This document shows positions 1-64,000 of a DNA stretch of 64,000 nt, piece after piece. The position numbers and the translations under genes are program-made. The notes beneath the pieces were generated by a model, which ran no database searches, had not been told where the DNA came from, and was given only the letters and a program-made list of their open reading frames with translations. The stretch is from Lutibacter flavus (GTDB lineage Bacteria; Bacteroidota; Bacteroidia; Flavobacteriales; Flavobacteriaceae), in NCBI RefSeq assembly GCF_900188355.1, contig NZ_FZNX01000001.1:419754-483753 (forward strand). The letters run 5' to 3'. Numbering within the stretch: the first letter of the stretch is position 1; each line of letters begins with the position of its first letter.

Positions 1-393
1 ACACCAAATGCAGACCAGGCAAATTATGATGGTGATGATGAAGGTGATGCTTGTGATGATGATGATGATAACGATGGCGTAAGAGATTCTAGAGACAATT
101 ATCCATACTCAAACACTAGAGAATATTTTAATTTTGGAGATTGTGATTTAGATATTGAAAATCAATTTTCTAGAAACGGTTCAACTATGGTGGATCAAAT
201 TAATAGTTTAATAGAAGAAATTAACGAGCAATATGATGGAGAAAACTGGGATGAACTACATAGTGATTTTATGAGAGAATTAGCGAAGCTAACTTATATG
301 TGGAGAAAAGACAGGCTAATTACAAGAAGTGAAAGATCTGCTATTTCAAGTTGTGGAAGAAATTCTGAGATTCCTTATTTAGATATTAATTAA
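1..393 (+). CDS. 3' end of a surface protein with thrombospondin type 3 repeats
   Basis: The reading frame is open from base 1, so the gene starts outside the window and about 130 C-terminal residues remain. The first 35 residues are Asp-rich calcium-binding repeats (DGDDEGDACDDDDDNDG) of the thrombospondin type 3 kind found in secreted flavobacterial proteins. The rest is a charged helical module containing NWDELH and WRKDRLITRSERS. The same module ends the next gene, so the two are tandem paralogues at their C termini. The function of the module is not known to me. No sorting domain of the usual type IX form is visible. A terminator follows 23 bases after the stop. Confidence 0.85.
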   Translation, partial: TPNADQANYDGDDEGDACDDDDDNDGVRDSRDNYPYSNTREYFNFGDCDLDIENQFSRNGSTMVDQINSLIEEINEQYDGENWDELHSDFMRELAKLTYMWRKDRLITRSERSAISSCGRNSEIPYLDIN

Positions 394-415
394 TTTATTT
401 TTAACAACAAATACT

Positions 416-448
416 AAAAAGGCCTCTTAATTATAAGAGGCTTTTTAT
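416..448 (+). terminator. Rho-independent terminator
   Basis: Inverted repeat GCCTCTTA / ATAAGAGGC with a short loop, followed by a run of T. It closes the partial surface-protein gene. Confidence 0.85.
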
Positions 449-500
449 TTTATCAACTTTTTACTAAAAAACGATAACTAAAAAAGTTACAATTTATATA

Positions 501-540
501 GTACGTACACCTACGTATTTTATACGTGGTAGCACGTATA
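501..540. promoter_or_regulatory. Four helically phased ACGT motifs
   Basis: ACGT cores lie at 503, 513, 524 and 534, spaced 10, 11 and 10 bases apart, embedded in TACGTA/TACGTG/CACGTA. They therefore fall on one face of the helix, about 100 bases before the lipoprotein gene at 635. A multimeric regulator site is the natural reading, but no regulator is identified and no clear TAnnTTTG box lies between it and the gene. Confidence 0.35.
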
Positions 541-634
541 TCATTCTTATTTTTTTATTGTTATATTCACACATTGCAATTTAGCTACATACAGCTAAAA
601 CATTTTTATTAACTAACTATTAAAATCATAAACT

Positions 635-1756
635 ATGAAGCAATTAACAAAAATCGCTTATCTACTATTAATAACAGTTTTTATTACAAGCTGTGAAAAA
701 CAAACAGATGACTTGCCAGAAAATTCTGAAATGTTTAAAGAGGAAACTAAAGTGCCCGATTTAAATGAATTGAATTCTGTTGGTGACGCAATAATAGCTG
801 GCGTTGATATTCAAACATATTTTAATTCATTACCTAAAAGAGAAATTTTATCAAATAGACCATCCTTTTCGCAAATACCTATATATTCAGGACTTAATTT
901 CTTTTTTGATTCTGAAGATTTTCATTGTAATGATTTGCCCACTGAAAGTTTTGATCAAACAATAAATAATACTTACCCTTTTGACGGATATGGAAATAAC
1001 ATTCTTGACGAGAATACTGATACTTATTTCATTTCACCAGGGTATATTTTACCAGGCATCTCATTTGAATCAGGTTACGATGAATATTGGGGGCTTTATA
1101 TTTGGACAGATTCTTATTATAACCAAGATAAAGCGTTATTTGAAAATGGTTATGAAGACTTAATTATCAAATTTACAAACAATAACGTTACAAGTGTTAG
1201 CATGGATATTTCAAGTTGGAACTGGTACACTTATGTATCTATGGATGTATATGGGGATTCTGGATATCTTGGAACTTCAACAATAAACATTCCGAGTACT
1301 TATGATGGACAATTTTGGGGAGTTACCTCAGCAGAATCTATTACTAAGATTGTACTTTATGATTCATATTATGGAGGAGGTTTTGTTGGTATTGACAATA
1401 TTTCTTTTGGAAATTGTGAAGATATAGATGGTGATGGCTGTTTAAACGAAGATGATGCGCACCCAAATTCTAACATAAGTGAATTTTTAAGTATTGGAGA
1501 ATACAGTACCGATATTGAAAATAATTTAGTTGATTGTGGAACTACTATGGCAGACCAAATTGATGATTTATTAGAAGAAATAAATGAAGCATACAATGGT
1601 GACAATTGGGAAGAACTACATAGAAAGTTTACAAGAGAATTAAGTAAAATAACCTATGGTTGGAGAAAAGACAGGCTAATTACCAGAAGTGAAAGATCTC
1701 AGATTTCTAGCTGGGCTTATGGATCTGATATACCAAGTTACTACGATATAGATTAA
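635..1756 (+). CDS. Surface lipoprotein with jelly-roll-like domain and shared C-terminal module
   Basis: 373 residues. A lipoprotein signal peptide (lipobox ending FITSC, Cys20) predicts anchoring in the outer membrane. Residues about 95 to 265 are rich in Tyr, Gly and Asp with alternating beta strands and end in GGGFVGIDNISFG, which resembles the beta-sandwich lectin-like domains of secreted proteins. A single degenerate calcium-binding stretch (DIDGDGCLNEDDAHP) follows. The last 100 residues match the C terminus of the preceding gene, including WRKDRLITRSERS, with near identity at DNA level over that stretch. No enzymatic motif is visible. An adhesion or ligand-binding role is inference. 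Confidence 0.85.
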   Translation: MKQLTKIAYLLLITVFITSCEKQTDDLPENSEMFKEETKVPDLNELNSVGDAIIAGVDIQTYFNSLPKREILSNRPSFSQIPIYSGLNFFFDSEDFHCNDLPTESFDQTINNTYPFDGYGNNILDENTDTYFISPGYILPGISFESGYDEYWGLYIWTDSYYNQDKALFENGYEDLIIKFTNNNVTSVSMDISSWNWYTYVSMDVYGDSGYLGTSTINIPSTYDGQFWGVTSAESITKIVLYDSYYGGGFVGIDNISFGNCEDIDGDGCLNEDDAHPNSNISEFLSIGEYSTDIENNLVDCGTTMADQIDDLLEEINEAYNGDNWEELHRKFTRELSKITYGWRKDRLITRSERSQISSWAYGSDIPSYYDID

Positions 1757-1775
1757 TTTTTAGAACAAAACAACA

Positions 1776-1812
1776 AAAAAAACCCAAGTAATTTACTTGG
1801 GTTTTTTTGTTG
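1776..1812 (+). terminator. Rho-independent terminator
   Basis: Perfect 11-base stem AACCCAAGTAA with its complement, followed by TTTTTTT. The same 23-base palindrome occurs at 46017 to 46039 before the tRNA-Met. Confidence 0.9.
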
Positions 1813-1857
1813 TTAAAATTGGTGGTGATGAATTAAATTTAGTTAAATTTCAACTAT

Positions 1858-4800
1858 TTATTCCTTAATAATTTTAATATTTACGGGATCATTTAAAATC
1901 ACTTTTATTAAATATACTCCAACAGGTATATTTGAAAGATCTAGTTGAGCTTTTCCATTTATAACAGTATAGGTTTTTTTAGAAATTAATGTAGAATTTA
2001 TGTTATACAACTCTATACCTATATTATTAAGAGTTATTGGTAATGCTATTTCTAATGCTCCTTTTGTTGGGTTTGGATACATTTTAACGGTATCAAATAA
2101 ATCAACAGTTTTTGAAAAGACACCTTCACAATCAACAGCCGTTTTTACTTCAACATAATCACCATGTTTTACATTAATATTTAATAGAGATGAAATAGTT
2201 TCTAAAACTTTGTTACCATTAATATAAACACTATAAGGAGAAGTACCTTTATTAATTTCAATTGAAGTATTTTTGGAATTTACCACCGTTTTTCCAGATA
2301 TGGTTACTCCTTCATTTATTTCTATAATATAGCATTGTTTAGAAGTAACATCAGGAACTTCAATACAAACTTCATAAGTTCCTGGTGTTATGTTTTCAAT
2401 TGTTAAATCTGAAGAAAAATCATACTTAGTATTGTTAAATGTCAATTGATAATAGTAAGAATTATTTGCTGAAATTATTAATTGCCCATTATCACTATCC
2501 GAACAAGTTTCACCAATAGCTTCAATGGTAAAATTATTTGAAGGCAATACAATACAGCCATTAAAATTAACAGATTCACCTTCAGGCGTATTTGGGCAGG
2601 AATCGACATTATTCATAATACCGTCATTATCATAATCCAATTGACTTTCTGAACAACCATTTTCATTTACCATTTCACCTTCAGGTGTATTTGGGCAAGA
2701 ATCGGCATTATTCATAATACCATCATTGTCATCATCCAACTGGCTTTCAGCACAGCCATTTTCATCAACTGTTTCACCAGATGGAGTTTCAGGGCAAGAA
2801 TCGGCACTATTTATAACACCATCATTATCATTATCCTCATCACAAACATCACCAATACCATCGTTATCAATATCTGATTGATCTTCATTAGCAATAGTAG
2901 GGCAGTTGTCACTTTCATTTTCTATACCGTCATTATCATCATCGGCCAAACTTTTACAGCTTAATGAATAGACAGTACTTTCTTCTTTTTTCCAACTTGT
3001 AGGAATATTGCTTAACTGAGTTTGTGTAACTTTAATACAACCAATAAAATTACCCAATGTGTTCAATTCAATTAGGTTTGGATTGTACGTTACATCTAAA
3101 CTTGCTAATTGATTTCCTGTACTATCATTGTTTTCAGTTAAAAAATGATTTGATTTATTAGAATCTGTATCATTATGAAGATATAAGGTTTCTAAATTTG
3201 GATTATTTGAAAGATCTAATTCAGAAAGATTATTTGAACTAACATTTAAAACTTTTAAATAAAAATTATTTGATACGTCTAAACTTGTTAATTCATTATC
3301 ACTCACATTTAAAACAATTAAATTTATAAATGCTTCAATTCCAGTTAAATCCTTAATATTTTTAGAAGAAAGATCTAACTCGGTAATTGAATTTAGGTCA
3401 CTTGTAATTATGTAATTGTTTTCTATAATATATCCTAATTCAATTAAGGCATTTTGGAAATTACTGTCTGGAATGTAAGTTTTATTTATATCATTAGAAG
3501 AGCAGCCATTTTCGTCTACTGCCAAACCTGTTGGAGTATCGGGGCAACTATCTATATCGTTCATAACGCCATCTTTATCATCATCTAACTGATTTCTGAC
3601 ACATCCATATTCGTCGACAATTTCACCAATTGGGGTGTTTGGACACAAATCATCGTTATTATTTACACCATCTTCATCTTCATCTATTTGATTTTGCGAA
3701 CAGCCATTTTCATCTACTATTTCTCCGATAAGAGTATTAGGGCAAATATCATTAAAAACTATAACACCATCTTTATCACTATCCAATTGGTCATTTGTAC
3801 ACCCATTTTCATCTACTGTTTCTCCGGAAGGGGAGTTAGGGCATAAATCTTTATCATTCATAATATCATCTTCATCATCATCTAATTGGCTTTCGGCACA
3901 GCCATTCTCATTTACAGTTTTTCCAGTTAGTGTATTTGGACATAAATCGATACCATTTCTAATACCATCATTATCATCATCTAATTGGCTTTCTGCACAA
4001 CCATTTTCATTTACAGTTTCTCTAGTTGGCGTATTAGGACATTCATCTTTGTCATTCATTACTCCATCTTCATCATCATCTAATTGGCTTTCTGCACAAC
4101 CATCACTATTTACAGTTTCTCCAATTGGAGTTTCAGGACATAAATCGATACCATTTCTAATACCATCTTCATCGTAATCTAATTGACTTTCAGCACAACC
4201 ATTGCTATTAATAAATTCACCAATAGGTGTATTTGGGCATAAATCTGTATCATTCATAATACCATCTTCATCATCATCTAACTGGCTTTCGGCACAACCA
4301 TCACTATCTATAGGTTCTCCAGCAGGAGTATTTGGGCATAGATCTTTATCATTCATAATACCATCCTCATCATCATCTATCTGACTTAAAGAGCAACCAT
4401 TGCTATTAACAAATTCACCATTAGGAGTATTTGGGCATAGATCTTTATCATTCATAAAACCATCCTCGTCATCATCTAACTGGCTTTCGGCACAACCAGT
4501 TTCATTAACTGTTTCTTCAGTAGGAGTATTAGGACATAAGTCCATACCATTTGAAATACCATCTTCGTCATCATCTAATTGGCTTTCAGCGCATCCATTT
4601 TCATCAACAGTTTCTCCCGATTGAGTATCAGGACATAAATCCTTATCATTCATAATACCATCATCATCATTATCTAACTGACTTTCACCACATCCATTTT
4701 CATCAACAGATTCTCCAGTGGGCGTATTGGGACAAGTATCTTTATCATTCATAATTCCGTCATCGTCATCATCTAATTGACTTATGGAACAACCATTTGC

Positions 4801-7800
4801 ATCAACAGTCTCATCCTCAGGAGTATCAGGGCAAAGATCTTTATCATTATCTATCCCATCGTTATCAAAATCGTTGTCAACGGAGCAAGATAAAGAGTAT
4901 TCAGAGCTTTCATCTTTTTGCCAGTTTATAGGTATGTTGTTTAACTGGTTTTCATTAACTTGAATACAGGTTAAAAAAGGGTTACTTGTTGTGTAAAGTT
5001 GGGTTAAAACAGTATTGTTAGAAACATTAAGTGACGAAATTATTGTATTTGAGATGCCTAAATATTGTAATACTCCGTTTTTTGAGACATCTAAGGAATT
5101 AAGTTGATTTTTATATAAATAAGCAACTTTTAATTTTGTGTTTTTAGTAAGGTTAATAGATGGAATAAAATTTTCTGAAATAGCAATCCATTCCAAATTT
5201 AGATTATAGGTTAAATTTAATTCAGTTAAATTATTATAAGGAACGGACAATTTAACTAAGTTTATATTTTTGGTAACATTTAATGAAGTTAAACCAGTAT
5301 CAGCTATTACTACCTCTGTTAAATTAAAATTTTTAGTGATATCAACTGATGTTAGCGGATTGTAATTTAGGTTAAGATATTCTAAATTTACATTTTTAGA
5401 AATATCTATTGAAGTTAGTTTTGCGTATTCACAATTTAAATTTGTTAAACTTATAAAATCCTCAATACCTTCTAAATTAGTAATATCTTTATTAGAAAGA
5501 TCTAATTGTGCAACATTATTAATATTTTCTGTTAATACGTAATCATCTAAAATAGCATCAAAACCAAGATCAATTAATGTTTGTTCAAAAATATCATCTG
5601 GAATAAAAGTTTTTGGAGCAAGAGAGCAGCCAACTTCATCTATAGGTTCACCTGAAGGAGTTTCAGGACATTCATCTTTATCATTCATTACTCCATCTTT
5701 GTCATCGTCTAACTGGCTTTCAGCACATCCACCTTCATTTACAGTTGCTTCAGTTGGCGTTTCAGGACATAAATCTACATCATTCATTACTCCATCTTCA
5801 TCATCGTCTAATTGGCTTTCAGCACATCCATCCGCATTTACAGTTTCTCCAGTTGGAGTATCAGGGCATAAATCGTTAGAATTAATTATTCCGTCTTCAT
5901 CATCGTCTGACATATCTGAGCAATCTTCACTAAATGAAGTTTGAGAATCTATAGATATCCAATTTGAAGTTGAATAGGCTTCATCATCAACTAGAACACA
6001 GGTTAGATTTTGATTGTTTGTAGTATTAAAATAATTTATGTTGGAATTATTTCCATTTTTTACATTTAAACTTGTTAAGTTATTTAGTCCACAATACAAA
6101 TTTTGTAGATTTATATTAGCGGATAGATTTAAACTGGATAAGCTGTTTTCCGGGCAATATAATCCAGTTAATTCAGTATTGATTTCTAAATTTAAATTTG
6201 TCAAATTATTTTTTCTGCAATCTAAACGTTGTAGTTTTAAATTGTTTTCTAAATTTAAATTTGATAAATTATTTGAACCACAATACAAGGCGTTCAAATT
6301 AATATTGTTAGATATATTTATGTTTGAAAGATTAGCTCCAATAAAATTTAAGTGCTGTAATTTTAGATTTTTTGAAACATCAATGGTAGTTATTGGGTTT
6401 TCGCCAAATTGTAAACTTTCTAGGTTAATATTGGCTGATACATTAAGGATTGAAAGGTTATTTCTATCGCAATATAAATTTGTTAAAGCAATATTATTTG
6501 ATATATCTAAGATAGATAAATTATTTAGGGGACAATTTAATTCTTCTAATTTAATATTTTTTGAAACATCTAAACCAGATAATGGATTATCAGCTGAAAT
6601 TAATTCGGTTAAATCTATATTATTGGAAAGATCTACATTAGTTAAGTTATTTGAATCATAATGTAAATTGGTTAAATTAATATTTTTTGATACATCTAAA
6701 CTTGTTAAGCTGTTAACACTTAAATCTAAATATTTTAAGTTAACATTTTTTGAAACATCAATACTTGCTAAATTATTATGGCTAAGGTATAATTCAGTTA
6801 AATTTATATTTGATGAGACATTTAAACTGGTTAATGAATTATTACTACAAGCTAATTTTTTTAAATTAATATTACTGGAAACATCAAGACTTGTTAAATT
6901 GTTTTCATAACAATATAAAGTTTGTAATTCTGTAAATTCCTCAATACCAGTTAGGTTTGAAATGTTTTTGGTGGTTATATTTAAATATGTAATTGAATTT
7001 ATTTTGGTAGTTGTTACGTAATCATCTAAAGCTCCTGAATCATAACCTAAATCTATTAGAGCTTGTTCAAAGTTGTCATCTGGCACATAAGTATTTTTCT
7101 GTAAAAAAGAGCACCCGTCGCTATTTATAGTTTCTCCAGCAGGCGTATTAGGGCATAGATCTAAATCATTCATAATACTATCTTCATCATCATCTAACTG
7201 GCTTTCAGCACAACCATCACTATTCACAGCTTCTCCGGTTGGAGTTTCTGGACATAGATCATCATCATTGCTTACAGCATCATTATCATCATCTGCAATA
7301 CTTGAGCAATCTTCGCTAAATGAAGTGTGAGAATCTTTACTAGTCCAATTTGTTTCACTCCAATTAGCATCATCTACCTCTATACAGTTCAAGAATGGGT
7401 TATCTGTTGTAGAAAAATTTAATAAATCTATATTATTACCACTTTTTAAATTTAATTCTTCTAATAGATTTGAAGAACAAGATAAAAAATGCAATGAGTT
7501 ATTTTTACTAAGATCTAAACTTGTTAATTGATTCCAATCAATACCAAAATTTGCTAATGCCGTATTTGCACTAAGGTCTATAGTTGTTAATTGGTTTGAA
7601 CGACAATAAAAATTCCATAAATTTGTATTTGCACTAACATTTAAGTTTGTTAATTGATTTGATGAGCACAATAATGTTCTCAATGTTATATTTTTACTTA
7701 CATCTAAATTATTTAATAGATTATATGCACAATCCAATTCTTCTAAAGCAATATTTGCACTTATATTGATGTTTGTTAATTGATTTGACGAACAATTTAA

Positions 7801-8682
7801 ATCTTTTAATGACGTAAAATTTTCAATACCTGTTAAATTAGAAATGTCTTTAGAAGAAACATCTAAAATTGTAATACTATTAATATTATCTGTTAATACA
7901 TAATCATCTAAACCACCTGAGTCATATCCTAAATCTATTAAAGCTTGCTCAAAATTGTCACCTGGAACGTAAGTTTTTTGTGATAAACTACAACCAATAA
8001 CATCAGTTGTTTCTCCAGTAGGGGTATTTGAACAAATATCTAAATTATTCATAATACCATCTTCGTCATCATCTAACTGACTTTCAGAACATCCATCACC
8101 GTTTACAGATTCACCGGTAGGGGTATTTGAACATAGGTCTAAATTATTCATAATTCCATCTTCGTCATCATCACTAATAATTTCATTACCGCAAATTTCG
8201 AGCGTCCAATTTATTATATTACCAACATCTTCTGGACCAGAATCAACTACTTTTAAAACCCATTGGCCATAAGACTCTTCATTATTTAAGATCGTTAAAT
8301 TTTCCTGAGGGCTAAAAGTTCCTGTAAACGGAGCGGTTCCATCATTTATAGATGTTGAAGCACTATCATCAAAATTTGTATTAGAGTAGCCTTGTCCTTC
8401 AGCACCATTATTTTTTGATAATAGTACTGATGTTCCATTTGGACTAATTAAAGTTAATGTTAAATCTCCCACCCATTGATGAGAAATATTTAAGTTTATT
8501 ATAACACTGGTTATTGTTACATTTTCTGGAACATCAATAGTTGATCTAGCTCCTTCTGATGTATTATTGGGTATATTTATAGGAGTGTCATTTGAATTAT
8601 AAGATTTACAAATTTCATTTAAAGTTGTAAAACTCAATAAAAATAAGGCAATAATAAATAGGTGGGGTATTTGTTTATTCAT
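1858..8682 (-). CDS. Giant type IX-secreted surface protein: P-domain, LRR blocks, TSP3 arrays, sorting domain
   Basis: 2,274 residues. After a signal peptide, residues about 35 to 165 form a proprotein-convertase P-domain (HQWVGDLTLTLISPNGT, ending NWTLEICGN). Four leucine-rich repeat blocks follow, each introduced by a variant of TYVPDDNFEQALIDLGYD and made of LTNLNVSANINL-type repeats of about 21 residues, as in internalin-like flavobacterial proteins. They are separated by thrombospondin type 3 repeats; the largest run has 14 units of 33 residues. The C terminus (KMYPNPTKGALEIALP through GVYLIKV) is a type A sorting domain for the type IX secretion system. It is probably a calcium-stiffened adhesin or binding protein; the ligand is unknown. 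It has its own promoter and stands alone. Confidence 0.9.
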   Translation of the reverse strand: MNKQIPHLFIIALFLLSFTTLNEICKSYNSNDTPINIPNNTSEGARSTIDVPENVTITSVIINLNISHQWVGDLTLTLISPNGTSVLLSKNNGAEGQGYSNTNFDDSASTSINDGTAPFTGTFSPQENLTILNNEESYGQWVLKVVDSGPEDVGNIINWTLEICGNEIISDDDEDGIMNNLDLCSNTPTGESVNGDGCSESQLDDDEDGIMNNLDICSNTPTGETTDVIGCSLSQKTYVPGDNFEQALIDLGYDSGGLDDYVLTDNINSITILDVSSKDISNLTGIENFTSLKDLNCSSNQLTNINISANIALEELDCAYNLLNNLDVSKNITLRTLLCSSNQLTNLNVSANTNLWNFYCRSNQLTTIDLSANTALANFGIDWNQLTSLDLSKNNSLHFLSCSSNLLEELNLKSGNNIDLLNFSTTDNPFLNCIEVDDANWSETNWTSKDSHTSFSEDCSSIADDDNDAVSNDDDLCPETPTGEAVNSDGCAESQLDDDEDSIMNDLDLCPNTPAGETINSDGCSFLQKNTYVPDDNFEQALIDLGYDSGALDDYVTTTKINSITYLNITTKNISNLTGIEEFTELQTLYCYENNLTSLDVSSNINLKKLACSNNSLTSLNVSSNINLTELYLSHNNLASIDVSKNVNLKYLDLSVNSLTSLDVSKNINLTNLHYDSNNLTNVDLSNNIDLTELISADNPLSGLDVSKNIKLEELNCPLNNLSILDISNNIALTNLYCDRNNLSILNVSANINLESLQFGENPITTIDVSKNLKLQHLNFIGANLSNINISNNINLNALYCGSNNLSNLNLENNLKLQRLDCRKNNLTNLNLEINTELTGLYCPENSLSSLNLSANINLQNLYCGLNNLTSLNVKNGNNSNINYFNTTNNQNLTCVLVDDEAYSTSNWISIDSQTSFSEDCSDMSDDDEDGIINSNDLCPDTPTGETVNADGCAESQLDDDEDGVMNDVDLCPETPTEATVNEGGCAESQLDDDKDGVMNDKDECPETPSGEPIDEVGCSLAPKTFIPDDIFEQTLIDLGFDAILDDYVLTENINNVAQLDLSNKDITNLEGIEDFISLTNLNCEYAKLTSIDISKNVNLEYLNLNYNPLTSVDITKNFNLTEVVIADTGLTSLNVTKNINLVKLSVPYNNLTELNLTYNLNLEWIAISENFIPSINLTKNTKLKVAYLYKNQLNSLDVSKNGVLQYLGISNTIISSLNVSNNTVLTQLYTTSNPFLTCIQVNENQLNNIPINWQKDESSEYSLSCSVDNDFDNDGIDNDKDLCPDTPEDETVDANGCSISQLDDDDDGIMNDKDTCPNTPTGESVDENGCGESQLDNDDDGIMNDKDLCPDTQSGETVDENGCAESQLDDDEDGISNGMDLCPNTPTEETVNETGCAESQLDDDEDGFMNDKDLCPNTPNGEFVNSNGCSLSQIDDDEDGIMNDKDLCPNTPAGEPIDSDGCAESQLDDDEDGIMNDTDLCPNTPIGEFINSNGCAESQLDYDEDGIRNGIDLCPETPIGETVNSDGCAESQLDDDEDGVMNDKDECPNTPTRETVNENGCAESQLDDDNDGIRNGIDLCPNTLTGKTVNENGCAESQLDDDEDDIMNDKDLCPNSPSGETVDENGCTNDQLDSDKDGVIVFNDICPNTLIGEIVDENGCSQNQIDEDEDGVNNNDDLCPNTPIGEIVDEYGCVRNQLDDDKDGVMNDIDSCPDTPTGLAVDENGCSSNDINKTYIPDSNFQNALIELGYIIENNYIITSDLNSITELDLSSKNIKDLTGIEAFINLIVLNVSDNELTSLDVSNNFYLKVLNVSSNNLSELDLSNNPNLETLYLHNDTDSNKSNHFLTENNDSTGNQLASLDVTYNPNLIELNTLGNFIGCIKVTQTQLSNIPTSWKKEESTVYSLSCKSLADDDNDGIENESDNCPTIANEDQSDIDNDGIGDVCDEDNDNDGVINSADSCPETPSGETVDENGCAESQLDDDNDGIMNNADSCPNTPEGEMVNENGCSESQLDYDNDGIMNNVDSCPNTPEGESVNFNGCIVLPSNNFTIEAIGETCSDSDNGQLIISANNSYYYQLTFNNTKYDFSSDLTIENITPGTYEVCIEVPDVTSKQCYIIEINEGVTISGKTVVNSKNTSIEINKGTSPYSVYINGNKVLETISSLLNINVKHGDYVEVKTAVDCEGVFSKTVDLFDTVKMYPNPTKGALEIALPITLNNIGIELYNINSTLISKKTYTVINGKAQLDLSNIPVGVYLIKVILNDPVNIKIIKE
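3490..4880 (-). repeat. Tandem array of 14 TSP3 units, 99-bp period
   Basis: Within the giant surface protein, 14 consecutive units of 33 residues follow the pattern DDDEDGIMNDKDLCPNTP-GE-V-ENGCAESQL. Several neighbouring units are almost identical at DNA level, so the copy number is likely to vary by slippage or recombination. Boundaries are approximate. Confidence 0.85.
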
Positions 8683-8703
8683 AGCATTTTATTAAATAAC
8701 TAC

Positions 8704-8711
8704 CAAATATA
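8704..8711 (-). promoter_or_regulatory. -7 promoter box of the giant surface protein gene
   Basis: The minus strand reads TATATTTG, matching the Bacteroidota -7 consensus TAnnTTTG, 21 bases before the start codon. The palindrome at 8734 to 8747 lies where the -33 element should be. Confidence 0.5.
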
Positions 8712-8733
8712 GTTATTGGTCTTTAATAGTAAC

Positions 8734-8747
8734 ATGATAATTATCAT
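8734..8747. promoter_or_regulatory. ATGATAATTATCAT palindrome, candidate operator
   Basis: Perfect 14-base palindrome just upstream of a -7 box. The identical palindrome occurs at 44315 to 44328, also just upstream of a -7 box. The TGATAAT half-site resembles Fur-type sites, but the regulator cannot be named from this window. Confidence 0.4.
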
Positions 8748-9136
8748 TACTTTCAAAGATGAGGTTTATTAGTTTTTGAAAACTAAGATCTTAAATAGCT
8801 TACTTCAATATGGGTTTTTTATAGAATAATATTTATTGAATTACAGATTGTTTCAACTTAATAAATGGCATTATTTTTTTTAACTTGATTATCAGTTGGT
8901 ACTTTAAAGTTGTAACGCTATTATTTAAACGGACTATTACCCATAAAATTTATGTGATTTAACCAGATGACATTGTTAATTATTTTATTTGAATTTTAGA
9001 AACAATCTGGAAAATTTGGAGACGAGTTCAATAATAAAACATACTATAGGTGATTTTGTAGTTCTAATTCATGAGTTTGCTTCACTTTAGCCTGTCTTGA
9101 GCGACAGTCGAAAGGTTCGAAATGACTAATCCACAC

Positions 9137-9223
9137 GTCATTACGAGGCACGAAAACAACCGAGTAATCTGTTACTTTGTATTTCTAAATCAAGAGATTA
9201 CTTCATTATCATTCGCAATGACC
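9137..9223. repeat. Imperfect inverted repeat, dispersed intergenic element
   Basis: The ends are GTCATTACGAGG and TTCGCAATGAC, which pair imperfectly. Inside are GAGTAATCTGTT and GAGATTACTTCA, the typical form of the short palindromic repeats scattered through flavobacterial genomes (GTCATTGCGAGG...GCAATCTC). Just before it lies CCTGTCTTGAGCGACAGTCG, another commonly repeated string. The 8748 to 9136 stretch otherwise shows no gene. A related half-copy is at 40257 to 40303. Confidence 0.55.
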
Positions 9224-9243
9224 ATTTTTTAGCAAATACTTTT

Positions 9244-11649
9244 TTACTTTTCTAAAAGACCAATTCTTCCAATACCATTGTTTTTCTTTAACAAAGGTGA
9301 TTTTTCACGTGGAATCAATAATTTTGAGTCTTCCCATTTCGGACTCTTATATTTAATATTTTGAGAAGTGGTTTGCCCAGATGTTTTGATAACTCCACAT
9401 GCATAAACCAAACAATTACTAATTAAATGGTTTGTTCCATTTAGGTTAATTGGAGTTTTAACGTCGTAACTATTTTCAAAAACCGAATTTTTAATTGTTA
9501 CGTAATTAATATCTTTAGTTTTAATTAAATAACCTTTTTCTGTATTGTAAATTTTACTAAACACGCATTGATCAACAAGTATTTGCCCCCCTTTATTAAT
9601 TGGATTCACACCATTACTAGCGTAATTAATTGCAAATTCTTCTATATTTTTAAATAATGTGTTGTACAGAATAATAACTTCAGCATTGTATTTTCCAAAT
9701 AAAACTTTTTCATAAGAAAGATTTAACCCGCGATAATTATCAATTATTTTAGAATTTTTTATACTTATGGTATCAGCTAAAGTTCCAACATAGGCTTTAA
9801 ACACAGCACCTCCGTTAGAATTTGTAAAGTTTTTTAGGGTACAATTATCAACAAAGAGACTGTATTTTTCATTCAAATTTTCATCTGGTGAAACCATTGC
9901 ATATTTTACGGCTGTTTTTCCTTCACCATTCAGAGTTAAATTTTCAAGTTGTAAACGAGCACCTTCATTGGCTCTAAAAAAATACGTAAGAGGTTTTTCA
10001 ATAGTTGAAGACATTTTTAAAATTACTTCACCATTTCCCTGATTCCCTTTTATAATAATATCTCCATTTATTTTCATTGTTTTTTCAACAATATATTCCC
10101 CAGCGTTTAATACTAAAGTTCCTTTTTTACCTACCTTTTTTATGCCTTTATTTATGGTTCCAATACCAGGTTCAATAGTTACTGTAGTTTCAGTTATTGG
10201 TGTTACTTTCTGCTCAATAATAGGGTTCCAATAAGGTCCTGATTTTGCATTAATTACTTTTGGTAAAATAGTATTGTCTAAATTAAATGCTCCTGCAACG
10301 TAATTAACTCTTTTAGTTTCTGTGATATCAAATTCAGGGCTTTTATCAGTTTTATTAACTGTTTTTAAAATTTCATTTGCCGATGTTGGCATTGGTAAGC
10401 CTTTTAAAATAGCCCAATCAATTGTTGCTTTTGTAAATTGTGCAGGGTTTACGGTTGCTTCTGAATCTACAATATTACCATTAAAAGTAATTCCTGTAAC
10501 AACATCTTGTTCGTTTGAAATTTTCCCTCCATTAGTGTTTGAAATTAAATTATTGGCAAAAACAACATTTGTTGGTGCCAATGTTTTTTCACTATCTTTT
10601 CCAGCACCAAATTGAATTGGACTGCAATTAATTAATGTGTTGTTTTGTATATCAACATTTTTAACCTGATTGTATCGATTTAACGGTGAATTTGGAACTC
10701 CATTCATAACCACTATTGGTCCTCTATAATCATCACCTAGAATACCTACTAATAAATTATTACGAACAATATGACCTTCATTTATAATTCTAATACCGCC
10801 AACTTTTGATTTATTATTTCCAATAAAAACATTGTTTTCAACTAAGGCATTATTTCCGTGGCGAAGCGTTAAAGTTCCTTCACTTTCCATAAAAAGGTTG
10901 TTTCTAAAAATATTATCGCCAGACTTGTTTGAAATAATTTCAATTTCGCCATTACAGTGTTTAAAAGTATTAAACTCAACTATTGTTTTAGATGATTTCA
11001 TTGAGTTTGTGCTGGTTCCAATTCTAATGGTTTCACCACCATTTTCACCTAAATCAGGTCTGTTTCCAAAGAAATTATGATCAATTAAATGATTATTTTC
11101 AATGTGTGCGTCACCTTTTAACCATACAACTAACGTAGTACCGCCATTTGTTTTTCCTGTAAAATTATTGTGATCTACACGGTTGTTTCTTCCCCATATA
11201 TCAACCCAATGGTTTTCTATGCTGTTATCTGAAGGATTGTAATTTGAAATAGTACAATTTGTTAAACGACAGTTGTAAGCAAAATCTTTAGAATCTTTTC
11301 TAAATTCAATTAAATATTTTGAAGTTGGTGTGCCATCTTTAAACCAAAGTCCGGAAACGATTATATTTTTACCTGCAATATTTAATCTGGAATCTCCTGT
11401 AATAATAACTTCGCCGTTGGTCTCGGCGGAAATTATAATTGGAGCCTCTTTAGTTCCAATTCCAAAAGCTTTAAAATGAACATCTTTCCATTCGCCGTTT
11501 TTAAGTATGATTTTTGTACCCGGAGTCGCTTTTTTAATGGCTTCATTAAATTCTGTAATGTTAGCCACTTTTATTTCTAAACTGTTTTGTGAAATAGCTA
11601 TATGTTGAAATAAAAATAAGAAAAGTAAAGAGGAGATTATTTTGTGCAT
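9244..11649 (-). CDS. PL6 family alginate lyase, secreted, two beta-helix domains
   Basis: 801 residues from the ATG at 11649; a longer in-frame start would overlap the upstream gene and precede the signal peptide (MHKIISSLLFLFLFQ...AISQ). Residues about 25 to 430 form the PL6 catalytic beta-helix. Lys242 and Arg263, in NKSGDN and LRHGN and spaced 21 residues apart, match the catalytic Lys/Arg of the PL6 enzyme AlyGC and of chondroitinase B. A second beta-helix fills residues about 500 to 790, as in AlyGC-type exolyases. The signal peptide lacks a lipobox, so a periplasmic location is likely. The gene lies 16 bases after the RraA-like gene, probably in one operon transcribed away from the other PL6 genes. 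Confidence 0.92.
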   Translation of the reverse strand: MHKIISSLLFLFLFQHIAISQNSLEIKVANITEFNEAIKKATPGTKIILKNGEWKDVHFKAFGIGTKEAPIIISAETNGEVIITGDSRLNIAGKNIIVSGLWFKDGTPTSKYLIEFRKDSKDFAYNCRLTNCTISNYNPSDNSIENHWVDIWGRNNRVDHNNFTGKTNGGTTLVVWLKGDAHIENNHLIDHNFFGNRPDLGENGGETIRIGTSTNSMKSSKTIVEFNTFKHCNGEIEIISNKSGDNIFRNNLFMESEGTLTLRHGNNALVENNVFIGNNKSKVGGIRIINEGHIVRNNLLVGILGDDYRGPIVVMNGVPNSPLNRYNQVKNVDIQNNTLINCSPIQFGAGKDSEKTLAPTNVVFANNLISNTNGGKISNEQDVVTGITFNGNIVDSEATVNPAQFTKATIDWAILKGLPMPTSANEILKTVNKTDKSPEFDITETKRVNYVAGAFNLDNTILPKVINAKSGPYWNPIIEQKVTPITETTVTIEPGIGTINKGIKKVGKKGTLVLNAGEYIVEKTMKINGDIIIKGNQGNGEVILKMSSTIEKPLTYFFRANEGARLQLENLTLNGEGKTAVKYAMVSPDENLNEKYSLFVDNCTLKNFTNSNGGAVFKAYVGTLADTISIKNSKIIDNYRGLNLSYEKVLFGKYNAEVIILYNTLFKNIEEFAINYASNGVNPINKGGQILVDQCVFSKIYNTEKGYLIKTKDINYVTIKNSVFENSYDVKTPINLNGTNHLISNCLVYACGVIKTSGQTTSQNIKYKSPKWEDSKLLIPREKSPLLKKNNGIGRIGLLEK

Positions 11650-11665
11650 TTTAATAAGATTTAAA

Positions 11666-12385
11666 TTATAAATTTTTGAATTTTCGCCATTCAGCAAAAT
11701 CGATCAAATTTTGTTCATTTGTTGGTGGATACAAGCCGATTATGGTTTTTCCATTGTTTACTTGTTCTAAAACAAAATCTTCAAAAATGGTCATATCAAC
11801 GCATTCATCAGCAACTTCATCAGCAATTTCCTTTGGAATAACCATAACTCCGTCATCGTCTCCCACAATTATATCACCAGGAAAAACAGCAACATCACCA
11901 CAGCCAATAGGTACATTAATATCTAAAGCCTGATGTAAAGTTAAGTTTGTTGGAGCAGAAGGTCGACTGTGAAATGAAGGAATAGCTAATTTTGCAATAT
12001 TGGCAGAATCTCTAAAACCACCATCGGTTACAATACCTGCACCACCTCTTTTCATTAATCGTGTCACTAAAATATCACCACCTGAAGCAGCTCGGGCATT
12101 TTTTCTACTATCAATTACTAAAACAGCACCTTTAGGGCAAGTTTCAATTGCTACTCGTTGTGGATGTTTAGGATCTCTAAAAATACTCATTGGATTTAAA
12201 TCTTCTCGAGCAGGAATATATCGTAACGTAAATGCTTCCCCAACCATTGTTGGTTTTCCTAATTTTAAAGGTTTAACATCTTGAATAAATTGATTTTTTA
12301 ACCCTTTTTTATACAAACAAGAAGCAATAGTTGGTGTGCTTACGTTTTTCAACTTATTTATGGTTGATAAAGTTAATGCGCTCAT
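11666..12385 (-). CDS. RraA family protein (aldolase/regulator fold)
   Basis: 239 residues with the RraA core: GGDILVTRLMKRGGAGIVTDGGFRD and GDDDGVMVIP, the substrate and metal site in 4-hydroxy-4-methyl-2-oxoglutarate aldolases of this fold. E. coli RraA binds RNase E, but many homologues act on small keto acids. There is no signal peptide, so it is cytosolic. It is the first gene of the leftward alginate operon and diverges from a PL6 gene over the tandem TGGTAAACCA operator. A role on a 2-keto acid made from alginate is inference. The older label of dimethylmenaquinone methyltransferase should not be used. Confidence 0.85.
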   Translation of the reverse strand: MSALTLSTINKLKNVSTPTIASCLYKKGLKNQFIQDVKPLKLGKPTMVGEAFTLRYIPAREDLNPMSIFRDPKHPQRVAIETCPKGAVLVIDSRKNARAASGGDILVTRLMKRGGAGIVTDGGFRDSANIAKLAIPSFHSRPSAPTNLTLHQALDINVPIGCGDVAVFPGDIIVGDDDGVMVIPKEIADEVADECVDMTIFEDFVLEQVNNGKTIIGLYPPTNEQNLIDFAEWRKFKNL

Positions 12386-12411
12386 TTATTGTTAAATTTA
12401 GGAAATTATAC

Positions 12412-12441
12412 TTGTTTAATACACAAATATACATATATTTG
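12412..12441 (+). promoter_or_regulatory. Promoter of the rightward PL6 gene
   Basis: TTG at 12412, a 19-base spacer, then TATATTTG at 12434 to 12441, a good fit to the Bacteroidota primary sigma consensus. The last four bases of the -7 box are also the start of the first operator copy, so a bound repressor would block it. Confidence 0.6.
12424..12431 (-). promoter_or_regulatory. -7 box for the leftward RraA/PL6 operon
   Basis: The minus strand reads TATATTTG 38 bases before the RraA-like start. No good -33 box is seen at 19 to 21 bases; the shared operator would cover that region. Confidence 0.4.
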
Positions 12442-12465
12442 GTAAACCAAACTGGTAAACCAATT
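12438..12465. promoter_or_regulatory. Tandem GntR-type operator, two TGGTAAACCA copies
   Basis: TGGTAAACCA occurs at 12440 to 12449 and 12453 to 12462, centres 13 bases apart. The form matches the TTGGTATACCAA consensus of UxuR/ExuR, which belong to the same FadR group of GntR proteins as the regulator encoded at 32703. It sits between divergent promoters of the RraA/PL6 operon and the PL6 gene at 12481. Confidence 0.7.
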
Positions 12466-12480
12466 TAAAAATTTGTTAAA

Positions 12481-14805
12481 ATGAATTCAATAAAATTTTT
12501 TAGGCTTGTTTTAATACTATGTTTAGTAGTGTTAGTTTCGTGTGATAAGAGTACAAATAAGGAAGTGTTAGTGTCAACTAAAGAAACCTTATTTTTAGCA
12601 ATTTCTGAGGCAACGCCTGGAACAGAAATTATACTTGCTAATGGCAGTTATAAAGATGTTACTATAGAGTTTAAAGGAGAGGGGACTAAAGATGCTCCTA
12701 TAGTTTTAAGGGCAGAAACTCCAGGGAAGGTATTTATTGAAGGTGTTTCAAATTTAATGTTGGGTGGTAGTTATTTAGTAGTTGATGGCTTGTATTTTAG
12801 AAATGGGTACACGCCTACAAAAAACGTAATTGCTTTTAGAATCAGCCCGGAAGAGGTGGCCACTAATTGCCAAGTAACCAATTGCGTGATCGTAGATTTT
12901 AATCAGCTATCACGAGATAAAGACGATCTATGGGTTCAGTTTTATGGCAAACACAACAGCTTAGATCATTGTTATATTGCAGGGAAAACAAATAGAGGAC
13001 CTACAGTTAGAGTAGATTTAAAAGGAAACCAAAGTATAAGAAATTTTCATAAAATAGAATACAATCATTTTGGGCCTAGACCTCGAAAAGGAGGGGCAAG
13101 TGGAGAAACTATTCAGTTAGGTAGCAGTTTTACTTCTATGTCGCCAAGTAATACTTTGATAGCTAACAATTTGTTTGAGGAGTGTAATGGTGAAGTTGAA
13201 GTTATTTCAAGTAAAACAAATTTTAATATAATTAGAAATAATGTATTTTATAAAAGTGAAGGTTCCGTAGTAACACGTCACGGAAATTACTGTACAATTG
13301 ATGGGAATTATTTTATTGGTGATGGTGTAAATAAAAATGTTGGAGGAATTAGAATTGTAAATACTGGACATTGGATTGTAAATAACTATTTCTACAATTT
13401 AATTGGTGAGAACTTTAGAAGTCCGTTGGCAGTTATGAATGGAATTCCAAAATCTCCTTTAAACAGATACAACCAAGTAACCGATGTTGTAGTTGCTTAT
13501 AATACCTATGTAAATTGTAAGTCGCCTTGGCAATTTGGAGTAGGCACAAATATTGCTCAAAAAGATGTTTTGCCGTTGTCTGAAATTCGTTCAGCTATAG
13601 CCTTAAGAACGGAAGTTGCAAACAATGTTATTTATAATACTGCAGGTGATACACATTTAATAATTGAGCATGATAAAGCAGATGGAGTAAAATTTAAAAG
13701 TAACGTAATCAACAACCAAGGCATCGATTTTAAAGATAAGAATCGTTTTATTACAAGTGATTTTGAGTTGACAAAAATTTCGGAGAATATATTCATGCCA
13801 ACGGGAATTTCAACAGAAATTGAACCTTATCACGGGTTTGGTTTTGAGGATATTAAAACAGATCTTTTTGGAGCTTCAAGAGAAAATTCAGTTAGCTTAG
13901 GAGCTATGATTGCAGGACAAGGGAAAGACCCAAAAATTCTAGATAAGAAAAAATATGGTGCAAGTTGGTATGATTCTGAAAAACCGGATTATGAAGCTAA
14001 CATAATTGAAGTAACTACTTTAGAAGGAGATTTGGCAGCTAAAATTGCAGCAGCCAATGCAGGAGATATTTTAGAATTGAATGCAGGAACCTACACTATT
14101 TCAACTTCATTAAAGATAGATAAACCTTTGACAATACAATCTAAAGGGACTGAAAAAGCTCAAATTGTTTTTGATGGAAAAGAAGATTTGCCAGTATTTG
14201 AATTGAATCCATATGGTATTTTAACTTTAAAAAATATTCAGCTTTCCGGAAATGGAAAACAGTATGCTTTTGCAAGTTTAAAAGAAAACATGTCTAATCA
14301 TTTTGGATTGTCAGTTAGGGACTGTGAAATCAGTAATTTTAAATATGTATTAAAGGCGTATAAGCAAACCTTTGCTGAAGAAATTACTTTTGCAAATAGT
14401 CAAATTTCAAACTGTGAAAACGGGATTGAACTTTCAGAAGAAATCAATGACAAAGGCGATTACAGCGTAGAATATTTAACTGTTGATAATTGTAAATTTA
14501 AGGAGGTTAAAAGTAATGTGATAGATTATTACAGAGGTGGTTATGATGAATCTACAATTGGAGGTAATTTAAAGGTTAGCAATAGTACATTTGAAAAATG
14601 TGGAGGAAAAGAAGAGAATGGTATTTTATTGAATACAAGGGGTATTGTAAATGTAGCTATTGAAAATAACACTTTTAAAAATAATAAGGTAAAATTAGTG
14701 GCGCTTTTATGGGGTGCTAAAAATAATACACATTCTAATAATAAGCTTCAAAACTCTGGAGAAATAAGAGTAGAGGAAAATTTAAAAATGAAATTGATGT
14801 ATTAG
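12481..14805 (+). CDS. PL6 family alginate lyase, lipoprotein
   Basis: 774 residues with a lipoprotein signal peptide (VLVSC, Cys21). The N-terminal PL6 beta-helix carries Lys245 (ISSKTNFN) and Arg266 (TRHGN) at the catalytic 21-residue spacing, plus GASGETIQLGS of the calcium-site region. A second beta-helix begins near residue 515 (LEGDLAAKIAAANAGDILELNAG). It cleaves alginate or its oligomers by beta-elimination; endo or exo mode cannot be read here. It is the first gene of a rightward operon with the heparinase-like lyase, the gluconokinase/6PGDH fusion and the NRAMP-like carrier. The start is fixed by the operator and promoter directly upstream. Confidence 0.92.
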   Translation: MNSIKFFRLVLILCLVVLVSCDKSTNKEVLVSTKETLFLAISEATPGTEIILANGSYKDVTIEFKGEGTKDAPIVLRAETPGKVFIEGVSNLMLGGSYLVVDGLYFRNGYTPTKNVIAFRISPEEVATNCQVTNCVIVDFNQLSRDKDDLWVQFYGKHNSLDHCYIAGKTNRGPTVRVDLKGNQSIRNFHKIEYNHFGPRPRKGGASGETIQLGSSFTSMSPSNTLIANNLFEECNGEVEVISSKTNFNIIRNNVFYKSEGSVVTRHGNYCTIDGNYFIGDGVNKNVGGIRIVNTGHWIVNNYFYNLIGENFRSPLAVMNGIPKSPLNRYNQVTDVVVAYNTYVNCKSPWQFGVGTNIAQKDVLPLSEIRSAIALRTEVANNVIYNTAGDTHLIIEHDKADGVKFKSNVINNQGIDFKDKNRFITSDFELTKISENIFMPTGISTEIEPYHGFGFEDIKTDLFGASRENSVSLGAMIAGQGKDPKILDKKKYGASWYDSEKPDYEANIIEVTTLEGDLAAKIAAANAGDILELNAGTYTISTSLKIDKPLTIQSKGTEKAQIVFDGKEDLPVFELNPYGILTLKNIQLSGNGKQYAFASLKENMSNHFGLSVRDCEISNFKYVLKAYKQTFAEEITFANSQISNCENGIELSEEINDKGDYSVEYLTVDNCKFKEVKSNVIDYYRGGYDESTIGGNLKVSNSTFEKCGGKEENGILLNTRGIVNVAIENNTFKNNKVKLVALLWGAKNNTHSNNKLQNSGEIRVEENLKMKLMY

Positions 14806-14859
14806 TTTATAAAGTATTTTACTTTTTAAAGATTCATATAATCAAATAATATTTAAATA

Positions 14860-17124
14860 ATGAAATTCAAGTTTTTAATTTTTTGCAGTTATTTCTTTTT
14901 ATGTCAATTTGTAATTTCGCAGGAAATACCATCTAGAAAGGTACTAAATACTTCTCAAATTTCTAAATATTTAAAAGAAGATGTTGAAAAGGACTTAAGC
15001 GAAAACGGCAAGATTTCAAAAGAGAAATTGGCAAAATATTTTCGCGAAAAATTTTCTGAACGCTATTTTTATAATTGGAAAACCTTTAATACTAGATTTG
15101 AGGATTATAAGAAACTTTATAAAGAAAAGGAAGGTTCTCATACTGAAAGAGCATTAGATCATCTTTCAAAATTTTCAGATAGTACTCAATGGATTTTACC
15201 CTTTAATTATTTAAATGGAGAACCCGTAAATGCATATGCATTAAGGCACCTTGCACGTCAACACAAAATGGTAGATATTTCTTTTTACTATAATTATCAA
15301 AATAAAGATTCAAAATTTTTAAATTATTTTACAGATCAGTTAAAATCTTTAAATGCTGCTTTAAGTGTTGATGAATTTGAGAAAATTGAAGATGGAAATG
15401 GTGTTTATGAAGCGTTTCGTTCTGGTTATCGTGTATTAAATTGGCTTCAAATTCATAATATGTTTTTAGGAGAAGAAACGTATTCCGATGAAGATCAATT
15501 AACAACTATAGCTACATTATTGCAACATGCTGCATATTTGTATGAACGTAACCCTGAGTTTCATGCAGGAAATCACCAAACAAGAGGTTTGTCTGCTTTA
15601 GCAATGATTTCCATAGTATTACGTGATTTTAAAGGAACTGATGTTTGGTATACCCATTCAATGAAATTATTAGAAGAACATTTATCAAAAGAAATTAACG
15701 ATGATGGTTTTCAATTTGAACGTTCTGTTCACTATCATATAAGTGATATTGAAAATTATTATTTTGTTTATCAATTAGCAAAAACTAGTGGAATAGCAGT
15801 AAATACTTTTTGGGAAGAAAAACTTAAATCACTTTTTACAACACTTACCAAAATTTCATTTCCAGATAAATCTGCACCTGTTTTACAAGACGATACTGAT
15901 AATCCCTGGGCCGAGAAGAATGACATTTCTGGTGCTTTAACATTAGGATATTTGTTGTTTGAGGACCCAGAAATGGGATATTTTGCGAATAACAAAGTAC
16001 AAGCGAAAATGTATTGGTATTTGAATGAAAATCAATTACAATTATTAAATTCAATCAATAAAGAAAAGCCAAGTTTTAAATCTGTTTCTTTTCCAACTAC
16101 TGGTTATTATATTTCGAGAAATGACGCTCCTGATGCAGAAAATATGATGATTATTTCTGCTGGATTGGATGCTGATAAACCAGATCACCAACATGGAGAT
16201 ATGTTAGGTATACAAGCAATGGCAAATGGAAAAGTAGTTTTACCCAATTACCAAGTTAGATATTCCTTATCAGATTTAGAATTGTTTAAAAACTCTATGG
16301 TAAAAAATGTTGCGTTGGTGGATAATGAGTTGCAGGGAAAACGATACACTTCTAATCAAGGAGGAAGTGGTTTTGGAAAGTTTCAAACTTTGCCAAATCC
16401 TAAAGTAATAACTTGGAATACAGATAAAAACTTAGATTTATTTGTGGGTTCGCATGATGGTTTTGAAAATGTTGGAGTAGCATATTCGCGTCAGGTTATT
16501 AATATTAAAAATGACTTTTGGATTGTAAAGGATAACTTTTCTTCTGAAAAAGAGCATAATTACAAGCAAGTTTGGCAAGGACATTATACACTTGAAAATC
16601 AACCAAATTTATTACGAGCAACTTTTGATGATGCAACGGGATTTGATATTTTTCAATTGAATAAAATTGATGAGGTAACTAATTCTGGAACTCGTGGAAA
16701 ACATTGGTCGGTGGTGTCTAAAAATAAGGTGAATGAGTTTAGTTTTATAACAGTGCTATACCCTTATTCAGGTTACGACAATAGAATTAATGAATTAGAA
16801 GAAGTTCCAGATTTAAAAGGATGGAAATTAAATGATTCTAATTGGAATCTTGAAGGTGAAAATGTGGTTTCACTTTCAAAAGAAAATCAATTGTTAGTAT
16901 ATTCAATAAACAAACTAAATATAGGAGGTTTTAGTATTGAAACTTTTAATATAGCTGATTTATATATTTCAATTATTGAAAATAAAATAACCATTCAAAA
17001 TATTGGAGATAAGGAAACTAACTTGAAAATTAACGGAGTAATTGAGGTTATTATGGATGGTGAAAATACAACCAGTAATATAAAATTAACTCCTGGGAAA
17101 ATTTTGGAGTGTGTTTTAGAATAA
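14860..17124 (+). CDS. Heparinase II/III-like polysaccharide lyase
   Basis: 754 residues with a cleavable signal peptide (FLCQFVISQ). Residues about 90 to 360 are the helical heparinase II/III N domain (HAGNHQTRGLSALAMISI; Asn238 and His239 in the usual Asn-His site, and ERSVHYHISDIENYY). Residues about 410 to 620 are the beta-sandwich domain with the conserved DHQHGDMLG. The fold is shared by PL12, PL15, PL17, PL21 and PL39; the sequence lacks the PL17 signatures of the gene at 22862. Its place in the locus suggests an oligoalginate lyase, with PL15 or PL39 as candidates, but the family is not settled. It probably works in the periplasm. Confidence 0.8.
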   Translation: MKFKFLIFCSYFFLCQFVISQEIPSRKVLNTSQISKYLKEDVEKDLSENGKISKEKLAKYFREKFSERYFYNWKTFNTRFEDYKKLYKEKEGSHTERALDHLSKFSDSTQWILPFNYLNGEPVNAYALRHLARQHKMVDISFYYNYQNKDSKFLNYFTDQLKSLNAALSVDEFEKIEDGNGVYEAFRSGYRVLNWLQIHNMFLGEETYSDEDQLTTIATLLQHAAYLYERNPEFHAGNHQTRGLSALAMISIVLRDFKGTDVWYTHSMKLLEEHLSKEINDDGFQFERSVHYHISDIENYYFVYQLAKTSGIAVNTFWEEKLKSLFTTLTKISFPDKSAPVLQDDTDNPWAEKNDISGALTLGYLLFEDPEMGYFANNKVQAKMYWYLNENQLQLLNSINKEKPSFKSVSFPTTGYYISRNDAPDAENMMIISAGLDADKPDHQHGDMLGIQAMANGKVVLPNYQVRYSLSDLELFKNSMVKNVALVDNELQGKRYTSNQGGSGFGKFQTLPNPKVITWNTDKNLDLFVGSHDGFENVGVAYSRQVINIKNDFWIVKDNFSSEKEHNYKQVWQGHYTLENQPNLLRATFDDATGFDIFQLNKIDEVTNSGTRGKHWSVVSKNKVNEFSFITVLYPYSGYDNRINELEEVPDLKGWKLNDSNWNLEGENVVSLSKENQLLVYSINKLNIGGFSIETFNIADLYISIIENKITIQNIGDKETNLKINGVIEVIMDGENTTSNIKLTPGKILECVLE

Positions 17125-17178
17125 CAAAATTTAAATAGCTTTTCCTTAAAAGGAAGGGTTCTGATAATAAAATATTAT

Positions 17179-19074
17179 ATGATTTTAAGTGAAAACAACG
17201 TGTTTTTTGTGATGGGAGTTTCAGGAGTTGGTAAAAGTACTATTGGTAATTTATTATCAAAAGAACTTGGTATTCCTTTTTTTGATGGAGATGATTTTCA
17301 TCCAAAAGAAAATATCCTGAAAATGTCTAAAGGAGAACCATTAAACGATGAGGATCGATTTGGATGGTTGGCAACTTTAAATAAATTGGCTAAAGATCAA
17401 TTAAAAGAAAATAGTTGTGTAATAGTATGTTCTGCTCTAAAAAATAAATACAGAGAAATTTTAAGTAATGGTGTTGAAAATAACACTAAATGGATTCATC
17501 TTGTGGGTTCTTATGAATTGATTTCTGAGAGAATGAAACAGCGATCAAATCATTTTATGCCAACAGGTTTGCTGAAGTCTCAGAAGGATATTCTTGAAAA
17601 TCCAGTAAATGCAATTAACGTAAATATTAGTTTAACACCTTTAGAAATAGTGGAAGTAATTAAAAAAGAATTAAACCCTAAATCGGAATTTGGTTTATTT
17701 GGTTTGGGTGTAATGGGTAAAAGTTTAAGCCGAAATTTAGCAAGTAAAAACATAAAACTATCAATTTTTAATAGACATGTGGATGGGATTGAAGAAGATG
17801 TAGCTATTAACTTTAAAAATGAATTTGAAGAATTAGCAACTACAAAGGCATTTGATAATGTGGAGCAATTTGTAAACTCTTTGCAACAACCACGTAAAAT
17901 AATGTTAATGGTGAATGCTGGTAAAACTACAGATATTGTTATTGAAAGCTTAATTCCCTATTTATCAGATGGAGATATTTTAATTGATGGAGGAAATTCA
18001 AATTACAATGAAACAAAAATACGCCTTGATTATTTACTTTCAAAAAATATCCATTTAATAGGAACAGGAGTTTCAGGCGGTGAGGAAGGAGCATTGAAAG
18101 GACCAAGTATTATGCCAAGTGGGGATAAAGAAGTTTATAAAACAGTTGCACCGTTTTTAAATGCTATTGCGGCTAAAGATGCTAATAATTTACCTTGCTG
18201 TACTTATGTTGGTAAAGAAGGAAGTGGTCATTTTGTAAAAATGGTTCATAATGGTATTGAATATGTTGAAATGCAATTACTGGCTGAAGTTGTAAATATT
18301 TTAAAATTATCAGGAAATAATTATGATGAAATTGCCGATATTTTAGAATCTTGGAAAAGTGCTGCTGATAGTTATTTACTCGAAATTACAGTTAAAATTT
18401 TAAGAAAAAAAGAAGGCTCTGATTGGTTGGTTGAAAAAATAATGGATAAGGCAGGTAATAAAGGTACAGGAAATTGGACCACCATTGCAACGGCAGAATT
18501 AGGTATTCCTAGCACCCTAATTCCAGCTGCTTTATTTGCGCGTTATTCTTCATTTTATAAAGAAGATAGAGTTAAATTGAATAGAATATATGATGATGGA
18601 AATACTTCATCACTAAATTTAACAACAGAGGATATTTTAAAGGCTTATCAATTTGCCCGAATTATAAATCATTTTCAAGGAATAAACTTAATTTCTGAAG
18701 CATCAATAAAATATGAATGGGAATTAAATTTAAGTGAAATCGCCAGAATTTGGACAAACGGTTGCATTATTAAATCTAATTTAATGGTTGAATTGGTTGC
18801 GGTTTTAAAAGAGACAAGTAATCTTCTGGGATATGAAAAATTTGTTCAAAAAATAAAAAAATTGAAACCTTCAACAAATAAGGTAGTTTCTCAATGTGTA
18901 TTAAATGAGATGGCAATTCCGTGTTTAAGCGAATCTGTAAACTTTTTTAATGGGCATACAATAGCAAATTCCCCAGCAAATATAATTCAGGCACAACGGG
19001 ATTATTTTGGAGCACATACTTACCAGAGAATTGACGATCCTTCAGGTGAATTTTATCACACCAACTGGAAATAA
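17179..19074 (+). CDS. Gluconokinase / 6-phosphogluconate dehydrogenase fusion
   Basis: 631 residues holding two complete enzymes. Residues 1 to about 165 are a GntK-type gluconokinase with P-loop GVSGVGKST (13 to 21) and FFDGDDFHP. Residues about 170 to 631 are a full 6-phosphogluconate dehydrogenase: the NADP site GLGVMG (175 to 180), GGNSNY, GVSGGEEGALKGPSIMPSG, the catalytic KMVHNGIEY and the C-terminal YFGAHTYQR...FHTNW. The protein would turn gluconate into ribulose-5-phosphate in two steps and make NADPH. Gluconate is not a known alginate product, so its place in this operon is unexplained. It may supply NADPH for the uronate reductase. The cytosolic location follows from the absence of a signal peptide. 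Confidence 0.9.
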   Translation: MILSENNVFFVMGVSGVGKSTIGNLLSKELGIPFFDGDDFHPKENILKMSKGEPLNDEDRFGWLATLNKLAKDQLKENSCVIVCSALKNKYREILSNGVENNTKWIHLVGSYELISERMKQRSNHFMPTGLLKSQKDILENPVNAINVNISLTPLEIVEVIKKELNPKSEFGLFGLGVMGKSLSRNLASKNIKLSIFNRHVDGIEEDVAINFKNEFEELATTKAFDNVEQFVNSLQQPRKIMLMVNAGKTTDIVIESLIPYLSDGDILIDGGNSNYNETKIRLDYLLSKNIHLIGTGVSGGEEGALKGPSIMPSGDKEVYKTVAPFLNAIAAKDANNLPCCTYVGKEGSGHFVKMVHNGIEYVEMQLLAEVVNILKLSGNNYDEIADILESWKSAADSYLLEITVKILRKKEGSDWLVEKIMDKAGNKGTGNWTTIATAELGIPSTLIPAALFARYSSFYKEDRVKLNRIYDDGNTSSLNLTTEDILKAYQFARIINHFQGINLISEASIKYEWELNLSEIARIWTNGCIIKSNLMVELVAVLKETSNLLGYEKFVQKIKKLKPSTNKVVSQCVLNEMAIPCLSESVNFFNGHTIANSPANIIQAQRDYFGAHTYQRIDDPSGEFYHTNWK

Positions 19075-19111
19075 GTTAATTAAAGTCAAAATATAATAAC
19101 AACCAAATAAC

Positions 19112-20386
19112 ATGCATGAAGCAGCAAGTAGAAATTCTTTATTTAAAAAAATAATAGCAATAGTTTTAAGTTTTGGACCGGGTATTTTTGCAATTGGTTA
19201 TACCATTGGAACAGGTAGTGTAACTTCAATGATAGTTGCAGGAAGTACATTTGGAATGGAATTATTATGGGTATTATTATTAAGTTGTATTTTTTCTGGT
19301 ATTTTAATGTTTGCCTATGGAAACTATGCTTTAATTTCTGGTGAAACTGCTTTGTATGGTTTTAAAAAGCATATTAAAGGAGGTAAATATTTGGCTATTT
19401 TAATTATAATAGGTATCACATTTGGTCAATGGAATTCATTAATGGGAATACTTGGGATTTCAGCAAATATGCTTTTTGAAATCTTTGCTATGAATTTTGA
19501 AGGACTAAGACCTTATAAATATGAAACTGTTTTATCAATTGCAGTTGTAGTTATTGCTATATTTTATTCGTTAATGTTAGTTGGAAAATATACTTTTTTT
19601 GAGAAAATCTTAGTAATATTCGTAACCTTTATGGGATTGTCTTTTATAATTTCATTATTTTTTGTGAGTCCGCTTCCTATTGAAGTTGTAAAAGGTTTAA
19701 TTCCTTCCATTCCAGATGTTAAAGGAGGTAAAATGATGGTTGCTGCATTTGTTGGTACCACCATGGCAGCAGCAACTTTTTTGTCCAGACCACTGTTTGT
19801 AAAAGGAAAAGGGTGGACTATGAAAAATTTAGGTGAGCAAAAAAAAGATTCAATAATAGCTGCTATTTTAGTATTTATAATTAGTGCTTCGGTGATGGCA
19901 GTTGCAAGTGGAGCTTTATATCACCAAGGAAAACCTGTTACGCAAGTGTTGGATATGGCAAATACGCTAGAGCCTGTTGCTGGAAGTTTTGCAGTTGCAA
20001 TTTTCTTTTTCGGAACATTGAGCGCGGGATTGTCTTCAATTTTTCCTTGTTTATTAATTGCTCCATTGTTGATTGCAGATTACCAATCAGGAGAATTGGA
20101 CACTACTTCCAGGCAATTTAAAATTGTAACTTTTATTGCTTGTTTAGTAGCTTTAATTGTTCCAATTTTTGGTTCAAACCCAATTGAAATGCAAATTTTA
20201 TCTCAAGTGTTTAATGTTTTTGTACTTCCTTTAGTAATTTTCGGAATTATATTAATTGTTAATAATAAAAAAGTGATGAAAGGGTATAAGACGAGTATTT
20301 GGGTACATATTGGTTTATTTACAGCACTTTTTTTCTCTCTTGTCATTTCTTATAATGGTCTTTTAGCAATTTCAGAATATGTTTAA
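19112..20386 (+). CDS. NRAMP-fold membrane transporter without canonical metal motifs
   Basis: 424 residues, about 11 membrane helices, with the NRAMP pattern GPGIFAIGYTIGTGS at helix 1. In metal-transporting NRAMPs helix 1 carries DPGN and helix 6 MPH. Here these positions read GTGS (33 to 36) and MAA (218 to 220), so the Asp, Asn and His metal ligands are missing. The sequence therefore belongs to the superfamily but is unlikely to carry Mn or Fe in the usual way. It is 37 bases behind the GntK-Gnd fusion in the alginate operon, which suggests an organic substrate such as gluconate or an unsaturated uronate. That is inference; automatic labels as a divalent metal transporter may mislead. 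Confidence 0.75.
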   Translation: MHEAASRNSLFKKIIAIVLSFGPGIFAIGYTIGTGSVTSMIVAGSTFGMELLWVLLLSCIFSGILMFAYGNYALISGETALYGFKKHIKGGKYLAILIIIGITFGQWNSLMGILGISANMLFEIFAMNFEGLRPYKYETVLSIAVVVIAIFYSLMLVGKYTFFEKILVIFVTFMGLSFIISLFFVSPLPIEVVKGLIPSIPDVKGGKMMVAAFVGTTMAAATFLSRPLFVKGKGWTMKNLGEQKKDSIIAAILVFIISASVMAVASGALYHQGKPVTQVLDMANTLEPVAGSFAVAIFFFGTLSAGLSSIFPCLLIAPLLIADYQSGELDTTSRQFKIVTFIACLVALIVPIFGSNPIEMQILSQVFNVFVLPLVIFGIILIVNNKKVMKGYKTSIWVHIGLFTALFFSLVISYNGLLAISEYV

Positions 20387-20471
20387 TTTTTTTATCGCTT
20401 TGAAATAAGATAAATTTACATAGCTAGATGTTAAAATTGATGTAAAATTTTTTTAGCTTATTTATTAATTA

Positions 20472-20503
20472 TATATTTGGTAAACCAAAGTGGTAAACCA
20501 GTT
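20472..20503 (+). promoter_or_regulatory. -7 box with overlapping tandem GntR-type operator
   Basis: TATATTTG at 20472 to 20479 overlaps TGGTAAACCA at 20478 to 20487; a second copy is at 20491 to 20500, again 13 bases between centres. The arrangement is the same as at 12434 to 12465. It lies 14 bases before the third PL6 gene and gives the PL6/PL17/kdgF operon its own regulated start. No clear -33 TTTG is seen. Confidence 0.7.
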
Positions 20504-20516
20504 TAAATAATAGAAA

Positions 20517-22856
20517 ATGAGCTTTATAAAATCAAAATTCACCTTTTTTGCATTTTTATTTTTAATACTAATTTCTTGCAATTCTAATAAGGAAACAGGA
20601 GTTTTGGTAAAAACTATAGATGAATTTAACAATGCTGTTAAAAGTGCGGTGCCAGGTACCGTAATTAAACTTTCTAACGGCGTTTGGAAAGATACCGAAT
20701 TGGTTTTTGAAGGAAAAGGAACAGAAGAAGAACCTATTAAGCTTACGGTTGAAGAAAAAGGTGAAGTAACCCTAGAGGGTGCATCTAATCTTCAAATTGC
20801 AGGTGAACATTTAATTGTTGAAGGGCTAGTTTTTAAAAACGGATATACACCAACAAATGCAGTTATTTCTTTTAGAAAAAACAGGGAGGAAATGGCAAAT
20901 AATTCCCGATTAACAGAGTGTGTTATTGACAATTTTAATAATCCTGAACGTCAAGTTCAAGATTATTGGATTACTATTTACGGAAAGAATAATCGAATAG
21001 ACCATAATCATATTTCTGGAAAAAAGAATTTAGGTGTTACTATGATTGTTGGTTTAGATACTGAAGAGAGTAGAGAGAACAATCATAAAATAGATCATAA
21101 CTATTTTGGACCACGTCCAACCTTTGGAAATAATGGAGGTGAAACTTTAAGAATCGGAACGAGCCATCATGCATTGGAAAATTCTAATACCTTGGTGGAA
21201 TCTAATTATTTTGATAGATGTAATGGAGAGCACGAAATTATTTCAAATAAAGCGTGCCAAAACACATTTAAGTATAATACATTTTTTGAATGCACAGGAA
21301 CTTTAACTATGCGTCATGGAAATGAAACATTAGTTGATGGAAATGTATTTATAGGAAATAACAAACCAAGTACAGGTGGTGTTCGTGTAATTAACGAAAC
21401 ACAAACTGTTATTAATAACTACCATGTTGGTTTAACGGGTTATCGTTTTAGAGGAGCATTTGTTATGATGAATGGTGTGCCAAATTCACCACCAAATCGA
21501 TACGTACCTGTTATAAATTCTAAGGTAAATAATAATACGTTTGTTAATTGCGACCATATTCAGTTATGTGCAGGAAGTGATTCAGAAAGAAGTCAGGCAC
21601 CAAGAACTTCTGAAATTTCAGGAAACATTTTTTATAATGAAAACAAGAAAGATATCTTTACTGTTTATGATGATATTAGTGGAGTTACATTTAAAGATAA
21701 CATTTTAGGTAAAAACTCAGAAACTAGTATTAAAGAAGGTTTTGAAAATGTAGATATTAAATTAGTGAAAAACGAACAAGGTTTCTTAATACCTACTTCA
21801 AATCAAATAAAAACTAAGGTTACAATTAGTCCAAATGTTGCAACTAAAGAAAATACTGGAATAGATTGGTATTCAAAAACGGATAAAAGCGTAGCGTTAA
21901 ATTCTGGTCAAACAATTAAAGTAAAAGTAGGCATTAACACCTTATTTGAAATCGTAAAAAAATCTGAAGCTGGAGATATTATAGAGTTGGAAGAAGGCGG
22001 AACATATTTGTTAACCAAAGCGGTTCAAATTAATCATCCACTTACATTTAAAACTTCAGGAAAAGAAAAAGCAACAATTTTGTTTGAAAGAATGATGGCT
22101 TTCGAAATTCAAAATGGCGGAAGCTTATCTTTAGAGAATATTTCATTTGATGGTGCAAAATCTCCTGATTATGCAGGTAATTCAGTGATTAGTACAAGTA
22201 AAAATTCAATGACTGAAAATTATAAATTGTTTATTGAAAATTGTGAGTTTAAAGATATGGTAATAAATCATTCTTTTGATGTGCTACGAGTTTCTAAAGG
22301 AACATTTGCTGATACCATAAGCATTCAAAATTCAACATTTAAAAATATTACAGGTCATATTGCGGCATTAGATACAGAAACAGATGATATTGGAGCTTAT
22401 AATGTAGAATACTTCTTGTTGAAAAACAATACAATTTCTGATTTGCAAGGTGCAGCTTTGAGATTATATAGAGGAGGAAAAGATGAAAGTACCTTCGGAC
22501 CATTTCTAGAAGTAGATCATAACGTTTTTGATAATGTTGGTCATGGTAAAAAGAATAAATATAACGCAGCAACGTCTTTATATGGAGTGCAGGTAAATGA
22601 TATAACAAATAACATATTTACTAACTGTAAACCAATGGAAATGCATTTAGTTGTTGGTGATCCAATAGTAAATATTTTTAATAATAACATCTATAAATCA
22701 GATGCAATTAAAATCTCTGGAGATGAAAAGTATACGATTAAAAATCTTTGGAATTTTAATCCTGAATTTGAGAAAGAAAATTATAAGTTGAAAAAACAAT
22801 CTAAACTGGCAGGTAAAGGAACTGATGAATTAGATTTAGGTGTGATTTATAAATAA
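20517..22856 (+). CDS. PL6 family alginate lyase, lipoprotein (third copy)
   Basis: 779 residues, lipoprotein signal (LILISC, Cys21). Lys245 (ISNKACQN) and Arg266 (MRHGN) keep the PL6 catalytic pair at 21-residue spacing, and NNGGETLRIGTS is conserved. A second beta-helix starts near residue 475 (INTLFEIVKKSEAGDIIELEEGG). It shares the two-domain plan of the other two PL6 proteins here but is clearly diverged, which argues for different block preferences (mannuronate, guluronate or mixed) rather than recent duplication. It is the first gene of an operon with PL17 (5 bases later) and kdgF. Confidence 0.92.
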   Translation: MSFIKSKFTFFAFLFLILISCNSNKETGVLVKTIDEFNNAVKSAVPGTVIKLSNGVWKDTELVFEGKGTEEEPIKLTVEEKGEVTLEGASNLQIAGEHLIVEGLVFKNGYTPTNAVISFRKNREEMANNSRLTECVIDNFNNPERQVQDYWITIYGKNNRIDHNHISGKKNLGVTMIVGLDTEESRENNHKIDHNYFGPRPTFGNNGGETLRIGTSHHALENSNTLVESNYFDRCNGEHEIISNKACQNTFKYNTFFECTGTLTMRHGNETLVDGNVFIGNNKPSTGGVRVINETQTVINNYHVGLTGYRFRGAFVMMNGVPNSPPNRYVPVINSKVNNNTFVNCDHIQLCAGSDSERSQAPRTSEISGNIFYNENKKDIFTVYDDISGVTFKDNILGKNSETSIKEGFENVDIKLVKNEQGFLIPTSNQIKTKVTISPNVATKENTGIDWYSKTDKSVALNSGQTIKVKVGINTLFEIVKKSEAGDIIELEEGGTYLLTKAVQINHPLTFKTSGKEKATILFERMMAFEIQNGGSLSLENISFDGAKSPDYAGNSVISTSKNSMTENYKLFIENCEFKDMVINHSFDVLRVSKGTFADTISIQNSTFKNITGHIAALDTETDDIGAYNVEYFLLKNNTISDLQGAALRLYRGGKDESTFGPFLEVDHNVFDNVGHGKKNKYNAATSLYGVQVNDITNNIFTNCKPMEMHLVVGDPIVNIFNNNIYKSDAIKISGDEKYTIKNLWNFNPEFEKENYKLKKQSKLAGKGTDELDLGVIYK

Positions 22857-22861
22857 AAACA

Positions 22862-25132
22862 ATGATAAATTCAATAAAATTAATAGTACTATTTGTTGCG
22901 ATAACTTTTGTTTCATGTAAACAAGATATTGCTAATGATTCTAAAAAAATAGCTTCAGAAGAAAGTAACCATCCAAGTTTAATTTTAACTGCTCAAGGTG
23001 TAAAAGATATTAGAGTACAATTGGGTGATATTCCAATTTTCGATAAAACTTTAGAAAAGGTAAAGGCAGAAATAGACGCTGAAATTTCATTAGGGATTGA
23101 AACGCCAATACCATTAGATTATTCTGGTGGATTCACACATGTACGCCATAAACGTAACATGGTAGTACTGCAAAAAGCAGGTGTTTTATATCAGATTTTG
23201 GATGATAAAAAATATGCAAAGTATGTAAAAGAAATGCTAATGCAATATGAGGAAATGTACAAAACATTACCATTGCACCCAAAAACAAGATCTTATGCTA
23301 GAGGTAAGTTGTTTTGGCAATGTCTAAATGATTCTAATTGGTTAGTTTATGTAAGTCAGGCTTATGATTGTGTTTATAATTATTTATCTGAAGAAGAACG
23401 AAATAAGCTAGAAACAAATTTATTTAGACCATTTGCAGATCATATTTCAATAGACAGTCCACAATTTTATCAAAGAGTCCACAATCATAGTACTTGGGGA
23501 AATGCAGCTGTAGGTATGATTGGTTTGGTAATGAATGACCAAGAATTAATTGATCGTGCTTTGTATGGTATTAAAGGTGTGGATTTAGATAAAAAGGCTA
23601 AAGATGATGATGGAGGGTTTTTAAATAAAGATGGGAAAGCTGGTTTTTTAGCAAATATAGAAGAACCTTTTTCACCAGATGGTTATTATAATGAAGGACC
23701 ATATTATCAGCGTTATGCTATGTATCCTTTTTTAATTTTTGCAGAAGGACTACATAACGTAAAACCAGAATTGAAAATATTTGAATACAAAGAAGGTGTA
23801 TTGTTAAAATCTATTAATGCCTTGTTAAATTTATCTGATGCAGATGGCGAATTTTTTCCGTTGAATGATGGTCAAAAAGGAATGTCTTACTACACAAGTG
23901 CTTTAGTTACTGCGGTAGATATTTCGTATCATTTTGGTACGCAAGATCCAGGTTTGTTATCAATAGCATCACTTCAAGATCGCGTTTTATTAGACGATTC
24001 TGGTCTTGCAGTAGCACTTGGTATAAAAAATGGTAAAGCAGCACCTTTCAATAAAAAATCTATTAACCTTTCTGATGGACCAAATGGCAAACAAGGAGGT
24101 GTTGCCATATTAAGAAATGAAGATATTGAATTAGTTTTTAAATATGCTGCACAAGGTTCTAGTCATGGTCATTACGATAAATTGTCTTATTCTTTATATG
24201 AAAAAGGCGAAGAAATTCTTCAAGATTATGGTTTAGCACGATTTGTAAATATAGAGCAAAAAGGTGGTGGAAATTACCTAAAAGAAAACAAGACTTGGGC
24301 AAAACAGACCATCGCACATAACACATTAACACAAAATGAAACCTCACATTTTAATGGGAAGTATGAAATAGGAAGTCAGCATCATTCGGTACTAAACTAT
24401 TTTTCTTCTGAAAATGAAAACGTACAAGTTGTAAGTGCAAAAGAAAGTAATGCATATCCTGGAACAGAAATGCTTCGTACCATGGCAATTATAAAAGACG
24501 AAGATTTTGAAAAACCATATATGTTAGATCTTATGAAAGTGACTTCTAATAAAGCAAATAAATATGATTTTCCTTATTACTTCTTAGGGCAAGTATTACA
24601 AACAAACTTTGAATATAAAACACCTAAAACATTAAATACTTTAGGAAGTAAAAATGGGTATCAACATTTATATGTAGAAGCAACAGCAAAAGCTTTCAAT
24701 GAAAACAGTAAGCTATCATGGTTAAATGAAGGTAAATTTTACACTTTAACATCTTTAACTAATAGTAATGATGAGTTATTATTTACCAGAATTGGGGCAA
24801 ACGATCCAGAATTCAATTTAAGACGTGAAGCAGCTTTCATGTTAAGACGAAAAAATACTAAAAACACACTTTTTATTTCTATAATTGAAGCGCATGGAGG
24901 TTACAGTCCAGTTACAGAATCTGCTGTAAACTCAAACAGTAGTATAAAAGAATTAAAAGTCGTTCTGGATTCTGATGCATATACAGCAATAGAAATTACG
25001 AATATAAATGGTACTATGAAGCTGTTTATAACAGTAAATACAAATGCTTCAAAACAGCAATCACACAAATTAAATATAAACAAAAAGGCTTACCAATGGG
25101 TTGGACCTTATTATTACACAAACATTAATTAA
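22862..25132 (+). CDS. PL17 oligoalginate lyase, lipoprotein
   Basis: 756 residues with a lipoprotein signal (TFVSC, Cys19). PL17 signatures are strong: FTHVRHKRN, LFWQCLNDSNWLVYVSQAYDC, VHNHSTWGNAAVGMIG and SPDGYYNEGPYYQRYA. Asn208-His209 correspond by motif to the Asn-His catalytic pair of Alg17C, and the Tyr residues in DGYY are near the expected acid/base. A C-terminal heparinase II/III-like beta domain contains SSHGHYDKLSYSLYEKG. Exolytic PL17 enzymes release unsaturated monosaccharide from alginate oligomers, the substrate for the KdgF-like product of the next gene. Location: periplasm-facing lipoprotein. Confidence 0.95.
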   Translation: MINSIKLIVLFVAITFVSCKQDIANDSKKIASEESNHPSLILTAQGVKDIRVQLGDIPIFDKTLEKVKAEIDAEISLGIETPIPLDYSGGFTHVRHKRNMVVLQKAGVLYQILDDKKYAKYVKEMLMQYEEMYKTLPLHPKTRSYARGKLFWQCLNDSNWLVYVSQAYDCVYNYLSEEERNKLETNLFRPFADHISIDSPQFYQRVHNHSTWGNAAVGMIGLVMNDQELIDRALYGIKGVDLDKKAKDDDGGFLNKDGKAGFLANIEEPFSPDGYYNEGPYYQRYAMYPFLIFAEGLHNVKPELKIFEYKEGVLLKSINALLNLSDADGEFFPLNDGQKGMSYYTSALVTAVDISYHFGTQDPGLLSIASLQDRVLLDDSGLAVALGIKNGKAAPFNKKSINLSDGPNGKQGGVAILRNEDIELVFKYAAQGSSHGHYDKLSYSLYEKGEEILQDYGLARFVNIEQKGGGNYLKENKTWAKQTIAHNTLTQNETSHFNGKYEIGSQHHSVLNYFSSENENVQVVSAKESNAYPGTEMLRTMAIIKDEDFEKPYMLDLMKVTSNKANKYDFPYYFLGQVLQTNFEYKTPKTLNTLGSKNGYQHLYVEATAKAFNENSKLSWLNEGKFYTLTSLTNSNDELLFTRIGANDPEFNLRREAAFMLRRKNTKNTLFISIIEAHGGYSPVTESAVNSNSSIKELKVVLDSDAYTAIEITNINGTMKLFITVNTNASKQQSHKLNINKKAYQWVGPYYYTNIN

Positions 25133-25145
25133 ATATATACAAATT

Positions 25146-25523
25146 ATGAAACGATTTAGTGAAAAGTACATAATCACAAAAGAAATGGAATGGGAAGCAC
25201 TTGGTGGCGGAGTATCAAGAAAGTTTTTAGGTTACGATAACCAAATCATGATGGTAAAAGTGAAATTTGAAAATGGAGCATTAGGTGCCCCACATCAACA
25301 TTTTCACACGCAAGCTACTTATTGTGTTTCCGGTAAATTTGAATTTGAAATTGATGGAGTTAAAAAAATTGTAGAAGCAGGAGATGGAGTTTATATTGAG
25401 CCTAATTTATGGCATAGTGCAATTTGTTTGGAAGAAGGGATTCTAATTGACACATTTAGTCCTGTAAGAGAGGATTTCTTAAGTGGTGAGGGGCCATCTT
25501 ATTTTGGAGATAAACAGTCATAA
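25146..25523 (+). CDS. kdgF: KdgF-like cupin, unsaturated uronate linearisation
   Basis: 125 residues from the ATG at 25146; a longer frame from 25101 would overlap the PL17 gene. One cupin domain with candidate metal ligands His50, His52, His54, Gln56 and His90 (APHQHFHTQ and EPNLWHSA) and the family ending IDTFSPVREDFL. KdgF converts the 4,5-unsaturated monouronate released by exolyases to the open-chain keto form (DEH). The gene directly follows PL17, the enzyme that makes its substrate. No signal peptide is visible, so it should act in the cytosol, which implies that the cyclic monomer or DEH is imported. Confidence 0.9.
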   Translation: MKRFSEKYIITKEMEWEALGGGVSRKFLGYDNQIMMVKVKFENGALGAPHQHFHTQATYCVSGKFEFEIDGVKKIVEAGDGVYIEPNLWHSAICLEEGILIDTFSPVREDFLSGEGPSYFGDKQS

Positions 25524-25708
25524 AAAAAATATTTTAGTCCAATAAGAGAAGACTTTATAGAACCTAAAAAATAGTATTAGTTTAGAGTAATTAGTTCTTA
25601 AAATAATATTTTTTGTTCACATTATCAATAAATTAGAGTTGTTTTGTTCTTTTTCGCTAATTGTTTAAAAAAACTTTATTTTAATTTTTTTTTAACAAAT
25701 TTTTAATA

Positions 25709-25752
25709 TATATTTGGTTTTCCAAACTGGTTAACCACTTTGGAAAACCAAA
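25709..25752 (+). promoter_or_regulatory. Triple GntR-type operator over the susC promoter
   Basis: TATATTTG (25709 to 25716) runs into three decamers: TGGTTTTCCA (25715), TGGTTAACCA (25728) and TGGAAAACCA (25741), with centres exactly 13 bases apart. The outer two are reverse complements of each other and the middle one is self-complementary, so the whole 40 bases form one large near-perfect palindrome. It is the strongest operator in the locus and lies before the susC leader. Confidence 0.7.
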
Positions 25753-25789
25753 TTAAATATAGTATTAATAATTAAAACTCAATTAAAAA

Positions 25790-25878
25790 ATGAAACGTGA
25801 AGATCTCTAAATGGAAAAAAGGACAGGTGCACGCCTATCCTTTCTAGTAAAAAATTACTTCTTTTAGGAGGGAAGTAA
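25790..25878 (+). promoter_or_regulatory. Structured 5' leader of susC with possible small ORFs
   Basis: Downstream of the promoter are a 10-base-pair hairpin (25818 to 25843) with loop TGCACG and one mismatch, then a second hairpin (TTACTTC / GAAGTAA, 25855 to 25878) whose loop and 3' side contain TAGGAGGG. Two short reading frames fit: MKREDL (25790 to 25810) followed at once by MEKRTGARLSFLVKNYFF (25811 to 25867). A related hairpin plus TAGGAGGG precedes the MFS gene at 33622. From 25879 to 26061 I see only AT-rich leader. Function unknown; attenuation or translational control is possible. Confidence 0.4.
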
Positions 25879-26061
25879 AATTAAAATTACATGTTATTAC
25901 TTTTATAAAAACACGATCTAACAAAAATACAAAAAACAATTCAAAATATAGAATTGACTGGTTTTTATAAAATGGACGATTAAAAGATTTATAATCTATT
26001 CGTAAAAAATTAATATTTAATCGTATTAATCAAAATTAAACTTAAACATAAAAATTTAATT

Positions 26062-29000
26062 ATGAATTTAAAAATCAAGCTAATGCTAATGCTAATGTTG
26101 ACAGTCAACATTACTTTAATGGCTCAGGATAGCTTTTCAATTACAGGTACAGTAGTATCTGCGACTGATAATTCGCCAATACCAGGTGTAAGTATTATTA
26201 TTAAAGGTACTACAAAAGGTGCCTCAACAGATTTTGATGGTAATTTTGCTTTAGAAGTTACACAAGGAGATATTTTAACAGTATCTTTTTTAGGGTTTAA
26301 AACAAAATCTGTCCCAATTATTAACAATCAAGCATTAACTATTGCATTAGTTGAAGACACGAGTGCACTTGATGAAGTTGTTGTAATTGGTTATGGTACA
26401 TCAAAAAAATCACATTTAACAGGGTCAATTTCAAAAGTTGTAAACGATGATTTGGATCAGGTTGCTGTATCTAGGGTAGATGATGCCTTAGTTGGGCAAG
26501 TTTCCGGGGTTAATATTCAGGCAACTGACGGAGAAGCAGGTGCAGCACCTACTATTAGTATCAGGGGTGTAGGTTCTATGGCAGGTGACTCAACACCTTT
26601 AATTGTTGTTGATGGAGTTATTGTAGATTCAGATTTTTTAGGGTCTTTAAACATGAATGATGTGCAATCTTTTGAAATATTAAAAGATGCTGCTTCATCG
26701 TCTATATACGGTTCTAAAGGTGCCAATGGTATTATAATGATATCTATGAAGCCTGGTCTTGATGGTAAAACAAGAATAAATTACAGTACCTATGTAGGTT
26801 TTAAAGAAGCTAGACATAGTGATGCTTATACTTTTTCAATTGCTGAAACTGCAGCAGCGGAATTAGCAGCAAATGGAGTGCTTTCAGATAGAACTAAATA
26901 CAAACAATTAATAGGTATTGATCGTTCTTGGCAAGATGTAATTTTTGATGGAGGTATGATTACAAGTCATTCTTTATCTTTAAGAGGTGGAAACGATAAA
27001 ACTAAGTTTGCAACAAGTGTAAACTTTTCAGATGATGAAGGTGTTTTATTAACTGATAATTTTACGAAGTATGGAATGAGACTTAAAATAGATTCTAAAT
27101 TAAATGATAAGTTTTCTATTGGTGCTAGTTTTAGTCCTTCATATACGGAAAGAAGACGTTTTGATGGGTCTACCCATGATATAAATAGACAAACAAATTG
27201 GTTGCCTGTATATCATGATGAAAATACTATTCAATATGTAGATAGAAATATTTATCCAGATGTTCAAGTTGGAGATTATGCTACGCAACGTCATTTTGAT
27301 AATTATGATTTATATGGTGATGGAAGCACTTTAGTTGACATTAGTAATACATCAAACACCAATCCGGCGGCTAAAGTATTAGAACGTGAACGTTATGATA
27401 AGAAATTTAAATTATTCAGTAGTTTTTATGGTCAATATAAAATTACAGATGATTTAACTTTTAAAAGTATGGTTTCTGGATCTTATCAAGATACTAAAAG
27501 ATCAAGATGGCAAGGTGTTTTATCAAACAGAAATGGAGCGTCTGCTGCATCGATGAATGAAATTACGCAAAGAAGTATTTATTTAATTTCAGATAACTTC
27601 TTAATGTATAATAAAAGTTTTGATAAACACGATATTAGTGCAACCTTAGGTATGGTTTTTGAATCTACAGATGAGTTCTTTTCATCTATTTCAGGTACTG
27701 GGTATACAAATGATGGTGTTAAGCAAATTACAAATGCAGCTACAATTTCTGGTGCAGATGCTTTTGAATGGGAAAAGAATGGTATATCATATGTGTCTAG
27801 ATTTAATTATGCATTCGATAATAAATACTTAGCATCTATAAGTTTAAGACGTGATGGAAGTTCAATTTTCGGATCTGAATATAAATATGGTAATTTCCCA
27901 GCAGCATCAATAGGTTGGAATATGTCAAACGAAAGCTTTTTAGAAGATAGCGACGTTGTTAATAATTTAAAGGTTAGAATTAGTTACGGTGTTACAGGTA
28001 ATGACCGTTTAAATACAGGTAGTGTAAATCCGGATTCAAGCAGTAGTACAAGTAGTTTAAGTACTGGTGATAAATTAGTGGATTTCTACCCTTCATTGGC
28101 TTTATTGTCGGCTACTACTGCAAGTGTAAGTGGAGCTCTTCAATCTGGTTTTTCTCCTCTAAATATTGCGAATCCAGAATTAAAATGGGAGCGTTTAGTT
28201 GAAATTAACCCTGGTATAGATTTTGGTTTTTACAATAACGTAATTTCAGGTTCTATAGATTGGTACCAAAGAACAAGTGATCAATTATTATTAAATAACC
28301 CAGTATCTTATACAACTGGTTTTTCTAATGCTTTGGTTAACTTGGGTGAAGTTAAAAACGAAGGTTTTGAGTTTGAATTAAGAACAAGAAACATTTCATC
28401 TGAAGAATTTAGTTGGAAATCTTCTGTAATAGCAACTACAAACAAAAATACATTGGTAGATTTCGCAGATTCTAACGGACAAATTCAAAATATTGATGCT
28501 AAAAGAGCAGCAGAATGGATTAATTTAGAAGGTATGCCAATTTCAACTTATTATGGTTGGGTTGTAGATAGAGATATTCCATTAGAATATTTAAATAATG
28601 CATATCATCCAATAGGAGGTGAAGCACAAGATGTGTATGTTAAAGATTTAAATGGAGATGGATTAATTGATGATGAGGATAAAGCGGCCTTAGGAGATCC
28701 ATATCCAGATTTAGTATGGAGTTTTACAAATGAATTTAATGTTGGAGATGTAGATTTTAGTTTTATGTTTCAAGGAAGTCATGGTGCTGAAATTAGAAAT
28801 ATGGGAGATCAGTATATCTTTAACCAATTTAATAGTGGTCAGGATTTTAATCCAGCAACAACTCCAGATCAAGATTTTATTAAACAAAAAATCTTTACAG
28901 ATGATATTATTCAAGATGCTTCCTACATTGCATTGCGTAACATTAACATTGGTTATAATTTCTCTGAAGATGTATTGTCTAAATTGAACATTTCTAAGTT

Positions 29001-29166
29001 AAGAGTTTATGCAGCAGGGCAAAACTTAATGTACAAGACGGCTGATGATTATACTGGTTTTAATCCTGAATCTGTAGATAGAACTGGTCCTACAACGTAT
29101 GGGTATCAAAGAGCAGGATCCCCTATATATAGTACTATATCTATTGGGTTAAATCTTGATTTTTAA
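26062..29166 (+). CDS. SusC-like TonB-dependent receptor for alginate oligosaccharides
   Basis: 1,034 residues. Signal peptide, then a CarboxypepD-reg-like domain (ITGTVVSATDNSPIPGVSIIIKGTTKGASTDFDGNF is split across residues about 25 to 65), a TonB-interacting region with VVVIGYGTSKKSHLTGSIS, a plug (about 120 to 230: GVNIQATDG, PLIVVDGVI, ILKDAASSSIYGSKGANGIIMI) and a 22-strand barrel ending in STISIGLNLDF. SusC proteins import oligosaccharides through the outer membrane with a SusD lid. The next gene is the partner SusD, and the substrate is assigned from the surrounding alginate lyases. Confidence 0.93.
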   Translation: MNLKIKLMLMLMLTVNITLMAQDSFSITGTVVSATDNSPIPGVSIIIKGTTKGASTDFDGNFALEVTQGDILTVSFLGFKTKSVPIINNQALTIALVEDTSALDEVVVIGYGTSKKSHLTGSISKVVNDDLDQVAVSRVDDALVGQVSGVNIQATDGEAGAAPTISIRGVGSMAGDSTPLIVVDGVIVDSDFLGSLNMNDVQSFEILKDAASSSIYGSKGANGIIMISMKPGLDGKTRINYSTYVGFKEARHSDAYTFSIAETAAAELAANGVLSDRTKYKQLIGIDRSWQDVIFDGGMITSHSLSLRGGNDKTKFATSVNFSDDEGVLLTDNFTKYGMRLKIDSKLNDKFSIGASFSPSYTERRRFDGSTHDINRQTNWLPVYHDENTIQYVDRNIYPDVQVGDYATQRHFDNYDLYGDGSTLVDISNTSNTNPAAKVLERERYDKKFKLFSSFYGQYKITDDLTFKSMVSGSYQDTKRSRWQGVLSNRNGASAASMNEITQRSIYLISDNFLMYNKSFDKHDISATLGMVFESTDEFFSSISGTGYTNDGVKQITNAATISGADAFEWEKNGISYVSRFNYAFDNKYLASISLRRDGSSIFGSEYKYGNFPAASIGWNMSNESFLEDSDVVNNLKVRISYGVTGNDRLNTGSVNPDSSSSTSSLSTGDKLVDFYPSLALLSATTASVSGALQSGFSPLNIANPELKWERLVEINPGIDFGFYNNVISGSIDWYQRTSDQLLLNNPVSYTTGFSNALVNLGEVKNEGFEFELRTRNISSEEFSWKSSVIATTNKNTLVDFADSNGQIQNIDAKRAAEWINLEGMPISTYYGWVVDRDIPLEYLNNAYHPIGGEAQDVYVKDLNGDGLIDDEDKAALGDPYPDLVWSFTNEFNVGDVDFSFMFQGSHGAEIRNMGDQYIFNQFNSGQDFNPATTPDQDFIKQKIFTDDIIQDASYIALRNINIGYNFSEDVLSKLNISKLRVYAAGQNLMYKTADDYTGFNPESVDRTGPTTYGYQRAGSPIYSTISIGLNLDF

Positions 29167-29177
29167 GATAAAGTTTA

Positions 29178-30623
29178 ATGAAAAATTATAAAGATATTAT
29201 GAAACATATAAAATATATAGCTTTACTTATAATAGTAAGCGTAATCACTTCTTGTAGCAGTGATTTCTTAGAGCCAACTCCAGATTCTGGTATAACTGCC
29301 GACTCGTATTTTAATAATGCGGATGAAGTAGAAACTGGTATTATTGCAATTTATGATGCTTGGCAAGGTGTAAACAGTACTAGTTTAAGTGATAATCACA
29401 GTATTCAGTATGAATTTTACCTTACAGAAATGCGTAGTGATAATACAAGAACTAAATCTCAGGAAGGTGAAGCAGCACAATTTGAGTTCTATAATGTAGA
29501 AGCCACTAATGGTATTGTTGGTAACTATTATGCGAGTATGTACAATACAATTTTTAGAGCAAATATAGTTTTAGATAACTTGGGTGTTGTAAGTAATGCT
29601 GACAAAGCTGTAGCTTTTGAAGCAGAAGCTAAATTTAACAGAGCATTGGCTTATTTTAATTTAGTTAGATTGTATGGAGACGTGCCTTTAATTGATAAAG
29701 TAATTTCACCTTTAGATACAGAAGTTCAATATACAAGAGTTGCTACATCTTCTGTTTATGATTTAATAGTAAGTGATTTAACTACTGCAATAGGCGGTTT
29801 AGATAACACTTATAAAACAAGAGCATCAAAAGCTGCTGCGCAAGCATTATTAGCTAAGGTGCATTTAACCTTAGGAAACTATTCAGAAGCTCAATCACTT
29901 TGCGAAGCTGTTATAGGTAGCGGGTTTGGATTAATGGATAACTTTAATGACGTATTCTATCAAGAAAGAAATAAAGAAATTATTTTTGCTATCGGTTATG
30001 AGTCTGCATTATCTTCAGATAGTCAAAACTTTTCAGCTGAGTGGATGAACGGTGTAGGTAGAACTAGCGGGGTTAATTATGTAACAAATGATGTAATAGC
30101 TGCTTTAGATGAGTTTGGAGGAGATAGAACACAATATTCATATAGAAACGATGCAAGTCAAACAACACAAAATCAGGTAACAAAATATTTACCTAATGGT
30201 GAAAGTGGAGGTGATGATGGTAAAACATTTATTAATGATGCTACATTAGCAGGTAATGATTGGATTGTATTACGTTATGCTGATGTTTTATTAATGCATG
30301 TTGAAGCTATATTAGCAGGAGGAAATGAAACTGTAGATGCGCAAGCGCTTTCTTCATTCCAAAAAGTAAGAGATAGAGCTGGTTTAACATCAACGGTTAC
30401 AATTGTTACTAAAGATGCATTGTTATTAGAAAGACGTGTAGAATTAGCTTTCGAAAATCACAGATTATTTGATTTAGTTAGATTTGGAAGAGCAGAGTCT
30501 GTACTTTCAGCATTTTCTGCTGTAAATGGTTTAGGATATTCATCTTCTGATTTATTATTACCTATCCCTCAAAGAGAAATTAACCTAAGTAATGGTCAAA
30601 TGAGCCAGAATTCTGGTTATTAA
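29178..30623 (+). CDS. SusD-like surface glycan-binding lipoprotein
   Basis: 481 residues from 29178; an ATG at 29199 gives a tighter lipoprotein signal (MKHIKYIALLIIVSVITSC) and may be the real start. RagB/SusD fold with TPR helices: N-terminal DFLEPTPDSGITADSYFNNADEVE, FNRALAYFNLVRLYGDVPLI in the centre, and the C-terminal RRVELAFENHRLFDLVRFGRA with LLPIPQREI. It sits on the outer surface, captures alginate oligomers and closes the SusC channel. It starts 11 bases after susC, so the two are cotranscribed. Confidence 0.93.
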   Translation: MKNYKDIMKHIKYIALLIIVSVITSCSSDFLEPTPDSGITADSYFNNADEVETGIIAIYDAWQGVNSTSLSDNHSIQYEFYLTEMRSDNTRTKSQEGEAAQFEFYNVEATNGIVGNYYASMYNTIFRANIVLDNLGVVSNADKAVAFEAEAKFNRALAYFNLVRLYGDVPLIDKVISPLDTEVQYTRVATSSVYDLIVSDLTTAIGGLDNTYKTRASKAAAQALLAKVHLTLGNYSEAQSLCEAVIGSGFGLMDNFNDVFYQERNKEIIFAIGYESALSSDSQNFSAEWMNGVGRTSGVNYVTNDVIAALDEFGGDRTQYSYRNDASQTTQNQVTKYLPNGESGGDDGKTFINDATLAGNDWIVLRYADVLLMHVEAILAGGNETVDAQALSSFQKVRDRAGLTSTVTIVTKDALLLERRVELAFENHRLFDLVRFGRAESVLSAFSAVNGLGYSSSDLLLPIPQREINLSNGQMSQNSGY

Positions 30624-30656
30624 TTAAAGTATCATTTTTAATTTTAAAAAGTAAAC

Positions 30657-31607
30657 ATGAAAAAAATAATAAAATTTAAAAACCGTGTATCGTCTTCGAT
30701 TTTAGGTGTTATAGCATTAACAGCTGTATTATCTTTATCGTCTTGTGATCCTTCTTTAGATTCTTTATCATATGATTTGCCCGAAGCAAATTCTAAAGAA
30801 GATTTAACGCCACCAGCTGCTAGTTTTTCAGCAGCAGAAACAGATGATTTTTTAACTTGGACGTTTGGTAATACATCTTCAAGTGCTACAGATTATGCTT
30901 GGGATTATGGAGATGGAAATTCTTCTACTGGTGTAGATGGAGTAAATACGTTTCCGGGTGAAGGAACTTTTACAGTAACGTTAACTGCTACTGATAAACT
31001 TGGGGTAACTAGTACATTCTCAAAGGAAGTTGTAGTAGAGGAACCACCAATACCAGCAGCTATATCTCCTACTATTTTAAATGGTGATTTTAGCAGCGGA
31101 CAGGATGATTGGAAATTTTCTACTTTCACTGGAGGAACAACAAGTCCTTTTAATTCTAGTAGCGATGGGTCTAACATAAATTATGATGGTTCAGACAATG
31201 GTGGAAAAACACCAGGGGCTAAATGGACTAATGGCACGTCTTCTGGAATTTATAGAAGTTCTAGCACTAGGATTGCATACCAAGCTTTAACTGTCTCTCC
31301 TGGTAGAGAATATGTTTTAGAATATGAATATGCTATTAAAAATGATAATGATACAAATGGTGGAGCTAAAATAGTTGGTGAAATATTAAATGGTCATTTT
31401 AGTGATGGTGCAGATGCTTTAGTTAGTTCTGATGCTGGTGAATATATAGTAAGAAATGAAGGAACTAATCTTTTAGGAAAAGGAAATTTTACATTAGTGA
31501 GACAGCAGTTTACTGCAAGTGATTCTGGTTTAGTTTCAATATTTATTTGGGGAGAGACTACTCAAGATGCATATGTTGATAATGTTAAAGTTTATCCAGT
31601 AGATTAA
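30657..31607 (+). CDS. PKD-domain surface glycan-binding lipoprotein
   Basis: 316 residues, with a lipoprotein signal ending LSSC. Residues about 50 to 130 form a PKD domain (ATDYAWDYGDGNSSTG...FPGEGTFTVTLTATDKLG). Residues about 140 to 316 look like a jelly-roll carbohydrate-binding module, opening with LNGDFSSGQDDWKF and closing with DAYVDNVKVYPVD. The position after SusCD matches the SusE/SusF-type surface glycan-binding proteins of other loci. Alginate binding is inferred from context; no family of carbohydrate-binding module is assigned. Confidence 0.8.
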   Translation: MKKIIKFKNRVSSSILGVIALTAVLSLSSCDPSLDSLSYDLPEANSKEDLTPPAASFSAAETDDFLTWTFGNTSSSATDYAWDYGDGNSSTGVDGVNTFPGEGTFTVTLTATDKLGVTSTFSKEVVVEEPPIPAAISPTILNGDFSSGQDDWKFSTFTGGTTSPFNSSSDGSNINYDGSDNGGKTPGAKWTNGTSSGIYRSSSTRIAYQALTVSPGREYVLEYEYAIKNDNDTNGGAKIVGEILNGHFSDGADALVSSDAGEYIVRNEGTNLLGKGNFTLVRQQFTASDSGLVSIFIWGETTQDAYVDNVKVYPVD

Positions 31608-31615
31608 GTTAGAAA

Positions 31616-32518
31616 ATGGTAAAAGAAAAAGTTTGTTATAAGTTTTTATTGGTGATTACATTAATGCTCAGTGTGAGCATTAATGTAAGTTGCCAAGAGG
31701 ATTCTGTAACAAATAAAGTTGTAGAATTACCTGAAAATGGTGATAATATAGAAGAATCAACTATTTTACCTAACATTGATTTAAATAACTGGAAAGTAAC
31801 TTTGCCCATTGGCAAACCAACGGAAGTTGCACCTCCTGAAATATTGGATTATGCAACAAATGAAACGTTAAAACCATTTTTTTATAATGATTCTATAAAA
31901 GGAGCCTTAGTTTTTTACACCTATCCAAATGCTTCAACAGCCAATTCGGCTTATTCAAGAACAGAATTGAGAGAGCAATTGGTTCCGGGAAGTAACAAAA
32001 CAAATTGGAGTTTTTCGCAAGGTGGAAAAATGAAAGGCACTCTTGAAATAGCTGAAATGTCCAAGGATGTAAATGGAGATTATTATAGAGCTATTATCAT
32101 GCAAATACATGGTATTTTAACAGATACTCAAAAAACATTAATTGGTGCTGACGATAATAATGCACCTCCAATGTTAAAAATTTATTGGGTAAATGGTAAG
32201 GTTAGGGTAAAAACAAAAGAGTTGAAAGATTTGAATGCAACTGATACAGAGATGTTGCATGAAGAAGCTTGGGGAGATGATGATGGGTATACTTTTCCAG
32301 AGTATGTAGGTTTTGAGAAATTTACATTAGAAGTAAAAGTATCAAATGGAAGAATGGAAGTGATATTAAATGAAGAAGATTCAGTAGTTTATGAAAATAT
32401 TCATATGCAAAAATGGGAAATATTTCAAAACTATTTTAAAGCGGGAAATTATTTTGTGTCTAAAGATAAAGAATCATTTTCAAAAGTAAAATATTATGAG
32501 TTAGAGGTAACTCATTAA
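31616..32518 (+). CDS. PL7 family alginate lyase
   Basis: 300 residues with a probable lipoprotein signal (INVSC, Cys26). The PL7 jelly-roll carries its three signatures: SRTELREQ (RxELR), IMQIHG (QIH) and NYFKAGNYFVS (YFKAGxYxQ, with the last Gln replaced). In characterised PL7 enzymes QIH goes with activity on guluronate-containing blocks and QVH with polymannuronate. It is probably the surface endolyase that makes oligomers for SusCD, the last gene of the susC operon, 8 bases after the PKD gene. A terminator follows. Confidence 0.92.
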   Translation: MVKEKVCYKFLLVITLMLSVSINVSCQEDSVTNKVVELPENGDNIEESTILPNIDLNNWKVTLPIGKPTEVAPPEILDYATNETLKPFFYNDSIKGALVFYTYPNASTANSAYSRTELREQLVPGSNKTNWSFSQGGKMKGTLEIAEMSKDVNGDYYRAIIMQIHGILTDTQKTLIGADDNNAPPMLKIYWVNGKVRVKTKELKDLNATDTEMLHEEAWGDDDGYTFPEYVGFEKFTLEVKVSNGRMEVILNEEDSVVYENIHMQKWEIFQNYFKAGNYFVSKDKESFSKVKYYELEVTH

Positions 32519-32567
32519 TTAGGTAATTGATAAGTTTGAATTAGTTACTATTTTTTGGTTAGAAGAG

Positions 32568-32591
32568 CTGGTCTTTTTTAAAAAAGACCAG
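32568..32591 (+). terminator. Terminator of the susC-PL7 operon
   Basis: Perfect 24-base palindrome beginning CTGGTCTTTTTT. The A/T run lies inside the stem, so it may work in both directions. Confidence 0.7.
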
Positions 32592-32681
32592 TTATTCAAA
32601 AATTAAAAAAGAGAGCCTTTTAGTTTAAATTGTAATTATGGGTTTTATTGTGAAGTTTTTTTTAAATTTATAAAATAAATC

Positions 32682-32691
32682 TGGTTAACCA
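32682..32691. promoter_or_regulatory. Single GntR-type operator before the regulator gene
   Basis: TGGTTAACCA, identical to the middle site of the susC operator, 11 bases before the gntR start. Only one copy is present here, which suggests weaker autoregulation. A near -7 box (TAAATCTG) overlaps it. Confidence 0.6.
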
Positions 32692-32702
32692 AATAAGAGT
32701 GT

Positions 32703-33407
32703 ATGAAGTTAGAGGTCATTTCAAAAAGCGATAATAGAGAAGTTCAAAATTCAATAATTTCTCAAATTAGAGATTTAATTAATTATAAGAATTTAGAACC
32801 TGGAGATAAGCTACCTTCAGAAAGATCATTATCTGAAAAATTTTCAGTTAGTAGAAGTAGTGTTCGAGATGCAATTCAAAAATTGGAGTTTTATGGGTTA
32901 TTAAAATCAATTCCTCAAAGCGGAACATTTGTTGCAAATATTGGTGTTATAGCAATGAATGGGATGATTGATGATATTTTAAGATTAGAAGATCCTGATT
33001 TTAAATCGTTAGTTGAAACAAGAATTTTATTGGAATTAAAAATTGCAAGGTTAGCAGCTTTAAGAAGAACAGATGAAGATTTGAGGCAAATGAGTGAGGC
33101 TCTAGAAGCATATAGTGAAAAGGTTTTGAAAGGTGAAGATGCTGTTCAAGAAGATTTATTGTTTCATTTGGCAATAGCTAAAGCAAGTGGAAATAGTAGT
33201 TTAAATACATTAATGTTAATGATTACGCCTGAGATAATTACAAACTTTGAGAAACACCATGTTTGTGATAAAGGAATGGCACGATCAGGAATTAAAGAGC
33301 ATCAAGATATTTTTAACGCTATTAAAGATCAAAATCCATTAGAAGCTAAAGAAAAAGTAAAAGTACATTTTAAAACGTTGTATCAATATTGTTACAATAT
33401 TGAATAA
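32703..33407 (+). CDS. GntR family regulator, FadR/FCD type
   Basis: 234 residues. N-terminal winged helix-turn-helix (QIRDLINYKNLEPGDKLPSE, then LSEKFSVSRSSVRDAIQKLE and SGTFVA) and a C-terminal all-helical FCD ligand domain (residues about 85 to 225) with the acidic and His residues that usually bind a metal and a carboxylate effector (EEDLLFHLAIAKASGN-type motif, FEKHH, HQDIFNAI). FCD proteins commonly sense uronates or keto acids. The TGGTnnACCA sites at 12438, 20476, 25713 and 32682 are the expected targets and no other GntR gene is seen, so this is the probable repressor of the lyase and susC operons. Confidence 0.88.
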   Translation: MKLEVISKSDNREVQNSIISQIRDLINYKNLEPGDKLPSERSLSEKFSVSRSSVRDAIQKLEFYGLLKSIPQSGTFVANIGVIAMNGMIDDILRLEDPDFKSLVETRILLELKIARLAALRRTDEDLRQMSEALEAYSEKVLKGEDAVQEDLLFHLAIAKASGNSSLNTLMLMITPEIITNFEKHHVCDKGMARSGIKEHQDIFNAIKDQNPLEAKEKVKVHFKTLYQYCYNIE

Positions 33408-33415
33408 TTAACTGA

Positions 33416-33482
33416 AGACAAAAAAATGCACGTTTTTGTCTTTATGAAAAAAAATAGGAGGGTATCGTTTAACTACAATTAA
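33416..33482 (+). promoter_or_regulatory. Hairpin with TGCACG loop and TAGGAGGG, leader before the MFS operon
   Basis: AAGACAAAAA pairs with TTTTTGTCTT around a loop containing TGCACG (33427 to 33432); TAGGAGGG follows at 33455 to 33462. A short frame MKKNRRVSFNYN runs from 33444 to 33482. The stem could also be the terminator of the gntR gene. The same loop sequence and TAGGAGGG occur in the susC leader at 25818 to 25872. The remaining 140 bases before the MFS start are AT-rich and show nothing else. Confidence 0.4.
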
Positions 33483-33621
33483 AATTTCAATTTGATTTTA
33501 ATCAAATAAAGTTCAATATAGTTTTCGATTAATAAATATTAAAAATTTGATTTACTAATTGTAAATAAATTTTTTAATAGTAAAATATTAATGCATAATA
33601 ATACGTAAAATTTCAAAATTT

Positions 33622-34908
33622 ATGAAAGTTAAAGGATTAAGGTGGTTTATTATTGGGCTTATTTTTATAGCAACGGTAATAAATTATATAGACAGAAGTG
33701 CACTTGCTATTATGTGGGGTAATGAAAATGTTGAGGGTTCAATTTCTCAATCATTAGGCCTCACAAAAAATGATTATAGCTTAATTTTAAATATTTTCAT
33801 GGTTGCCTATGCACTTGGTCAATTATTTTCAGGAAAATTATTTGATAAGGTTGGTACAAGAATAGGGTACGTAATTAGTATTGGTGTTTGGGGGATTTCA
33901 TCTTTTATGCACTCTACAGTTCGTGGGTTGTTCTCAATTGCTTTTTTTAGAAGTACATTAGGATTATCCGAAGCAGGTAACTGGCCTGGCGGTGTTAAAA
34001 GCAATGCGGAATGGTTTCCTATTAAAGAACGCGCTATTGCACAAGGTTTGTTTAATGCTGGAGCTTCCATAGGTTCAGTAATTGCACCTCCATTTATTGC
34101 TATGCTTTTTGTAGCCTATGGATGGAGAATTACATTTATGGTTATTGGTTCTTTTGGTATTTTGTGGATAATTCCTTGGTTATTAATAAATAAAGCAGGG
34201 CCAAAAAAACACCCTTGGATAACTAAAGAAGAACAAAAATATATTGTTGAGGGACAAAGTATTGCTGATCAAAATGCTACAGAAGATACTAAAGGGTTGA
34301 GTTTAAGAGAAATTTTATCTCATAAAGAATCTTGGGCAATTGTAGTTGGACGTTTCTTTTTAGAGCCTATTTGGTGGTTATTTGTTGGATGGATGCCAAT
34401 TTATTTGTTTGATGTGTATGGATTTAATGTAAAAGAAGTTGGGATGTTTGCTTGGGTGCCTTATGTAGGTGCTGCCATTGGTAGTATCGCTGGAGGATAT
34501 GTTTCAGGACAAATAATTGCAAAAACAAATTCAATTGATAAAGGTAGAAAAACTACTATTTTAATTGGTGGTGTAATCATGTTTTTAGGTTTGGTTGCTA
34601 CCGTATTATTTGGTGATACTCCAGAACGTTTTGTTGGAATTGTATTTTTTGTATTGTTTGGATTTCAGTTCGCAATAAGTAATGTACAAACGTTGCCAAG
34701 TGATTTTTTCAGTGGTAAATCTGTAGGTTCCTTAGCAGGTCTTGGGGGAATGATAGGAGTTTTCTCTGTTATAGTTATGAACTTTTTAATTCCAATAGTT
34801 GCAGAAGTTTCATACACTCCAGTATTTATTGCAATAGCAATATTTGTTCCTCTTGGAGTTGGAGCAATTTATTTCTTTGCAAGAAATATCCAATCAGTAG
34901 AGAAATAA
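33622..34908 (+). CDS. MFS transporter, hexuronate/anion:cation symporter type
   Basis: 428 residues with 12 membrane helices. It begins RWFIIGLIFIATVINYIDRSALA, the typical first helix of the anion:cation symporter (ACS) group that contains the hexuronate carrier ExuT, and has SEAGNWPGGVKSNAEWFP after helix 4 and ACS-type helices throughout. It should import DEH or unsaturated monouronate across the inner membrane by proton symport. It is the first gene of the group with the two SDR reductases. Confidence 0.88.
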   Translation: MKVKGLRWFIIGLIFIATVINYIDRSALAIMWGNENVEGSISQSLGLTKNDYSLILNIFMVAYALGQLFSGKLFDKVGTRIGYVISIGVWGISSFMHSTVRGLFSIAFFRSTLGLSEAGNWPGGVKSNAEWFPIKERAIAQGLFNAGASIGSVIAPPFIAMLFVAYGWRITFMVIGSFGILWIIPWLLINKAGPKKHPWITKEEQKYIVEGQSIADQNATEDTKGLSLREILSHKESWAIVVGRFFLEPIWWLFVGWMPIYLFDVYGFNVKEVGMFAWVPYVGAAIGSIAGGYVSGQIIAKTNSIDKGRKTTILIGGVIMFLGLVATVLFGDTPERFVGIVFFVLFGFQFAISNVQTLPSDFFSGKSVGSLAGLGGMIGVFSVIVMNFLIPIVAEVSYTPVFIAIAIFVPLGVGAIYFFARNIQSVEK

Positions 34909-34947
34909 TAATAATATAATAAGAATATAAAATAAAAAATAAAAAAG

Positions 34948-35712
34948 ATGAGTAATATAAAAGGAAAAGTAGCTGTAATTACAGGTGCTACTGGTGGAAT
35001 TGGTTTCGAAGTAGCAAAAAGATTGGGTAAAGACGGATACATTGTAGTTTTAAATGGTATTGAAGATGAAGCAGGAGCTAAAAGAGTAGAAGAGCTTACT
35101 GCAGAAGGAATTACGGCAGAATATTATGGGTTTGACGTTACTAAAGACGAAGAGGTAACAGAAAACATTACTAAAATTGGAGAAAAGTATGGGAGAATTG
35201 ATGTTCTTGTAAATAATGCAGGTGGATTAGGCGGTAGATCTAGATTTGAAGAAATGACAACTGAATTTTATAGATTTGTAATGGCTTTAAATCTTGATTC
35301 AGTATTTTTTGCTTCGAGAGCTGCAATCCCTTACCTTAAAAAAGGAGAAAATGCTTCAATAATTAATTATACATCTAATGCTGGATGGAATGCTGGAGGA
35401 CCAGGTGCTGGAATATATGGAACATCTAAAGCTGGAGTTCATGCGATTACAAGAGCATTAGCAAAAGATTTAGCTGAATATGGAATTAGAGTAAATGCAG
35501 TATCTCCTGGTACAATTGATACTCCTTTCCACGCTCAAATTAAATCAACGAAGCCAGAAGTTTTTGCAACATGGAAAAATAGTATTTTGTTAGGAAGATT
35601 AGGTCAACCGGAAGAAGTAGCTTCTGTTGTATCTTTCTTAGCAAGTGATGATGCATCTTTCATAACAGCTGAAACTATCCAAATTGGAGGAGGACAAGCT
35701 TTAGGGATATAA
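34948..35712 (+). CDS. SDR family oxidoreductase, candidate DEH reductase
   Basis: 254 residues. Classical short-chain dehydrogenase: cofactor loop TGATGGIG, NNAG, and catalytic Ser-Tyr-Lys in NYTSNAGW and YGTSKAG. Such enzymes in alginate degraders (A1-R in Sphingomonas, FlRed in Flavobacterium) reduce DEH to 2-keto-3-deoxygluconate (KDG). The gene lies between the uronate importer and a second SDR. Which of the two is the DEH reductase, and whether it uses NADH or NADPH, cannot be decided here. Confidence 0.85.
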   Translation: MSNIKGKVAVITGATGGIGFEVAKRLGKDGYIVVLNGIEDEAGAKRVEELTAEGITAEYYGFDVTKDEEVTENITKIGEKYGRIDVLVNNAGGLGGRSRFEEMTTEFYRFVMALNLDSVFFASRAAIPYLKKGENASIINYTSNAGWNAGGPGAGIYGTSKAGVHAITRALAKDLAEYGIRVNAVSPGTIDTPFHAQIKSTKPEVFATWKNSILLGRLGQPEEVASVVSFLASDDASFITAETIQIGGGQALGI

Positions 35713-35783
35713 ATATATTTTATTTAAAGAGAGTTTTTAAATAGACAATTCTTCTTTTTTTTAAATTATTAAAAAATAATAAA

Positions 35784-36539
35784 ATGAGTAAATTAAAAGG
35801 TAAAGTAGCTGTTGTAACAGGTGGTGGACGTGATATTGGCCGTGCGGTTTGTGTTAAAATGGCTAAAGAAGGAGCAAAAGTTGTGGTAAACTATTTTGAT
35901 AGTGATGCAGACAATGACGCTACAATGAATGCGATTAAGGCTGTTGGTGGTGAAGCAATTGCAGTATATGCAGATGTTACAAAACAAGAAGATATAAATA
36001 GTATGGTTGCTAAAACTAAAGCAACTTTTGGAGAAAAAGTGGATATTTTAGTAAACGTTGCTGGTGGTTTATTCGCTAGAAAAACTATTGAGGAAATGGA
36101 TGAAAAATTCTATGACTTAGTAATGAACGTTAACTTTAAATCAACTGTCTTTGTAACTCAAGCTTTCAAACCATTAATGGGTAAAGGAGGTTCAATTGTG
36201 AACTTTGCTTCTCAAGCAGCTCGCGATGGAGGTGGTGGTGGATCAGCTCTTTATGCTGCATCTAAAGGCGCAGTTATGACATTAACTAGAAATTGGGCTA
36301 AAGAATTTGGACCACAAGGAATTAGAATTAATGCTGTTTGTCCAGGTATGATTGCAACTAAATTTCATGATGATTTTACTAAAGATCAAGTAAGAGTTAA
36401 TGTTGCAAATGCTACACCATTAAGACGAGAAGGTACTGCTGAAGAAGTTGCAGATTTAGTTGCTTATTTAGCAGGTGATGAATCTACTTTCTTAACAGGA
36501 AATAATGTGGATATTAATGGAGGATTGGCGTTTAGCTAA
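35784..36539 (+). CDS. SDR family oxidoreductase, second copy
   Basis: 251 residues with TGGGRDIG, NVAGG and the catalytic NFASQAARDGGGG and YAASKGA segments. It is only distantly similar to the SDR before it. Asp residues follow the second beta strand (NYFDSDAD), which tends to favour NAD(H). It may be a DEH reductase of different cofactor preference or a KduD-type enzyme acting on another deoxyuronate. The terminator at 36566 ends the transcript. Confidence 0.83.
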   Translation: MSKLKGKVAVVTGGGRDIGRAVCVKMAKEGAKVVVNYFDSDADNDATMNAIKAVGGEAIAVYADVTKQEDINSMVAKTKATFGEKVDILVNVAGGLFARKTIEEMDEKFYDLVMNVNFKSTVFVTQAFKPLMGKGGSIVNFASQAARDGGGGGSALYAASKGAVMTLTRNWAKEFGPQGIRINAVCPGMIATKFHDDFTKDQVRVNVANATPLRREGTAEEVADLVAYLAGDESTFLTGNNVDINGGLAFS

Positions 36540-36565
36540 TATTAATTAATAATATTGAATAATTA

Positions 36566-36610
36566 ATACCTTTTAGTTCTGATAAATTCATTGCTAAAAG
36601 GTATTTTTTT
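36566..36610. terminator. Bidirectional terminator between SDR and lacI
   Basis: ATACCTTTTAG pairs with CTAAAAGGTAT over a 17-base loop, followed by TTTTTT. It lies between two convergent genes. Confidence 0.75.
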
Positions 36611-36619
36611 ATAGGAACA

Positions 36620-37645
36620 TTATACCTTTTTTGATGATTCTCTAATAATTAATTCAGAATTTAAAATATTTTTGGTTAGAGTAGGTTTCCAATTTTCTTG
36701 ATTAATTCTTTTTATTAATGTTTCAGCTGCAATTCTCCCTATTTCTCCGGCATTTTGATTTACGGTTGTTATCGAAGGTTTCACAAAAGATGTGAATGGT
36801 TCATTACTAAATCCAACTAAGGCAATGTCATTGGGAACATTTATGTTGTGTTCTTGCATCACCTGTAAAGCACCTAAAGCAGCATAATCACTAGCAGCAT
36901 AAACTGCATCTGGTGGATTAGATAAACTTAAAAGTTTCTTCATTTTTTTTCTCCCATCTTTTAAAGTTAAGTCCCCTTCTAAAATTAGTTCTTTATCTAA
37001 AGATAGGTTGTGTTTTGCTAAAGCATCGTTAAAACCAAGAATACGATTTTTAAATATTCGTGTGTGTCTAAAACCTCCTATATGAGCAATTCTCTTACAA
37101 TTCTGATTAACAAGATGATCAACAACCAAATGACTGCTTTGAAAATCATCAATTCCAATATAATCTACATTTATATCGTTATCCCCTCTATCATATAAAA
37201 TTAAAGGAATACCCTTGGTTTTTATTTTTTCAAAATGAGAAAAATTTATAGTTTCATTTGCCAGAGAAGCTATAATTCCATCTACTTGAGTAAACAATAA
37301 GGTATCAATATTTTCGCACTCTTTTCGATAAGATTCATTAGATTGGGTAATAATTACCTTATAACCTTCTTTGTTTAGAATCTTTTCTATGTTTTCTAAA
37401 ACCGAAGAGAAGAAGTGGCTATTAGTTCTCGGAACAATAACGCCAATCAAATTACTTTTGCCTTTTCTTAAAGCCGAAGCAAGATGATTAGGCTGATAGT
37501 TTAAATTTTCAGCTATTTGTTTTACAGCTTGCTTTGTCTCCTTGCTAATTCTAGGATGATCATTTAATGCTTTTGATACTGCTGAAGGTGTAATACCTAA
37601 TACATTTGCAATATCTTTTATGGTTGTTTTTTTTTTAGTTTTCAA
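36620..37645 (-). CDS. LacI family transcriptional regulator
   Basis: 341 residues from a TTG start; an in-frame stop lies just upstream and the helix-turn-helix (TIKDIANVLGITPSAVSKALNDH) begins at residue 8, so no other start fits. The rest is a periplasmic-binding-protein-like effector domain (residues about 60 to 335: NLIGVIVPRTNSHFFSSVLENIE, DGIIASLA, YIGIDDFQSSHLVVDHL). It diverges from kdgK, and matching operators stand before both genes, so it probably represses KDG catabolism and its own gene. KDG, DEH or KDPG may be the effector. Confidence 0.92.
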   Translation of the reverse strand: MKTKKKTTIKDIANVLGITPSAVSKALNDHPRISKETKQAVKQIAENLNYQPNHLASALRKGKSNLIGVIVPRTNSHFFSSVLENIEKILNKEGYKVIITQSNESYRKECENIDTLLFTQVDGIIASLANETINFSHFEKIKTKGIPLILYDRGDNDINVDYIGIDDFQSSHLVVDHLVNQNCKRIAHIGGFRHTRIFKNRILGFNDALAKHNLSLDKELILEGDLTLKDGRKKMKKLLSLSNPPDAVYAASDYAALGALQVMQEHNINVPNDIALVGFSNEPFTSFVKPSITTVNQNAGEIGRIAAETLIKRINQENWKPTLTKNILNSELIIRESSKKV

Positions 37646-37658
37646 AAATTTTTATATA

Positions 37659-37708
37659 TTTGTTCCAACGTTTGAACAAAAGTACTGACTTTTGTATTAA
37701 GAAGCAAA
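37659..37708 (-). promoter_or_regulatory. lacI promoter and overlapping LacI operator
   Basis: On the minus strand TTTG (37708 to 37705), a 20-base spacer and TACTTTTG (37684 to 37677) fit the Bacteroidota promoter consensus. The palindrome TTGTTCCAACGTTTGAACAA (about 37660 to 37679) has the central CG usual for LacI proteins and covers the transcription start. On the plus strand a TATATTTG at 37655 to 37662 overlaps the same palindrome and might serve kdgK. Confidence 0.7.
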
Positions 37709-37805
37709 CTAATTTGGGTTTAGATATATTCTAACCTTTTAAAAAAGAAGATAAAACAGATTTGAAAACTATTAAAATAAGTCGTTTTCTTTTTTTTAAA
37801 TTAAG

Positions 37806-37826
37806 TTGTTCAAACGATTGAACTAA
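37806..37826. promoter_or_regulatory. LacI operator before kdgK
   Basis: GTTCAAACGATTGAAC core with TT and TA flanks, the same pattern as the site at 37659 (GTTC-AACG-TTGAAC), 22 bases before the kdgK start. The gap from 37709 to 37805 shows nothing else. Confidence 0.7.
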
Positions 37827-37848
37827 TTAATTAAATAATAGTAATAGT

Positions 37849-38895
37849 ATGAAAAAAGTAGTAACATTTGGAGAGATTATGTTGAGATTGGCTCCTCAAG
37901 GATTTTTAAGATTCTCACAAGCAAATAGCTTCGATGCAATTTATGGAGGTGGAGAATCAAATGTAGCAGTGTCATTAGCTAACTACGGCGTTCCTGTAGA
38001 TTTTGTAACCCGCTTACCAAAAAATGATATTGGGGAATGTGCTATGATGGAAATGCGAAAAAGAGGAGTTGGAGTAGATAAAATTGTTTGGGGTGGAGAT
38101 CGTTTAGGAATCTACTTTTTAGAAACAGGGGCAGTATCTCGTGGATCAAAAGTGGTGTATGATCGTGCACATTCAGCTATTGCAGAAATTAAGTCTGGAA
38201 TGATTGATTGGGATACAGTTTTTGAAGATGTTGAGTGGTTTCATTGGACAGGAATTACACCGGCAATTTCACAAGGATCTGCAGATGTTTGTTTGGAAGC
38301 AGTAAAAGCTGCAAGTGCTAAAGGTATTACCATTTCTACAGATTTAAATTATCGAGCAAAATTATGGAAGTATTGTAGTAATGAGCATAGAGAAGCTATC
38401 ATGACAGAATTAACATCTTATTGTGATGTTGTTTTAGGAAATGAAGAAGATGCAGAAATGCATTTCGGAATTAAACCAGAAGGTGCAGCAGTGCAAACAG
38501 CTGGACATGATGTAAAAGCGGAAGCTTTCTTATCTGTTTGTCAGCAAATGATGAAAAAATTTCCAAGAGCTAAAAAGGTAATTACTACTTTAAGAGGTTC
38601 TATTTCTGCTTCTCACAATACATGGGCAGGTGTTTTATATGATGGTAAAGAAATGCTGCAAACACGTCAATATCAAATTACTGATATCGTTGATAGAGTA
38701 GGTGGTGGAGATTCATTTATGGGTGGCTTAATATACGGATTATTAAAATATCCTGAAGATGATCAAAATGCATTAGACTTTGCAGTTGCAGCTTCATGTT
38801 TAAAACATACTATAAAAGGAGATGCAAACTTGGTAACTGTTGATGAAGTCCAAAAATTAATGGGCGGAGATGCTTCAGGTAGAGTTGCTAGATAA
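37849..38895 (+). CDS. kdgK: 2-keto-3-deoxygluconate kinase
   Basis: 348 residues, PfkB/ribokinase fold. It opens VVTFGEIMLRLAPQG with GGGESNVAVSLANYG (the first signature) and ends with DRVGGGDSFMGGLIYG, where the Asp is the catalytic base and the Gly run the anion hole. The length and the AQANSFDAIYGG-like start fit the KDG kinases of alginate and pectin pathways. It phosphorylates KDG to KDPG for Eda, encoded two genes later. It is cytosolic and probably controlled by the divergent LacI protein through the operator just upstream. Confidence 0.93.
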   Translation: MKKVVTFGEIMLRLAPQGFLRFSQANSFDAIYGGGESNVAVSLANYGVPVDFVTRLPKNDIGECAMMEMRKRGVGVDKIVWGGDRLGIYFLETGAVSRGSKVVYDRAHSAIAEIKSGMIDWDTVFEDVEWFHWTGITPAISQGSADVCLEAVKAASAKGITISTDLNYRAKLWKYCSNEHREAIMTELTSYCDVVLGNEEDAEMHFGIKPEGAAVQTAGHDVKAEAFLSVCQQMMKKFPRAKKVITTLRGSISASHNTWAGVLYDGKEMLQTRQYQITDIVDRVGGGDSFMGGLIYGLLKYPEDDQNALDFAVAASCLKHTIKGDANLVTVDEVQKLMGGDASGRVAR

Positions 38896-38937
38896 AGTAA
38901 AAAATTATATCAATAATTAGGTTTTAGTTTAGTGGAA

Positions 38938-38963
38938 TGCTGAGCTATTTATTTAGCTCAGCA
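38938..38963 (+). terminator. Hairpin between kdgK and pfk
   Basis: TGCTGAGCTA / TAGCTCAGCA with a 6-base loop ends 14 bases before the pfk start. No strong T run follows (CTCCTAATTTTATT), so it may be a weak terminator, an attenuator or a processing or stability hairpin that lowers pfk relative to kdgK. Confidence 0.5.
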
Positions 38964-38977
38964 CTCCTAATTTTATT

Positions 38978-40195
38978 ATGAAAAAATCAATAGCGATTAT
39001 TTGTGGTGGAGGACCAGCTCCAGGAATTAATACAGTGATTAGTTCACTGGCTAAAACATTTCTAAAAGATGGATATGAAATTATAGGTGTTCATCATGGA
39101 TATAAGGGACTTTTTTCTGAGAAGCCTTCTCTAAAAATATTTGATTTTCACCGCGCTGATCAAATTTTCAGCCTTGGTGGTTCTACGTTGACAATGAGTC
39201 GATTCAAGCCAAAGGATAGTGATTTTAAAGCTGATTTTTTTAAGAAAAATAATGTCAAGTTATTGGTAACTATAGGTGGAGATGACACAGCTTCCACAGC
39301 TAGTAGACTTACAAAATTCTTAGTTGATAAAAAGTTAGATGTGAGTCATATTCACGTTCCAAAAACCATAGATAATGATTTGCCGTTACCTGATCGTAAT
39401 CCAACTTTTGGGTTTCATACAGCAAAAGATGAAGGTGTTCGTATTGGAAATACGGTTTATGAAGATGCAAGAACTAGTGAAAATTGGTTTGTAGTTTCAG
39501 CAATGGGACGATCTGCAGGGCATTTAGCTTTTGGAATAGCTTCTGCCTGCCATTTCCCAATGATGATTATTCCAGAAATGTTCAATAAAACCAATATTAC
39601 TTTTGAAAAATTGACGAACATGATTATTTCGTCTATCATTAAAAGTAAAATACGTGGAATTGAATACGGTGTAGCGATGGTAAGTGAGGGAGTTTTTCAT
39701 TTTATGGATGAAAATGAAATAAAAAACTCAGGAATCAATTTTACGTACGATGATCACGGTCATCCGGAATTAGGAAATGTAAGTAAATCGCATATTTTCA
39801 ACTACTTATTGCAAGTGAAATTGAAAGAATTAGGATTAGATATTAAATCAAGGCCAGTTGAAATTGGTTATGAGTTAAGATGTTGTAAGCCAATTGCATT
39901 TGATTTAACATTATGTACTTTATTGGCAATTGGTGTAAAAAAACTATATGATCAAGGAATTTCTGGCTGTATAGTAAGTACCAATTCTAAAGGAGATATA
40001 ACTCCGTTGTATTTAAAAGATTTTGAAGATGAAAAAGGCAAAGTTCAGCCAAGATTGGTTGATATAAATTCTGATATGGCACAACTTTTTATAGAACATT
40101 TGATTTATATAAAAGAAAACGATTACGAAGAAGCAAAAAAATATGTTGACAATCCAGCAGCATATGATTTCAAAAAAATATTAAACTGGAATTAA
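38978..40195 (+). CDS. Pyrophosphate-dependent 6-phosphofructokinase
   Basis: 405 residues with the PfkA fold. It reads GGDD at residues 100 to 103 (Asp103 in place of the Gly of ATP enzymes) and PKTIDND at 128 to 134 (Lys129 in place of Gly), the two marks of PPi-dependent enzymes; Asp132 is the catalytic base. PPi-PFKs are reversible, so the enzyme can run towards fructose-6-phosphate when the cell grows on alginate and must make hexose phosphates from glyceraldehyde-3-phosphate. It lies between kdgK and eda, downstream of a hairpin. Confidence 0.88.
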   Translation: MKKSIAIICGGGPAPGINTVISSLAKTFLKDGYEIIGVHHGYKGLFSEKPSLKIFDFHRADQIFSLGGSTLTMSRFKPKDSDFKADFFKKNNVKLLVTIGGDDTASTASRLTKFLVDKKLDVSHIHVPKTIDNDLPLPDRNPTFGFHTAKDEGVRIGNTVYEDARTSENWFVVSAMGRSAGHLAFGIASACHFPMMIIPEMFNKTNITFEKLTNMIISSIIKSKIRGIEYGVAMVSEGVFHFMDENEIKNSGINFTYDDHGHPELGNVSKSHIFNYLLQVKLKELGLDIKSRPVEIGYELRCCKPIAFDLTLCTLLAIGVKKLYDQGISGCIVSTNSKGDITPLYLKDFEDEKGKVQPRLVDINSDMAQLFIEHLIYIKENDYEEAKKYVDNPAAYDFKKILNWN

Positions 40196-40256
40196 AATTA
40201 GTTAGAAAGTCGAAAAGAATAATGGCTTAAGTTGAAAGTGAGAAGTTTAAAATTAT

Positions 40257-40303
40257 CATGTCTTTGCGAGGAGTTTGATAGAACGACCTAGCAATCTCAT
40301 TAT
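40257..40303. repeat. Half-copy of the dispersed intergenic repeat
   Basis: TCTTTGCGAGGAG ... TAGCAATCTCATT resembles one arm of the element at 9137. It lies in the gap before eda. Confidence 0.4.
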
Positions 40304-40313
40304 TTGAAGTTAG

Positions 40314-40334
40314 AAAATTAAACGATTAAACAAA
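40314..40334. promoter_or_regulatory. Weak LacI-like site before eda
   Basis: The core AAACGATT with flanking AATT/AAAC agrees at 14 of 21 positions with the kdgK operator, 13 bases before the eda start. It may be a degenerate third site, or chance in AT-rich DNA. Confidence 0.25.
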
Positions 40335-40346
40335 TACACAAAAAAT

Positions 40347-41015
40347 ATGGCACAATTTACAAGAATAGAAGTTGCAACAGTTATGAAAGAAACGGGGATG
40401 ATTCCTTTATTTTTTAGTAACGATTTAGAGTTAAGTAAAAATGTTTTAAAAGCGTGTTATAACGGTGGTGCACGATTAATGGAGTTTACAGCACGTGGAG
40501 ATTTCGCTCACGAAGTTTTTGGCGAATTAACAAAATATGCAATTAAAGAATTACCAGGAATGATAATGGGAGTTGGCTCTGTTACAGATGGTGCAGCAGC
40601 TTCATTGTATATGGCTTTGGGAGCTAATTTTATTGTAACGCCTGTTTTAAGAGAAGACATTGCAATAGCTTGTAACCGAAGAAAAGTATTATGGTCTCCT
40701 GGATGTGGAACCTTAACTGAAATTGCACGAGCAGAAGAATTAGGTTGTGAAATTGTAAAATTATTTCCTGGAGATATTTATGGACCTCAATTTGTAAAAG
40801 GAATTAAGGGCCCTCAACCTTGGACAAGTGTTATGCCAACTGGTGGTGTTGCCCCAAATAAAGAAAACTTAACAGGATGGTTCAATGCTGGAGTAACTTG
40901 TGTTGGAATGGGGTCTCAATTAATTTCAAAAGAAATTATAGCGAATAAAGATTATGCCAAATTAGAGCAAGATGTAAAAAATGCGATTGCTTTAATTAAA
41001 GAAGTTAGAAAATAA
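40347..41015 (+). CDS. eda: KDPG/KHG aldolase
   Basis: 222 residues, TIM barrel of the class I KDPG aldolases. The Schiff-base lysine is in EIVKLFPGDIYGPQF, the acid/base Glu in RLMEFTARGD, and the phosphate site in MPTGGVAPN and GVTCVGMGSQL. It splits KDPG to pyruvate and glyceraldehyde-3-phosphate, the last step of alginate catabolism here. A terminator follows 25 bases later and closes the locus. Confidence 0.94.
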   Translation: MAQFTRIEVATVMKETGMIPLFFSNDLELSKNVLKACYNGGARLMEFTARGDFAHEVFGELTKYAIKELPGMIMGVGSVTDGAAASLYMALGANFIVTPVLREDIAIACNRRKVLWSPGCGTLTEIARAEELGCEIVKLFPGDIYGPQFVKGIKGPQPWTSVMPTGGVAPNKENLTGWFNAGVTCVGMGSQLISKEIIANKDYAKLEQDVKNAIALIKEVRK

Positions 41016-41039
41016 CCACGTTATTTAATAAAAAATAAA

Positions 41040-41065
41040 AAGCGATTTAGAATTCTAAATCGCTT
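41040..41065 (+). terminator. Terminator after eda (copy 1 of 2)
   Basis: Perfect 26-base palindrome (AAGCGATTTAG, AATT, complement) followed by TTTTT. It is repeated exactly at 42895 to 42920. Confidence 0.85.
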
Positions 41066-41084
41066 TTTTTATAGATTAAATTTG

Positions 41085-41123
41085 TAGCGTGCTGCAGAAT
41101 TGAACTGCTGATCTCAGAGTTAT
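41085..41123 (-). pseudogene. Fragment of tRNA-Met 3' end
   Basis: 34 of 39 bases match the 3' part (acceptor, T arm, variable loop) of the intact tRNA-Met at 46046 to 46084, in the same orientation. Such 3'-end copies are left when integrative elements insert in tRNA genes. The 41124 to 41319 stretch beyond it holds no gene I can recognise. Confidence 0.7.
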
Positions 41124-41319
41124 TTTAATAAAATTTTTAAATTCCTCCATTTTATAATGGCTTCCGAGCTATTTGTTTTTTAAATCGTATGTAAAAACGT
41201 ATGTAGTTTTAGTTTATAGTAAAAAATGGAATACAAGATAATAACAATTATTTTCCTTATCATTCATTGTTACTTCTTCTTTTGATAACAAATTCCTGTT
41301 ATAATTGGCTACAGAAGAA

Positions 41320-41824
41320 ATGACACAAGTAAAAGAACCTTCTTTTAATTATGGTTTAATTTTAAATGATTATTTAGATAAAAATCTAAATAAACCATCC
41401 AAGTTAGGCAGATCCATTAATTTGAACGAATCCTGTCTTTTTATGCAATAACACTTTACAATCAAGCAGAAAATAATGTTTATAGAGCCTTACAAGGAAT
41501 GTTAATGCATAGCCAGATTTGTTTTTAACAGTTGCTAATTTATTATTGGTTTGTGAAGCAAAACACACAGAAAAATTTGATGAAGAACAACTTAAAAGAA
41601 CTTGGAATATAGCTGAGGTTTGTGCAAAATTATTGTACAAAGATTTGGGTTTTATAGAACCTCCAATACATACCGCTTTTAAATTGGGGGCAGCTATATA
41701 TAACTCTCATATTAGTTGGTTAGAAATATTAGAAATAACCAAAGAAACCTATAAAATCAATGATAGAACTATAATTGTGATTAAAGCTGGAGTAGATTTA
41801 CTAATTAGAAAGTTTTCAAAATAA
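41320..41824 (+). pseudogene. Frameshifted gene of unknown function
   Basis: Three frames join end to end. ATG at 41320 gives MTQVKEPSFNYGLILNDYLD up to a stop at 41449. A second frame (ITLYNQAENNVYRALQ) covers 41448 to 41528. The third, 41519 to 41824, continues VANLLLVCEAKHTEKFDEEQ and ends VIKAGVDLLIRKFSK. Together they would make about 165 residues, so two frameshifts have broken one gene. I do not recognise the family. An intact C-terminal product from the TTG at 41519 is possible but less likely. Confidence 0.5.
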
Positions 41825-42033
41825 TGGATTAGTTAGGCTGGTTAGACGTTTTTTAATTTAATTATAGTGAGATTTTAATTCCCATTTTTTTGTAAAACAC
41901 TAACAAATAAAGGGTTACTTAAAAATTAATTAGTGATCTGATTAAAAGGTGTTTTCTGCTTTTTTAATTTGTAAAAAGGGTTTATTTTTATAGGTTTAAA
42001 AGTTATAATTAGAAGAGAAATTCAATTTTAAAA

Positions 42034-42123
42034 ATGGCAAAATATGGAGCAATCCAAAAAGAAGGTCCTTTTGGAAAGTTCATTATTTTGCCACTAGAAA
42101 TTGTCAGTAAACTAACAAATTAA
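42034..42123 (+). CDS. Small ORF, 29 residues, unknown
   Basis: ATG GCA AAA TAT ... encodes MAKYGAIQKEGPFGKFIILP and nine more residues, 21 bases before the next gene. It looks like the start of a longer protein that has been cut off, in keeping with the decayed surroundings. Evidence that it is translated is weak. From 41825 to 42033 nothing is seen. Confidence 0.25.
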   Translation: MAKYGAIQKEGPFGKFIILPLEIVSKLTN

Positions 42124-42144
42124 TTACATTCTATAACTAATAGT

Positions 42145-42717
42145 ATGAATAAGATATTAAAATCAATTCTTAAAGAAATAGAAATTCAACCATTTGAATT
42201 AACAGATGATAAATTAGAAAATACAAATCAATATAAATTTATTTATAATAAAATAGTTGAAAATTTAGGAGAACCAACCTTTAAAAGAGTATTGGCTATT
42301 AGGTTAATTACTGAACAATTATTTAGAGAAGATAATTATGGTTCAGTAGATTTTAACAGGCACAAAGAAAAGCTAAAAAAAATGCTTATGGATCTTAGTG
42401 AAACAGAAATGTCGGATCTAATATCTCATTATTATGGAGTTTCGGACCCAAGAAGATTTCAAATGATTGAAAGTGTTGAATACTTAACTTCACATAATGA
42501 AAGAATTAATGTAAGTTTTATCATAAATGTTTTAGCCAATTCAATTGTTGACGAGATAAACTATGAAATTTTATTGGTAAAACTAAAACTTCAAAATATA
42601 ATTTATTTAAAAGAATGGCATTCATTTTATGGTGTAAATAAAGATGATTATACTGAAAATGAATACAATAGTAATATTGAAAGAATTAATGATATTATTA
42701 CCGGTGTACTAAAATAA
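42145..42717 (+). CDS. Hypothetical protein
   Basis: 190 residues, no signal peptide or membrane helix, mostly helical and charged, rich in Asn, Glu and Lys. I see no known motif. The centre reads ISHYYGVSDPRRFQMIESVEYLTSHNE in broken form. It is the only intact-looking gene between the two terminator copies of a decayed insertion region, so it is probably accessory cargo. The frame is long for such AT-rich DNA, which favours a real gene. Confidence 0.6.
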   Translation: MNKILKSILKEIEIQPFELTDDKLENTNQYKFIYNKIVENLGEPTFKRVLAIRLITEQLFREDNYGSVDFNRHKEKLKKMLMDLSETEMSDLISHYYGVSDPRRFQMIESVEYLTSHNERINVSFIINVLANSIVDEINYEILLVKLKLQNIIYLKEWHSFYGVNKDDYTENEYNSNIERINDIITGVLK

Positions 42718-42763
42718 ATAGTGTAGATTTAAATCTTCACTAGAAGATAAATCAAACCACTAA

Positions 42764-42913
42764 ATAATCGAACAAAAACAAAAATTAGAACAACAACTTT
42801 AGAATATTGCCAATAAACTCCGTAGAAATATGGATGTTAACGATTGTAAAAACTACATATTAGGTTTTATTTTTTACAAGTATTTAAGTAAAAAAAGCGA
42901 TTTAGAATTCTAA
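42764..42913 (+). pseudogene. Remnant of type I restriction-modification hsdM
   Basis: In one frame the DNA encodes EQKQKLEQQL, a stop (TAG at 42800), then NIANKLRRNMDVNDCKNYIL and GFIFYKYLSKK. This is the N terminus of HsdM methyltransferases (LEQQLWNIA...YILGFIFYKYLSEK), with the conserved Trp codon turned to TAG. There is no start codon, and the sequence breaks off at the second terminator copy. Only about 40 of some 500 residues remain. Confidence 0.75.
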
Positions 42914-42920
42914 ATCGCTT
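42895..42920 (+). terminator. Terminator copy 2 of 2
   Basis: Base-for-base the same 26-base palindrome as at 41040, also followed by T7 and ATAGATT. No gene reads directly into it except the hsdM remnant, so it is probably a duplicated flank of the eda locus. Confidence 0.7.
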
Positions 42921-42993
42921 TTTTTTATAGATTTGTCTCGTCCTAATATAGTGTTAAGTGTAACACTATTTCAAAACGTCACAATTAAATGTA

Positions 42994-43015
42994 TAGCGTG
43001 TTACAGAATTTCACT
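42994..43015 (-). pseudogene. Second, more decayed tRNA-Met 3'-end fragment
   Basis: 18 of 22 bases match the tRNA-Met 3' end (TAGCGTG..CAGAATT), and it stands 73 bases beyond the terminator copy. The first fragment likewise follows its terminator copy. Confidence 0.4.
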
Positions 43016-43068
43016 TGTTTCGGAAGGCGTTATAATTATTTTTATCTTTTTTTAATAATCTATAATTC

Positions 43069-44166
43069 TTAAGAATAAAAAGGGTAATCAGTATATCCTT
43101 TTTCTCCAGTATCAGAATAAAATGTATCAACATCCCAGTTAGCTAAAGGTGCATTTTTTTCAAATCTTTCTGCTAAATCAGGATTTGAAATAAATAATTT
43201 ACCATAAGCTACCAAATCAGCTAAACCTTCTTTAATAACTTTATTCCCTTTTTCCTGATTGAAATTACTATTAATTATAACGGTTCCGTTATATAATGGT
43301 CGAAAATGCTCTGCAATATTTTGTATCGCAAACGGAACCTTAGAAACATCTGTAAAAGGTTCTGAAAGATGTATATAAGCAATGTTATAATTGTTTAATT
43401 TTTTTATTACATATTCAAATAAAGGAATGGTTTCTTTATCAACATAAATACCATGCATATTGTGCATAGAAGGGTTAAACCGAACACCAATCCGGTTTTG
43501 GGGAAAAACTTTACTAATTTCATCTAAAACTTCAAAGAAAAAACGTGTTCGATTTTCAATGTTACCTCCGTACTCATCCTTTCTTTGGTTTGAACATTTA
43601 TTAAAAAATTGATGAAATAAATATCCATTTGAAGAATGAATTTCTAAACCATCAAACCCCGCATCTTTTGCATTAATTGCAGCTTTTTTAAATTCTTCAA
43701 CTGTGGTTTTTATATCATCTAAAGTCATTTCTTTTGGAGTAACTGTATCTTTAAAACCTTTAGGAGTAAAAGATTTTGAGTTCGGGTTGATAGCGCTCGG
43801 AGCAAAGGGCAACGCTCCATTGTGAAAATCGGGATGAGAAACTCTACCCACATGCCATAATTGAATAAATATTTCACCTCCTTTTTTATGAACGGCTTCC
43901 GTTACATTTTTCCATCCTTTTGTTTGAGGTTTAGAATAAATTCCTGGAGTATTTACATAGCCAACTGCTCGTTTTGAAACCTGAGAACCTTCAGTAATTA
44001 TAAGTCCTGCAGTAGCCCTTTGTGTATAATACTTTACTTGTAAATCGGTTGGAGCATTTTCTTTATTGTTGCATCTAGAACGAGTCATAGGAGCAATTAC
44101 TAATCTATTTTTTAAAAGTAAATCTCCCATTTTATAAGGAGTTAAAAGCGGTTGAATTTTTGTCAT
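43069..44166 (-). CDS. Old Yellow Enzyme family alkene reductase
   Basis: 365 residues, a flavin-dependent TIM barrel. Characteristic segments are NRLVIAPMTRSRC (FMN site), GLIITEGSQVS, IQLWHVGRVSHPDF, DGLEIHSSNGYLFHQFFNKCSNQR (His and Asn that hold the substrate carbonyl) and EYGGNIENRTRFFFEVLDEI. It fits the NemA/XenB group, which reduces the C=C bond of enones, maleimides or nitroesters with NAD(P)H. It is cytosolic. It stands alone in the insertion-prone region; a physiological substrate cannot be given. Confidence 0.92.
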   Translation of the reverse strand: MTKIQPLLTPYKMGDLLLKNRLVIAPMTRSRCNNKENAPTDLQVKYYTQRATAGLIITEGSQVSKRAVGYVNTPGIYSKPQTKGWKNVTEAVHKKGGEIFIQLWHVGRVSHPDFHNGALPFAPSAINPNSKSFTPKGFKDTVTPKEMTLDDIKTTVEEFKKAAINAKDAGFDGLEIHSSNGYLFHQFFNKCSNQRKDEYGGNIENRTRFFFEVLDEISKVFPQNRIGVRFNPSMHNMHGIYVDKETIPLFEYVIKKLNNYNIAYIHLSEPFTDVSKVPFAIQNIAEHFRPLYNGTVIINSNFNQEKGNKVIKEGLADLVAYGKLFISNPDLAERFEKNAPLANWDVDTFYSDTGEKGYTDYPFYS

Positions 44167-44314
44167 TATCTTTTTAATTAACTTCTTGTAAAGTTAATTA
44201 ATATTCTTTGAGGCATTAGTTTTAATAATTTTTTTTAATTACTATTATTTTACTTTAGGAAGAGCTATTTATTTCTAATAATATCTTAAAACTGATAAAG
44301 ATGTAAATAACACC

Positions 44315-44350
44315 ATGATAATTATCATTTTATTATTTATTTTAACTTTG
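44315..44350 (+). promoter_or_regulatory. ATGATAATTATCAT palindrome with TAACTTTG -7 box
   Basis: The palindrome (44315 to 44328) is identical to that at 8734. TAACTTTG (44343 to 44350) fits the -7 consensus, with the palindrome at the -33 position. It points to the deacetylase gene about 260 bases away. The stretch 44351 to 44611 holds only short frames in all three phases and no gene I would support. Confidence 0.4.
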
Positions 44351-44611
44351 TAATTTTAAATGTTGAACCCACACACAATTTTTATAAATATGGAAAACTA
44401 GTAAAGTTTATTTGATACTAGAAAGCACTTATTATTCAAGTATTTTTTTTGCAATTAAAATGTGGTTACCGAAAAGAATATACAATTCAAAAAATTTATG
44501 CTTAAAATGGAACTATTGCAAAAGACTAAGATTCAACAAAGGGTTTTCCAGTAACACAATCTTTATAAAGAAAAAAGCGATTCATTAATTTGTAAAAAAA
44601 TAAAGAACAAA

Positions 44612-45946
44612 ATGCAGCATAAAAAAACATTGTTAATTCTAATTTTCGGTTTGATTTTGATTTACTCTTGTAATATAGAAAAAGAAGGAAATATTGGACA
44701 AACAATTATTACCAAATGGCAAGGCGACAAAAGATCTGCAGTTTCAATAACCTATGATGATGGCATTATTAATCAATTCACGGTTGCTAAACCTATCATG
44801 GATAAGTTTAAAATGCCTGGTACTTTTTATATAATTACAGGAAAGATTGACGGGTCAGAAAAAGGGAAATTTATTGGTAGACCAAAAGAGGAAATAATTG
44901 AAGAGACAAAATATTCTAAAACTAATGAAAATAATTTCTTTGAAAGGGCTTCTCTTATTGCATTTACTGGAACTACTGAAGCTATAGATTTTCATTCGAG
45001 AGCGGGTTCTCTTTATGAGGCGGGAAACCGACTAGAAGCGTATATAATTTTAGATGAGGGATATAGTAAAATTAGAAGAGGGAAAATTAAAAACTTAAAT
45101 GAAGCAATATTTCATGACAATGTTATAGACACAACTACTTGGCAAGATCTAAAAAATTATGCTAAAGAGGGGCACGAAATAGCAAGTCATACGGTTACTC
45201 ACGCAAGACTAGCTGTTTTAGATGAAAAGAATTTATTGTATGAACTTGAACAAAGTAAAAAGGATATTGGGCATTTTTTGGGTGAAAAATATACTTTTTC
45301 AGCAGAATGTCCATATGGGACAGAAAATGAAAGAGTGATGGAATATGCACATAAATTATATCCTTCACTTAGAAATAGAATGCCAGAGCTTTATCTTGAA
45401 GAGATTAATAGAGGTAGTGACAAAAAACCTGAAGAATCGAAAAAAGAATATGTTCAATGGCAAAGAGGTCCTCTAACAAACACAGAAATGGATAAAATGA
45501 AAGAATGGGTTGATACTATCCTTATTCATGATAATATTTGGTTGGTTTTGGTTTTTCATGGTGTTGACGGAGTAGGATGGGAGCCTAAAACAGGTGAAGA
45601 ATTAGAAGATTATTTTAAGTATATAAATGATCGCAAAGAGCAAATTTGGACTGCTACTTTTGCAGATGTTACTAAGTATATTAGAGAAAGAAAAAGTACA
45701 AAGATTGAAATCGAATTGAAAGAGGAAAGAATCAAGCTGCATATATCTTCCAATTTAGACCCAAATGTTTATGATGTACCAATTACTTTAAAAACGTATG
45801 TTCCTAAAAGTTGGAAAAACGTTGCAATTAATAAAGATGACGTTATTTATAAAACACAAACAGATACACTAGGGAGTTATGTAACTTATTCCGTTATGCC
45901 AAATGAAAGAGATTTAGTTCTTGAAGAGGCATTGCAAAATAATTAG
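44612..45946 (+). CDS. Polysaccharide deacetylase lipoprotein (NodB homology)
   Basis: 444 residues with a lipoprotein signal (LIYSC, Cys20). NodB motifs are present: TYDDG (Asp49 and Asp50, base and metal ligand) and SHTVTH (two His metal ligands). An insert of about 100 residues separates the motifs, and residues about 360 to 440 form a beta domain. Such proteins remove N- or O-acetyl groups from glycans at the cell surface. The target is not evident; acetylated alginate is possible, but the gene is outside the alginate operons. The long leader may carry regulation. Confidence 0.85.
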   Translation: MQHKKTLLILIFGLILIYSCNIEKEGNIGQTIITKWQGDKRSAVSITYDDGIINQFTVAKPIMDKFKMPGTFYIITGKIDGSEKGKFIGRPKEEIIEETKYSKTNENNFFERASLIAFTGTTEAIDFHSRAGSLYEAGNRLEAYIILDEGYSKIRRGKIKNLNEAIFHDNVIDTTTWQDLKNYAKEGHEIASHTVTHARLAVLDEKNLLYELEQSKKDIGHFLGEKYTFSAECPYGTENERVMEYAHKLYPSLRNRMPELYLEEINRGSDKKPEESKKEYVQWQRGPLTNTEMDKMKEWVDTILIHDNIWLVLVFHGVDGVGWEPKTGEELEDYFKYINDRKEQIWTATFADVTKYIRERKSTKIEIELKEERIKLHISSNLDPNVYDVPITLKTYVPKSWKNVAINKDDVIYKTQTDTLGSYVTYSVMPNERDLVLEEALQNN

Positions 45947-46016
45947 TGTAAGTAATTTTAGAAACTTCAAGTGAAGAAAGCGTAAATTAGTTTTTAAAGA
46001 ATATTAAAAATTAAAA

Positions 46017-46045
46017 AACCCAAGTAATTTACTTGGGTTTTTTTG
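46017..46045 (+). terminator. Terminator after the deacetylase
   Basis: The same 11-base stem (AACCCAAGTAA) as at 1781, followed by T7. It directly abuts the 3' end of the tRNA-Met on the other strand. Confidence 0.9.
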
Positions 46046-46119
46046 TAGCGTGATGCAGAATTGAACTGCAGACCTCCGGGTTATGAATCCGACGCTCTAA
46101 CCAACTGAGCTACCACGCC
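46046..46119 (-). tRNA. tRNA-Met (anticodon CAT)
   Basis: The minus strand folds as a cloverleaf: acceptor GGCGTGG with TCACGCT (G-T wobbles), D arm GCTC...GAGC, anticodon loop TTCATAA, T stem TGCAG/CTGCA. CCA is not encoded. The anticodon stem has an A-C mismatch at 31-39. CAT could also be an initiator or a lysidine-modified Ile tRNA, but the acceptor and D arm look like elongator Met. The 3' end has been copied twice to the left. Confidence 0.9.
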
Positions 46120-46248
46120 ATTTATTAAGGGTGCAAATATAAAAATAAAAATCTTGTTGTCACAAATTTATTTTACTAATTTTTTTTTAATAATTTTAAT
46201 TTTTTTACAATGGATAATTTATATATATTGTGCTTTTAAAATAATAAG

Positions 46249-46632
46249 ATGTCAACAAAAATAAAATTTGAAATAGAGTTCCCGATTCACGCTTCACCAC
46301 ATATGTTATATCAGTACTTTGGTACGCCTTCTGGACTATCAGAATGGTTTGCAGACAATGTAAATTCTAGGGGAGAAGTGTATACTTTTATATGGGATGG
46401 GTCAGAAGAAAAGGCAAAAGTTCTACAGGAAAGACCAGAAGAAAAGATTAAATTTAAGTGGCTAGACGGCGAAGATGATAAATCTTTCTTCGAATTTAGA
46501 ATAGAAGTAGACGAAATAACTAAAGATGTTTCTTTAATTGTTACGGATTTTGCTGAAGAAGATGAAGTAGAAGAGTCTAAAATGTTTTGGACAAACCAAA
46601 TTGATGAATTAAAGCATACCATAGGCGCTTAA
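46249..46632 (+). CDS. START-like (AHSA1-type) domain protein
   Basis: 127 residues, a single START-like/SRPBCC fold: IEFPIHASPHMLYQYFGTP, then LSEWFADNVNSRGEVYTFIWDG and a C-terminal helix WTNQIDELKHTIG. It has no enzymatic motif. The family binds hydrophobic ligands or assists Hsp90-type chaperones; the role here is unknown. It is cytosolic, a single gene with its own terminator. Confidence 0.85.
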   Translation: MSTKIKFEIEFPIHASPHMLYQYFGTPSGLSEWFADNVNSRGEVYTFIWDGSEEKAKVLQERPEEKIKFKWLDGEDDKSFFEFRIEVDEITKDVSLIVTDFAEEDEVEESKMFWTNQIDELKHTIGA

Positions 46633-46655
46633 TAAAATAAACTTTTTACAATTAT

Positions 46656-46687
46656 AAAAACCTTGACTTATTTCGAGGTTTTTTTTA
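46656..46687 (+). terminator. Rho-independent terminator
   Basis: AAAACCT...AGGTTTT stem with TGACTTATTTCG between, then T8. Confidence 0.8.
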
Positions 46688-46714
46688 TTTAATTTTGTTT
46701 TCAAATTTTTTAAT

Positions 46715-47533
46715 ATGATAAATTTTAATGGCTATTTTATTGAAGACTCTAAAGAATTATTTAATGCAAATAATAGAGCGTTTAAATATGGGGATGCACT
46801 TTTTGAAACTATTAAAGTTAAAAAATCAAAAGTTTTATTTTTAGAAGATCATTATTTTAGGTTAATGGCCTCTATGAGAATGTTAAGAATGGAAATACCA
46901 ATGAGCTTAACTTTAGAGTTTTTTGAAAATGAAATTTTAAAAACAGTTGAAGAAAATAAATTGGAAAATGCTAGGATTAGATTTTCAGTTTTTAGAAAAG
47001 ATGGTGGATTGTATACTCCATTAACTAATGAAATTAGTTATTTAATTGAAGCTTCAAAATTAAATATAGCTATAAAAGAGATTTATACTTTAGATATTTA
47101 TAAAGATTATTACATTTATTCAGGCTTGTTGTCTACCTTAAAAACAACAAATAAAATTACAAATGTGTTAGCAAGTATATATGCTAAAGAAAATAACTTG
47201 GACAATTGTGTATTATTAAACGAAAAAAAGAATGTTGTAGAAGCAATTAATGGAAATATATTTGTTATTTTTAAAAATAAAATTAAAACTCCCGCTTTAA
47301 CAGAGGGTTGTGTAAAAGGAATAATGCGAAAAAAAATAATTGAATTAATCTCTGAAAATAATGAGTATTCTTTAGAAGAGACTTCAATTTCTCCATTTGA
47401 ACTTCAAAAAGCAGATGAAGTTTTTATTACCAATGCAATTATTGGAATACAACCTGTAACCAATTATAAAAAGTCAAGTTTTAATACAAAAATAACAGAA
47501 GAATTGGCAATTAGATTGGATAATTTAGTTTAG
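46715..47533 (+). CDS. Aminotransferase class IV (PabC/IlvE/Dat family)
   Basis: 272 residues, fold type IV PLP enzyme. It contains NNRAFKYGDALFETIKV at the start, the region of the PLP lysine (LKTTNKITNVLASIYAKE), and the ending ADEVFITNAIIGIQPV typical of 4-amino-4-deoxychorismate lyase and D-amino acid or branched-chain aminotransferases. The short length and the context leave PabC the best guess, for p-aminobenzoate synthesis. It ends 9 bases inside the convergent yqgE gene. Confidence 0.85.
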   Translation: MINFNGYFIEDSKELFNANNRAFKYGDALFETIKVKKSKVLFLEDHYFRLMASMRMLRMEIPMSLTLEFFENEILKTVEENKLENARIRFSVFRKDGGLYTPLTNEISYLIEASKLNIAIKEIYTLDIYKDYYIYSGLLSTLKTTNKITNVLASIYAKENNLDNCVLLNEKKNVVEAINGNIFVIFKNKIKTPALTEGCVKGIMRKKIIELISENNEYSLEETSISPFELQKADEVFITNAIIGIQPVTNYKKSSFNTKITEELAIRLDNLV

Positions 47534-48082
47534 AGAAGGATTTTTTGGAGCATTGGCCCAAATTTGATACTCACCACCAAATGCCATAATTTGGTTTTTC
47601 CAAATTTCATCGCTTTTTAAATTAAGTAAATTAGGATACTTATTTTTTACAATAACCCAGGTAGATTCATTCAATTCTTCAGTCAATTGATTTACTGACC
47701 AACCAGAATAACCTAAGAAAAAACGAATATCAGATTCATTTATTAGATGGTCATTTAATAAATCGGTTAAAGTTTCAAAATCTCCTCCCCAATAAAATTC
47801 ATCATCTATTTGAATACTATCAGGTATTAAATTTGGGACTTTATGTATAAAATATAGATTTTCCTGTTCAACCGGACCACCATTGTAAACGGGTAAATCA
47901 CATTCAATTTCTGGAATTAAATCTTTTAAAACAAATTCTGTTGGCTTATTTAAAATAAAACCAATACATCCATCTTTGTTATGCTCGGTTAAATAAATAA
48001 CAGACCTGTTAAATTCTTTATCATTAAGAATTGAAGGCTCGGCAATAAGTAATTTACCTTTAGTAGGATTTCTATCTAACAT
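47525..48082 (-). CDS. YqgE/AlgH family protein
   Basis: 185 residues, a full-length UPF0301 protein: PTKGKLLIAEPSILNDKEFNRSVIYL, then GCIGFILNKPT, YNGGPVEQENLYFIH, FLGYSGWSVNQL and WVIV. Despite the name AlgH, the family has no shown role in alginate use; the gene is conserved beside core genes in many bacteria and its biochemical function is unknown. It follows the HU gene on the same strand but is separated from it by a terminator. Confidence 0.93.
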   Translation of the reverse strand: MLDRNPTKGKLLIAEPSILNDKEFNRSVIYLTEHNKDGCIGFILNKPTEFVLKDLIPEIECDLPVYNGGPVEQENLYFIHKVPNLIPDSIQIDDEFYWGGDFETLTDLLNDHLINESDIRFFLGYSGWSVNQLTEELNESTWVIVKNKYPNLLNLKSDEIWKNQIMAFGGEYQIWANAPKNPSLN

Positions 48083-48124
48083 AGAGCAATGTTTTCTTAA
48101 ATATAGAAAAAAAAATCAATAAAA

Positions 48125-48151
48125 AAAACTCTTCAAAAATTGAAGAGTTTT
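48125..48151 (-). terminator. Terminator of the HU gene
   Basis: AAAACTCTTC / GAAGAGTTTT with a 7-base loop. On the minus strand a T-rich run follows. Confidence 0.85.
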
Positions 48152-48179
48152 AATTTGTAATAATTGAGATTTTTATTTT

Positions 48180-48452
48180 TTAGTTTACTGCATCACTAAA
48201 TCCAGCACCTGCTTTAAATTTCACAACATTTTTAGCTGCAATTTGAATAGTAGCTCCTGTTTGAGGATTTCTACCAGTTCTTGCCGCTCTTTTAGAGATA
48301 GACCAAGTTCCCCATCCTACTAATGCAACTTTATCACCTTTTTTAAGTGCTTTTGTTACATTATCTGTTAATGATTCTAATGCTGCTTTAGCTGCTGCTT
48401 TAGAAATGCCAGCATCTGCTGCCATTGCATCAATTAAATCTGATTTGTTCAT
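48180..48452 (-). CDS. HU family DNA-binding protein
   Basis: 90 residues, the usual HU length: [20 protein letters not shown], then [20 protein letters not shown], the DNA-binding arm [21 protein letters not shown] and the ending [13 protein letters not shown]. It bends and packages DNA as a dimer. The strong promoter and the terminators on both sides fit an abundant single-gene transcript. Confidence 0.96.
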
Positions 48453-48507
48453 AACTTAAATTTTAAATTAATTGGTTAAACATTTTTTTTGCTTGTAATA
48501 AGCTTAA

Positions 48508-48537
48508 CAAAGTTAGAAGGAATAAGGGTTTATGCAA
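48508..48537 (-). promoter_or_regulatory. Promoter of the HU gene
   Basis: Minus strand TTG, 19-base spacer, TAACTTTG, in full agreement with TTTG-N19-21-TAnnTTTG. The start codon is about 56 bases downstream. Confidence 0.6.
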
Positions 48538-48642
48538 GTTTTTGTCCAAAAAAGAGAAGGATTTGTTAATAAATGATAGTAAATGTTAATAACATCAAAG
48601 CTTTTTTGTCAAATTTTCTCTAAAGCCCTGCAAAATATGGGC

Positions 48643-49587
48643 TTATTGCACTACAGCATTTGAATGAAACACATAGCCATTCAACAAACTTTTACTGTCC
48701 ATTTTTCTTTTTCCTGATAATTGAAGACTTTCTATTTTTATAAATCCTTTTACCACTGCAATTTTAATTTCATTTTTTGAAGTAATTACTGTTCCAACAT
48801 TTAGAGAATGTTCTTCAAATTCAGGTTTAACATCAAAGATTTTAACTTTTATTTCTTCCTTATTATTAATTAAAGTTGTCCAAGCCGCTGGAAATGGATT
48901 TAGACCTCTTATTAAATTATAAATATTTTCAATAGTATCATTCCAATTTATTTTACACGTGTTAGTAAATATTTTTGGAGCGGGTTTTTCTTCAACCTCG
49001 GGTTGTTTTATAGCTGTAACTTTTCCTTTTTCTATCTGTTTTACGGTTTCAACAACTAAGGCACTTCCAACATTCATAAGTTTGTCATGAAGTTCTCCTA
49101 AAATTTCATCTTTTCCAATTTCAACTTCTTTTTGTAAAATAATATTTCCAGTATCTATTTTTTCATCAATAAAAAAGGTAGATACACCAGTTTTAGTTTC
49201 ACCATTTATAATAGCCCAATTAATTGGTGCCGCACCTCTATAATTTGGTAAAAGCGATGCATGTAGATTAAAAGTACCATATTTAGGCAATTTCCAAACA
49301 ATAGTTGGCAACATTCTAAAGGCAACAACAATTTGTAAATTTGCGTTTAAGTCTTTTAATTCTTCAATAAATTCTTCACTTTTTAAATTTGTAGGTTGTA
49401 AAATATGCAATCCATTTTCTAAAGCGTATTTTTTTACTGCAGATTGATTTATTTTTCTGCCACGTCCTGCTGGTTTATCGGGTGCAGTTATTACACCAAC
49501 AATATTATATTTTGCTTTTAAAAGAGCGTCTAAGGGCGCAACAGCAAAATCTGGAGTCCCCATAAATACAATTCTTAAATCTCTCAT
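48643..49587 (-). CDS. fmt: Methionyl-tRNA formyltransferase
   Basis: 314 residues, the family length. The formyl-transferase core has IVFMGTPDFAVAPLDALL, the GRGRKI loop, NLHASLLPNYRGAAPINWAI (catalytic Asn and His) and TGVSTFFIDEKIDTGNI with its Asp; a C-terminal OB domain follows. It formylates initiator Met-tRNA. The ATG overlaps the recQ stop as TAATG, so the two are translationally coupled. A short GC-containing hairpin (AAGCCC/GGGCTT, 48623 to 48644) spans the stop. Confidence 0.97.
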   Translation of the reverse strand: MRDLRIVFMGTPDFAVAPLDALLKAKYNIVGVITAPDKPAGRGRKINQSAVKKYALENGLHILQPTNLKSEEFIEELKDLNANLQIVVAFRMLPTIVWKLPKYGTFNLHASLLPNYRGAAPINWAIINGETKTGVSTFFIDEKIDTGNIILQKEVEIGKDEILGELHDKLMNVGSALVVETVKQIEKGKVTAIKQPEVEEKPAPKIFTNTCKINWNDTIENIYNLIRGLNPFPAAWTTLINNKEEIKVKIFDVKPEFEEHSLNVGTVITSKNEIKIAVVKGFIKIESLQLSGKRKMDSKSLLNGYVFHSNAVVQ

Positions 49588-51482
49588 TAGAAGTTAAGTT
49601 TAAATTTATTTTGCGAAGTTATGGCTATTTTATTTTTTTCTAATAACAATTTAAGCGAATTTAAAAGTTGTTTTTCATTACATTTTAATATGGTAGCTAA
49701 TTGTTGCGATGATAATTCTTGATCTTTTAGAATTTTAATTATTTGATCTATAAGTGGTTGTGCAATTTTACTATTGTATGTTTTTGATTTGCAAACATCG
49801 CATTTTCCACAGGACTCAGTAATAATTTCATTAAAATAAGCGAGTAGCATAATATTTCTGCATACCTTCTTATTTCTTATAAATGAAATAGAAGCTTGCA
49901 ATTTTTCGAATTTCAAGTTATTCTGTTGCTCTATATTTTTTGAAATTCTATTTATAGTATAATCATCTTCACGAATTACTAAAAATGAAAGCCTCGAATC
50001 TGAATTCTCACAAGTGTAGTTAACAATTCCAATTTTGTGTAATTCTTTAAGTTCTTTTATTATTTCGTTTTTTTTAATACCTAATTTCTTTGATAAATTA
50101 AATTCGTTTATAACTGTATAATGTTCAAAAATACCCCCGTAGCTTCTAAGAATTAATTTGATTAGATTATTGTGTTTAGGATGCTTATCAATATAATTAA
50201 AGAGTTGATTGTTGCTTACTAAAAATTTTAAAGTCGATTTTTTACTGTAATTTTCATCTAAAAGAATAATATTTTCTCTTTCTAAAATTTTAATTGCATT
50301 GTAGGTTTGTAGCAGCTTTAAATTATAAACTAAACAAAATTCTTGTAAAGAAAAATTAAAAAATTCAATTGGCTGTTCTCCAATTGAAATTTTATAAAAC
50401 TGGTTTAAATTTGAATAAATTTGTTTAACATATTTTATTGAAGGAGTATTTAATTTGAAACGATTTTCGGCGTCAAATAAAGTAGCTTCATTTGTTAAAA
50501 TTAATGAGTAGGATTCTTTACCATCTCTTCCGGCTCTTCCAGCCTCTTGAATATAATTTTCTAAACTATTTGGTACGTTAATATGAACTACCGCTCTAAC
50601 GTTAGATTTATCTATCCCCATTCCAAAAGCGTTTGTTGCAACCATAATGGGGGTTTTATCAGATATCCAGGAAGAATAAGCATTATTTTTTTCTTGATTA
50701 GAAAGTCCTCCGTGGTAGTAAGTACTTTTATAATTATGCCTGATTAAATAGTTGTTTACTTCTTTCGTTTGTTTTCTATTATTGGTATATATAATTATAG
50801 AATCAGTAATTCTACCTACAATTTGAAGCAATTTTTCATAATAATTTTCAGTGTAAATAACCTGATATGTTAAGTTATTTCTTTGGAAAGATTTTTTAAA
50901 AATGGTTGCATTTTCAATTTCTAAATTCTTGGTAATATCTTCTAAAACTTTTTGGGTAGCCGTTGCTGTTAAAGCAATAAAATTTGCATTGGGTTGTAAT
51001 TCTTTTAAAATGTTTAATTTTAAATAAGAAGGTCTAAAATCGTGACCCCATTCTGAAATACAATGTGCTTCGTCAATAGCAAAAAATGAAACATTAATTT
51101 GTTTGATTTTATCTTGAATTAATTTTGATTGTAGTTTTTCTGGAGATAAGTATAAAAATTTATATCCGCCAAATTGTAAGTTGTCAAAAGCAATAATAAT
51201 TTCATCTTGTGAAAGTTGGGAAGTTAAGGCAATTGCTTTTATGTTTTTTTCTAATAGACTTTCAACCTGATCTTTAATTAATGCAATTAGAGGAGAAACC
51301 ACTATGCACACGCCATCTAATAACAAGGCAGGTATTTGATAACAAATAGATTTTCCTCCACCAGTTGGTAATAATACTACACAATTATCACCTTTTATTA
51401 CAGCTGTTATTATTTCCTCTTGTGGTTTTCTAAACTGAGTGTAATTCCAATGTTTTTTTAATATTTCAAGAGGAGAACTCAT
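49587..51482 (-). CDS. recQ: ATP-dependent DNA helicase RecQ
   Basis: 631 residues. Superfamily 2 helicase: the Q motif FRKPQEEII, Walker A PTGGGKS, DEAHCISEWGHDFRPSY, ALTATAT, then YYHGGLSNQEKN, GMGIDKSNVRAVVH and QEAGRAGRDG. The RQC zinc site CRNIMLLAYFNE..CGKCDVC follows. A winged-helix end is seen but no clear HRDC domain, so it is a short RecQ. It unwinds DNA in repair of stalled forks. It is coupled by TAATG overlaps to the genes on both sides. Confidence 0.96.
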   Translation of the reverse strand: MSSPLEILKKHWNYTQFRKPQEEIITAVIKGDNCVVLLPTGGGKSICYQIPALLLDGVCIVVSPLIALIKDQVESLLEKNIKAIALTSQLSQDEIIIAFDNLQFGGYKFLYLSPEKLQSKLIQDKIKQINVSFFAIDEAHCISEWGHDFRPSYLKLNILKELQPNANFIALTATATQKVLEDITKNLEIENATIFKKSFQRNNLTYQVIYTENYYEKLLQIVGRITDSIIIYTNNRKQTKEVNNYLIRHNYKSTYYHGGLSNQEKNNAYSSWISDKTPIMVATNAFGMGIDKSNVRAVVHINVPNSLENYIQEAGRAGRDGKESYSLILTNEATLFDAENRFKLNTPSIKYVKQIYSNLNQFYKISIGEQPIEFFNFSLQEFCLVYNLKLLQTYNAIKILERENIILLDENYSKKSTLKFLVSNNQLFNYIDKHPKHNNLIKLILRSYGGIFEHYTVINEFNLSKKLGIKKNEIIKELKELHKIGIVNYTCENSDSRLSFLVIREDDYTINRISKNIEQQNNLKFEKLQASISFIRNKKVCRNIMLLAYFNEIITESCGKCDVCKSKTYNSKIAQPLIDQIIKILKDQELSSQQLATILKCNEKQLLNSLKLLLEKNKIAITSQNKFKLNF

Positions 51483-52015
51483 TATTTAATGAACTCTAAA
51501 ATAAATTTAACTCTCTCTGAAACCGTTCCAATTGGAACTTCGATAATTGGATATTGTAAATCTTTATAAGTACGTTCTAAATGGTTATGAATAGCCAAAG
51601 CTTGTTCAAAATTTTCGTAGCGCTCATTATCAGAAATATAGATTTCTTCCCAAGGCGGCATTAAAAAAATATAATCGTAGCGGTATAAATTACTTTTAGT
51701 AGTATAGGTTTTTGGATAATCTATACTTATATAATTCATATAGGCCTGTACATCTGGGATTCCTCTATCAAAAAACACAATGTCAGAATTTTTAGTCTCA
51801 GCTTCAATATATTGATTTATACGGCTTTCAAGTAGTAATTCACTAAATAACAATGGTTTGGTTAAAAATAACTGCTCAGTTCCATTTTTTCTGGCATTTA
51901 TGGTAACCTCTCTTGAAACTTCATGCATACACATAAAATTCCGTTTACTTAATTCTTCTATTACAGTAGACTTTCCCGTACCTGGGCCGCCAGTTATAAC
52001 AATTTTATTTTGCAT
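51482..52015 (-). CDS. P-loop NTPase, AAA_28/NadR-like
   Basis: 177 residues: Walker A GGPGTGKST near the N terminus, a Walker B-like IVFFDRGIPD, and YDYIFLMPPWEEIYISDNER typical of the AAA_28 family, which resembles the ribosylnicotinamide kinase domain of NadR and small-molecule kinases. The substrate is unknown. It is the first gene of a tight three-gene unit with recQ and fmt, and the stop overlaps the recQ ATG. Confidence 0.85.
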   Translation of the reverse strand: MQNKIVITGGPGTGKSTVIEELSKRNFMCMHEVSREVTINARKNGTEQLFLTKPLLFSELLLESRINQYIEAETKNSDIVFFDRGIPDVQAYMNYISIDYPKTYTTKSNLYRYDYIFLMPPWEEIYISDNERYENFEQALAIHNHLERTYKDLQYPIIEVPIGTVSERVKFILEFIK

Positions 52016-52101
52016 AGCACAAAAATAAGTTATTCAATAAATTATACTTCAAATAATAATGTAATTTTGTCAGTAAAATATTAACATTTTAAAAATGGGC
52101 T

Positions 52102-52109
52102 TATTTTTG
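52102..52109 (+). promoter_or_regulatory. -7 box for the DUF493 gene
   Basis: TATTTTTG fits TAnnTTTG. It lies so close to the ATG at 52112 that transcription would start at or after it, which supports the ATG at 52133 as the true start. Confidence 0.5.
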
Positions 52110-52132
52110 TAATGTATATTTCAAAAAAAACA

Positions 52133-52414
52133 ATGGATAAAAGAACTGAATTTTATAAAAAATTAAAAAAGAAATTAAAAAAGGATACCAGTTTTCCAAC
52201 AAAGTATCTTTTTAAATTTATTGTCCCTTCAGATGTTGAAAAAATAGATCAAATTGAAGAGTTGTTTAATTTTACTGGAGCAGTTATAAATAAAAGGACT
52301 TCTAAAACGGGAAAATTTACAAGTGTCTCTGTTCATATTATTATGAAAAAAGCTGATGATATTATATTAAAATATCAACAAGCAGAGAAAATTGAAGGAA
52401 TAATTTCTTTGTGA
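52133..52414 (+). CDS. DUF493 (YbeD-like) family protein
   Basis: 93 residues from the ATG at 52133, chosen over 52112 because of the promoter position. The ferredoxin-like ACT-type fold is recognisable in KYLFKFIVPSDVEKIDQIEE, then KTGKFTSVSVHIIMKKADDI. The E. coli homologue YbeD has a fold like the ACT regulatory domain and no firm function. Flavobacterial genomes carry it as a short core gene. It is cytosolic. Confidence 0.85.
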   Translation: MDKRTEFYKKLKKKLKKDTSFPTKYLFKFIVPSDVEKIDQIEELFNFTGAVINKRTSKTGKFTSVSVHIIMKKADDIILKYQQAEKIEGIISL

Positions 52415-52518
52415 TTCTTTTAACATCCAAAATCAAAAATATAAAATAAATTGCACCGTTTTTCAGTTAATATTAATAAGTTTATCAATTATTAATTTTA
52501 AAAAGAAAACTAAATTTT

Positions 52519-54117
52519 ATGAAGTTATTTTTTTCATTTATTATAGCATTATTAGCAAGTACTCAAATTTTTTCGCAAGAAAATGAAGAAGTATTATTTA
52601 CGTTAAATAATGAACCTGTTTTTACTAAAGAATTTTTAAAGGCTTATGAAAAAAACGCCGAATTAATAACTGAGTCTAATAATAAAACAGCAGACTATTT
52701 AGAATTATTTGTTAATTATAAATTAAAGGTTAAAGAGGCAAAAGAATTAAAGTTAGATACCTTTCCTAAATATATTTCGGAATTAGAAGATTATAAAAAT
52801 AGGTTAATTCTTCCTTATTTAAAGGATGCAGATGTCACCAAAAAACTGGTTGAAGAAGCCTACCAAAGACTTCAAAAGGAAGTAAACGCAAGTCATATTT
52901 TAATTAATATGAAGCCAGATTCATCTCCAAAAGACACGTTAAATGCTTATAATAAGTTATTGGAGGCACGTAATCTTGTTTTAAAAGGTGAAGATTTTAC
53001 TGAAGTTGCTAAAAAGTATTCAGAAGATCCATCTGTTGAACAAAATGGAGGGAATTTAGGTTTTTTTACAGGATTACAAATGGTTTATCCATTTGAAAAT
53101 GCTGCTTTTACCACTACAAAAAACGAAGTTTCTATGCCATTTAGAACTAAATTCGGTTTTCATATTTTGCAAGTTCATGAAATAAGAAAGGCAAGAGGCG
53201 AAGTTGAAGTTGCGCATATAATGATAAAAAAAGAGGATTTAAAAGCTGAGAAAAAAATTGATTCAGTTTTTAATATGTTAAAAGTAGATAATTCAAATTT
53301 TAGTGAATTGGCTAAAAATATTTCAGATGATAGGGCAAGTGCCATAAACGGTGGGAAATTAAAGCGGTTTGGATATGGTGAAATGATTGCGGATTTTGCT
53401 AAGGTTGCTTTTGAAATGAAAGAAGTTGGTGAAATTTCAAACCCATTTAAAACTAAATATGGATGGCATATTATTAAATTAATTAATAAATATCCTATTG
53501 AAAGTTTTGATGAAATGAAAGCAAAATTAACTCAAGAGATTCAACGAGATGAACGCTCAAATTTAATAGGTAAATCAGTAATAAAAAAATTAACGAATAC
53601 TTATAAAATTAAAGTTAATAAAGAAGCCTTAAATCAACTTGAAACAGAGGATTATAGAAATGAATTAAATGGTTTTGATCAAGAACTTTTTAAAATAGAA
53701 TCTAAAACTATTTTTCAAAAAGATTTTATAGCCTTTTTAAAAGCTAATAAATTTGCAACTATTAATAGTGCGTTTAATAGTTTTAAGGAACAAGAAGTTC
53801 TAAATTATTACAAAGCTAATATTGAATTTGTAAATGAGGAATTTGCAGATACTTATAAGGAATTTAAAGAAGGGTTGTTGTTGTTTGATTTATTAGAAAA
53901 GAAAATTTGGGAAAAATCAAAAGACAGCATTGGACTTTCAAATTATTTTTCTAAAATGAAACCTAAAAAATATATCGAAAAGGATTTTAAAAGTATAAAA
54001 GGTACAGTGATAAGTGATTACCAGATTCATTTGGAAAATTTATGGATTGAAGATTTACATAAAAAATATAGGGTTAAATTTAATAGCAAAGAAAAAAAGA
54101 AAGTATTAAAAAATTAA
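52519..54117 (+). CDS. Periplasmic peptidyl-prolyl isomerase with two parvulin domains
   Basis: 532 residues with a signal peptide ending FSQ. Parvulin domain 1 spans residues about 120 to 235 (NASHILINMKPDS, DFTEVAKKYSEDPSVEQNGGNLGFF, FGFHILQVHEI). Domain 2 spans about 235 to 335 (VEVAHIMIKKEDL, ISDDRASAINGGKLKRFGYG, YGWHIIKLI). A C-terminal region of 190 residues has no match I can name. SurA/PpiD-type proteins escort outer-membrane proteins across the periplasm. It is the first of three adjacent genes of this kind. Confidence 0.92.
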   Translation: MKLFFSFIIALLASTQIFSQENEEVLFTLNNEPVFTKEFLKAYEKNAELITESNNKTADYLELFVNYKLKVKEAKELKLDTFPKYISELEDYKNRLILPYLKDADVTKKLVEEAYQRLQKEVNASHILINMKPDSSPKDTLNAYNKLLEARNLVLKGEDFTEVAKKYSEDPSVEQNGGNLGFFTGLQMVYPFENAAFTTTKNEVSMPFRTKFGFHILQVHEIRKARGEVEVAHIMIKKEDLKAEKKIDSVFNMLKVDNSNFSELAKNISDDRASAINGGKLKRFGYGEMIADFAKVAFEMKEVGEISNPFKTKYGWHIIKLINKYPIESFDEMKAKLTQEIQRDERSNLIGKSVIKKLTNTYKIKVNKEALNQLETEDYRNELNGFDQELFKIESKTIFQKDFIAFLKANKFATINSAFNSFKEQEVLNYYKANIEFVNEEFADTYKEFKEGLLLFDLLEKKIWEKSKDSIGLSNYFSKMKPKKYIEKDFKSIKGTVISDYQIHLENLWIEDLHKKYRVKFNSKEKKKVLKN

Positions 54118-54130
54118 ATAAATAGAAAAA

Positions 54131-54979
54131 TTGAAGAAATTATACTTTTATATTATAGCAATTATTCTCTTACAATCTTGTAATTATTTTACCATAAAAA
54201 ATGATTCTAAAGTGGCTGTAGCTCGTGTAAATAATAAGTATCTATATAAAGAAGATCTAAAAAATATTATTAAAAGTGATATTTCTCAAACAGATAGTAT
54301 TTTAATAGTTAATAATTTTATTAATAATTGGATTAAGCAGCAACTACTATTATCTAAGGCTCAACTAAATTTAGAAAACAAATCGGAAGAATTTGAAGGC
54401 CTGGTAAAAAATTATAGAGAAGATCTATTTATAAACTCCTATAAAGAAGCGGTCGTTAAGCAATATTTAGATACAACAATTACTAATTCAGATATTGAAG
54501 ATTTTTATAAAGAAAACAATCAAAATTTTAAATTAAATGAAGAATTACTGAAGCTTAAATATATTAAGATTGGTAAAGAAGTATTGAATAAAAATGAGTT
54601 AATTAAGCTATTTAAATCAAGTAAAAAAAGTGATTTGGATAGTTTGCAATCCAAGGAGTTATCATTAAAATCATATCATTTAAATGATTCAATTTGGGTG
54701 AAATATAGCGATCTGATTTATCAAATTTCAGTTTTAAAAGAATTGGAAAAAAAGGAAGTGTTAAAAAAAGATAAATTTATTCAAAAAGAAGATTCATTAA
54801 GCTTATATTTGGTGTCCATAAAAGAGGTGTTAAATAGAAATGAAATAGCTCCTAAAAGCTATGTAACACCAACAATTAAGCAAATGATTTTACACCAGCG
54901 TAAATTATTATTATTAAGAAAAATAGAAGAAACATTAATTGATGATGCAAGAAAAAAACAACAATTTGAAACATATTAA
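54131..54979 (+). CDS. SurA-like lipoprotein lacking a clear parvulin domain
   Basis: 282 residues from a TTG start 13 bases after the preceding stop; the signal MKKLYFYIIAIILLQSC must begin there. Lipid anchoring at Cys17 is predicted. Residues about 30 to 140 match the helical SurA N domain (VARVNNKYLYKEDLKNII, NNFINNWIKQQLLLSKAQ). The residues where a parvulin domain should be (SKKSDLDSLQ) show no GGxLG or HIL motif, so it is probably a chaperone without isomerase activity. It is cotranscribed with its two neighbours. Confidence 0.85.
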   Translation: MKKLYFYIIAIILLQSCNYFTIKNDSKVAVARVNNKYLYKEDLKNIIKSDISQTDSILIVNNFINNWIKQQLLLSKAQLNLENKSEEFEGLVKNYREDLFINSYKEAVVKQYLDTTITNSDIEDFYKENNQNFKLNEELLKLKYIKIGKEVLNKNELIKLFKSSKKSDLDSLQSKELSLKSYHLNDSIWVKYSDLIYQISVLKELEKKEVLKKDKFIQKEDSLSLYLVSIKEVLNRNEIAPKSYVTPTIKQMILHQRKLLLLRKIEETLIDDARKKQQFETY

Positions 54980-54980
54980 A

Positions 54981-56369
54981 ATGACAAAAAGTACGATTAT
55001 ATTAGCTTTTTTATTAGTTACATTGGGAATAAAAGCGCAAGATAGTTTAATAGTTAATAACGTATTTCCTGAAAGAATTAAAGTTGATGGCGTTGCTGTT
55101 GTAGTAGGAAAAAATATAGTTTTAGATTCTGATATTGATAAATTTAAAAAAGAGTTGCAACAACGTATGGAAGGTAAACTTGATATTACTGATTGCGAAA
55201 TTCTTGAAGAAATTATGACTCAAAAATTGATTGCACATCATGCAGTAATTGATAGTGTTGAAGTTTCGGAAGCAGAAATAAATTCAGAAGTTGAACGAAA
55301 TATTTCCTATTTCTCACAACAATTGGGCTCAATGGAAAAAGTAGTTGAGTATTATGGATTTACAGATGAAGAAGATTTAAGAAATGAACTTGCGGGTATT
55401 CAAAAAGAACAACTTCTTATCCAAAGAGAAAGAGCGAGTATCACAGAGAAAATTGATGTAACTCCAGAAGAAGTTAGAACTTATTTTAGAAACCTAGAAA
55501 AGGAAAATAGTTTACCAGAATTTAGTGCAGAAATTGAATTGGCTCAAATTGTAAAAACAATAAAACCAACCGAAGAAGAAACAAATCGTGTTTTTGAAAA
55601 ACTAAATGAAATTAAAGAAGATATTGAGGGCGGCTATAGTTTTAGATTAAAGGCTATTATAAATTCTGATGATCCTGCGGTTTCAAGTAATGGAGAAGGA
55701 GCAGGTGGTAAATATACAATTACTCGTGAGTCAAATTTTATTAAAGAATTTAAAGAAGTTGCTTTTAGTTTAGATGAAGGTGAGCTTTCAGAGCCTTTTG
55801 AATCTGGTTTTGGAATACATATTATTCAAGTAGAAAAAGTAAAAGGGCAAGAGAGAGATGTGCGTCATATTTTAATACAACCAAAAATTTCACAAGCTGA
55901 GTTAGATGCTTCTATAGCGGAATTAGCTGACGTTCGTAATCAAATTTTAAAAGGTGAAATTACTTTTGAGGAAGCTGTTTTAAAATATTCAGATGATGTA
56001 GAAACAAAAAATAATGAAGGGTTAATTTTAAATCCACAAACAAATGATACTCGTTTTGATTTAACACGTATGGACCCTAATTTATATAATAAAGTAAGTA
56101 GTTTAAATTCAGGAGAAATTACAGAACCTTTTTATGATGAAATTAGAGGAGGCGCAAAAATGCATAAAATTATACTTTTAAAAAGTAAAGAAGAAACTCA
56201 TACTGCGAATTTCACTAAAGATTACGAGAAAATTCAACAACTAACATTACAGAAAAAACAAGAAGAAACTGTTGATAAATGGTCTGTTGATAAATTAGAG
56301 GATACATATATTAAAATTAATAAGGATTTTAAAAAGTGTACTTTTAAAAATAATTGGAAAAAGGAATAG
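54981..56369 (+). CDS. SurA-like peptidyl-prolyl isomerase
   Basis: 462 residues from the ATG at 54981, which directly follows the previous stop; an earlier in-frame ATG would put 14 charged residues before the signal peptide ([20 protein letters not shown]). SurA N domain: [20 protein letters not shown] and [18 protein letters not shown]. Two parvulin domains follow, one degenerate (about 180 to 290: [26 protein letters not shown]) and one with [13 protein letters not shown] and [18 protein letters not shown]. It assists outer-membrane protein folding. Third gene of the set. Confidence 0.93.
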
Positions 56370-56373
56370 TTGT

Positions 56374-57327
56374 ATGTCAGATGTTGATACGTTAAAAGAA
56401 TTAGTTCTAAAGCATAAAGCCTTAAAAAAGGAAATTGGTAAAGTGATTATTGGTCAGAATGAGGCAATTGATCATATTTTACTTTCAATTTTAAGTGGTG
56501 GACATTCATTGTTAATTGGAGTGCCAGGGTTAGCCAAAACTCTAATTGTACACACAATATCAGAAACTTTAGGATTAGATTTTAAACGTATTCAATTTAC
56601 ACCAGATTTAATGCCTTCTGATATTTTAGGAAGTGAAATTTTAGATGAAACGAATCATTTTAAATTTATAAAAGGACCTATTTTTAGTAATATTATACTT
56701 GCAGATGAAATAAACCGTACACCGCCTAAAACTCAAGCAGCACTTTTAGAGGCTATGCAGGAGCGTTCGGTAACTGTTGCAGGACATCATCATATATTAG
56801 AAGCTCCATTTTTTGTATTAGCTACTCAAAATCCTATTGAACAAGAAGGAACATATCCGCTTCCAGAGGCTCAATTAGATAGATTTATGTTTTCAATACA
56901 ATTAGATTATCCAAGTTTTGAAGAGGAGGTTGAAGTTGTAAAAAGCACAACTAATGATGTAAGTGAAAGGATTAATTCAATAGTGACTTCAGAAGAAATT
57001 ATTAATTTTCAGCATTTAGTTAGAAGAATTCCTGTTGCAGATAATGTTATTGAGTACGCAGTAAAATTAGTGTCTAAAACGCGTCCTAATTCAACGCATT
57101 CACCTGAAATTGTAAATAATTATATTGATTGGGGTGCGGGACCGAGAGCCTCTCAAAACTTAATTCTTGGTGCAAAAGCAAATGCAGCTGTAAATGGTAA
57201 ATATTCTCCAGATATTGAAGATGTTCAGTCTGTGGCTTATTCAATATTAAAACATAGAATTGTTCGAAATTATAAAGCAGAGGCAGAAGGAATTTCCGAA
57301 AAACAAATAATAGAAGCTTTATTCTAA
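56374..57327 (+). CDS. MoxR family AAA+ ATPase
   Basis: 317 residues. Walker A GVPGLAKT, Walker [24 protein letters not shown], sensor 1 [26 protein letters not shown] and the C-terminal lid are all present. MoxR ATPases act as chaperones that mature other protein complexes, often with a von Willebrand factor partner; none is encoded next to it here. It begins 4 bases after the SurA-like gene, so it may be the end of that operon. It stops directly beside the convergent rsmD stop. Confidence 0.93.
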
Positions 57328-57882
57328 TTATTCTTCTGATTGTTCAGCACTTTCGAAAAAACTAAACATATTTCCACCATATTTTTTTTGATAACTTAAT
57401 TTAGGGTGATTTTCTAAATTGGTATGTTTAGAGTGTTCTATAATTAATACCCCATCTTCGTTAAGTAATTCATTTTCAAAAACTAGATCAATTATTTTTT
57501 CAAACTTTTCCAATTCAAAATCATAAGGGGGATCAGCAAAAATAACGTCAAATTTAGCGTTAGATTTCTCTATATACTTATACACATCACTTTTAATTAC
57601 GTGTATATTAGCATCTAATTCCTTTGAAATAGCATTAATATATTTTACACAGCCAAAATGAGCATCAACAGCAGTAATATTTAAAGTACCTCTTGAGGCA
57701 AATTCGTAACTAATATTTCCCGTTCCAGAAAATAAATCTAAAATAGTTAAGTCAGTAAAATAATATAAATTATTAATGATATTGAATAAAGCTTCTTTTG
57801 CCATATCTGTAGTTGGCCGAACTGGTAAGCTTTTTGGAGCTTGTAATCGTCTACTTTTATATTTACCTGATATTATTCGCAT
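57328..57882 (-). CDS. rsmD: 16S rRNA (guanine966-N2)-methyltransferase
   Basis: 184 residues, the usual length. MRIISGKYKSRRLQAP is the family N terminus, ILDLFSGTGNISYEFASRG the SAM site, and FADPPYDF the catalytic DPPY motif of N2-guanine methylases. It modifies G966 of 16S rRNA during 30S assembly. Its ATG overlaps the stop of the DUF3822 gene as TAATG. Confidence 0.95.
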   Translation of the reverse strand: MRIISGKYKSRRLQAPKSLPVRPTTDMAKEALFNIINNLYYFTDLTILDLFSGTGNISYEFASRGTLNITAVDAHFGCVKYINAISKELDANIHVIKSDVYKYIEKSNAKFDVIFADPPYDFELEKFEKIIDLVFENELLNEDGVLIIEHSKHTNLENHPKLSYQKKYGGNMFSFFESAEQSEE

Positions 57883-58724
57883 TAAAATTGATTTAGAAGG
57901 GTGAAATTTGAATGAGGAGCTATTCCATTAATGGTTTTATTAGAACTCTCTAAAGTATAGAATTCAACATTTCTAACATACTGATATAGGGTATTGTATA
58001 GTTCGGATTCTTTCTCAATATCACCTAAAAGAATCAATTTAAATTCTTCAGGGTTTAAATTCAATTGCTCAGCAGTAAAAAGAATGTAATAAATAAAATC
58101 TTCCTTAGTTTTAAAAGAAAAACAATTAAATAATTCTAATTTTTTGTTCTTTATAACTACTATTTCAAAAGTAAAATTAGAAACATTAACAAAACAAAAA
58201 TTTCCATCTAAATTTTTATATTTATTAAGAAGATTTTCAATTAAAACAGTTGAGGAATGTTTAAAAATAAATGCGCCAAAAGTTTCAATTAAAAAATTAT
58301 TAATATTTACAAAAGGGATGTATACATTTACAATATCAGAATTATTAATTTTATCAAAGGTAATGTAGTCATTTTCTAATACTTTAACTGAGTATTGCAA
58401 ATATTGAGCTAATTTGTTTTTATTAAAAAAAGGAGCAGGAACCTGAGCTACTAAATTGTTAAAATGGGTTACACTAACAGATTTATATTTTAATTGAAGT
58501 AATTCTTCTTGTGAAAAGATTTCTTGTACTAATTCTAAATGTTTAACTGGTGTTATAGTATTGTTAATAAACTCATAGCACGTAAAAGTACCAATAACAT
58601 TTTTAATTTTGTTATAGGTACAAAAAGAAAATCCATCCAAACTGAGTTGGATGGATAAATGATTTTCTTCAAGATTTAAAAAATCTATATTTTTATTCGT
58701 TATCTTTTTTATCTCCTTTATCAT
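57882..58724 (-). CDS. DUF3822 family protein
   Basis: 280 residues from the ATG at 58724; an alternative ATG at 58751 adds nine residues and deepens the overlap with the upstream gene from 32 to 59 bases. The family is limited to Bacteroidota and is recognised by LSIQLSLDGFSFCTYNK and the spread beta strands of an actin-like ATPase fold (VLENDYITFDKI, NFCFVNVSNFTFEIVVIKNKKLELFN). Function unknown. It is usually placed next to rsmD, as here. Confidence 0.85.
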   Translation of the reverse strand: MIKEIKKITNKNIDFLNLEENHLSIQLSLDGFSFCTYNKIKNVIGTFTCYEFINNTITPVKHLELVQEIFSQEELLQLKYKSVSVTHFNNLVAQVPAPFFNKNKLAQYLQYSVKVLENDYITFDKINNSDIVNVYIPFVNINNFLIETFGAFIFKHSSTVLIENLLNKYKNLDGNFCFVNVSNFTFEIVVIKNKKLELFNCFSFKTKEDFIYYILFTAEQLNLNPEEFKLILLGDIEKESELYNTLYQYVRNVEFYTLESSNKTINGIAPHSNFTLLNQF

Positions 58725-59421
58725 AAGATGGTGGCCAGTTACCGTCTTCACTTACTTCACCTAAAGAACCAATTCTCACATATTCTCCTCTAATTTCTTC
58801 ACCCCCAATTGCTTCTTTTTCTTGTTTAACTAAATTATGATCCATTCCTTTTAATATTAAAGCTTTATCAACTTTAACTTCAAAAACTGGAGCTTTTAAA
58901 CCTGCAATTTTTTCAACAACTCCAACTTCAATTTTAAATTTTTGATCAGTTCCAGGAATTTGCATCATATTTTTGTAATCTCTTCCAACAAATTGAGCAC
59001 GAACTTCTTCATATCCAATTGTATCTATTACTCTTTCTTCAATTTCTTTTGTAATTCCACCACCAACATCAATAGTTTTTGGAACGTTTCTAGTTTGAGT
59101 TAAGGCAAATTTAGCGGTATCAATAAATTTAATAAGATTATCCCCATTCGAAGTATAAGCACCGGTTACTTTTTTATGAGCAACTTCTGCATCGCGAATA
59201 ATTTTTAAATTATTAATAACCTTCGCATATTTAACCTTCTTTTCTTTATTAAACTTAATTGGTTTCCTAATTTCAAAATTGATTTTGTAAACTAACAATG
59301 CTGCAAGTGCAATTAATACTAATGAAACTATCCAATGTAATTTTCTAGGGATATAATTTACAATTGCATAAGCTAAAAGAGCTGTAACTATAATGCCAGC
59401 TATTATAATCAAAAATGTCAT
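58693..59421 (-). CDS. Membrane-anchored hypothetical protein
   Basis: 242 residues with two N-terminal membrane helices (residues about 2 to 22 and 30 to 46), then a soluble domain with KVINNLKIIRDAEVAHKKVTG, a pilin-like start, and a beta-rich C-terminal part ending in a charged tail. The domain is common in flavobacterial genomes next to DUF3822, but I know no function. It is the first gene of the unit with DUF3822 and rsmD. Confidence 0.85.
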   Translation of the reverse strand: MTFLIIIAGIIVTALLAYAIVNYIPRKLHWIVSLVLIALAALLVYKINFEIRKPIKFNKEKKVKYAKVINNLKIIRDAEVAHKKVTGAYTSNGDNLIKFIDTAKFALTQTRNVPKTIDVGGGITKEIEERVIDTIGYEEVRAQFVGRDYKNMMQIPGTDQKFKIEVGVVEKIAGLKAPVFEVKVDKALILKGMDHNLVKQEKEAIGGEEIRGEYVRIGSLGEVSEDGNWPPSYDKGDKKDNE

Positions 59422-59502
59422 AATTTTTATTTTTATTTTTCTATGTACGCAAATCTACAAATTTTTTTTAATGAGAAAAACTTTTCTGGCAAAATCAATT
59501 TG

Positions 59503-59510
59503 TATATTTG
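59503..59510 (+). promoter_or_regulatory. -7 box for the RecD-like helicase gene
   Basis: TATATTTG, an exact TAnnTTTG match, ends 15 bases before the ATG at 59526. Confidence 0.5.
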
Positions 59511-59525
59511 ACATTTATTAGATGT

Positions 59526-60953
59526 ATGACAAAAACTGCTCCCGAATTTTACAAAGAATTAATTAAAAAATTTCCATTTGAACCTACTAAATCACAAGAT
59601 TTATTACTGGAGAATTTATCTGATTTCATTTTTGATAAAAATAAAGATTCTTTATTTTTAATAAAAGGATATGCTGGTACTGGAAAAACAACAACAATTA
59701 GTACCGTTGTAAATAATTTATGGCGTATTGGTAAAAAGTCAGTATTACTTGCTCCAACAGGAAGAGCTGCAAAAGTTATTTCAGGTTATTCAAATAAACA
59801 GGCATTTACAATTCATAAAAAAATATATTTTCCTAAAAAAAATAAAGCTGGTGGTGTTGATTTTACTTTACAGGTAAATAAACATAACAATACGTTGTTT
59901 ATAATAGATGAAGCATCTATGATTCCAGATAGTCCAAGCAATGCAAAATTGTTTGAAAATGGATCTTTATTAGATGATTTAATATCGTATGTTTATTCTG
60001 GTGCGAACTGTAAAATTATTTTTATTGGCGATACAGCTCAATTGCCGCCTGTAAAATTAGATATAAGTCCCGCATTAGATGCTCAAAAACTGGAACTTAA
60101 TTACAATAAAGAAGTAACAGAAATTGAGTTGAATGAGGTAATGCGTCAACATGCTAATTCTGGAATTTTAATTAATGCTACGGAACTTCGTTTAATATTG
60201 GCTAATAATGGATATGATACATTTCAGTTTAAACTTGGATTTCCTGATTTAATTAGACTAACCGATGGTTATGAAATTGAAGATGCAATAAATACAGCAT
60301 ATGATAATATTGGAGTAGAGGATACTGCATTTATAGTACGGTCAAATAAACGTGCAAATCAATACAATCAACAAATTAGAAGTAAAATTAGAGGACAGGA
60401 AAACGAGATTTCGACTGGAGATTTTGTGATGGTTGTTAAGAACAATTATTTTTGGTTGAAAGAATCTAGTGAAGCTGGATTTATTGCAAATGGAGATATT
60501 TGTGAAATTCTTCAAATATATAAGATAAAAGAATTGTATGGCTTTAGGTTTGCTGAAGTAAAAGTTAGAATGATTGATTATCCTAATGAAAAACCTTTTG
60601 AAACAGTTTTATTATTAGATACTTTAACTTCAGAATCTCCATCACTATCTTATGAAGAATCAAATAAATTGTATCACGAAGTTCGTAAAGATTTTGAACA
60701 CGAAAGCTCAAAATATAAGCAATTATTGGGTGTTAAAAAGAGTAAATATTTTAATGCATTACAGGTTAAGTTCTCTTATGCAGTAACTTGTCATAAGTCA
60801 CAAGGAGGACAATGGAAAACAGTTTTTATTGAGCAGCCTTACTTGCCTGATGGTCAGAGTGTTGAGTATTTGAGGTGGTTATATACAGCTGTAACCCGTG
60901 CACAGGAAAAAGTGTATTTAATAGGGTTTAAAGACGAATTTTTTATCGATTAA
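59526..60953 (+). CDS. RecD-like ATP-dependent DNA helicase
   Basis: 475 residues from the ATG at 59526, the start nearest to the promoter that precedes the conserved part. Superfamily 1B helicase: Walker A KGYAGTGKTTT, LLAPTGRAAKVIS, LFIIDEASMI (DExx), IFIGDTAQLPPV, and the C-terminal AVTCHKSQGGQWKTV and RWLYTAVTRAQEKVYLIG of the UvrD-like C domain. It lacks the N-terminal part of true RecD and stands without recB or recC, so it is a stand-alone helicase for repair or recombination. It converges with ybaB at a one-base gap. Confidence 0.9.
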   Translation: MTKTAPEFYKELIKKFPFEPTKSQDLLLENLSDFIFDKNKDSLFLIKGYAGTGKTTTISTVVNNLWRIGKKSVLLAPTGRAAKVISGYSNKQAFTIHKKIYFPKKNKAGGVDFTLQVNKHNNTLFIIDEASMIPDSPSNAKLFENGSLLDDLISYVYSGANCKIIFIGDTAQLPPVKLDISPALDAQKLELNYNKEVTEIELNEVMRQHANSGILINATELRLILANNGYDTFQFKLGFPDLIRLTDGYEIEDAINTAYDNIGVEDTAFIVRSNKRANQYNQQIRSKIRGQENEISTGDFVMVVKNNYFWLKESSEAGFIANGDICEILQIYKIKELYGFRFAEVKVRMIDYPNEKPFETVLLLDTLTSESPSLSYEESNKLYHEVRKDFEHESSKYKQLLGVKKSKYFNALQVKFSYAVTCHKSQGGQWKTVFIEQPYLPDGQSVEYLRWLYTAVTRAQEKVYLIGFKDEFFID

Positions 60954-60954
60954 A

Positions 60955-61275
60955 TTATTTAAATAAATCCATTCCGGGTATGTTTGGCATTCCATCTTTT
61001 GCGGCAGCCGCGAGTTCTGTTTCACTTATATTATTTGCTTTTTCCAAAGCATTGTTTAATGCAATTATTAAATAATCTTCTATTTCTTCGTGATCTGAAA
61101 GTTCTTTAGAAATTGAAATATTTTTAACAATTTTATTTGCCGTAACAGTAACTTTTACGGTTCCATTTCCAGCTTCACCATCAATTAAAATAGTATTAAG
61201 CCTTGCTTTAGTTTCTTCAATTTTTTGTTGAGCCTCTTTAAGCTTTCCCATCATTCCAGTTAAATCTCCAAACAT
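60955..61275 (-). CDS. YbaB/EbfC family nucleoid-associated protein
   Basis: 106 residues. [20 protein letters not shown] is the family N-terminal helix, [21 protein letters not shown] the central hairpin and PNIPGMDLF the tail. Dimers bind DNA. In many bacteria the gene is beside dnaX and recR; here its neighbours are a helicase and a peptidase. Confidence 0.93.
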
Positions 61276-61304
61276 TTTAGTGTATTTTTAACAAGTTAAC
61301 GGGG

Positions 61305-61321
61305 CAAATATAGTATTTTTG
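61305..61321. promoter_or_regulatory. Divergent -7 boxes between ybaB and the S9 peptidase
   Basis: The minus strand reads TATATTTG at 61312 to 61305 and the plus strand TATTTTTG at 61314 to 61321. The two promoters are nearly back to back, so use of one is likely to hinder the other. Confidence 0.45.
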
Positions 61322-61342
61322 CACCTTAGTAAAAAAATGTAA

Positions 61343-63403
61343 ATGTCAGAAATAGAAATTAGAGTTCCTCTTGCTGAAAAAATTGAAAAGAAACTGGAAA
61401 TTCATGGGGATGTAAGAATAGATAATTATTATTGGCTTAACGACAAGGAAAATCCAAAAGTAATTGATTATTTAAATGATGAAAATAGTTATTATGATGC
61501 TAAGACTAGTCATACTAAGCAATTTCAAGAAGAATTATTTGAAGAGATGAAATCTCGGATTAAGGAAGATGATGAATCTGTGCCTTATAAGAAGAACGGT
61601 TATTACTATATTACTCGTTTTGAAATAGGCAGTCAATACCCCATTTATACGCGTAAAAAAGAATCTTTAGATACCATTGAAGAAGTGCTGTTTGATGTAA
61701 ATAAATTGGCCGAAGGATATAATTATTTCAAATTAGCAGGTTTGTCTGTAAGTCCAAATAATAAATTTGTAGCTTTTGGAATAGATACTGTTAGTCGAAG
61801 ACAATATACTTTACAGTTTAAAAATTTAGAAACAGGAGAGGTTTTTCCTGAGAAGATTGAAAACACTACAGGAAGTGCATCTTGGTCAACAGATAATAAA
61901 ACAGTTTTTTACGCACTAAAAAACCCGACTTCATTAAGAAGTGAAAAAATATTTCGTCACATTTTAGGAACCGATCCTTCATTGGATATTGAAGTGTATC
62001 ACGAATCTGAAGAAGCTTTTAGCACGTATGTGTACAGAACAAAATCGGATCAATATTTAATAATTGGTTCACATAGTACGGTATCAACGGAATATAGGAT
62101 TTTAGAGGCCGATAATCCTACCGGAGAATTCCGAATATTTCAACCTAGAGAACGTGATTTAGAGTATAATATAGCTCATTATAATGGCGATTTTTATGTA
62201 CTTACAAATAAAGATGATGCTACTAATTTTAAATTAATGAAAACTTCAGAAAAGGAGACATTAAAAGAAAATTGGGTTGATGTGATTCCACATAGATCAG
62301 ATGTTTTATTAGAAGATATTTCTATTTTTAAAGATTTTTTAGTTGTGGAAGAAAGAAGTGAAGGATTAAATAAAATTAGAATTATTCGCTGGGATAATTC
62401 AGAAGATTTTTACCTTCCTTTTGAAGAAGAAACCTATTCTGCAGGCGTTTATTACAATCCGGAATTTGATACAAATGTAATTCGATACGGATATAATTCT
62501 ATGACAACTCCTAGTTCTGTGATAGATTTTAATGTAGATACAAAAACTAAGGAAATCAAAAAAGAACAAGAAGTTTTAGGAGGTAAATTTGACAAAAATA
62601 ATTATATAAGCGAACGTTATTGGGCAACATCTAAAGATGGAACTAAAATAGCAATTTCTTTAGTTCATAAAAAAACTTCTAAATTATCAAAAAATACACC
62701 ATTGCTTTTATATGGTTATGGTTCTTATGGTCATACCATTGATGCAGGGTTTAGTTCAACAAGATTAAGTTTATTAGATAGAGGTTGGGCATTTGCGATT
62801 GCACATGTTAGAGGAAGTGAGTACTTAGGGCGCAATTGGTATGAAGACGGAAAGTTGTTAAATAAATTAAACACATTTTATGATTTTATTGATTGTTCCA
62901 AATTTTTAATTGAACAAGGATTTACTTCAAAAGAACATTTATATGCAAGTGGTGGATCAGCTGGTGGTTTATTAATGGGGGCAATTATAAATATTCACCC
63001 AGAATTGTATAATGGGATTATTGCAAGTGTACCTTTTGTTGATGTTTTAACAACTATGTTAGATGATAGTATTCCATTAACAACTGGGGAATATGATGAA
63101 TGGGGAAATCCAAATGAAATAGAATCGTATAATTATATGAAATTATATTCGCCATATGACAATGTGAAAAAGCAGAATTACCCTAATATGTTAGTTACAA
63201 CAGGTCTTCATGATTCACAAGTACAGTATTTTGAACCTGCCAAATGGGTAGCAAAATTGAGAGAGTTGAAAACGGATAAAAATATTCTAATAATGCACAC
63301 AGATATGGAAGCTGGACACGGTGGGGCATCTGGAAGATTTGATGCATTAAAAGAGATTGCAAGAGACTACAGTTTTATAATTGACTTAGAAGTTACACAA
63401 TAA
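61343..63403 (+). CDS. Oligopeptidase B-like S9 family serine peptidase
   Basis: 686 residues, no signal peptide. N-terminal seven-blade propeller (residues about 60 to 400), then the alpha/beta hydrolase: PLLLYGYGSYGHTIDAGF, HVRGSEYLGRNWYEDGK, the nucleophile in ASGGSAGGLLMGA, Asp in TTGLHDSQVQYFEP and His in DMEAGHGGASGRFD. This is the S9A oligopeptidase B pattern; the enzyme cuts short peptides after basic residues in the cytosol. Confidence 0.94.
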   Translation: MSEIEIRVPLAEKIEKKLEIHGDVRIDNYYWLNDKENPKVIDYLNDENSYYDAKTSHTKQFQEELFEEMKSRIKEDDESVPYKKNGYYYITRFEIGSQYPIYTRKKESLDTIEEVLFDVNKLAEGYNYFKLAGLSVSPNNKFVAFGIDTVSRRQYTLQFKNLETGEVFPEKIENTTGSASWSTDNKTVFYALKNPTSLRSEKIFRHILGTDPSLDIEVYHESEEAFSTYVYRTKSDQYLIIGSHSTVSTEYRILEADNPTGEFRIFQPRERDLEYNIAHYNGDFYVLTNKDDATNFKLMKTSEKETLKENWVDVIPHRSDVLLEDISIFKDFLVVEERSEGLNKIRIIRWDNSEDFYLPFEEETYSAGVYYNPEFDTNVIRYGYNSMTTPSSVIDFNVDTKTKEIKKEQEVLGGKFDKNNYISERYWATSKDGTKIAISLVHKKTSKLSKNTPLLLYGYGSYGHTIDAGFSSTRLSLLDRGWAFAIAHVRGSEYLGRNWYEDGKLLNKLNTFYDFIDCSKFLIEQGFTSKEHLYASGGSAGGLLMGAIINIHPELYNGIIASVPFVDVLTTMLDDSIPLTTGEYDEWGNPNEIESYNYMKLYSPYDNVKKQNYPNMLVTTGLHDSQVQYFEPAKWVAKLRELKTDKNILIMHTDMEAGHGGASGRFDALKEIARDYSFIIDLEVTQ

Positions 63404-63488
63404 TTAAAAAAAATTATTAAATTTGCATCTTAGATTAGTATTAATAATTCAATCATTGGATTTAAATTTTTGAATTAAACTCTAAAAA

Positions 63489-64000
63489 ATGACACATAAC
63501 ACTGGAATAAGTAAAAATATTTTAGACCACATTGGTAATACTCCTTTAATTCAGTTAAACAAAATCACAAAAGATCTTCCTGGTAATTTTTATGCAAAAT
63601 ATGAAGGATTTAATCCGGGGCATTCTATGAAAGATAGAATTGCATTGCATATTATTGAAGAAGCAGAAAGACAAGGTTTACTTAAGGAGGGAAGTACAAT
63701 AATTGAAACAACATCTGGAAATACTGGATTCAGTATGGCCTTGGTGAGTATCATTAAAGGTTATAAATGTATTTTAGCAGTTAGCTCTAAAGCTTCTGCA
63801 GGAAAAATCAATATGCTTAAAGCTATGGGAGCTAAAGTCTATGTTTGTCCTGCACACGTAAAAGCGGATGATCCTAGATCATATTATGAAGTTGCAAAAA
63901 GGTTACACTCTGAAACTGCAAACTCTTTTTATATCAATCAATATTTTAATAAATTAAATATTGATGCACATTACAATTCAACGGGTCCTGAAATTTGGGA
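63489..64000 (+). CDS. Cysteine synthase family protein, 5' part
   Basis: The first 170 residues; the gene runs past the window edge. Fold type II PLP enzyme: HIGNTPLIQLNKI, NPGHSMKDRIALHII with the PLP lysine, TIIETTSGNTGFSMALVS for the phosphate and substrate loop. The family includes O-acetylserine sulfhydrylase and cystathionine beta-synthase. Which one cannot be told without the C terminus; the absence of the usual CysK pattern GxSVKDR (here GHSMKDR) leans towards the cystathionine beta-synthase-like group. Confidence 0.9.
   Translation, partial: MTHNTGISKNILDHIGNTPLIQLNKITKDLPGNFYAKYEGFNPGHSMKDRIALHIIEEAERQGLLKEGSTIIETTSGNTGFSMALVSIIKGYKCILAVSSKASAGKINMLKAMGAKVYVCPAHVKADDPRSYYEVAKRLHSETANSFYINQYFNKLNIDAHYNSTGPEIW

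Follow-up and report, generated by a model that had tools for sequence, protein, structure and literature searches.

The host of this locus is a marine bacterium that degrades seaweed, and its alginate genes raise the question of which protein controls them and how that protein reads the short palindromes repeated at their promoters.

Operators at the promoters of the alginate locus

In the 64,000-nucleotide stretch of Lutibacter flavus DNA analysed here (the window), eight palindromes of the form TGG-N4-CCA lie at 12440/12453, 20478/20491, 25715/25728/25741 and 32682, all eight coordinates being those reported by a first-pass annotation. The annotation described the same decamer at all four places; TGGTWWACCA is indeed found at six of the eight sites, but not at 25715 (TGGTTTTCCA) or 25741 (TGGAAAACCA), and because these two deviate, TGG-N4-CCA was taken as the common core. 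The other features it pointed out, a centre-to-centre distance of 13 bp in all multi-copy arrays and an array start inside the TATATTTG -7 box, were verified at the first three promoters, where the first operator and the box overlap by TG (Table 1). At the single ausR site the corresponding box, TAAATCTG, is degenerate but keeps the register of the other promoters. The window holds six exact decamers versus 0.25 expected, and none of 100 shuffles reached six.

Table 1. Genes and predicted regulatory sites of the alginate locus, with positions in the window
Feature	Position	Strand
PL6-type lyase (PF14592), member of divergent gene pair	9244..11697	-
RraA-like protein, member of divergent gene pair	11666..12385	-
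TATATTTG, probable -7 box of divergent RraA-PL6 pair, 8 bp from array; operator probably shared	12424..12431	-
-7 box TATATTTG, promoter of PL6 (12481)	12434..12441	+
Operator copy 1 TGGTAAACCA, PL6 (12481) promoter	12440..12449	+
Operator copy 2 TGGTAAACCA, PL6 (12481) promoter, 13 bp from copy 1	12453..12462	+
PL6-type lyase, predicted target	12481..14805	+
Heparinase II/III-type protein, PL17-like lyase (PL name after the family)	14860..17124	+
-7 box TATATTTG, promoter of PL6 (20517)	20472..20479	+
Operator copy 1 TGGTAAACCA, PL6 (20517) promoter	20478..20487	+
Operator copy 2 TGGTAAACCA, PL6 (20517) promoter	20491..20500	+
PL6-type lyase, predicted target	20517..22856	+
PL17-type lyase (Alginate_lyase + Hepar_II_III_C)	22862..25132	+
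-7 box TATATTTG, susC promoter	25709..25716	+
Operator copy 1 TGGTTTTCCA, susC promoter	25715..25724	+
Operator copy 2 TGGTTAACCA, susC promoter	25728..25737	+
Operator copy 3 TGGAAAACCA, susC promoter; reverse complement of copy 1	25741..25750	+
SusC-type transporter, predicted target of triple array	26062..29166	+
SusD-type protein	29178..30623	+
PKD-domain protein	30657..31607	+
PL7-type alginate lyase	31616..32518	+
Degenerate -7-like box TAAATCTG of ausR	32676..32683	+
Single operator TGGTTAACCA upstream of ausR; putative autoregulation	32682..32691	+
AusR-type GntR/FCD regulator, 234 aa	32703..33407	+
MFS transporter	33622..34908	+
Two SDR-type reductases (34948-35712 and 35784-36539), from their position possible DEH reductases	34948..36539	+
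LacI-type regulator	36620..37645	-

Operators are present at both PL6 promoters named by the annotation, but a third PL6 gene, in the divergent RraA-PL6 pair, had been missed; a shared intergenic region of 95 bp, in which the 12440/12453 array lies, separates this pair from the PL6 gene at 12481. Operator sites of this kind are absent from the MFS, SDR and kinase genes in the window.

Genome-wide (3.89 Mb), the single decamer is not enriched, with 31 places versus 45 for the reversed pattern. Outside the window there are 25 decamers, 23 of them inside ORFs, one at a distal PL7 gene and one intergenic, flanked by an AraC-type and an aldo/keto reductase gene and without a -7 box. Lone decamers were rejected as further targets, given the 23 within ORFs and the missing box at the intergenic one. 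One ORF-internal decamer (L186) has TAnnTTTG fused to it by chance.

The exact pair TGGN4CCA-N3-TGGN4CCA occurs four times in the genome and is confined to the three window promoters; the specific feature is therefore the pair, and the scan for 13-bp pairs proposed by the annotation revealed no equally good one at an unrelated gene. When up to two mismatches were allowed, 57 pairs were found versus 29 for the reversed control. Five pairs have one mismatch, and the one placed relative to genes lies about 48 bp upstream of a second PL7 lyase gene, some 135 kb away, with a -7-like box in matching register. This distal PL7 gene, outside the annotation's view, is a fifth predicted target beside the three array promoters and ausR. 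A genome-wide list of predicted targets for a polysaccharide-locus repressor was thereby obtained from sequence alone.

Array spacing in relatives and in a sister clade

Loci were kept from 80 of 263 relatives, with no Zobellia record among these 80. Neighbouring operators at distances of up to 60 bp stand 13 bp apart in 159 of 160 cases, while the reversed palindrome and four permuted ones gave none at 13 in the same orthologous loci. Across 84 AusR-type loci all 169 close distances are 13 bp. L101, a sister-clade locus, and L133 are the same place, and both were entered in the spacing analysis behind this result and in the regulator tree. The relatives are non-independent samples: several loci are near-identical, and L019/L024 and L050/L052 each come from one genome.

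In total, 116 arrays were found across 74 of 81 sources, the remaining seven being without an array and some of them ended by contig ends. Nearly all arrays (114/116) lie outside ORFs of at least 150 aa, and 102 have TAnnTTTG fused to the array end. SusC is present in 74 of the 81 loci, SusD in 77, PKD in 61 and PL7 in 59. The order of copy numbers in the window (3, 2, 2 and 1), to which the annotation had drawn attention, is the usual one among relatives, where susC promoters comprise 48 triple, 19 double and 2 quadruple arrays and the 81 ausR promoters 49 single sites, 9 double, 7 sites with one mismatch and 16 promoters without any site. Since 23 of the 81 ausR promoters are without a strict site, ausR autoregulation is not universal, and since two triple arrays precede unclassified genes, a third copy is not confined to susC. 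At the single ausR sites TA is at the right place in 13 of 49, so that the -7 fusion is mostly absent there. The operator grammar, namely the 13-bp register, the first site on the -7 box and usually most copies at susC, recurs across Flavobacteriaceae. As a side remark on whether a triple array forms one large dyad, in 22 of the 52 triples one outer core exactly inverts the other (mean 10.5, maximum 17 in 2000 shuffles).

In our judgement these arrays are very probably explained best by AusR repression of the alginate locus through 13-bp operator arrays fused to the -7 box. In the absence of alginate, the GntR/FCD protein encoded at 32703 would occupy the palindromes as dimers, from inside the -7 box across the transcription start; with the box set at -12 to -5, the operators would fall at about -6..+4, +8..+17 and +21..+30 and RNA polymerase would be blocked. 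At the fixed 13-bp spacing of double and triple operators adjacent dimers would touch and bind together, and from this joint binding a graded repression would follow, across susC, the two PL6 promoters, the distal PL7 gene and ausR. A metabolite from alginate breakdown would free the repressor, and AusR would probably also regulate its own gene and the divergent RraA-PL6 pair.

Outside the family, a sister clade of regulators uses nearly the same palindrome, and where its operators form close pairs, 16 of 18 are spaced 15 bp. The spacing resembles a register that is inherited and specific to the regulator, and its rigid, lineage-specific character looks like a clue to the packing of the repressor on DNA. 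We tentatively propose, as something short of an even prospect, that AusR-type regulators read 13-bp arrays and an alginate-linked sister FCD clade arrays of 15 bp (sometimes 16); that dimer-dimer packing, and not the half-site alone, decides the array; and that two such regulons can coexist in a cell.

It is unlikely, though a serious competitor to this proposal, that the 15-bp spacing reflects the host lineage through promoter geometry or is carried by unrelated regulators. Nearly all the 15-bp cases examined come from two families, f5 and f56, followed by choice; close pairs are missing from 14 of the 30 f5 loci, and two 15-bp pairs (L122, L124) have no alginate-gene homologue nearby. Against this, one f56 genome (G652) combines an AusR-type regulator and 13-bp pairs (L127) with arrays spaced 15 bp at lyase genes elsewhere in the genome (L125), and two further f56 genomes, whose regulators are of the sister type, show spacings of 15 or 16 (L123, L129). 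L127 is the one locus that separates host from regulator, and its exact place in the regulator tree (68 of 120 regulators) is unsure, since both L127 and L103 sit on long branches and the bootstrap had not converged. An open-gap search of 295 genomes from the class, allowing 0-30 bases between two copies of TGGTNNACCA, was no better than its control (19 genomes versus 23 for the reversed pattern), most matches being at odd distances. Eleven stretches, selected by eye for a short spacing or for kinship, were followed up from it, which is a biased choice.

The operators might also act singly, each copy adding occupancy, with the 13-bp spacing a product of array duplication and not selected for protein contact. 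Arrays could originate through 13-bp duplication, and the single ausR operators kept in 49 of 81 promoters are presumably functional; yet operator cores and spacers differ between copies (13 different 3-bp spacers) while the distance is constant in every case at the 84 loci, and the sister clade keeps another spacing. We consider independent action improbable and favour contact between neighbouring AusR dimers.

The regulator that probably reads the sites

The 32703 product matches PF00392 (GntR) and PF07729 (FCD) above cut-off, and the eight sites most likely belong to one regulon read by this FCD-type GntR protein. The annotation had proposed the same reader, and co-occurrence in 199 Flavobacteriaceae genomes supports it: regulator and exact pair are both present in 48 and both missing in 148, with three discordant genomes, two with the regulator alone and one with the pair alone (totals, 50 with the regulator and 49 with the pair). 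In the sole genome with a pair and no AusR (G154), the pair sits inside a susC-like coding region; the two with AusR and no exact pair (G019, G132) carry arrays of relaxed TGG-N4-CCA sites, 13 bp apart, upstream of susC. As a control, the fixed 13-bp pattern was reversed and then matched in 0/199 genomes of the family. In a phylum set of 395 genomes the pattern was found in 10 versus 3 for the reversed control; here G344 likewise has a relaxed 13-bp array upstream of susC, and G229, G352 and G368, outside the family, have regulators of the sister type.

The annotation called the 32703 product the only candidate and so overlooked the LacI-type regulator, whose role as reader is highly improbable and is ruled out by co-occurrence across the 199 genomes: its gene lies in the same locus, LacI proteins too read palindromes and a close orthologue (E < 1e-130) is present in 33 genomes, 17 of these with exact pairs, but the exact pair occurs in 0/14 genomes with the orthologue and no AusR and in 31/31 with AusR and no orthologue, and a LacI homologue was found in 22 of 81 loci within the locus stretches examined.

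The AlphaFold model of AusR has a moderate mean pLDDT of 76.5, with residues 1-10 and 79-86 below 50, and among the 50 matches listed the closest solved folds are of GntR type (query TM-scores 0.41-0.51); the domain placement is therefore uncertain and dimer packing is not readable from the model. A T9SS-tailed protein under AusR arrays was also modelled, but at a mean pLDDT of 56.6 the model was set aside.

Comparison with UxuR/ExuR, NanR and AusR

The annotation likened the sites to those of UxuR and ExuR. In the passages of PMC4494728, boxes of the FadR subfamily read TKGT/ACMA with a GT-AC gap of 2 nt for UxuR and 3 nt for ExuR, and the FadR set includes 0 Bacteroidetes factors; the window operators share the 2-nt gap with UxuR, so this half of the likeness stands, unlike that to ExuR. 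The window regulator scores far below the NCBIfam cut-offs for both (UxuR, 74.1 of 442 bits; ExuR, 62.6 of 396 bits).

E. coli NanR, also of GntR/FCD type, is described in passages of PMC8012715 as binding closely repeated operators cooperatively as three dimers; a sugar acid weakens binding, and spacers lengthened by six nucleotides attenuate it. Closely repeated operators at a fixed spacing are found here too, but each copy is a palindrome, whereas NanR reads direct GGTATA repeats and has a 32-residue N-terminal extension; in the window protein and the full-length AusR sequences, 17 residues lead up to the conserved II of the first helix. Should the 13/15 split track the regulator, it would offer a handle on FCD dimer packing without a NanR-type extension, and spacing would become a label assigning regulators to loci in Bacteroidota.

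The alginate-repressor system is already described as AusR in Zobellia galactanivorans (Dudek et al. 2020, NAR, doi 10.1093/nar/gkaa533), where, according to passages of PMC7874173, PMC8286568 and PMC8073546, a GntR-family repressor of the alginate-utilisation system acts on most alginate genes through single, double or triple operators and degradation intermediates release repression. A GntR DNA-binding domain (with FCD), an alginate PUL setting and predicted single, double and triple operators are all found in the window, and SusD, PKD, PL7, PL17 and PL6 proteins are common to both systems; the window locus differs in species and in its three PL6 genes, NRAMP gene and gluconokinase-6PGD fusion gene. 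By these described features, the predicted window system is very probably the AusR regulon already published in Zobellia. Beyond those passages on Zobellia AusR, our analysis adds the 13-bp spacing in 169/169 cases, the usually triple susC and usually single ausR operators, and the sister clade with mostly 15 bp.

Paired operators and the protein that probably reads them

All eight operator sites of the first-pass annotation were found where it had placed them. Its single decamer holds for six of them; in the susC trio the first and third copies read TGGTTTTCCA and TGGAAAACCA, which leaves TGG-N4-CCA as the common core. The susC triple (25715-25750) also comes close to forming one long inverted repeat with the middle operator at its centre, and in 22 of 52 triples the outer cores are exact inverted copies, which exceeds shuffles.

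TGGTWWACCA occurs 6 times in the window (0.25 expected); genome-wide it is not commoner than its reversed control (31 vs 45). Outside the window there are 25 decamers: 23 within ORFs, one in an AraC-type/aldo-keto reductase intergenic region and one at a distal PL7 promoter. In the scan for 13-bp pairs that had been proposed, the exact pair TGGN4CCA-N3-TGGN4CCA was confined to three window promoters (4 in 3.89 Mb). The pair, and not the single decamer, is the informative unit.

Of 199 Flavobacteriaceae genomes, 49 have exact pairs (reversed control, 0/199) and 50 have the regulator (E <= 1e-60): 48 have both, 1 the pair only, 2 the regulator only and 148 neither. All three discordant genomes are explained, since the pair without regulator (G154) lies inside a susC-like coding sequence, and the two regulators without an exact pair (G019, G132) have relaxed 13-bp arrays upstream of susC. 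The FCD-type GntR gene at 32703, named earlier as the only candidate, thus co-occurs with the pairs (48/199); the window also holds a LacI gene, which fails this comparison. Close LacI orthologues occur in 33/199 genomes, and the pair is found in 0/14 genomes with LacI and no AusR and in 31/31 with AusR and no LacI.

Arrays, promoters and the predicted regulon

The best 80 of 263 regulator relatives were scanned (81 sources with the window). Neighbouring TGG-N4-CCA sites up to 60 bp apart are spaced by 13 bp in 159 of 160 cases and by 26 in one, while the reversed and four permuted palindromes gave no 13-bp distances in the 80 loci. The 116 arrays of at least two sites are spread over 74/81 sources: 48 triples, 19 doubles and 2 quadruples at susC, only doubles at PL6, PL17, PL7, MFS and ausR, 13 (2 triple) upstream of ORFs left without a class at this step, and 5 (2 triple) with no near gene. 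The 81 ausR promoters carry single (49), double (9), one-mismatch (7) or no sites (16). As the copy-number order susC > lyases > regulator is usual among relatives, the earlier suggestion that repression may be graded gains support. Of the 49 single ausR operators, 14 have the right-hand CCA of another operator exactly 13 bp upstream, as a decayed copy or half copy.

Passages of PMC9723704 place TAnnTTTG at -12 to -5 in flavobacterial primary-sigma promoters, which puts the operators at about -6..+4, +8..+17 and +21..+30. TAnn precedes TTTGG at 101/125 array ends and at 23/328 other intergenic TTTGG (81 loci). This placement and linkage would fit a repressor that acts by occluding promoter and start.

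Some 135 kb beyond the window edge, TGATTAACCA-AAC-TGGTTAACCA lies ~48 bp upstream of the start of a PL7-type gene (368 aa; protein start read as lipobox-like). The first site of this pair is fused to a TAAAATTG box that differs from TAnnTTTG in one letter, and the register matches that at susC, so the gene is counted as a fifth predicted target, with PL6 (12481), PL6 (20517), susC and ausR. The divergent RraA-PL6 pair, which shares a 95-bp intergenic region and the array with PL6 12481, is probably also a member because it has its own TATATTTG on the other strand, 8 bp from the 12440/12453 array. The first-pass reading was largely right, subject to these two additions and to the corrections on the decamer and the LacI gene.

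In relatives, AusR-type arrays also stand upstream of a small secreted protein (about 300-325 aa), for which Pfam gives only a T9SS sorting tail (6/6) and the AlphaFold model was too weak for use; it is a candidate alginate-acting or alginate-binding protein. Within the stretches covered, the gluconokinase fusion is found only in the window among 81 AusR loci, and NRAMP homologues in 15/81. In G652, a genome of family f56, an operator pair precedes the counterpart of this metal transporter, which may thus be a regulon member.

Features of the window and of related loci (L numbers)
Feature	Position	Strand	Remark
2274-aa protein	1858-8682	minus	thrombospondin type 3 repeats, P-domain, leucine-rich repeats, T9SS sorting tail
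RraA-like protein and third PL6 gene	9244-12385	minus	divergent from PL6 12481
GntK-type gluconokinase fused to 6-phosphogluconate dehydrogenase	17179-19074		inside alginate locus
NRAMP-family transporter	19112-20386		inside alginate locus
NRAMP gene of G652	L127:8101-9357		13-bp operator pair about 170 bp upstream
Small secreted T9SS-tail protein	L018:17717-18640		downstream of AusR-type array
Small secreted T9SS-tail protein	L020:254-1162		downstream of AusR-type array
Small secreted T9SS-tail protein	L059:19040-19960		downstream of AusR-type array
Small secreted T9SS-tail protein	L081:18933-19907		downstream of AusR-type array
Small secreted T9SS-tail protein	L082:18949-19875		downstream of AusR-type array
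Small secreted T9SS-tail protein	L084:18428-19393		downstream of AusR-type array
CCA end 13 bp upstream of operator (examples)	L014, L021, L027, L029, L037, L053, L054, L056, L067-L069, L074		upstream of ausR

Spacing register and regulator type

Of 395 Bacteroidota genomes, 10 have exact 13-bp pairs (reversed control, 3/395). These 10 are all among the 41 Flavobacteriaceae, against 0/354 in other families. The regulator (E <= 1e-40) is present in 13/395, 10 of them Flavobacteriaceae, where nine have exact pairs and the tenth (G344) relaxed arrays. The three from other families are 48-50% identical; two loci (L101, L102) have palindrome pairs at 15 bp adjoining alginate genes and the third (L103) single sites only. 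For the sister type in family f5, a search of 298 genomes gave 92 with a match; of 30 loci read, 16 have close pairs and 14 none. Their 18 pairs within 20 bp are spaced by 15 (16) or 16 (2) and never by 13, whereas in 84 AusR-type loci all distances of 11-20 bp are 13 (169/169). The central letters are TG or CA in 26/35 f5 sites and AA, TA or TT in 187/207 of the 13-bp arrays. In a tree of 68 of the 120 regulators, a branch with 100/100 support splits all 30 rows with 13 bp from all 20 with 15/16.

The telling case for spacing following the regulator is G652, whose AusR-type regulator (55.6% identical) has two 13-bp pairs at its locus (L127), and which elsewhere carries 15-bp arrays at genes that include PL6/PL17 (L125, L126, L131). 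With sister-type regulators, a further two f56 genomes have spacings of 15 or 16 bp (L123, L129). Several points speak against this view: G652 is a single separating case and L127 a long branch in the tree; no regulator was found for the 15-bp arrays of G652; the spacing is 14 bp in one case (L130); over the 19-20 kb covered, the 15-bp pairs of L122 and L124 have no homologue of the searched alginate genes; and overall the open-gap search by which f56 and G652 were reached did not exceed its control (19 vs 23 of 295 genomes). The spacing register is the part that deserves a specialist's time.

Possible dimer packing and relation to known systems

B-DNA makes one turn per 10.5 bp, and the next site is thus rotated by ~86 degrees at 13 bp and ~154 degrees at 15 bp, so that adjacent dimers would sit on different faces, closely touching. 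Dimers may pack cooperatively on the arrays. In the passages of PMC8012715 on NanR, three dimers of this GntR repressor bind repeated operators cooperatively through an N-terminal extension of 32 residues. In the window protein, in contrast, 17 residues lie ahead of the conserved II in helix 1, and any dimer-dimer contact must therefore use another surface.

D151, H155, H200 and H222, which would form the FCD metal site, are invariant in 17/17 aligned regulators. The AusR passages of PMC7874173, PMC8286568 and PMC8073546 make no mention of operator spacing; they describe, in Zobellia galactanivorans, a GntR regulator of an alginate PUL with single, double and triple operators. Since the 32703 regulator matches it in domains (GntR and FCD), position in an alginate PUL and operator numbers, the system is already known in kind, and the window holds a new, well-resolved AusR member.
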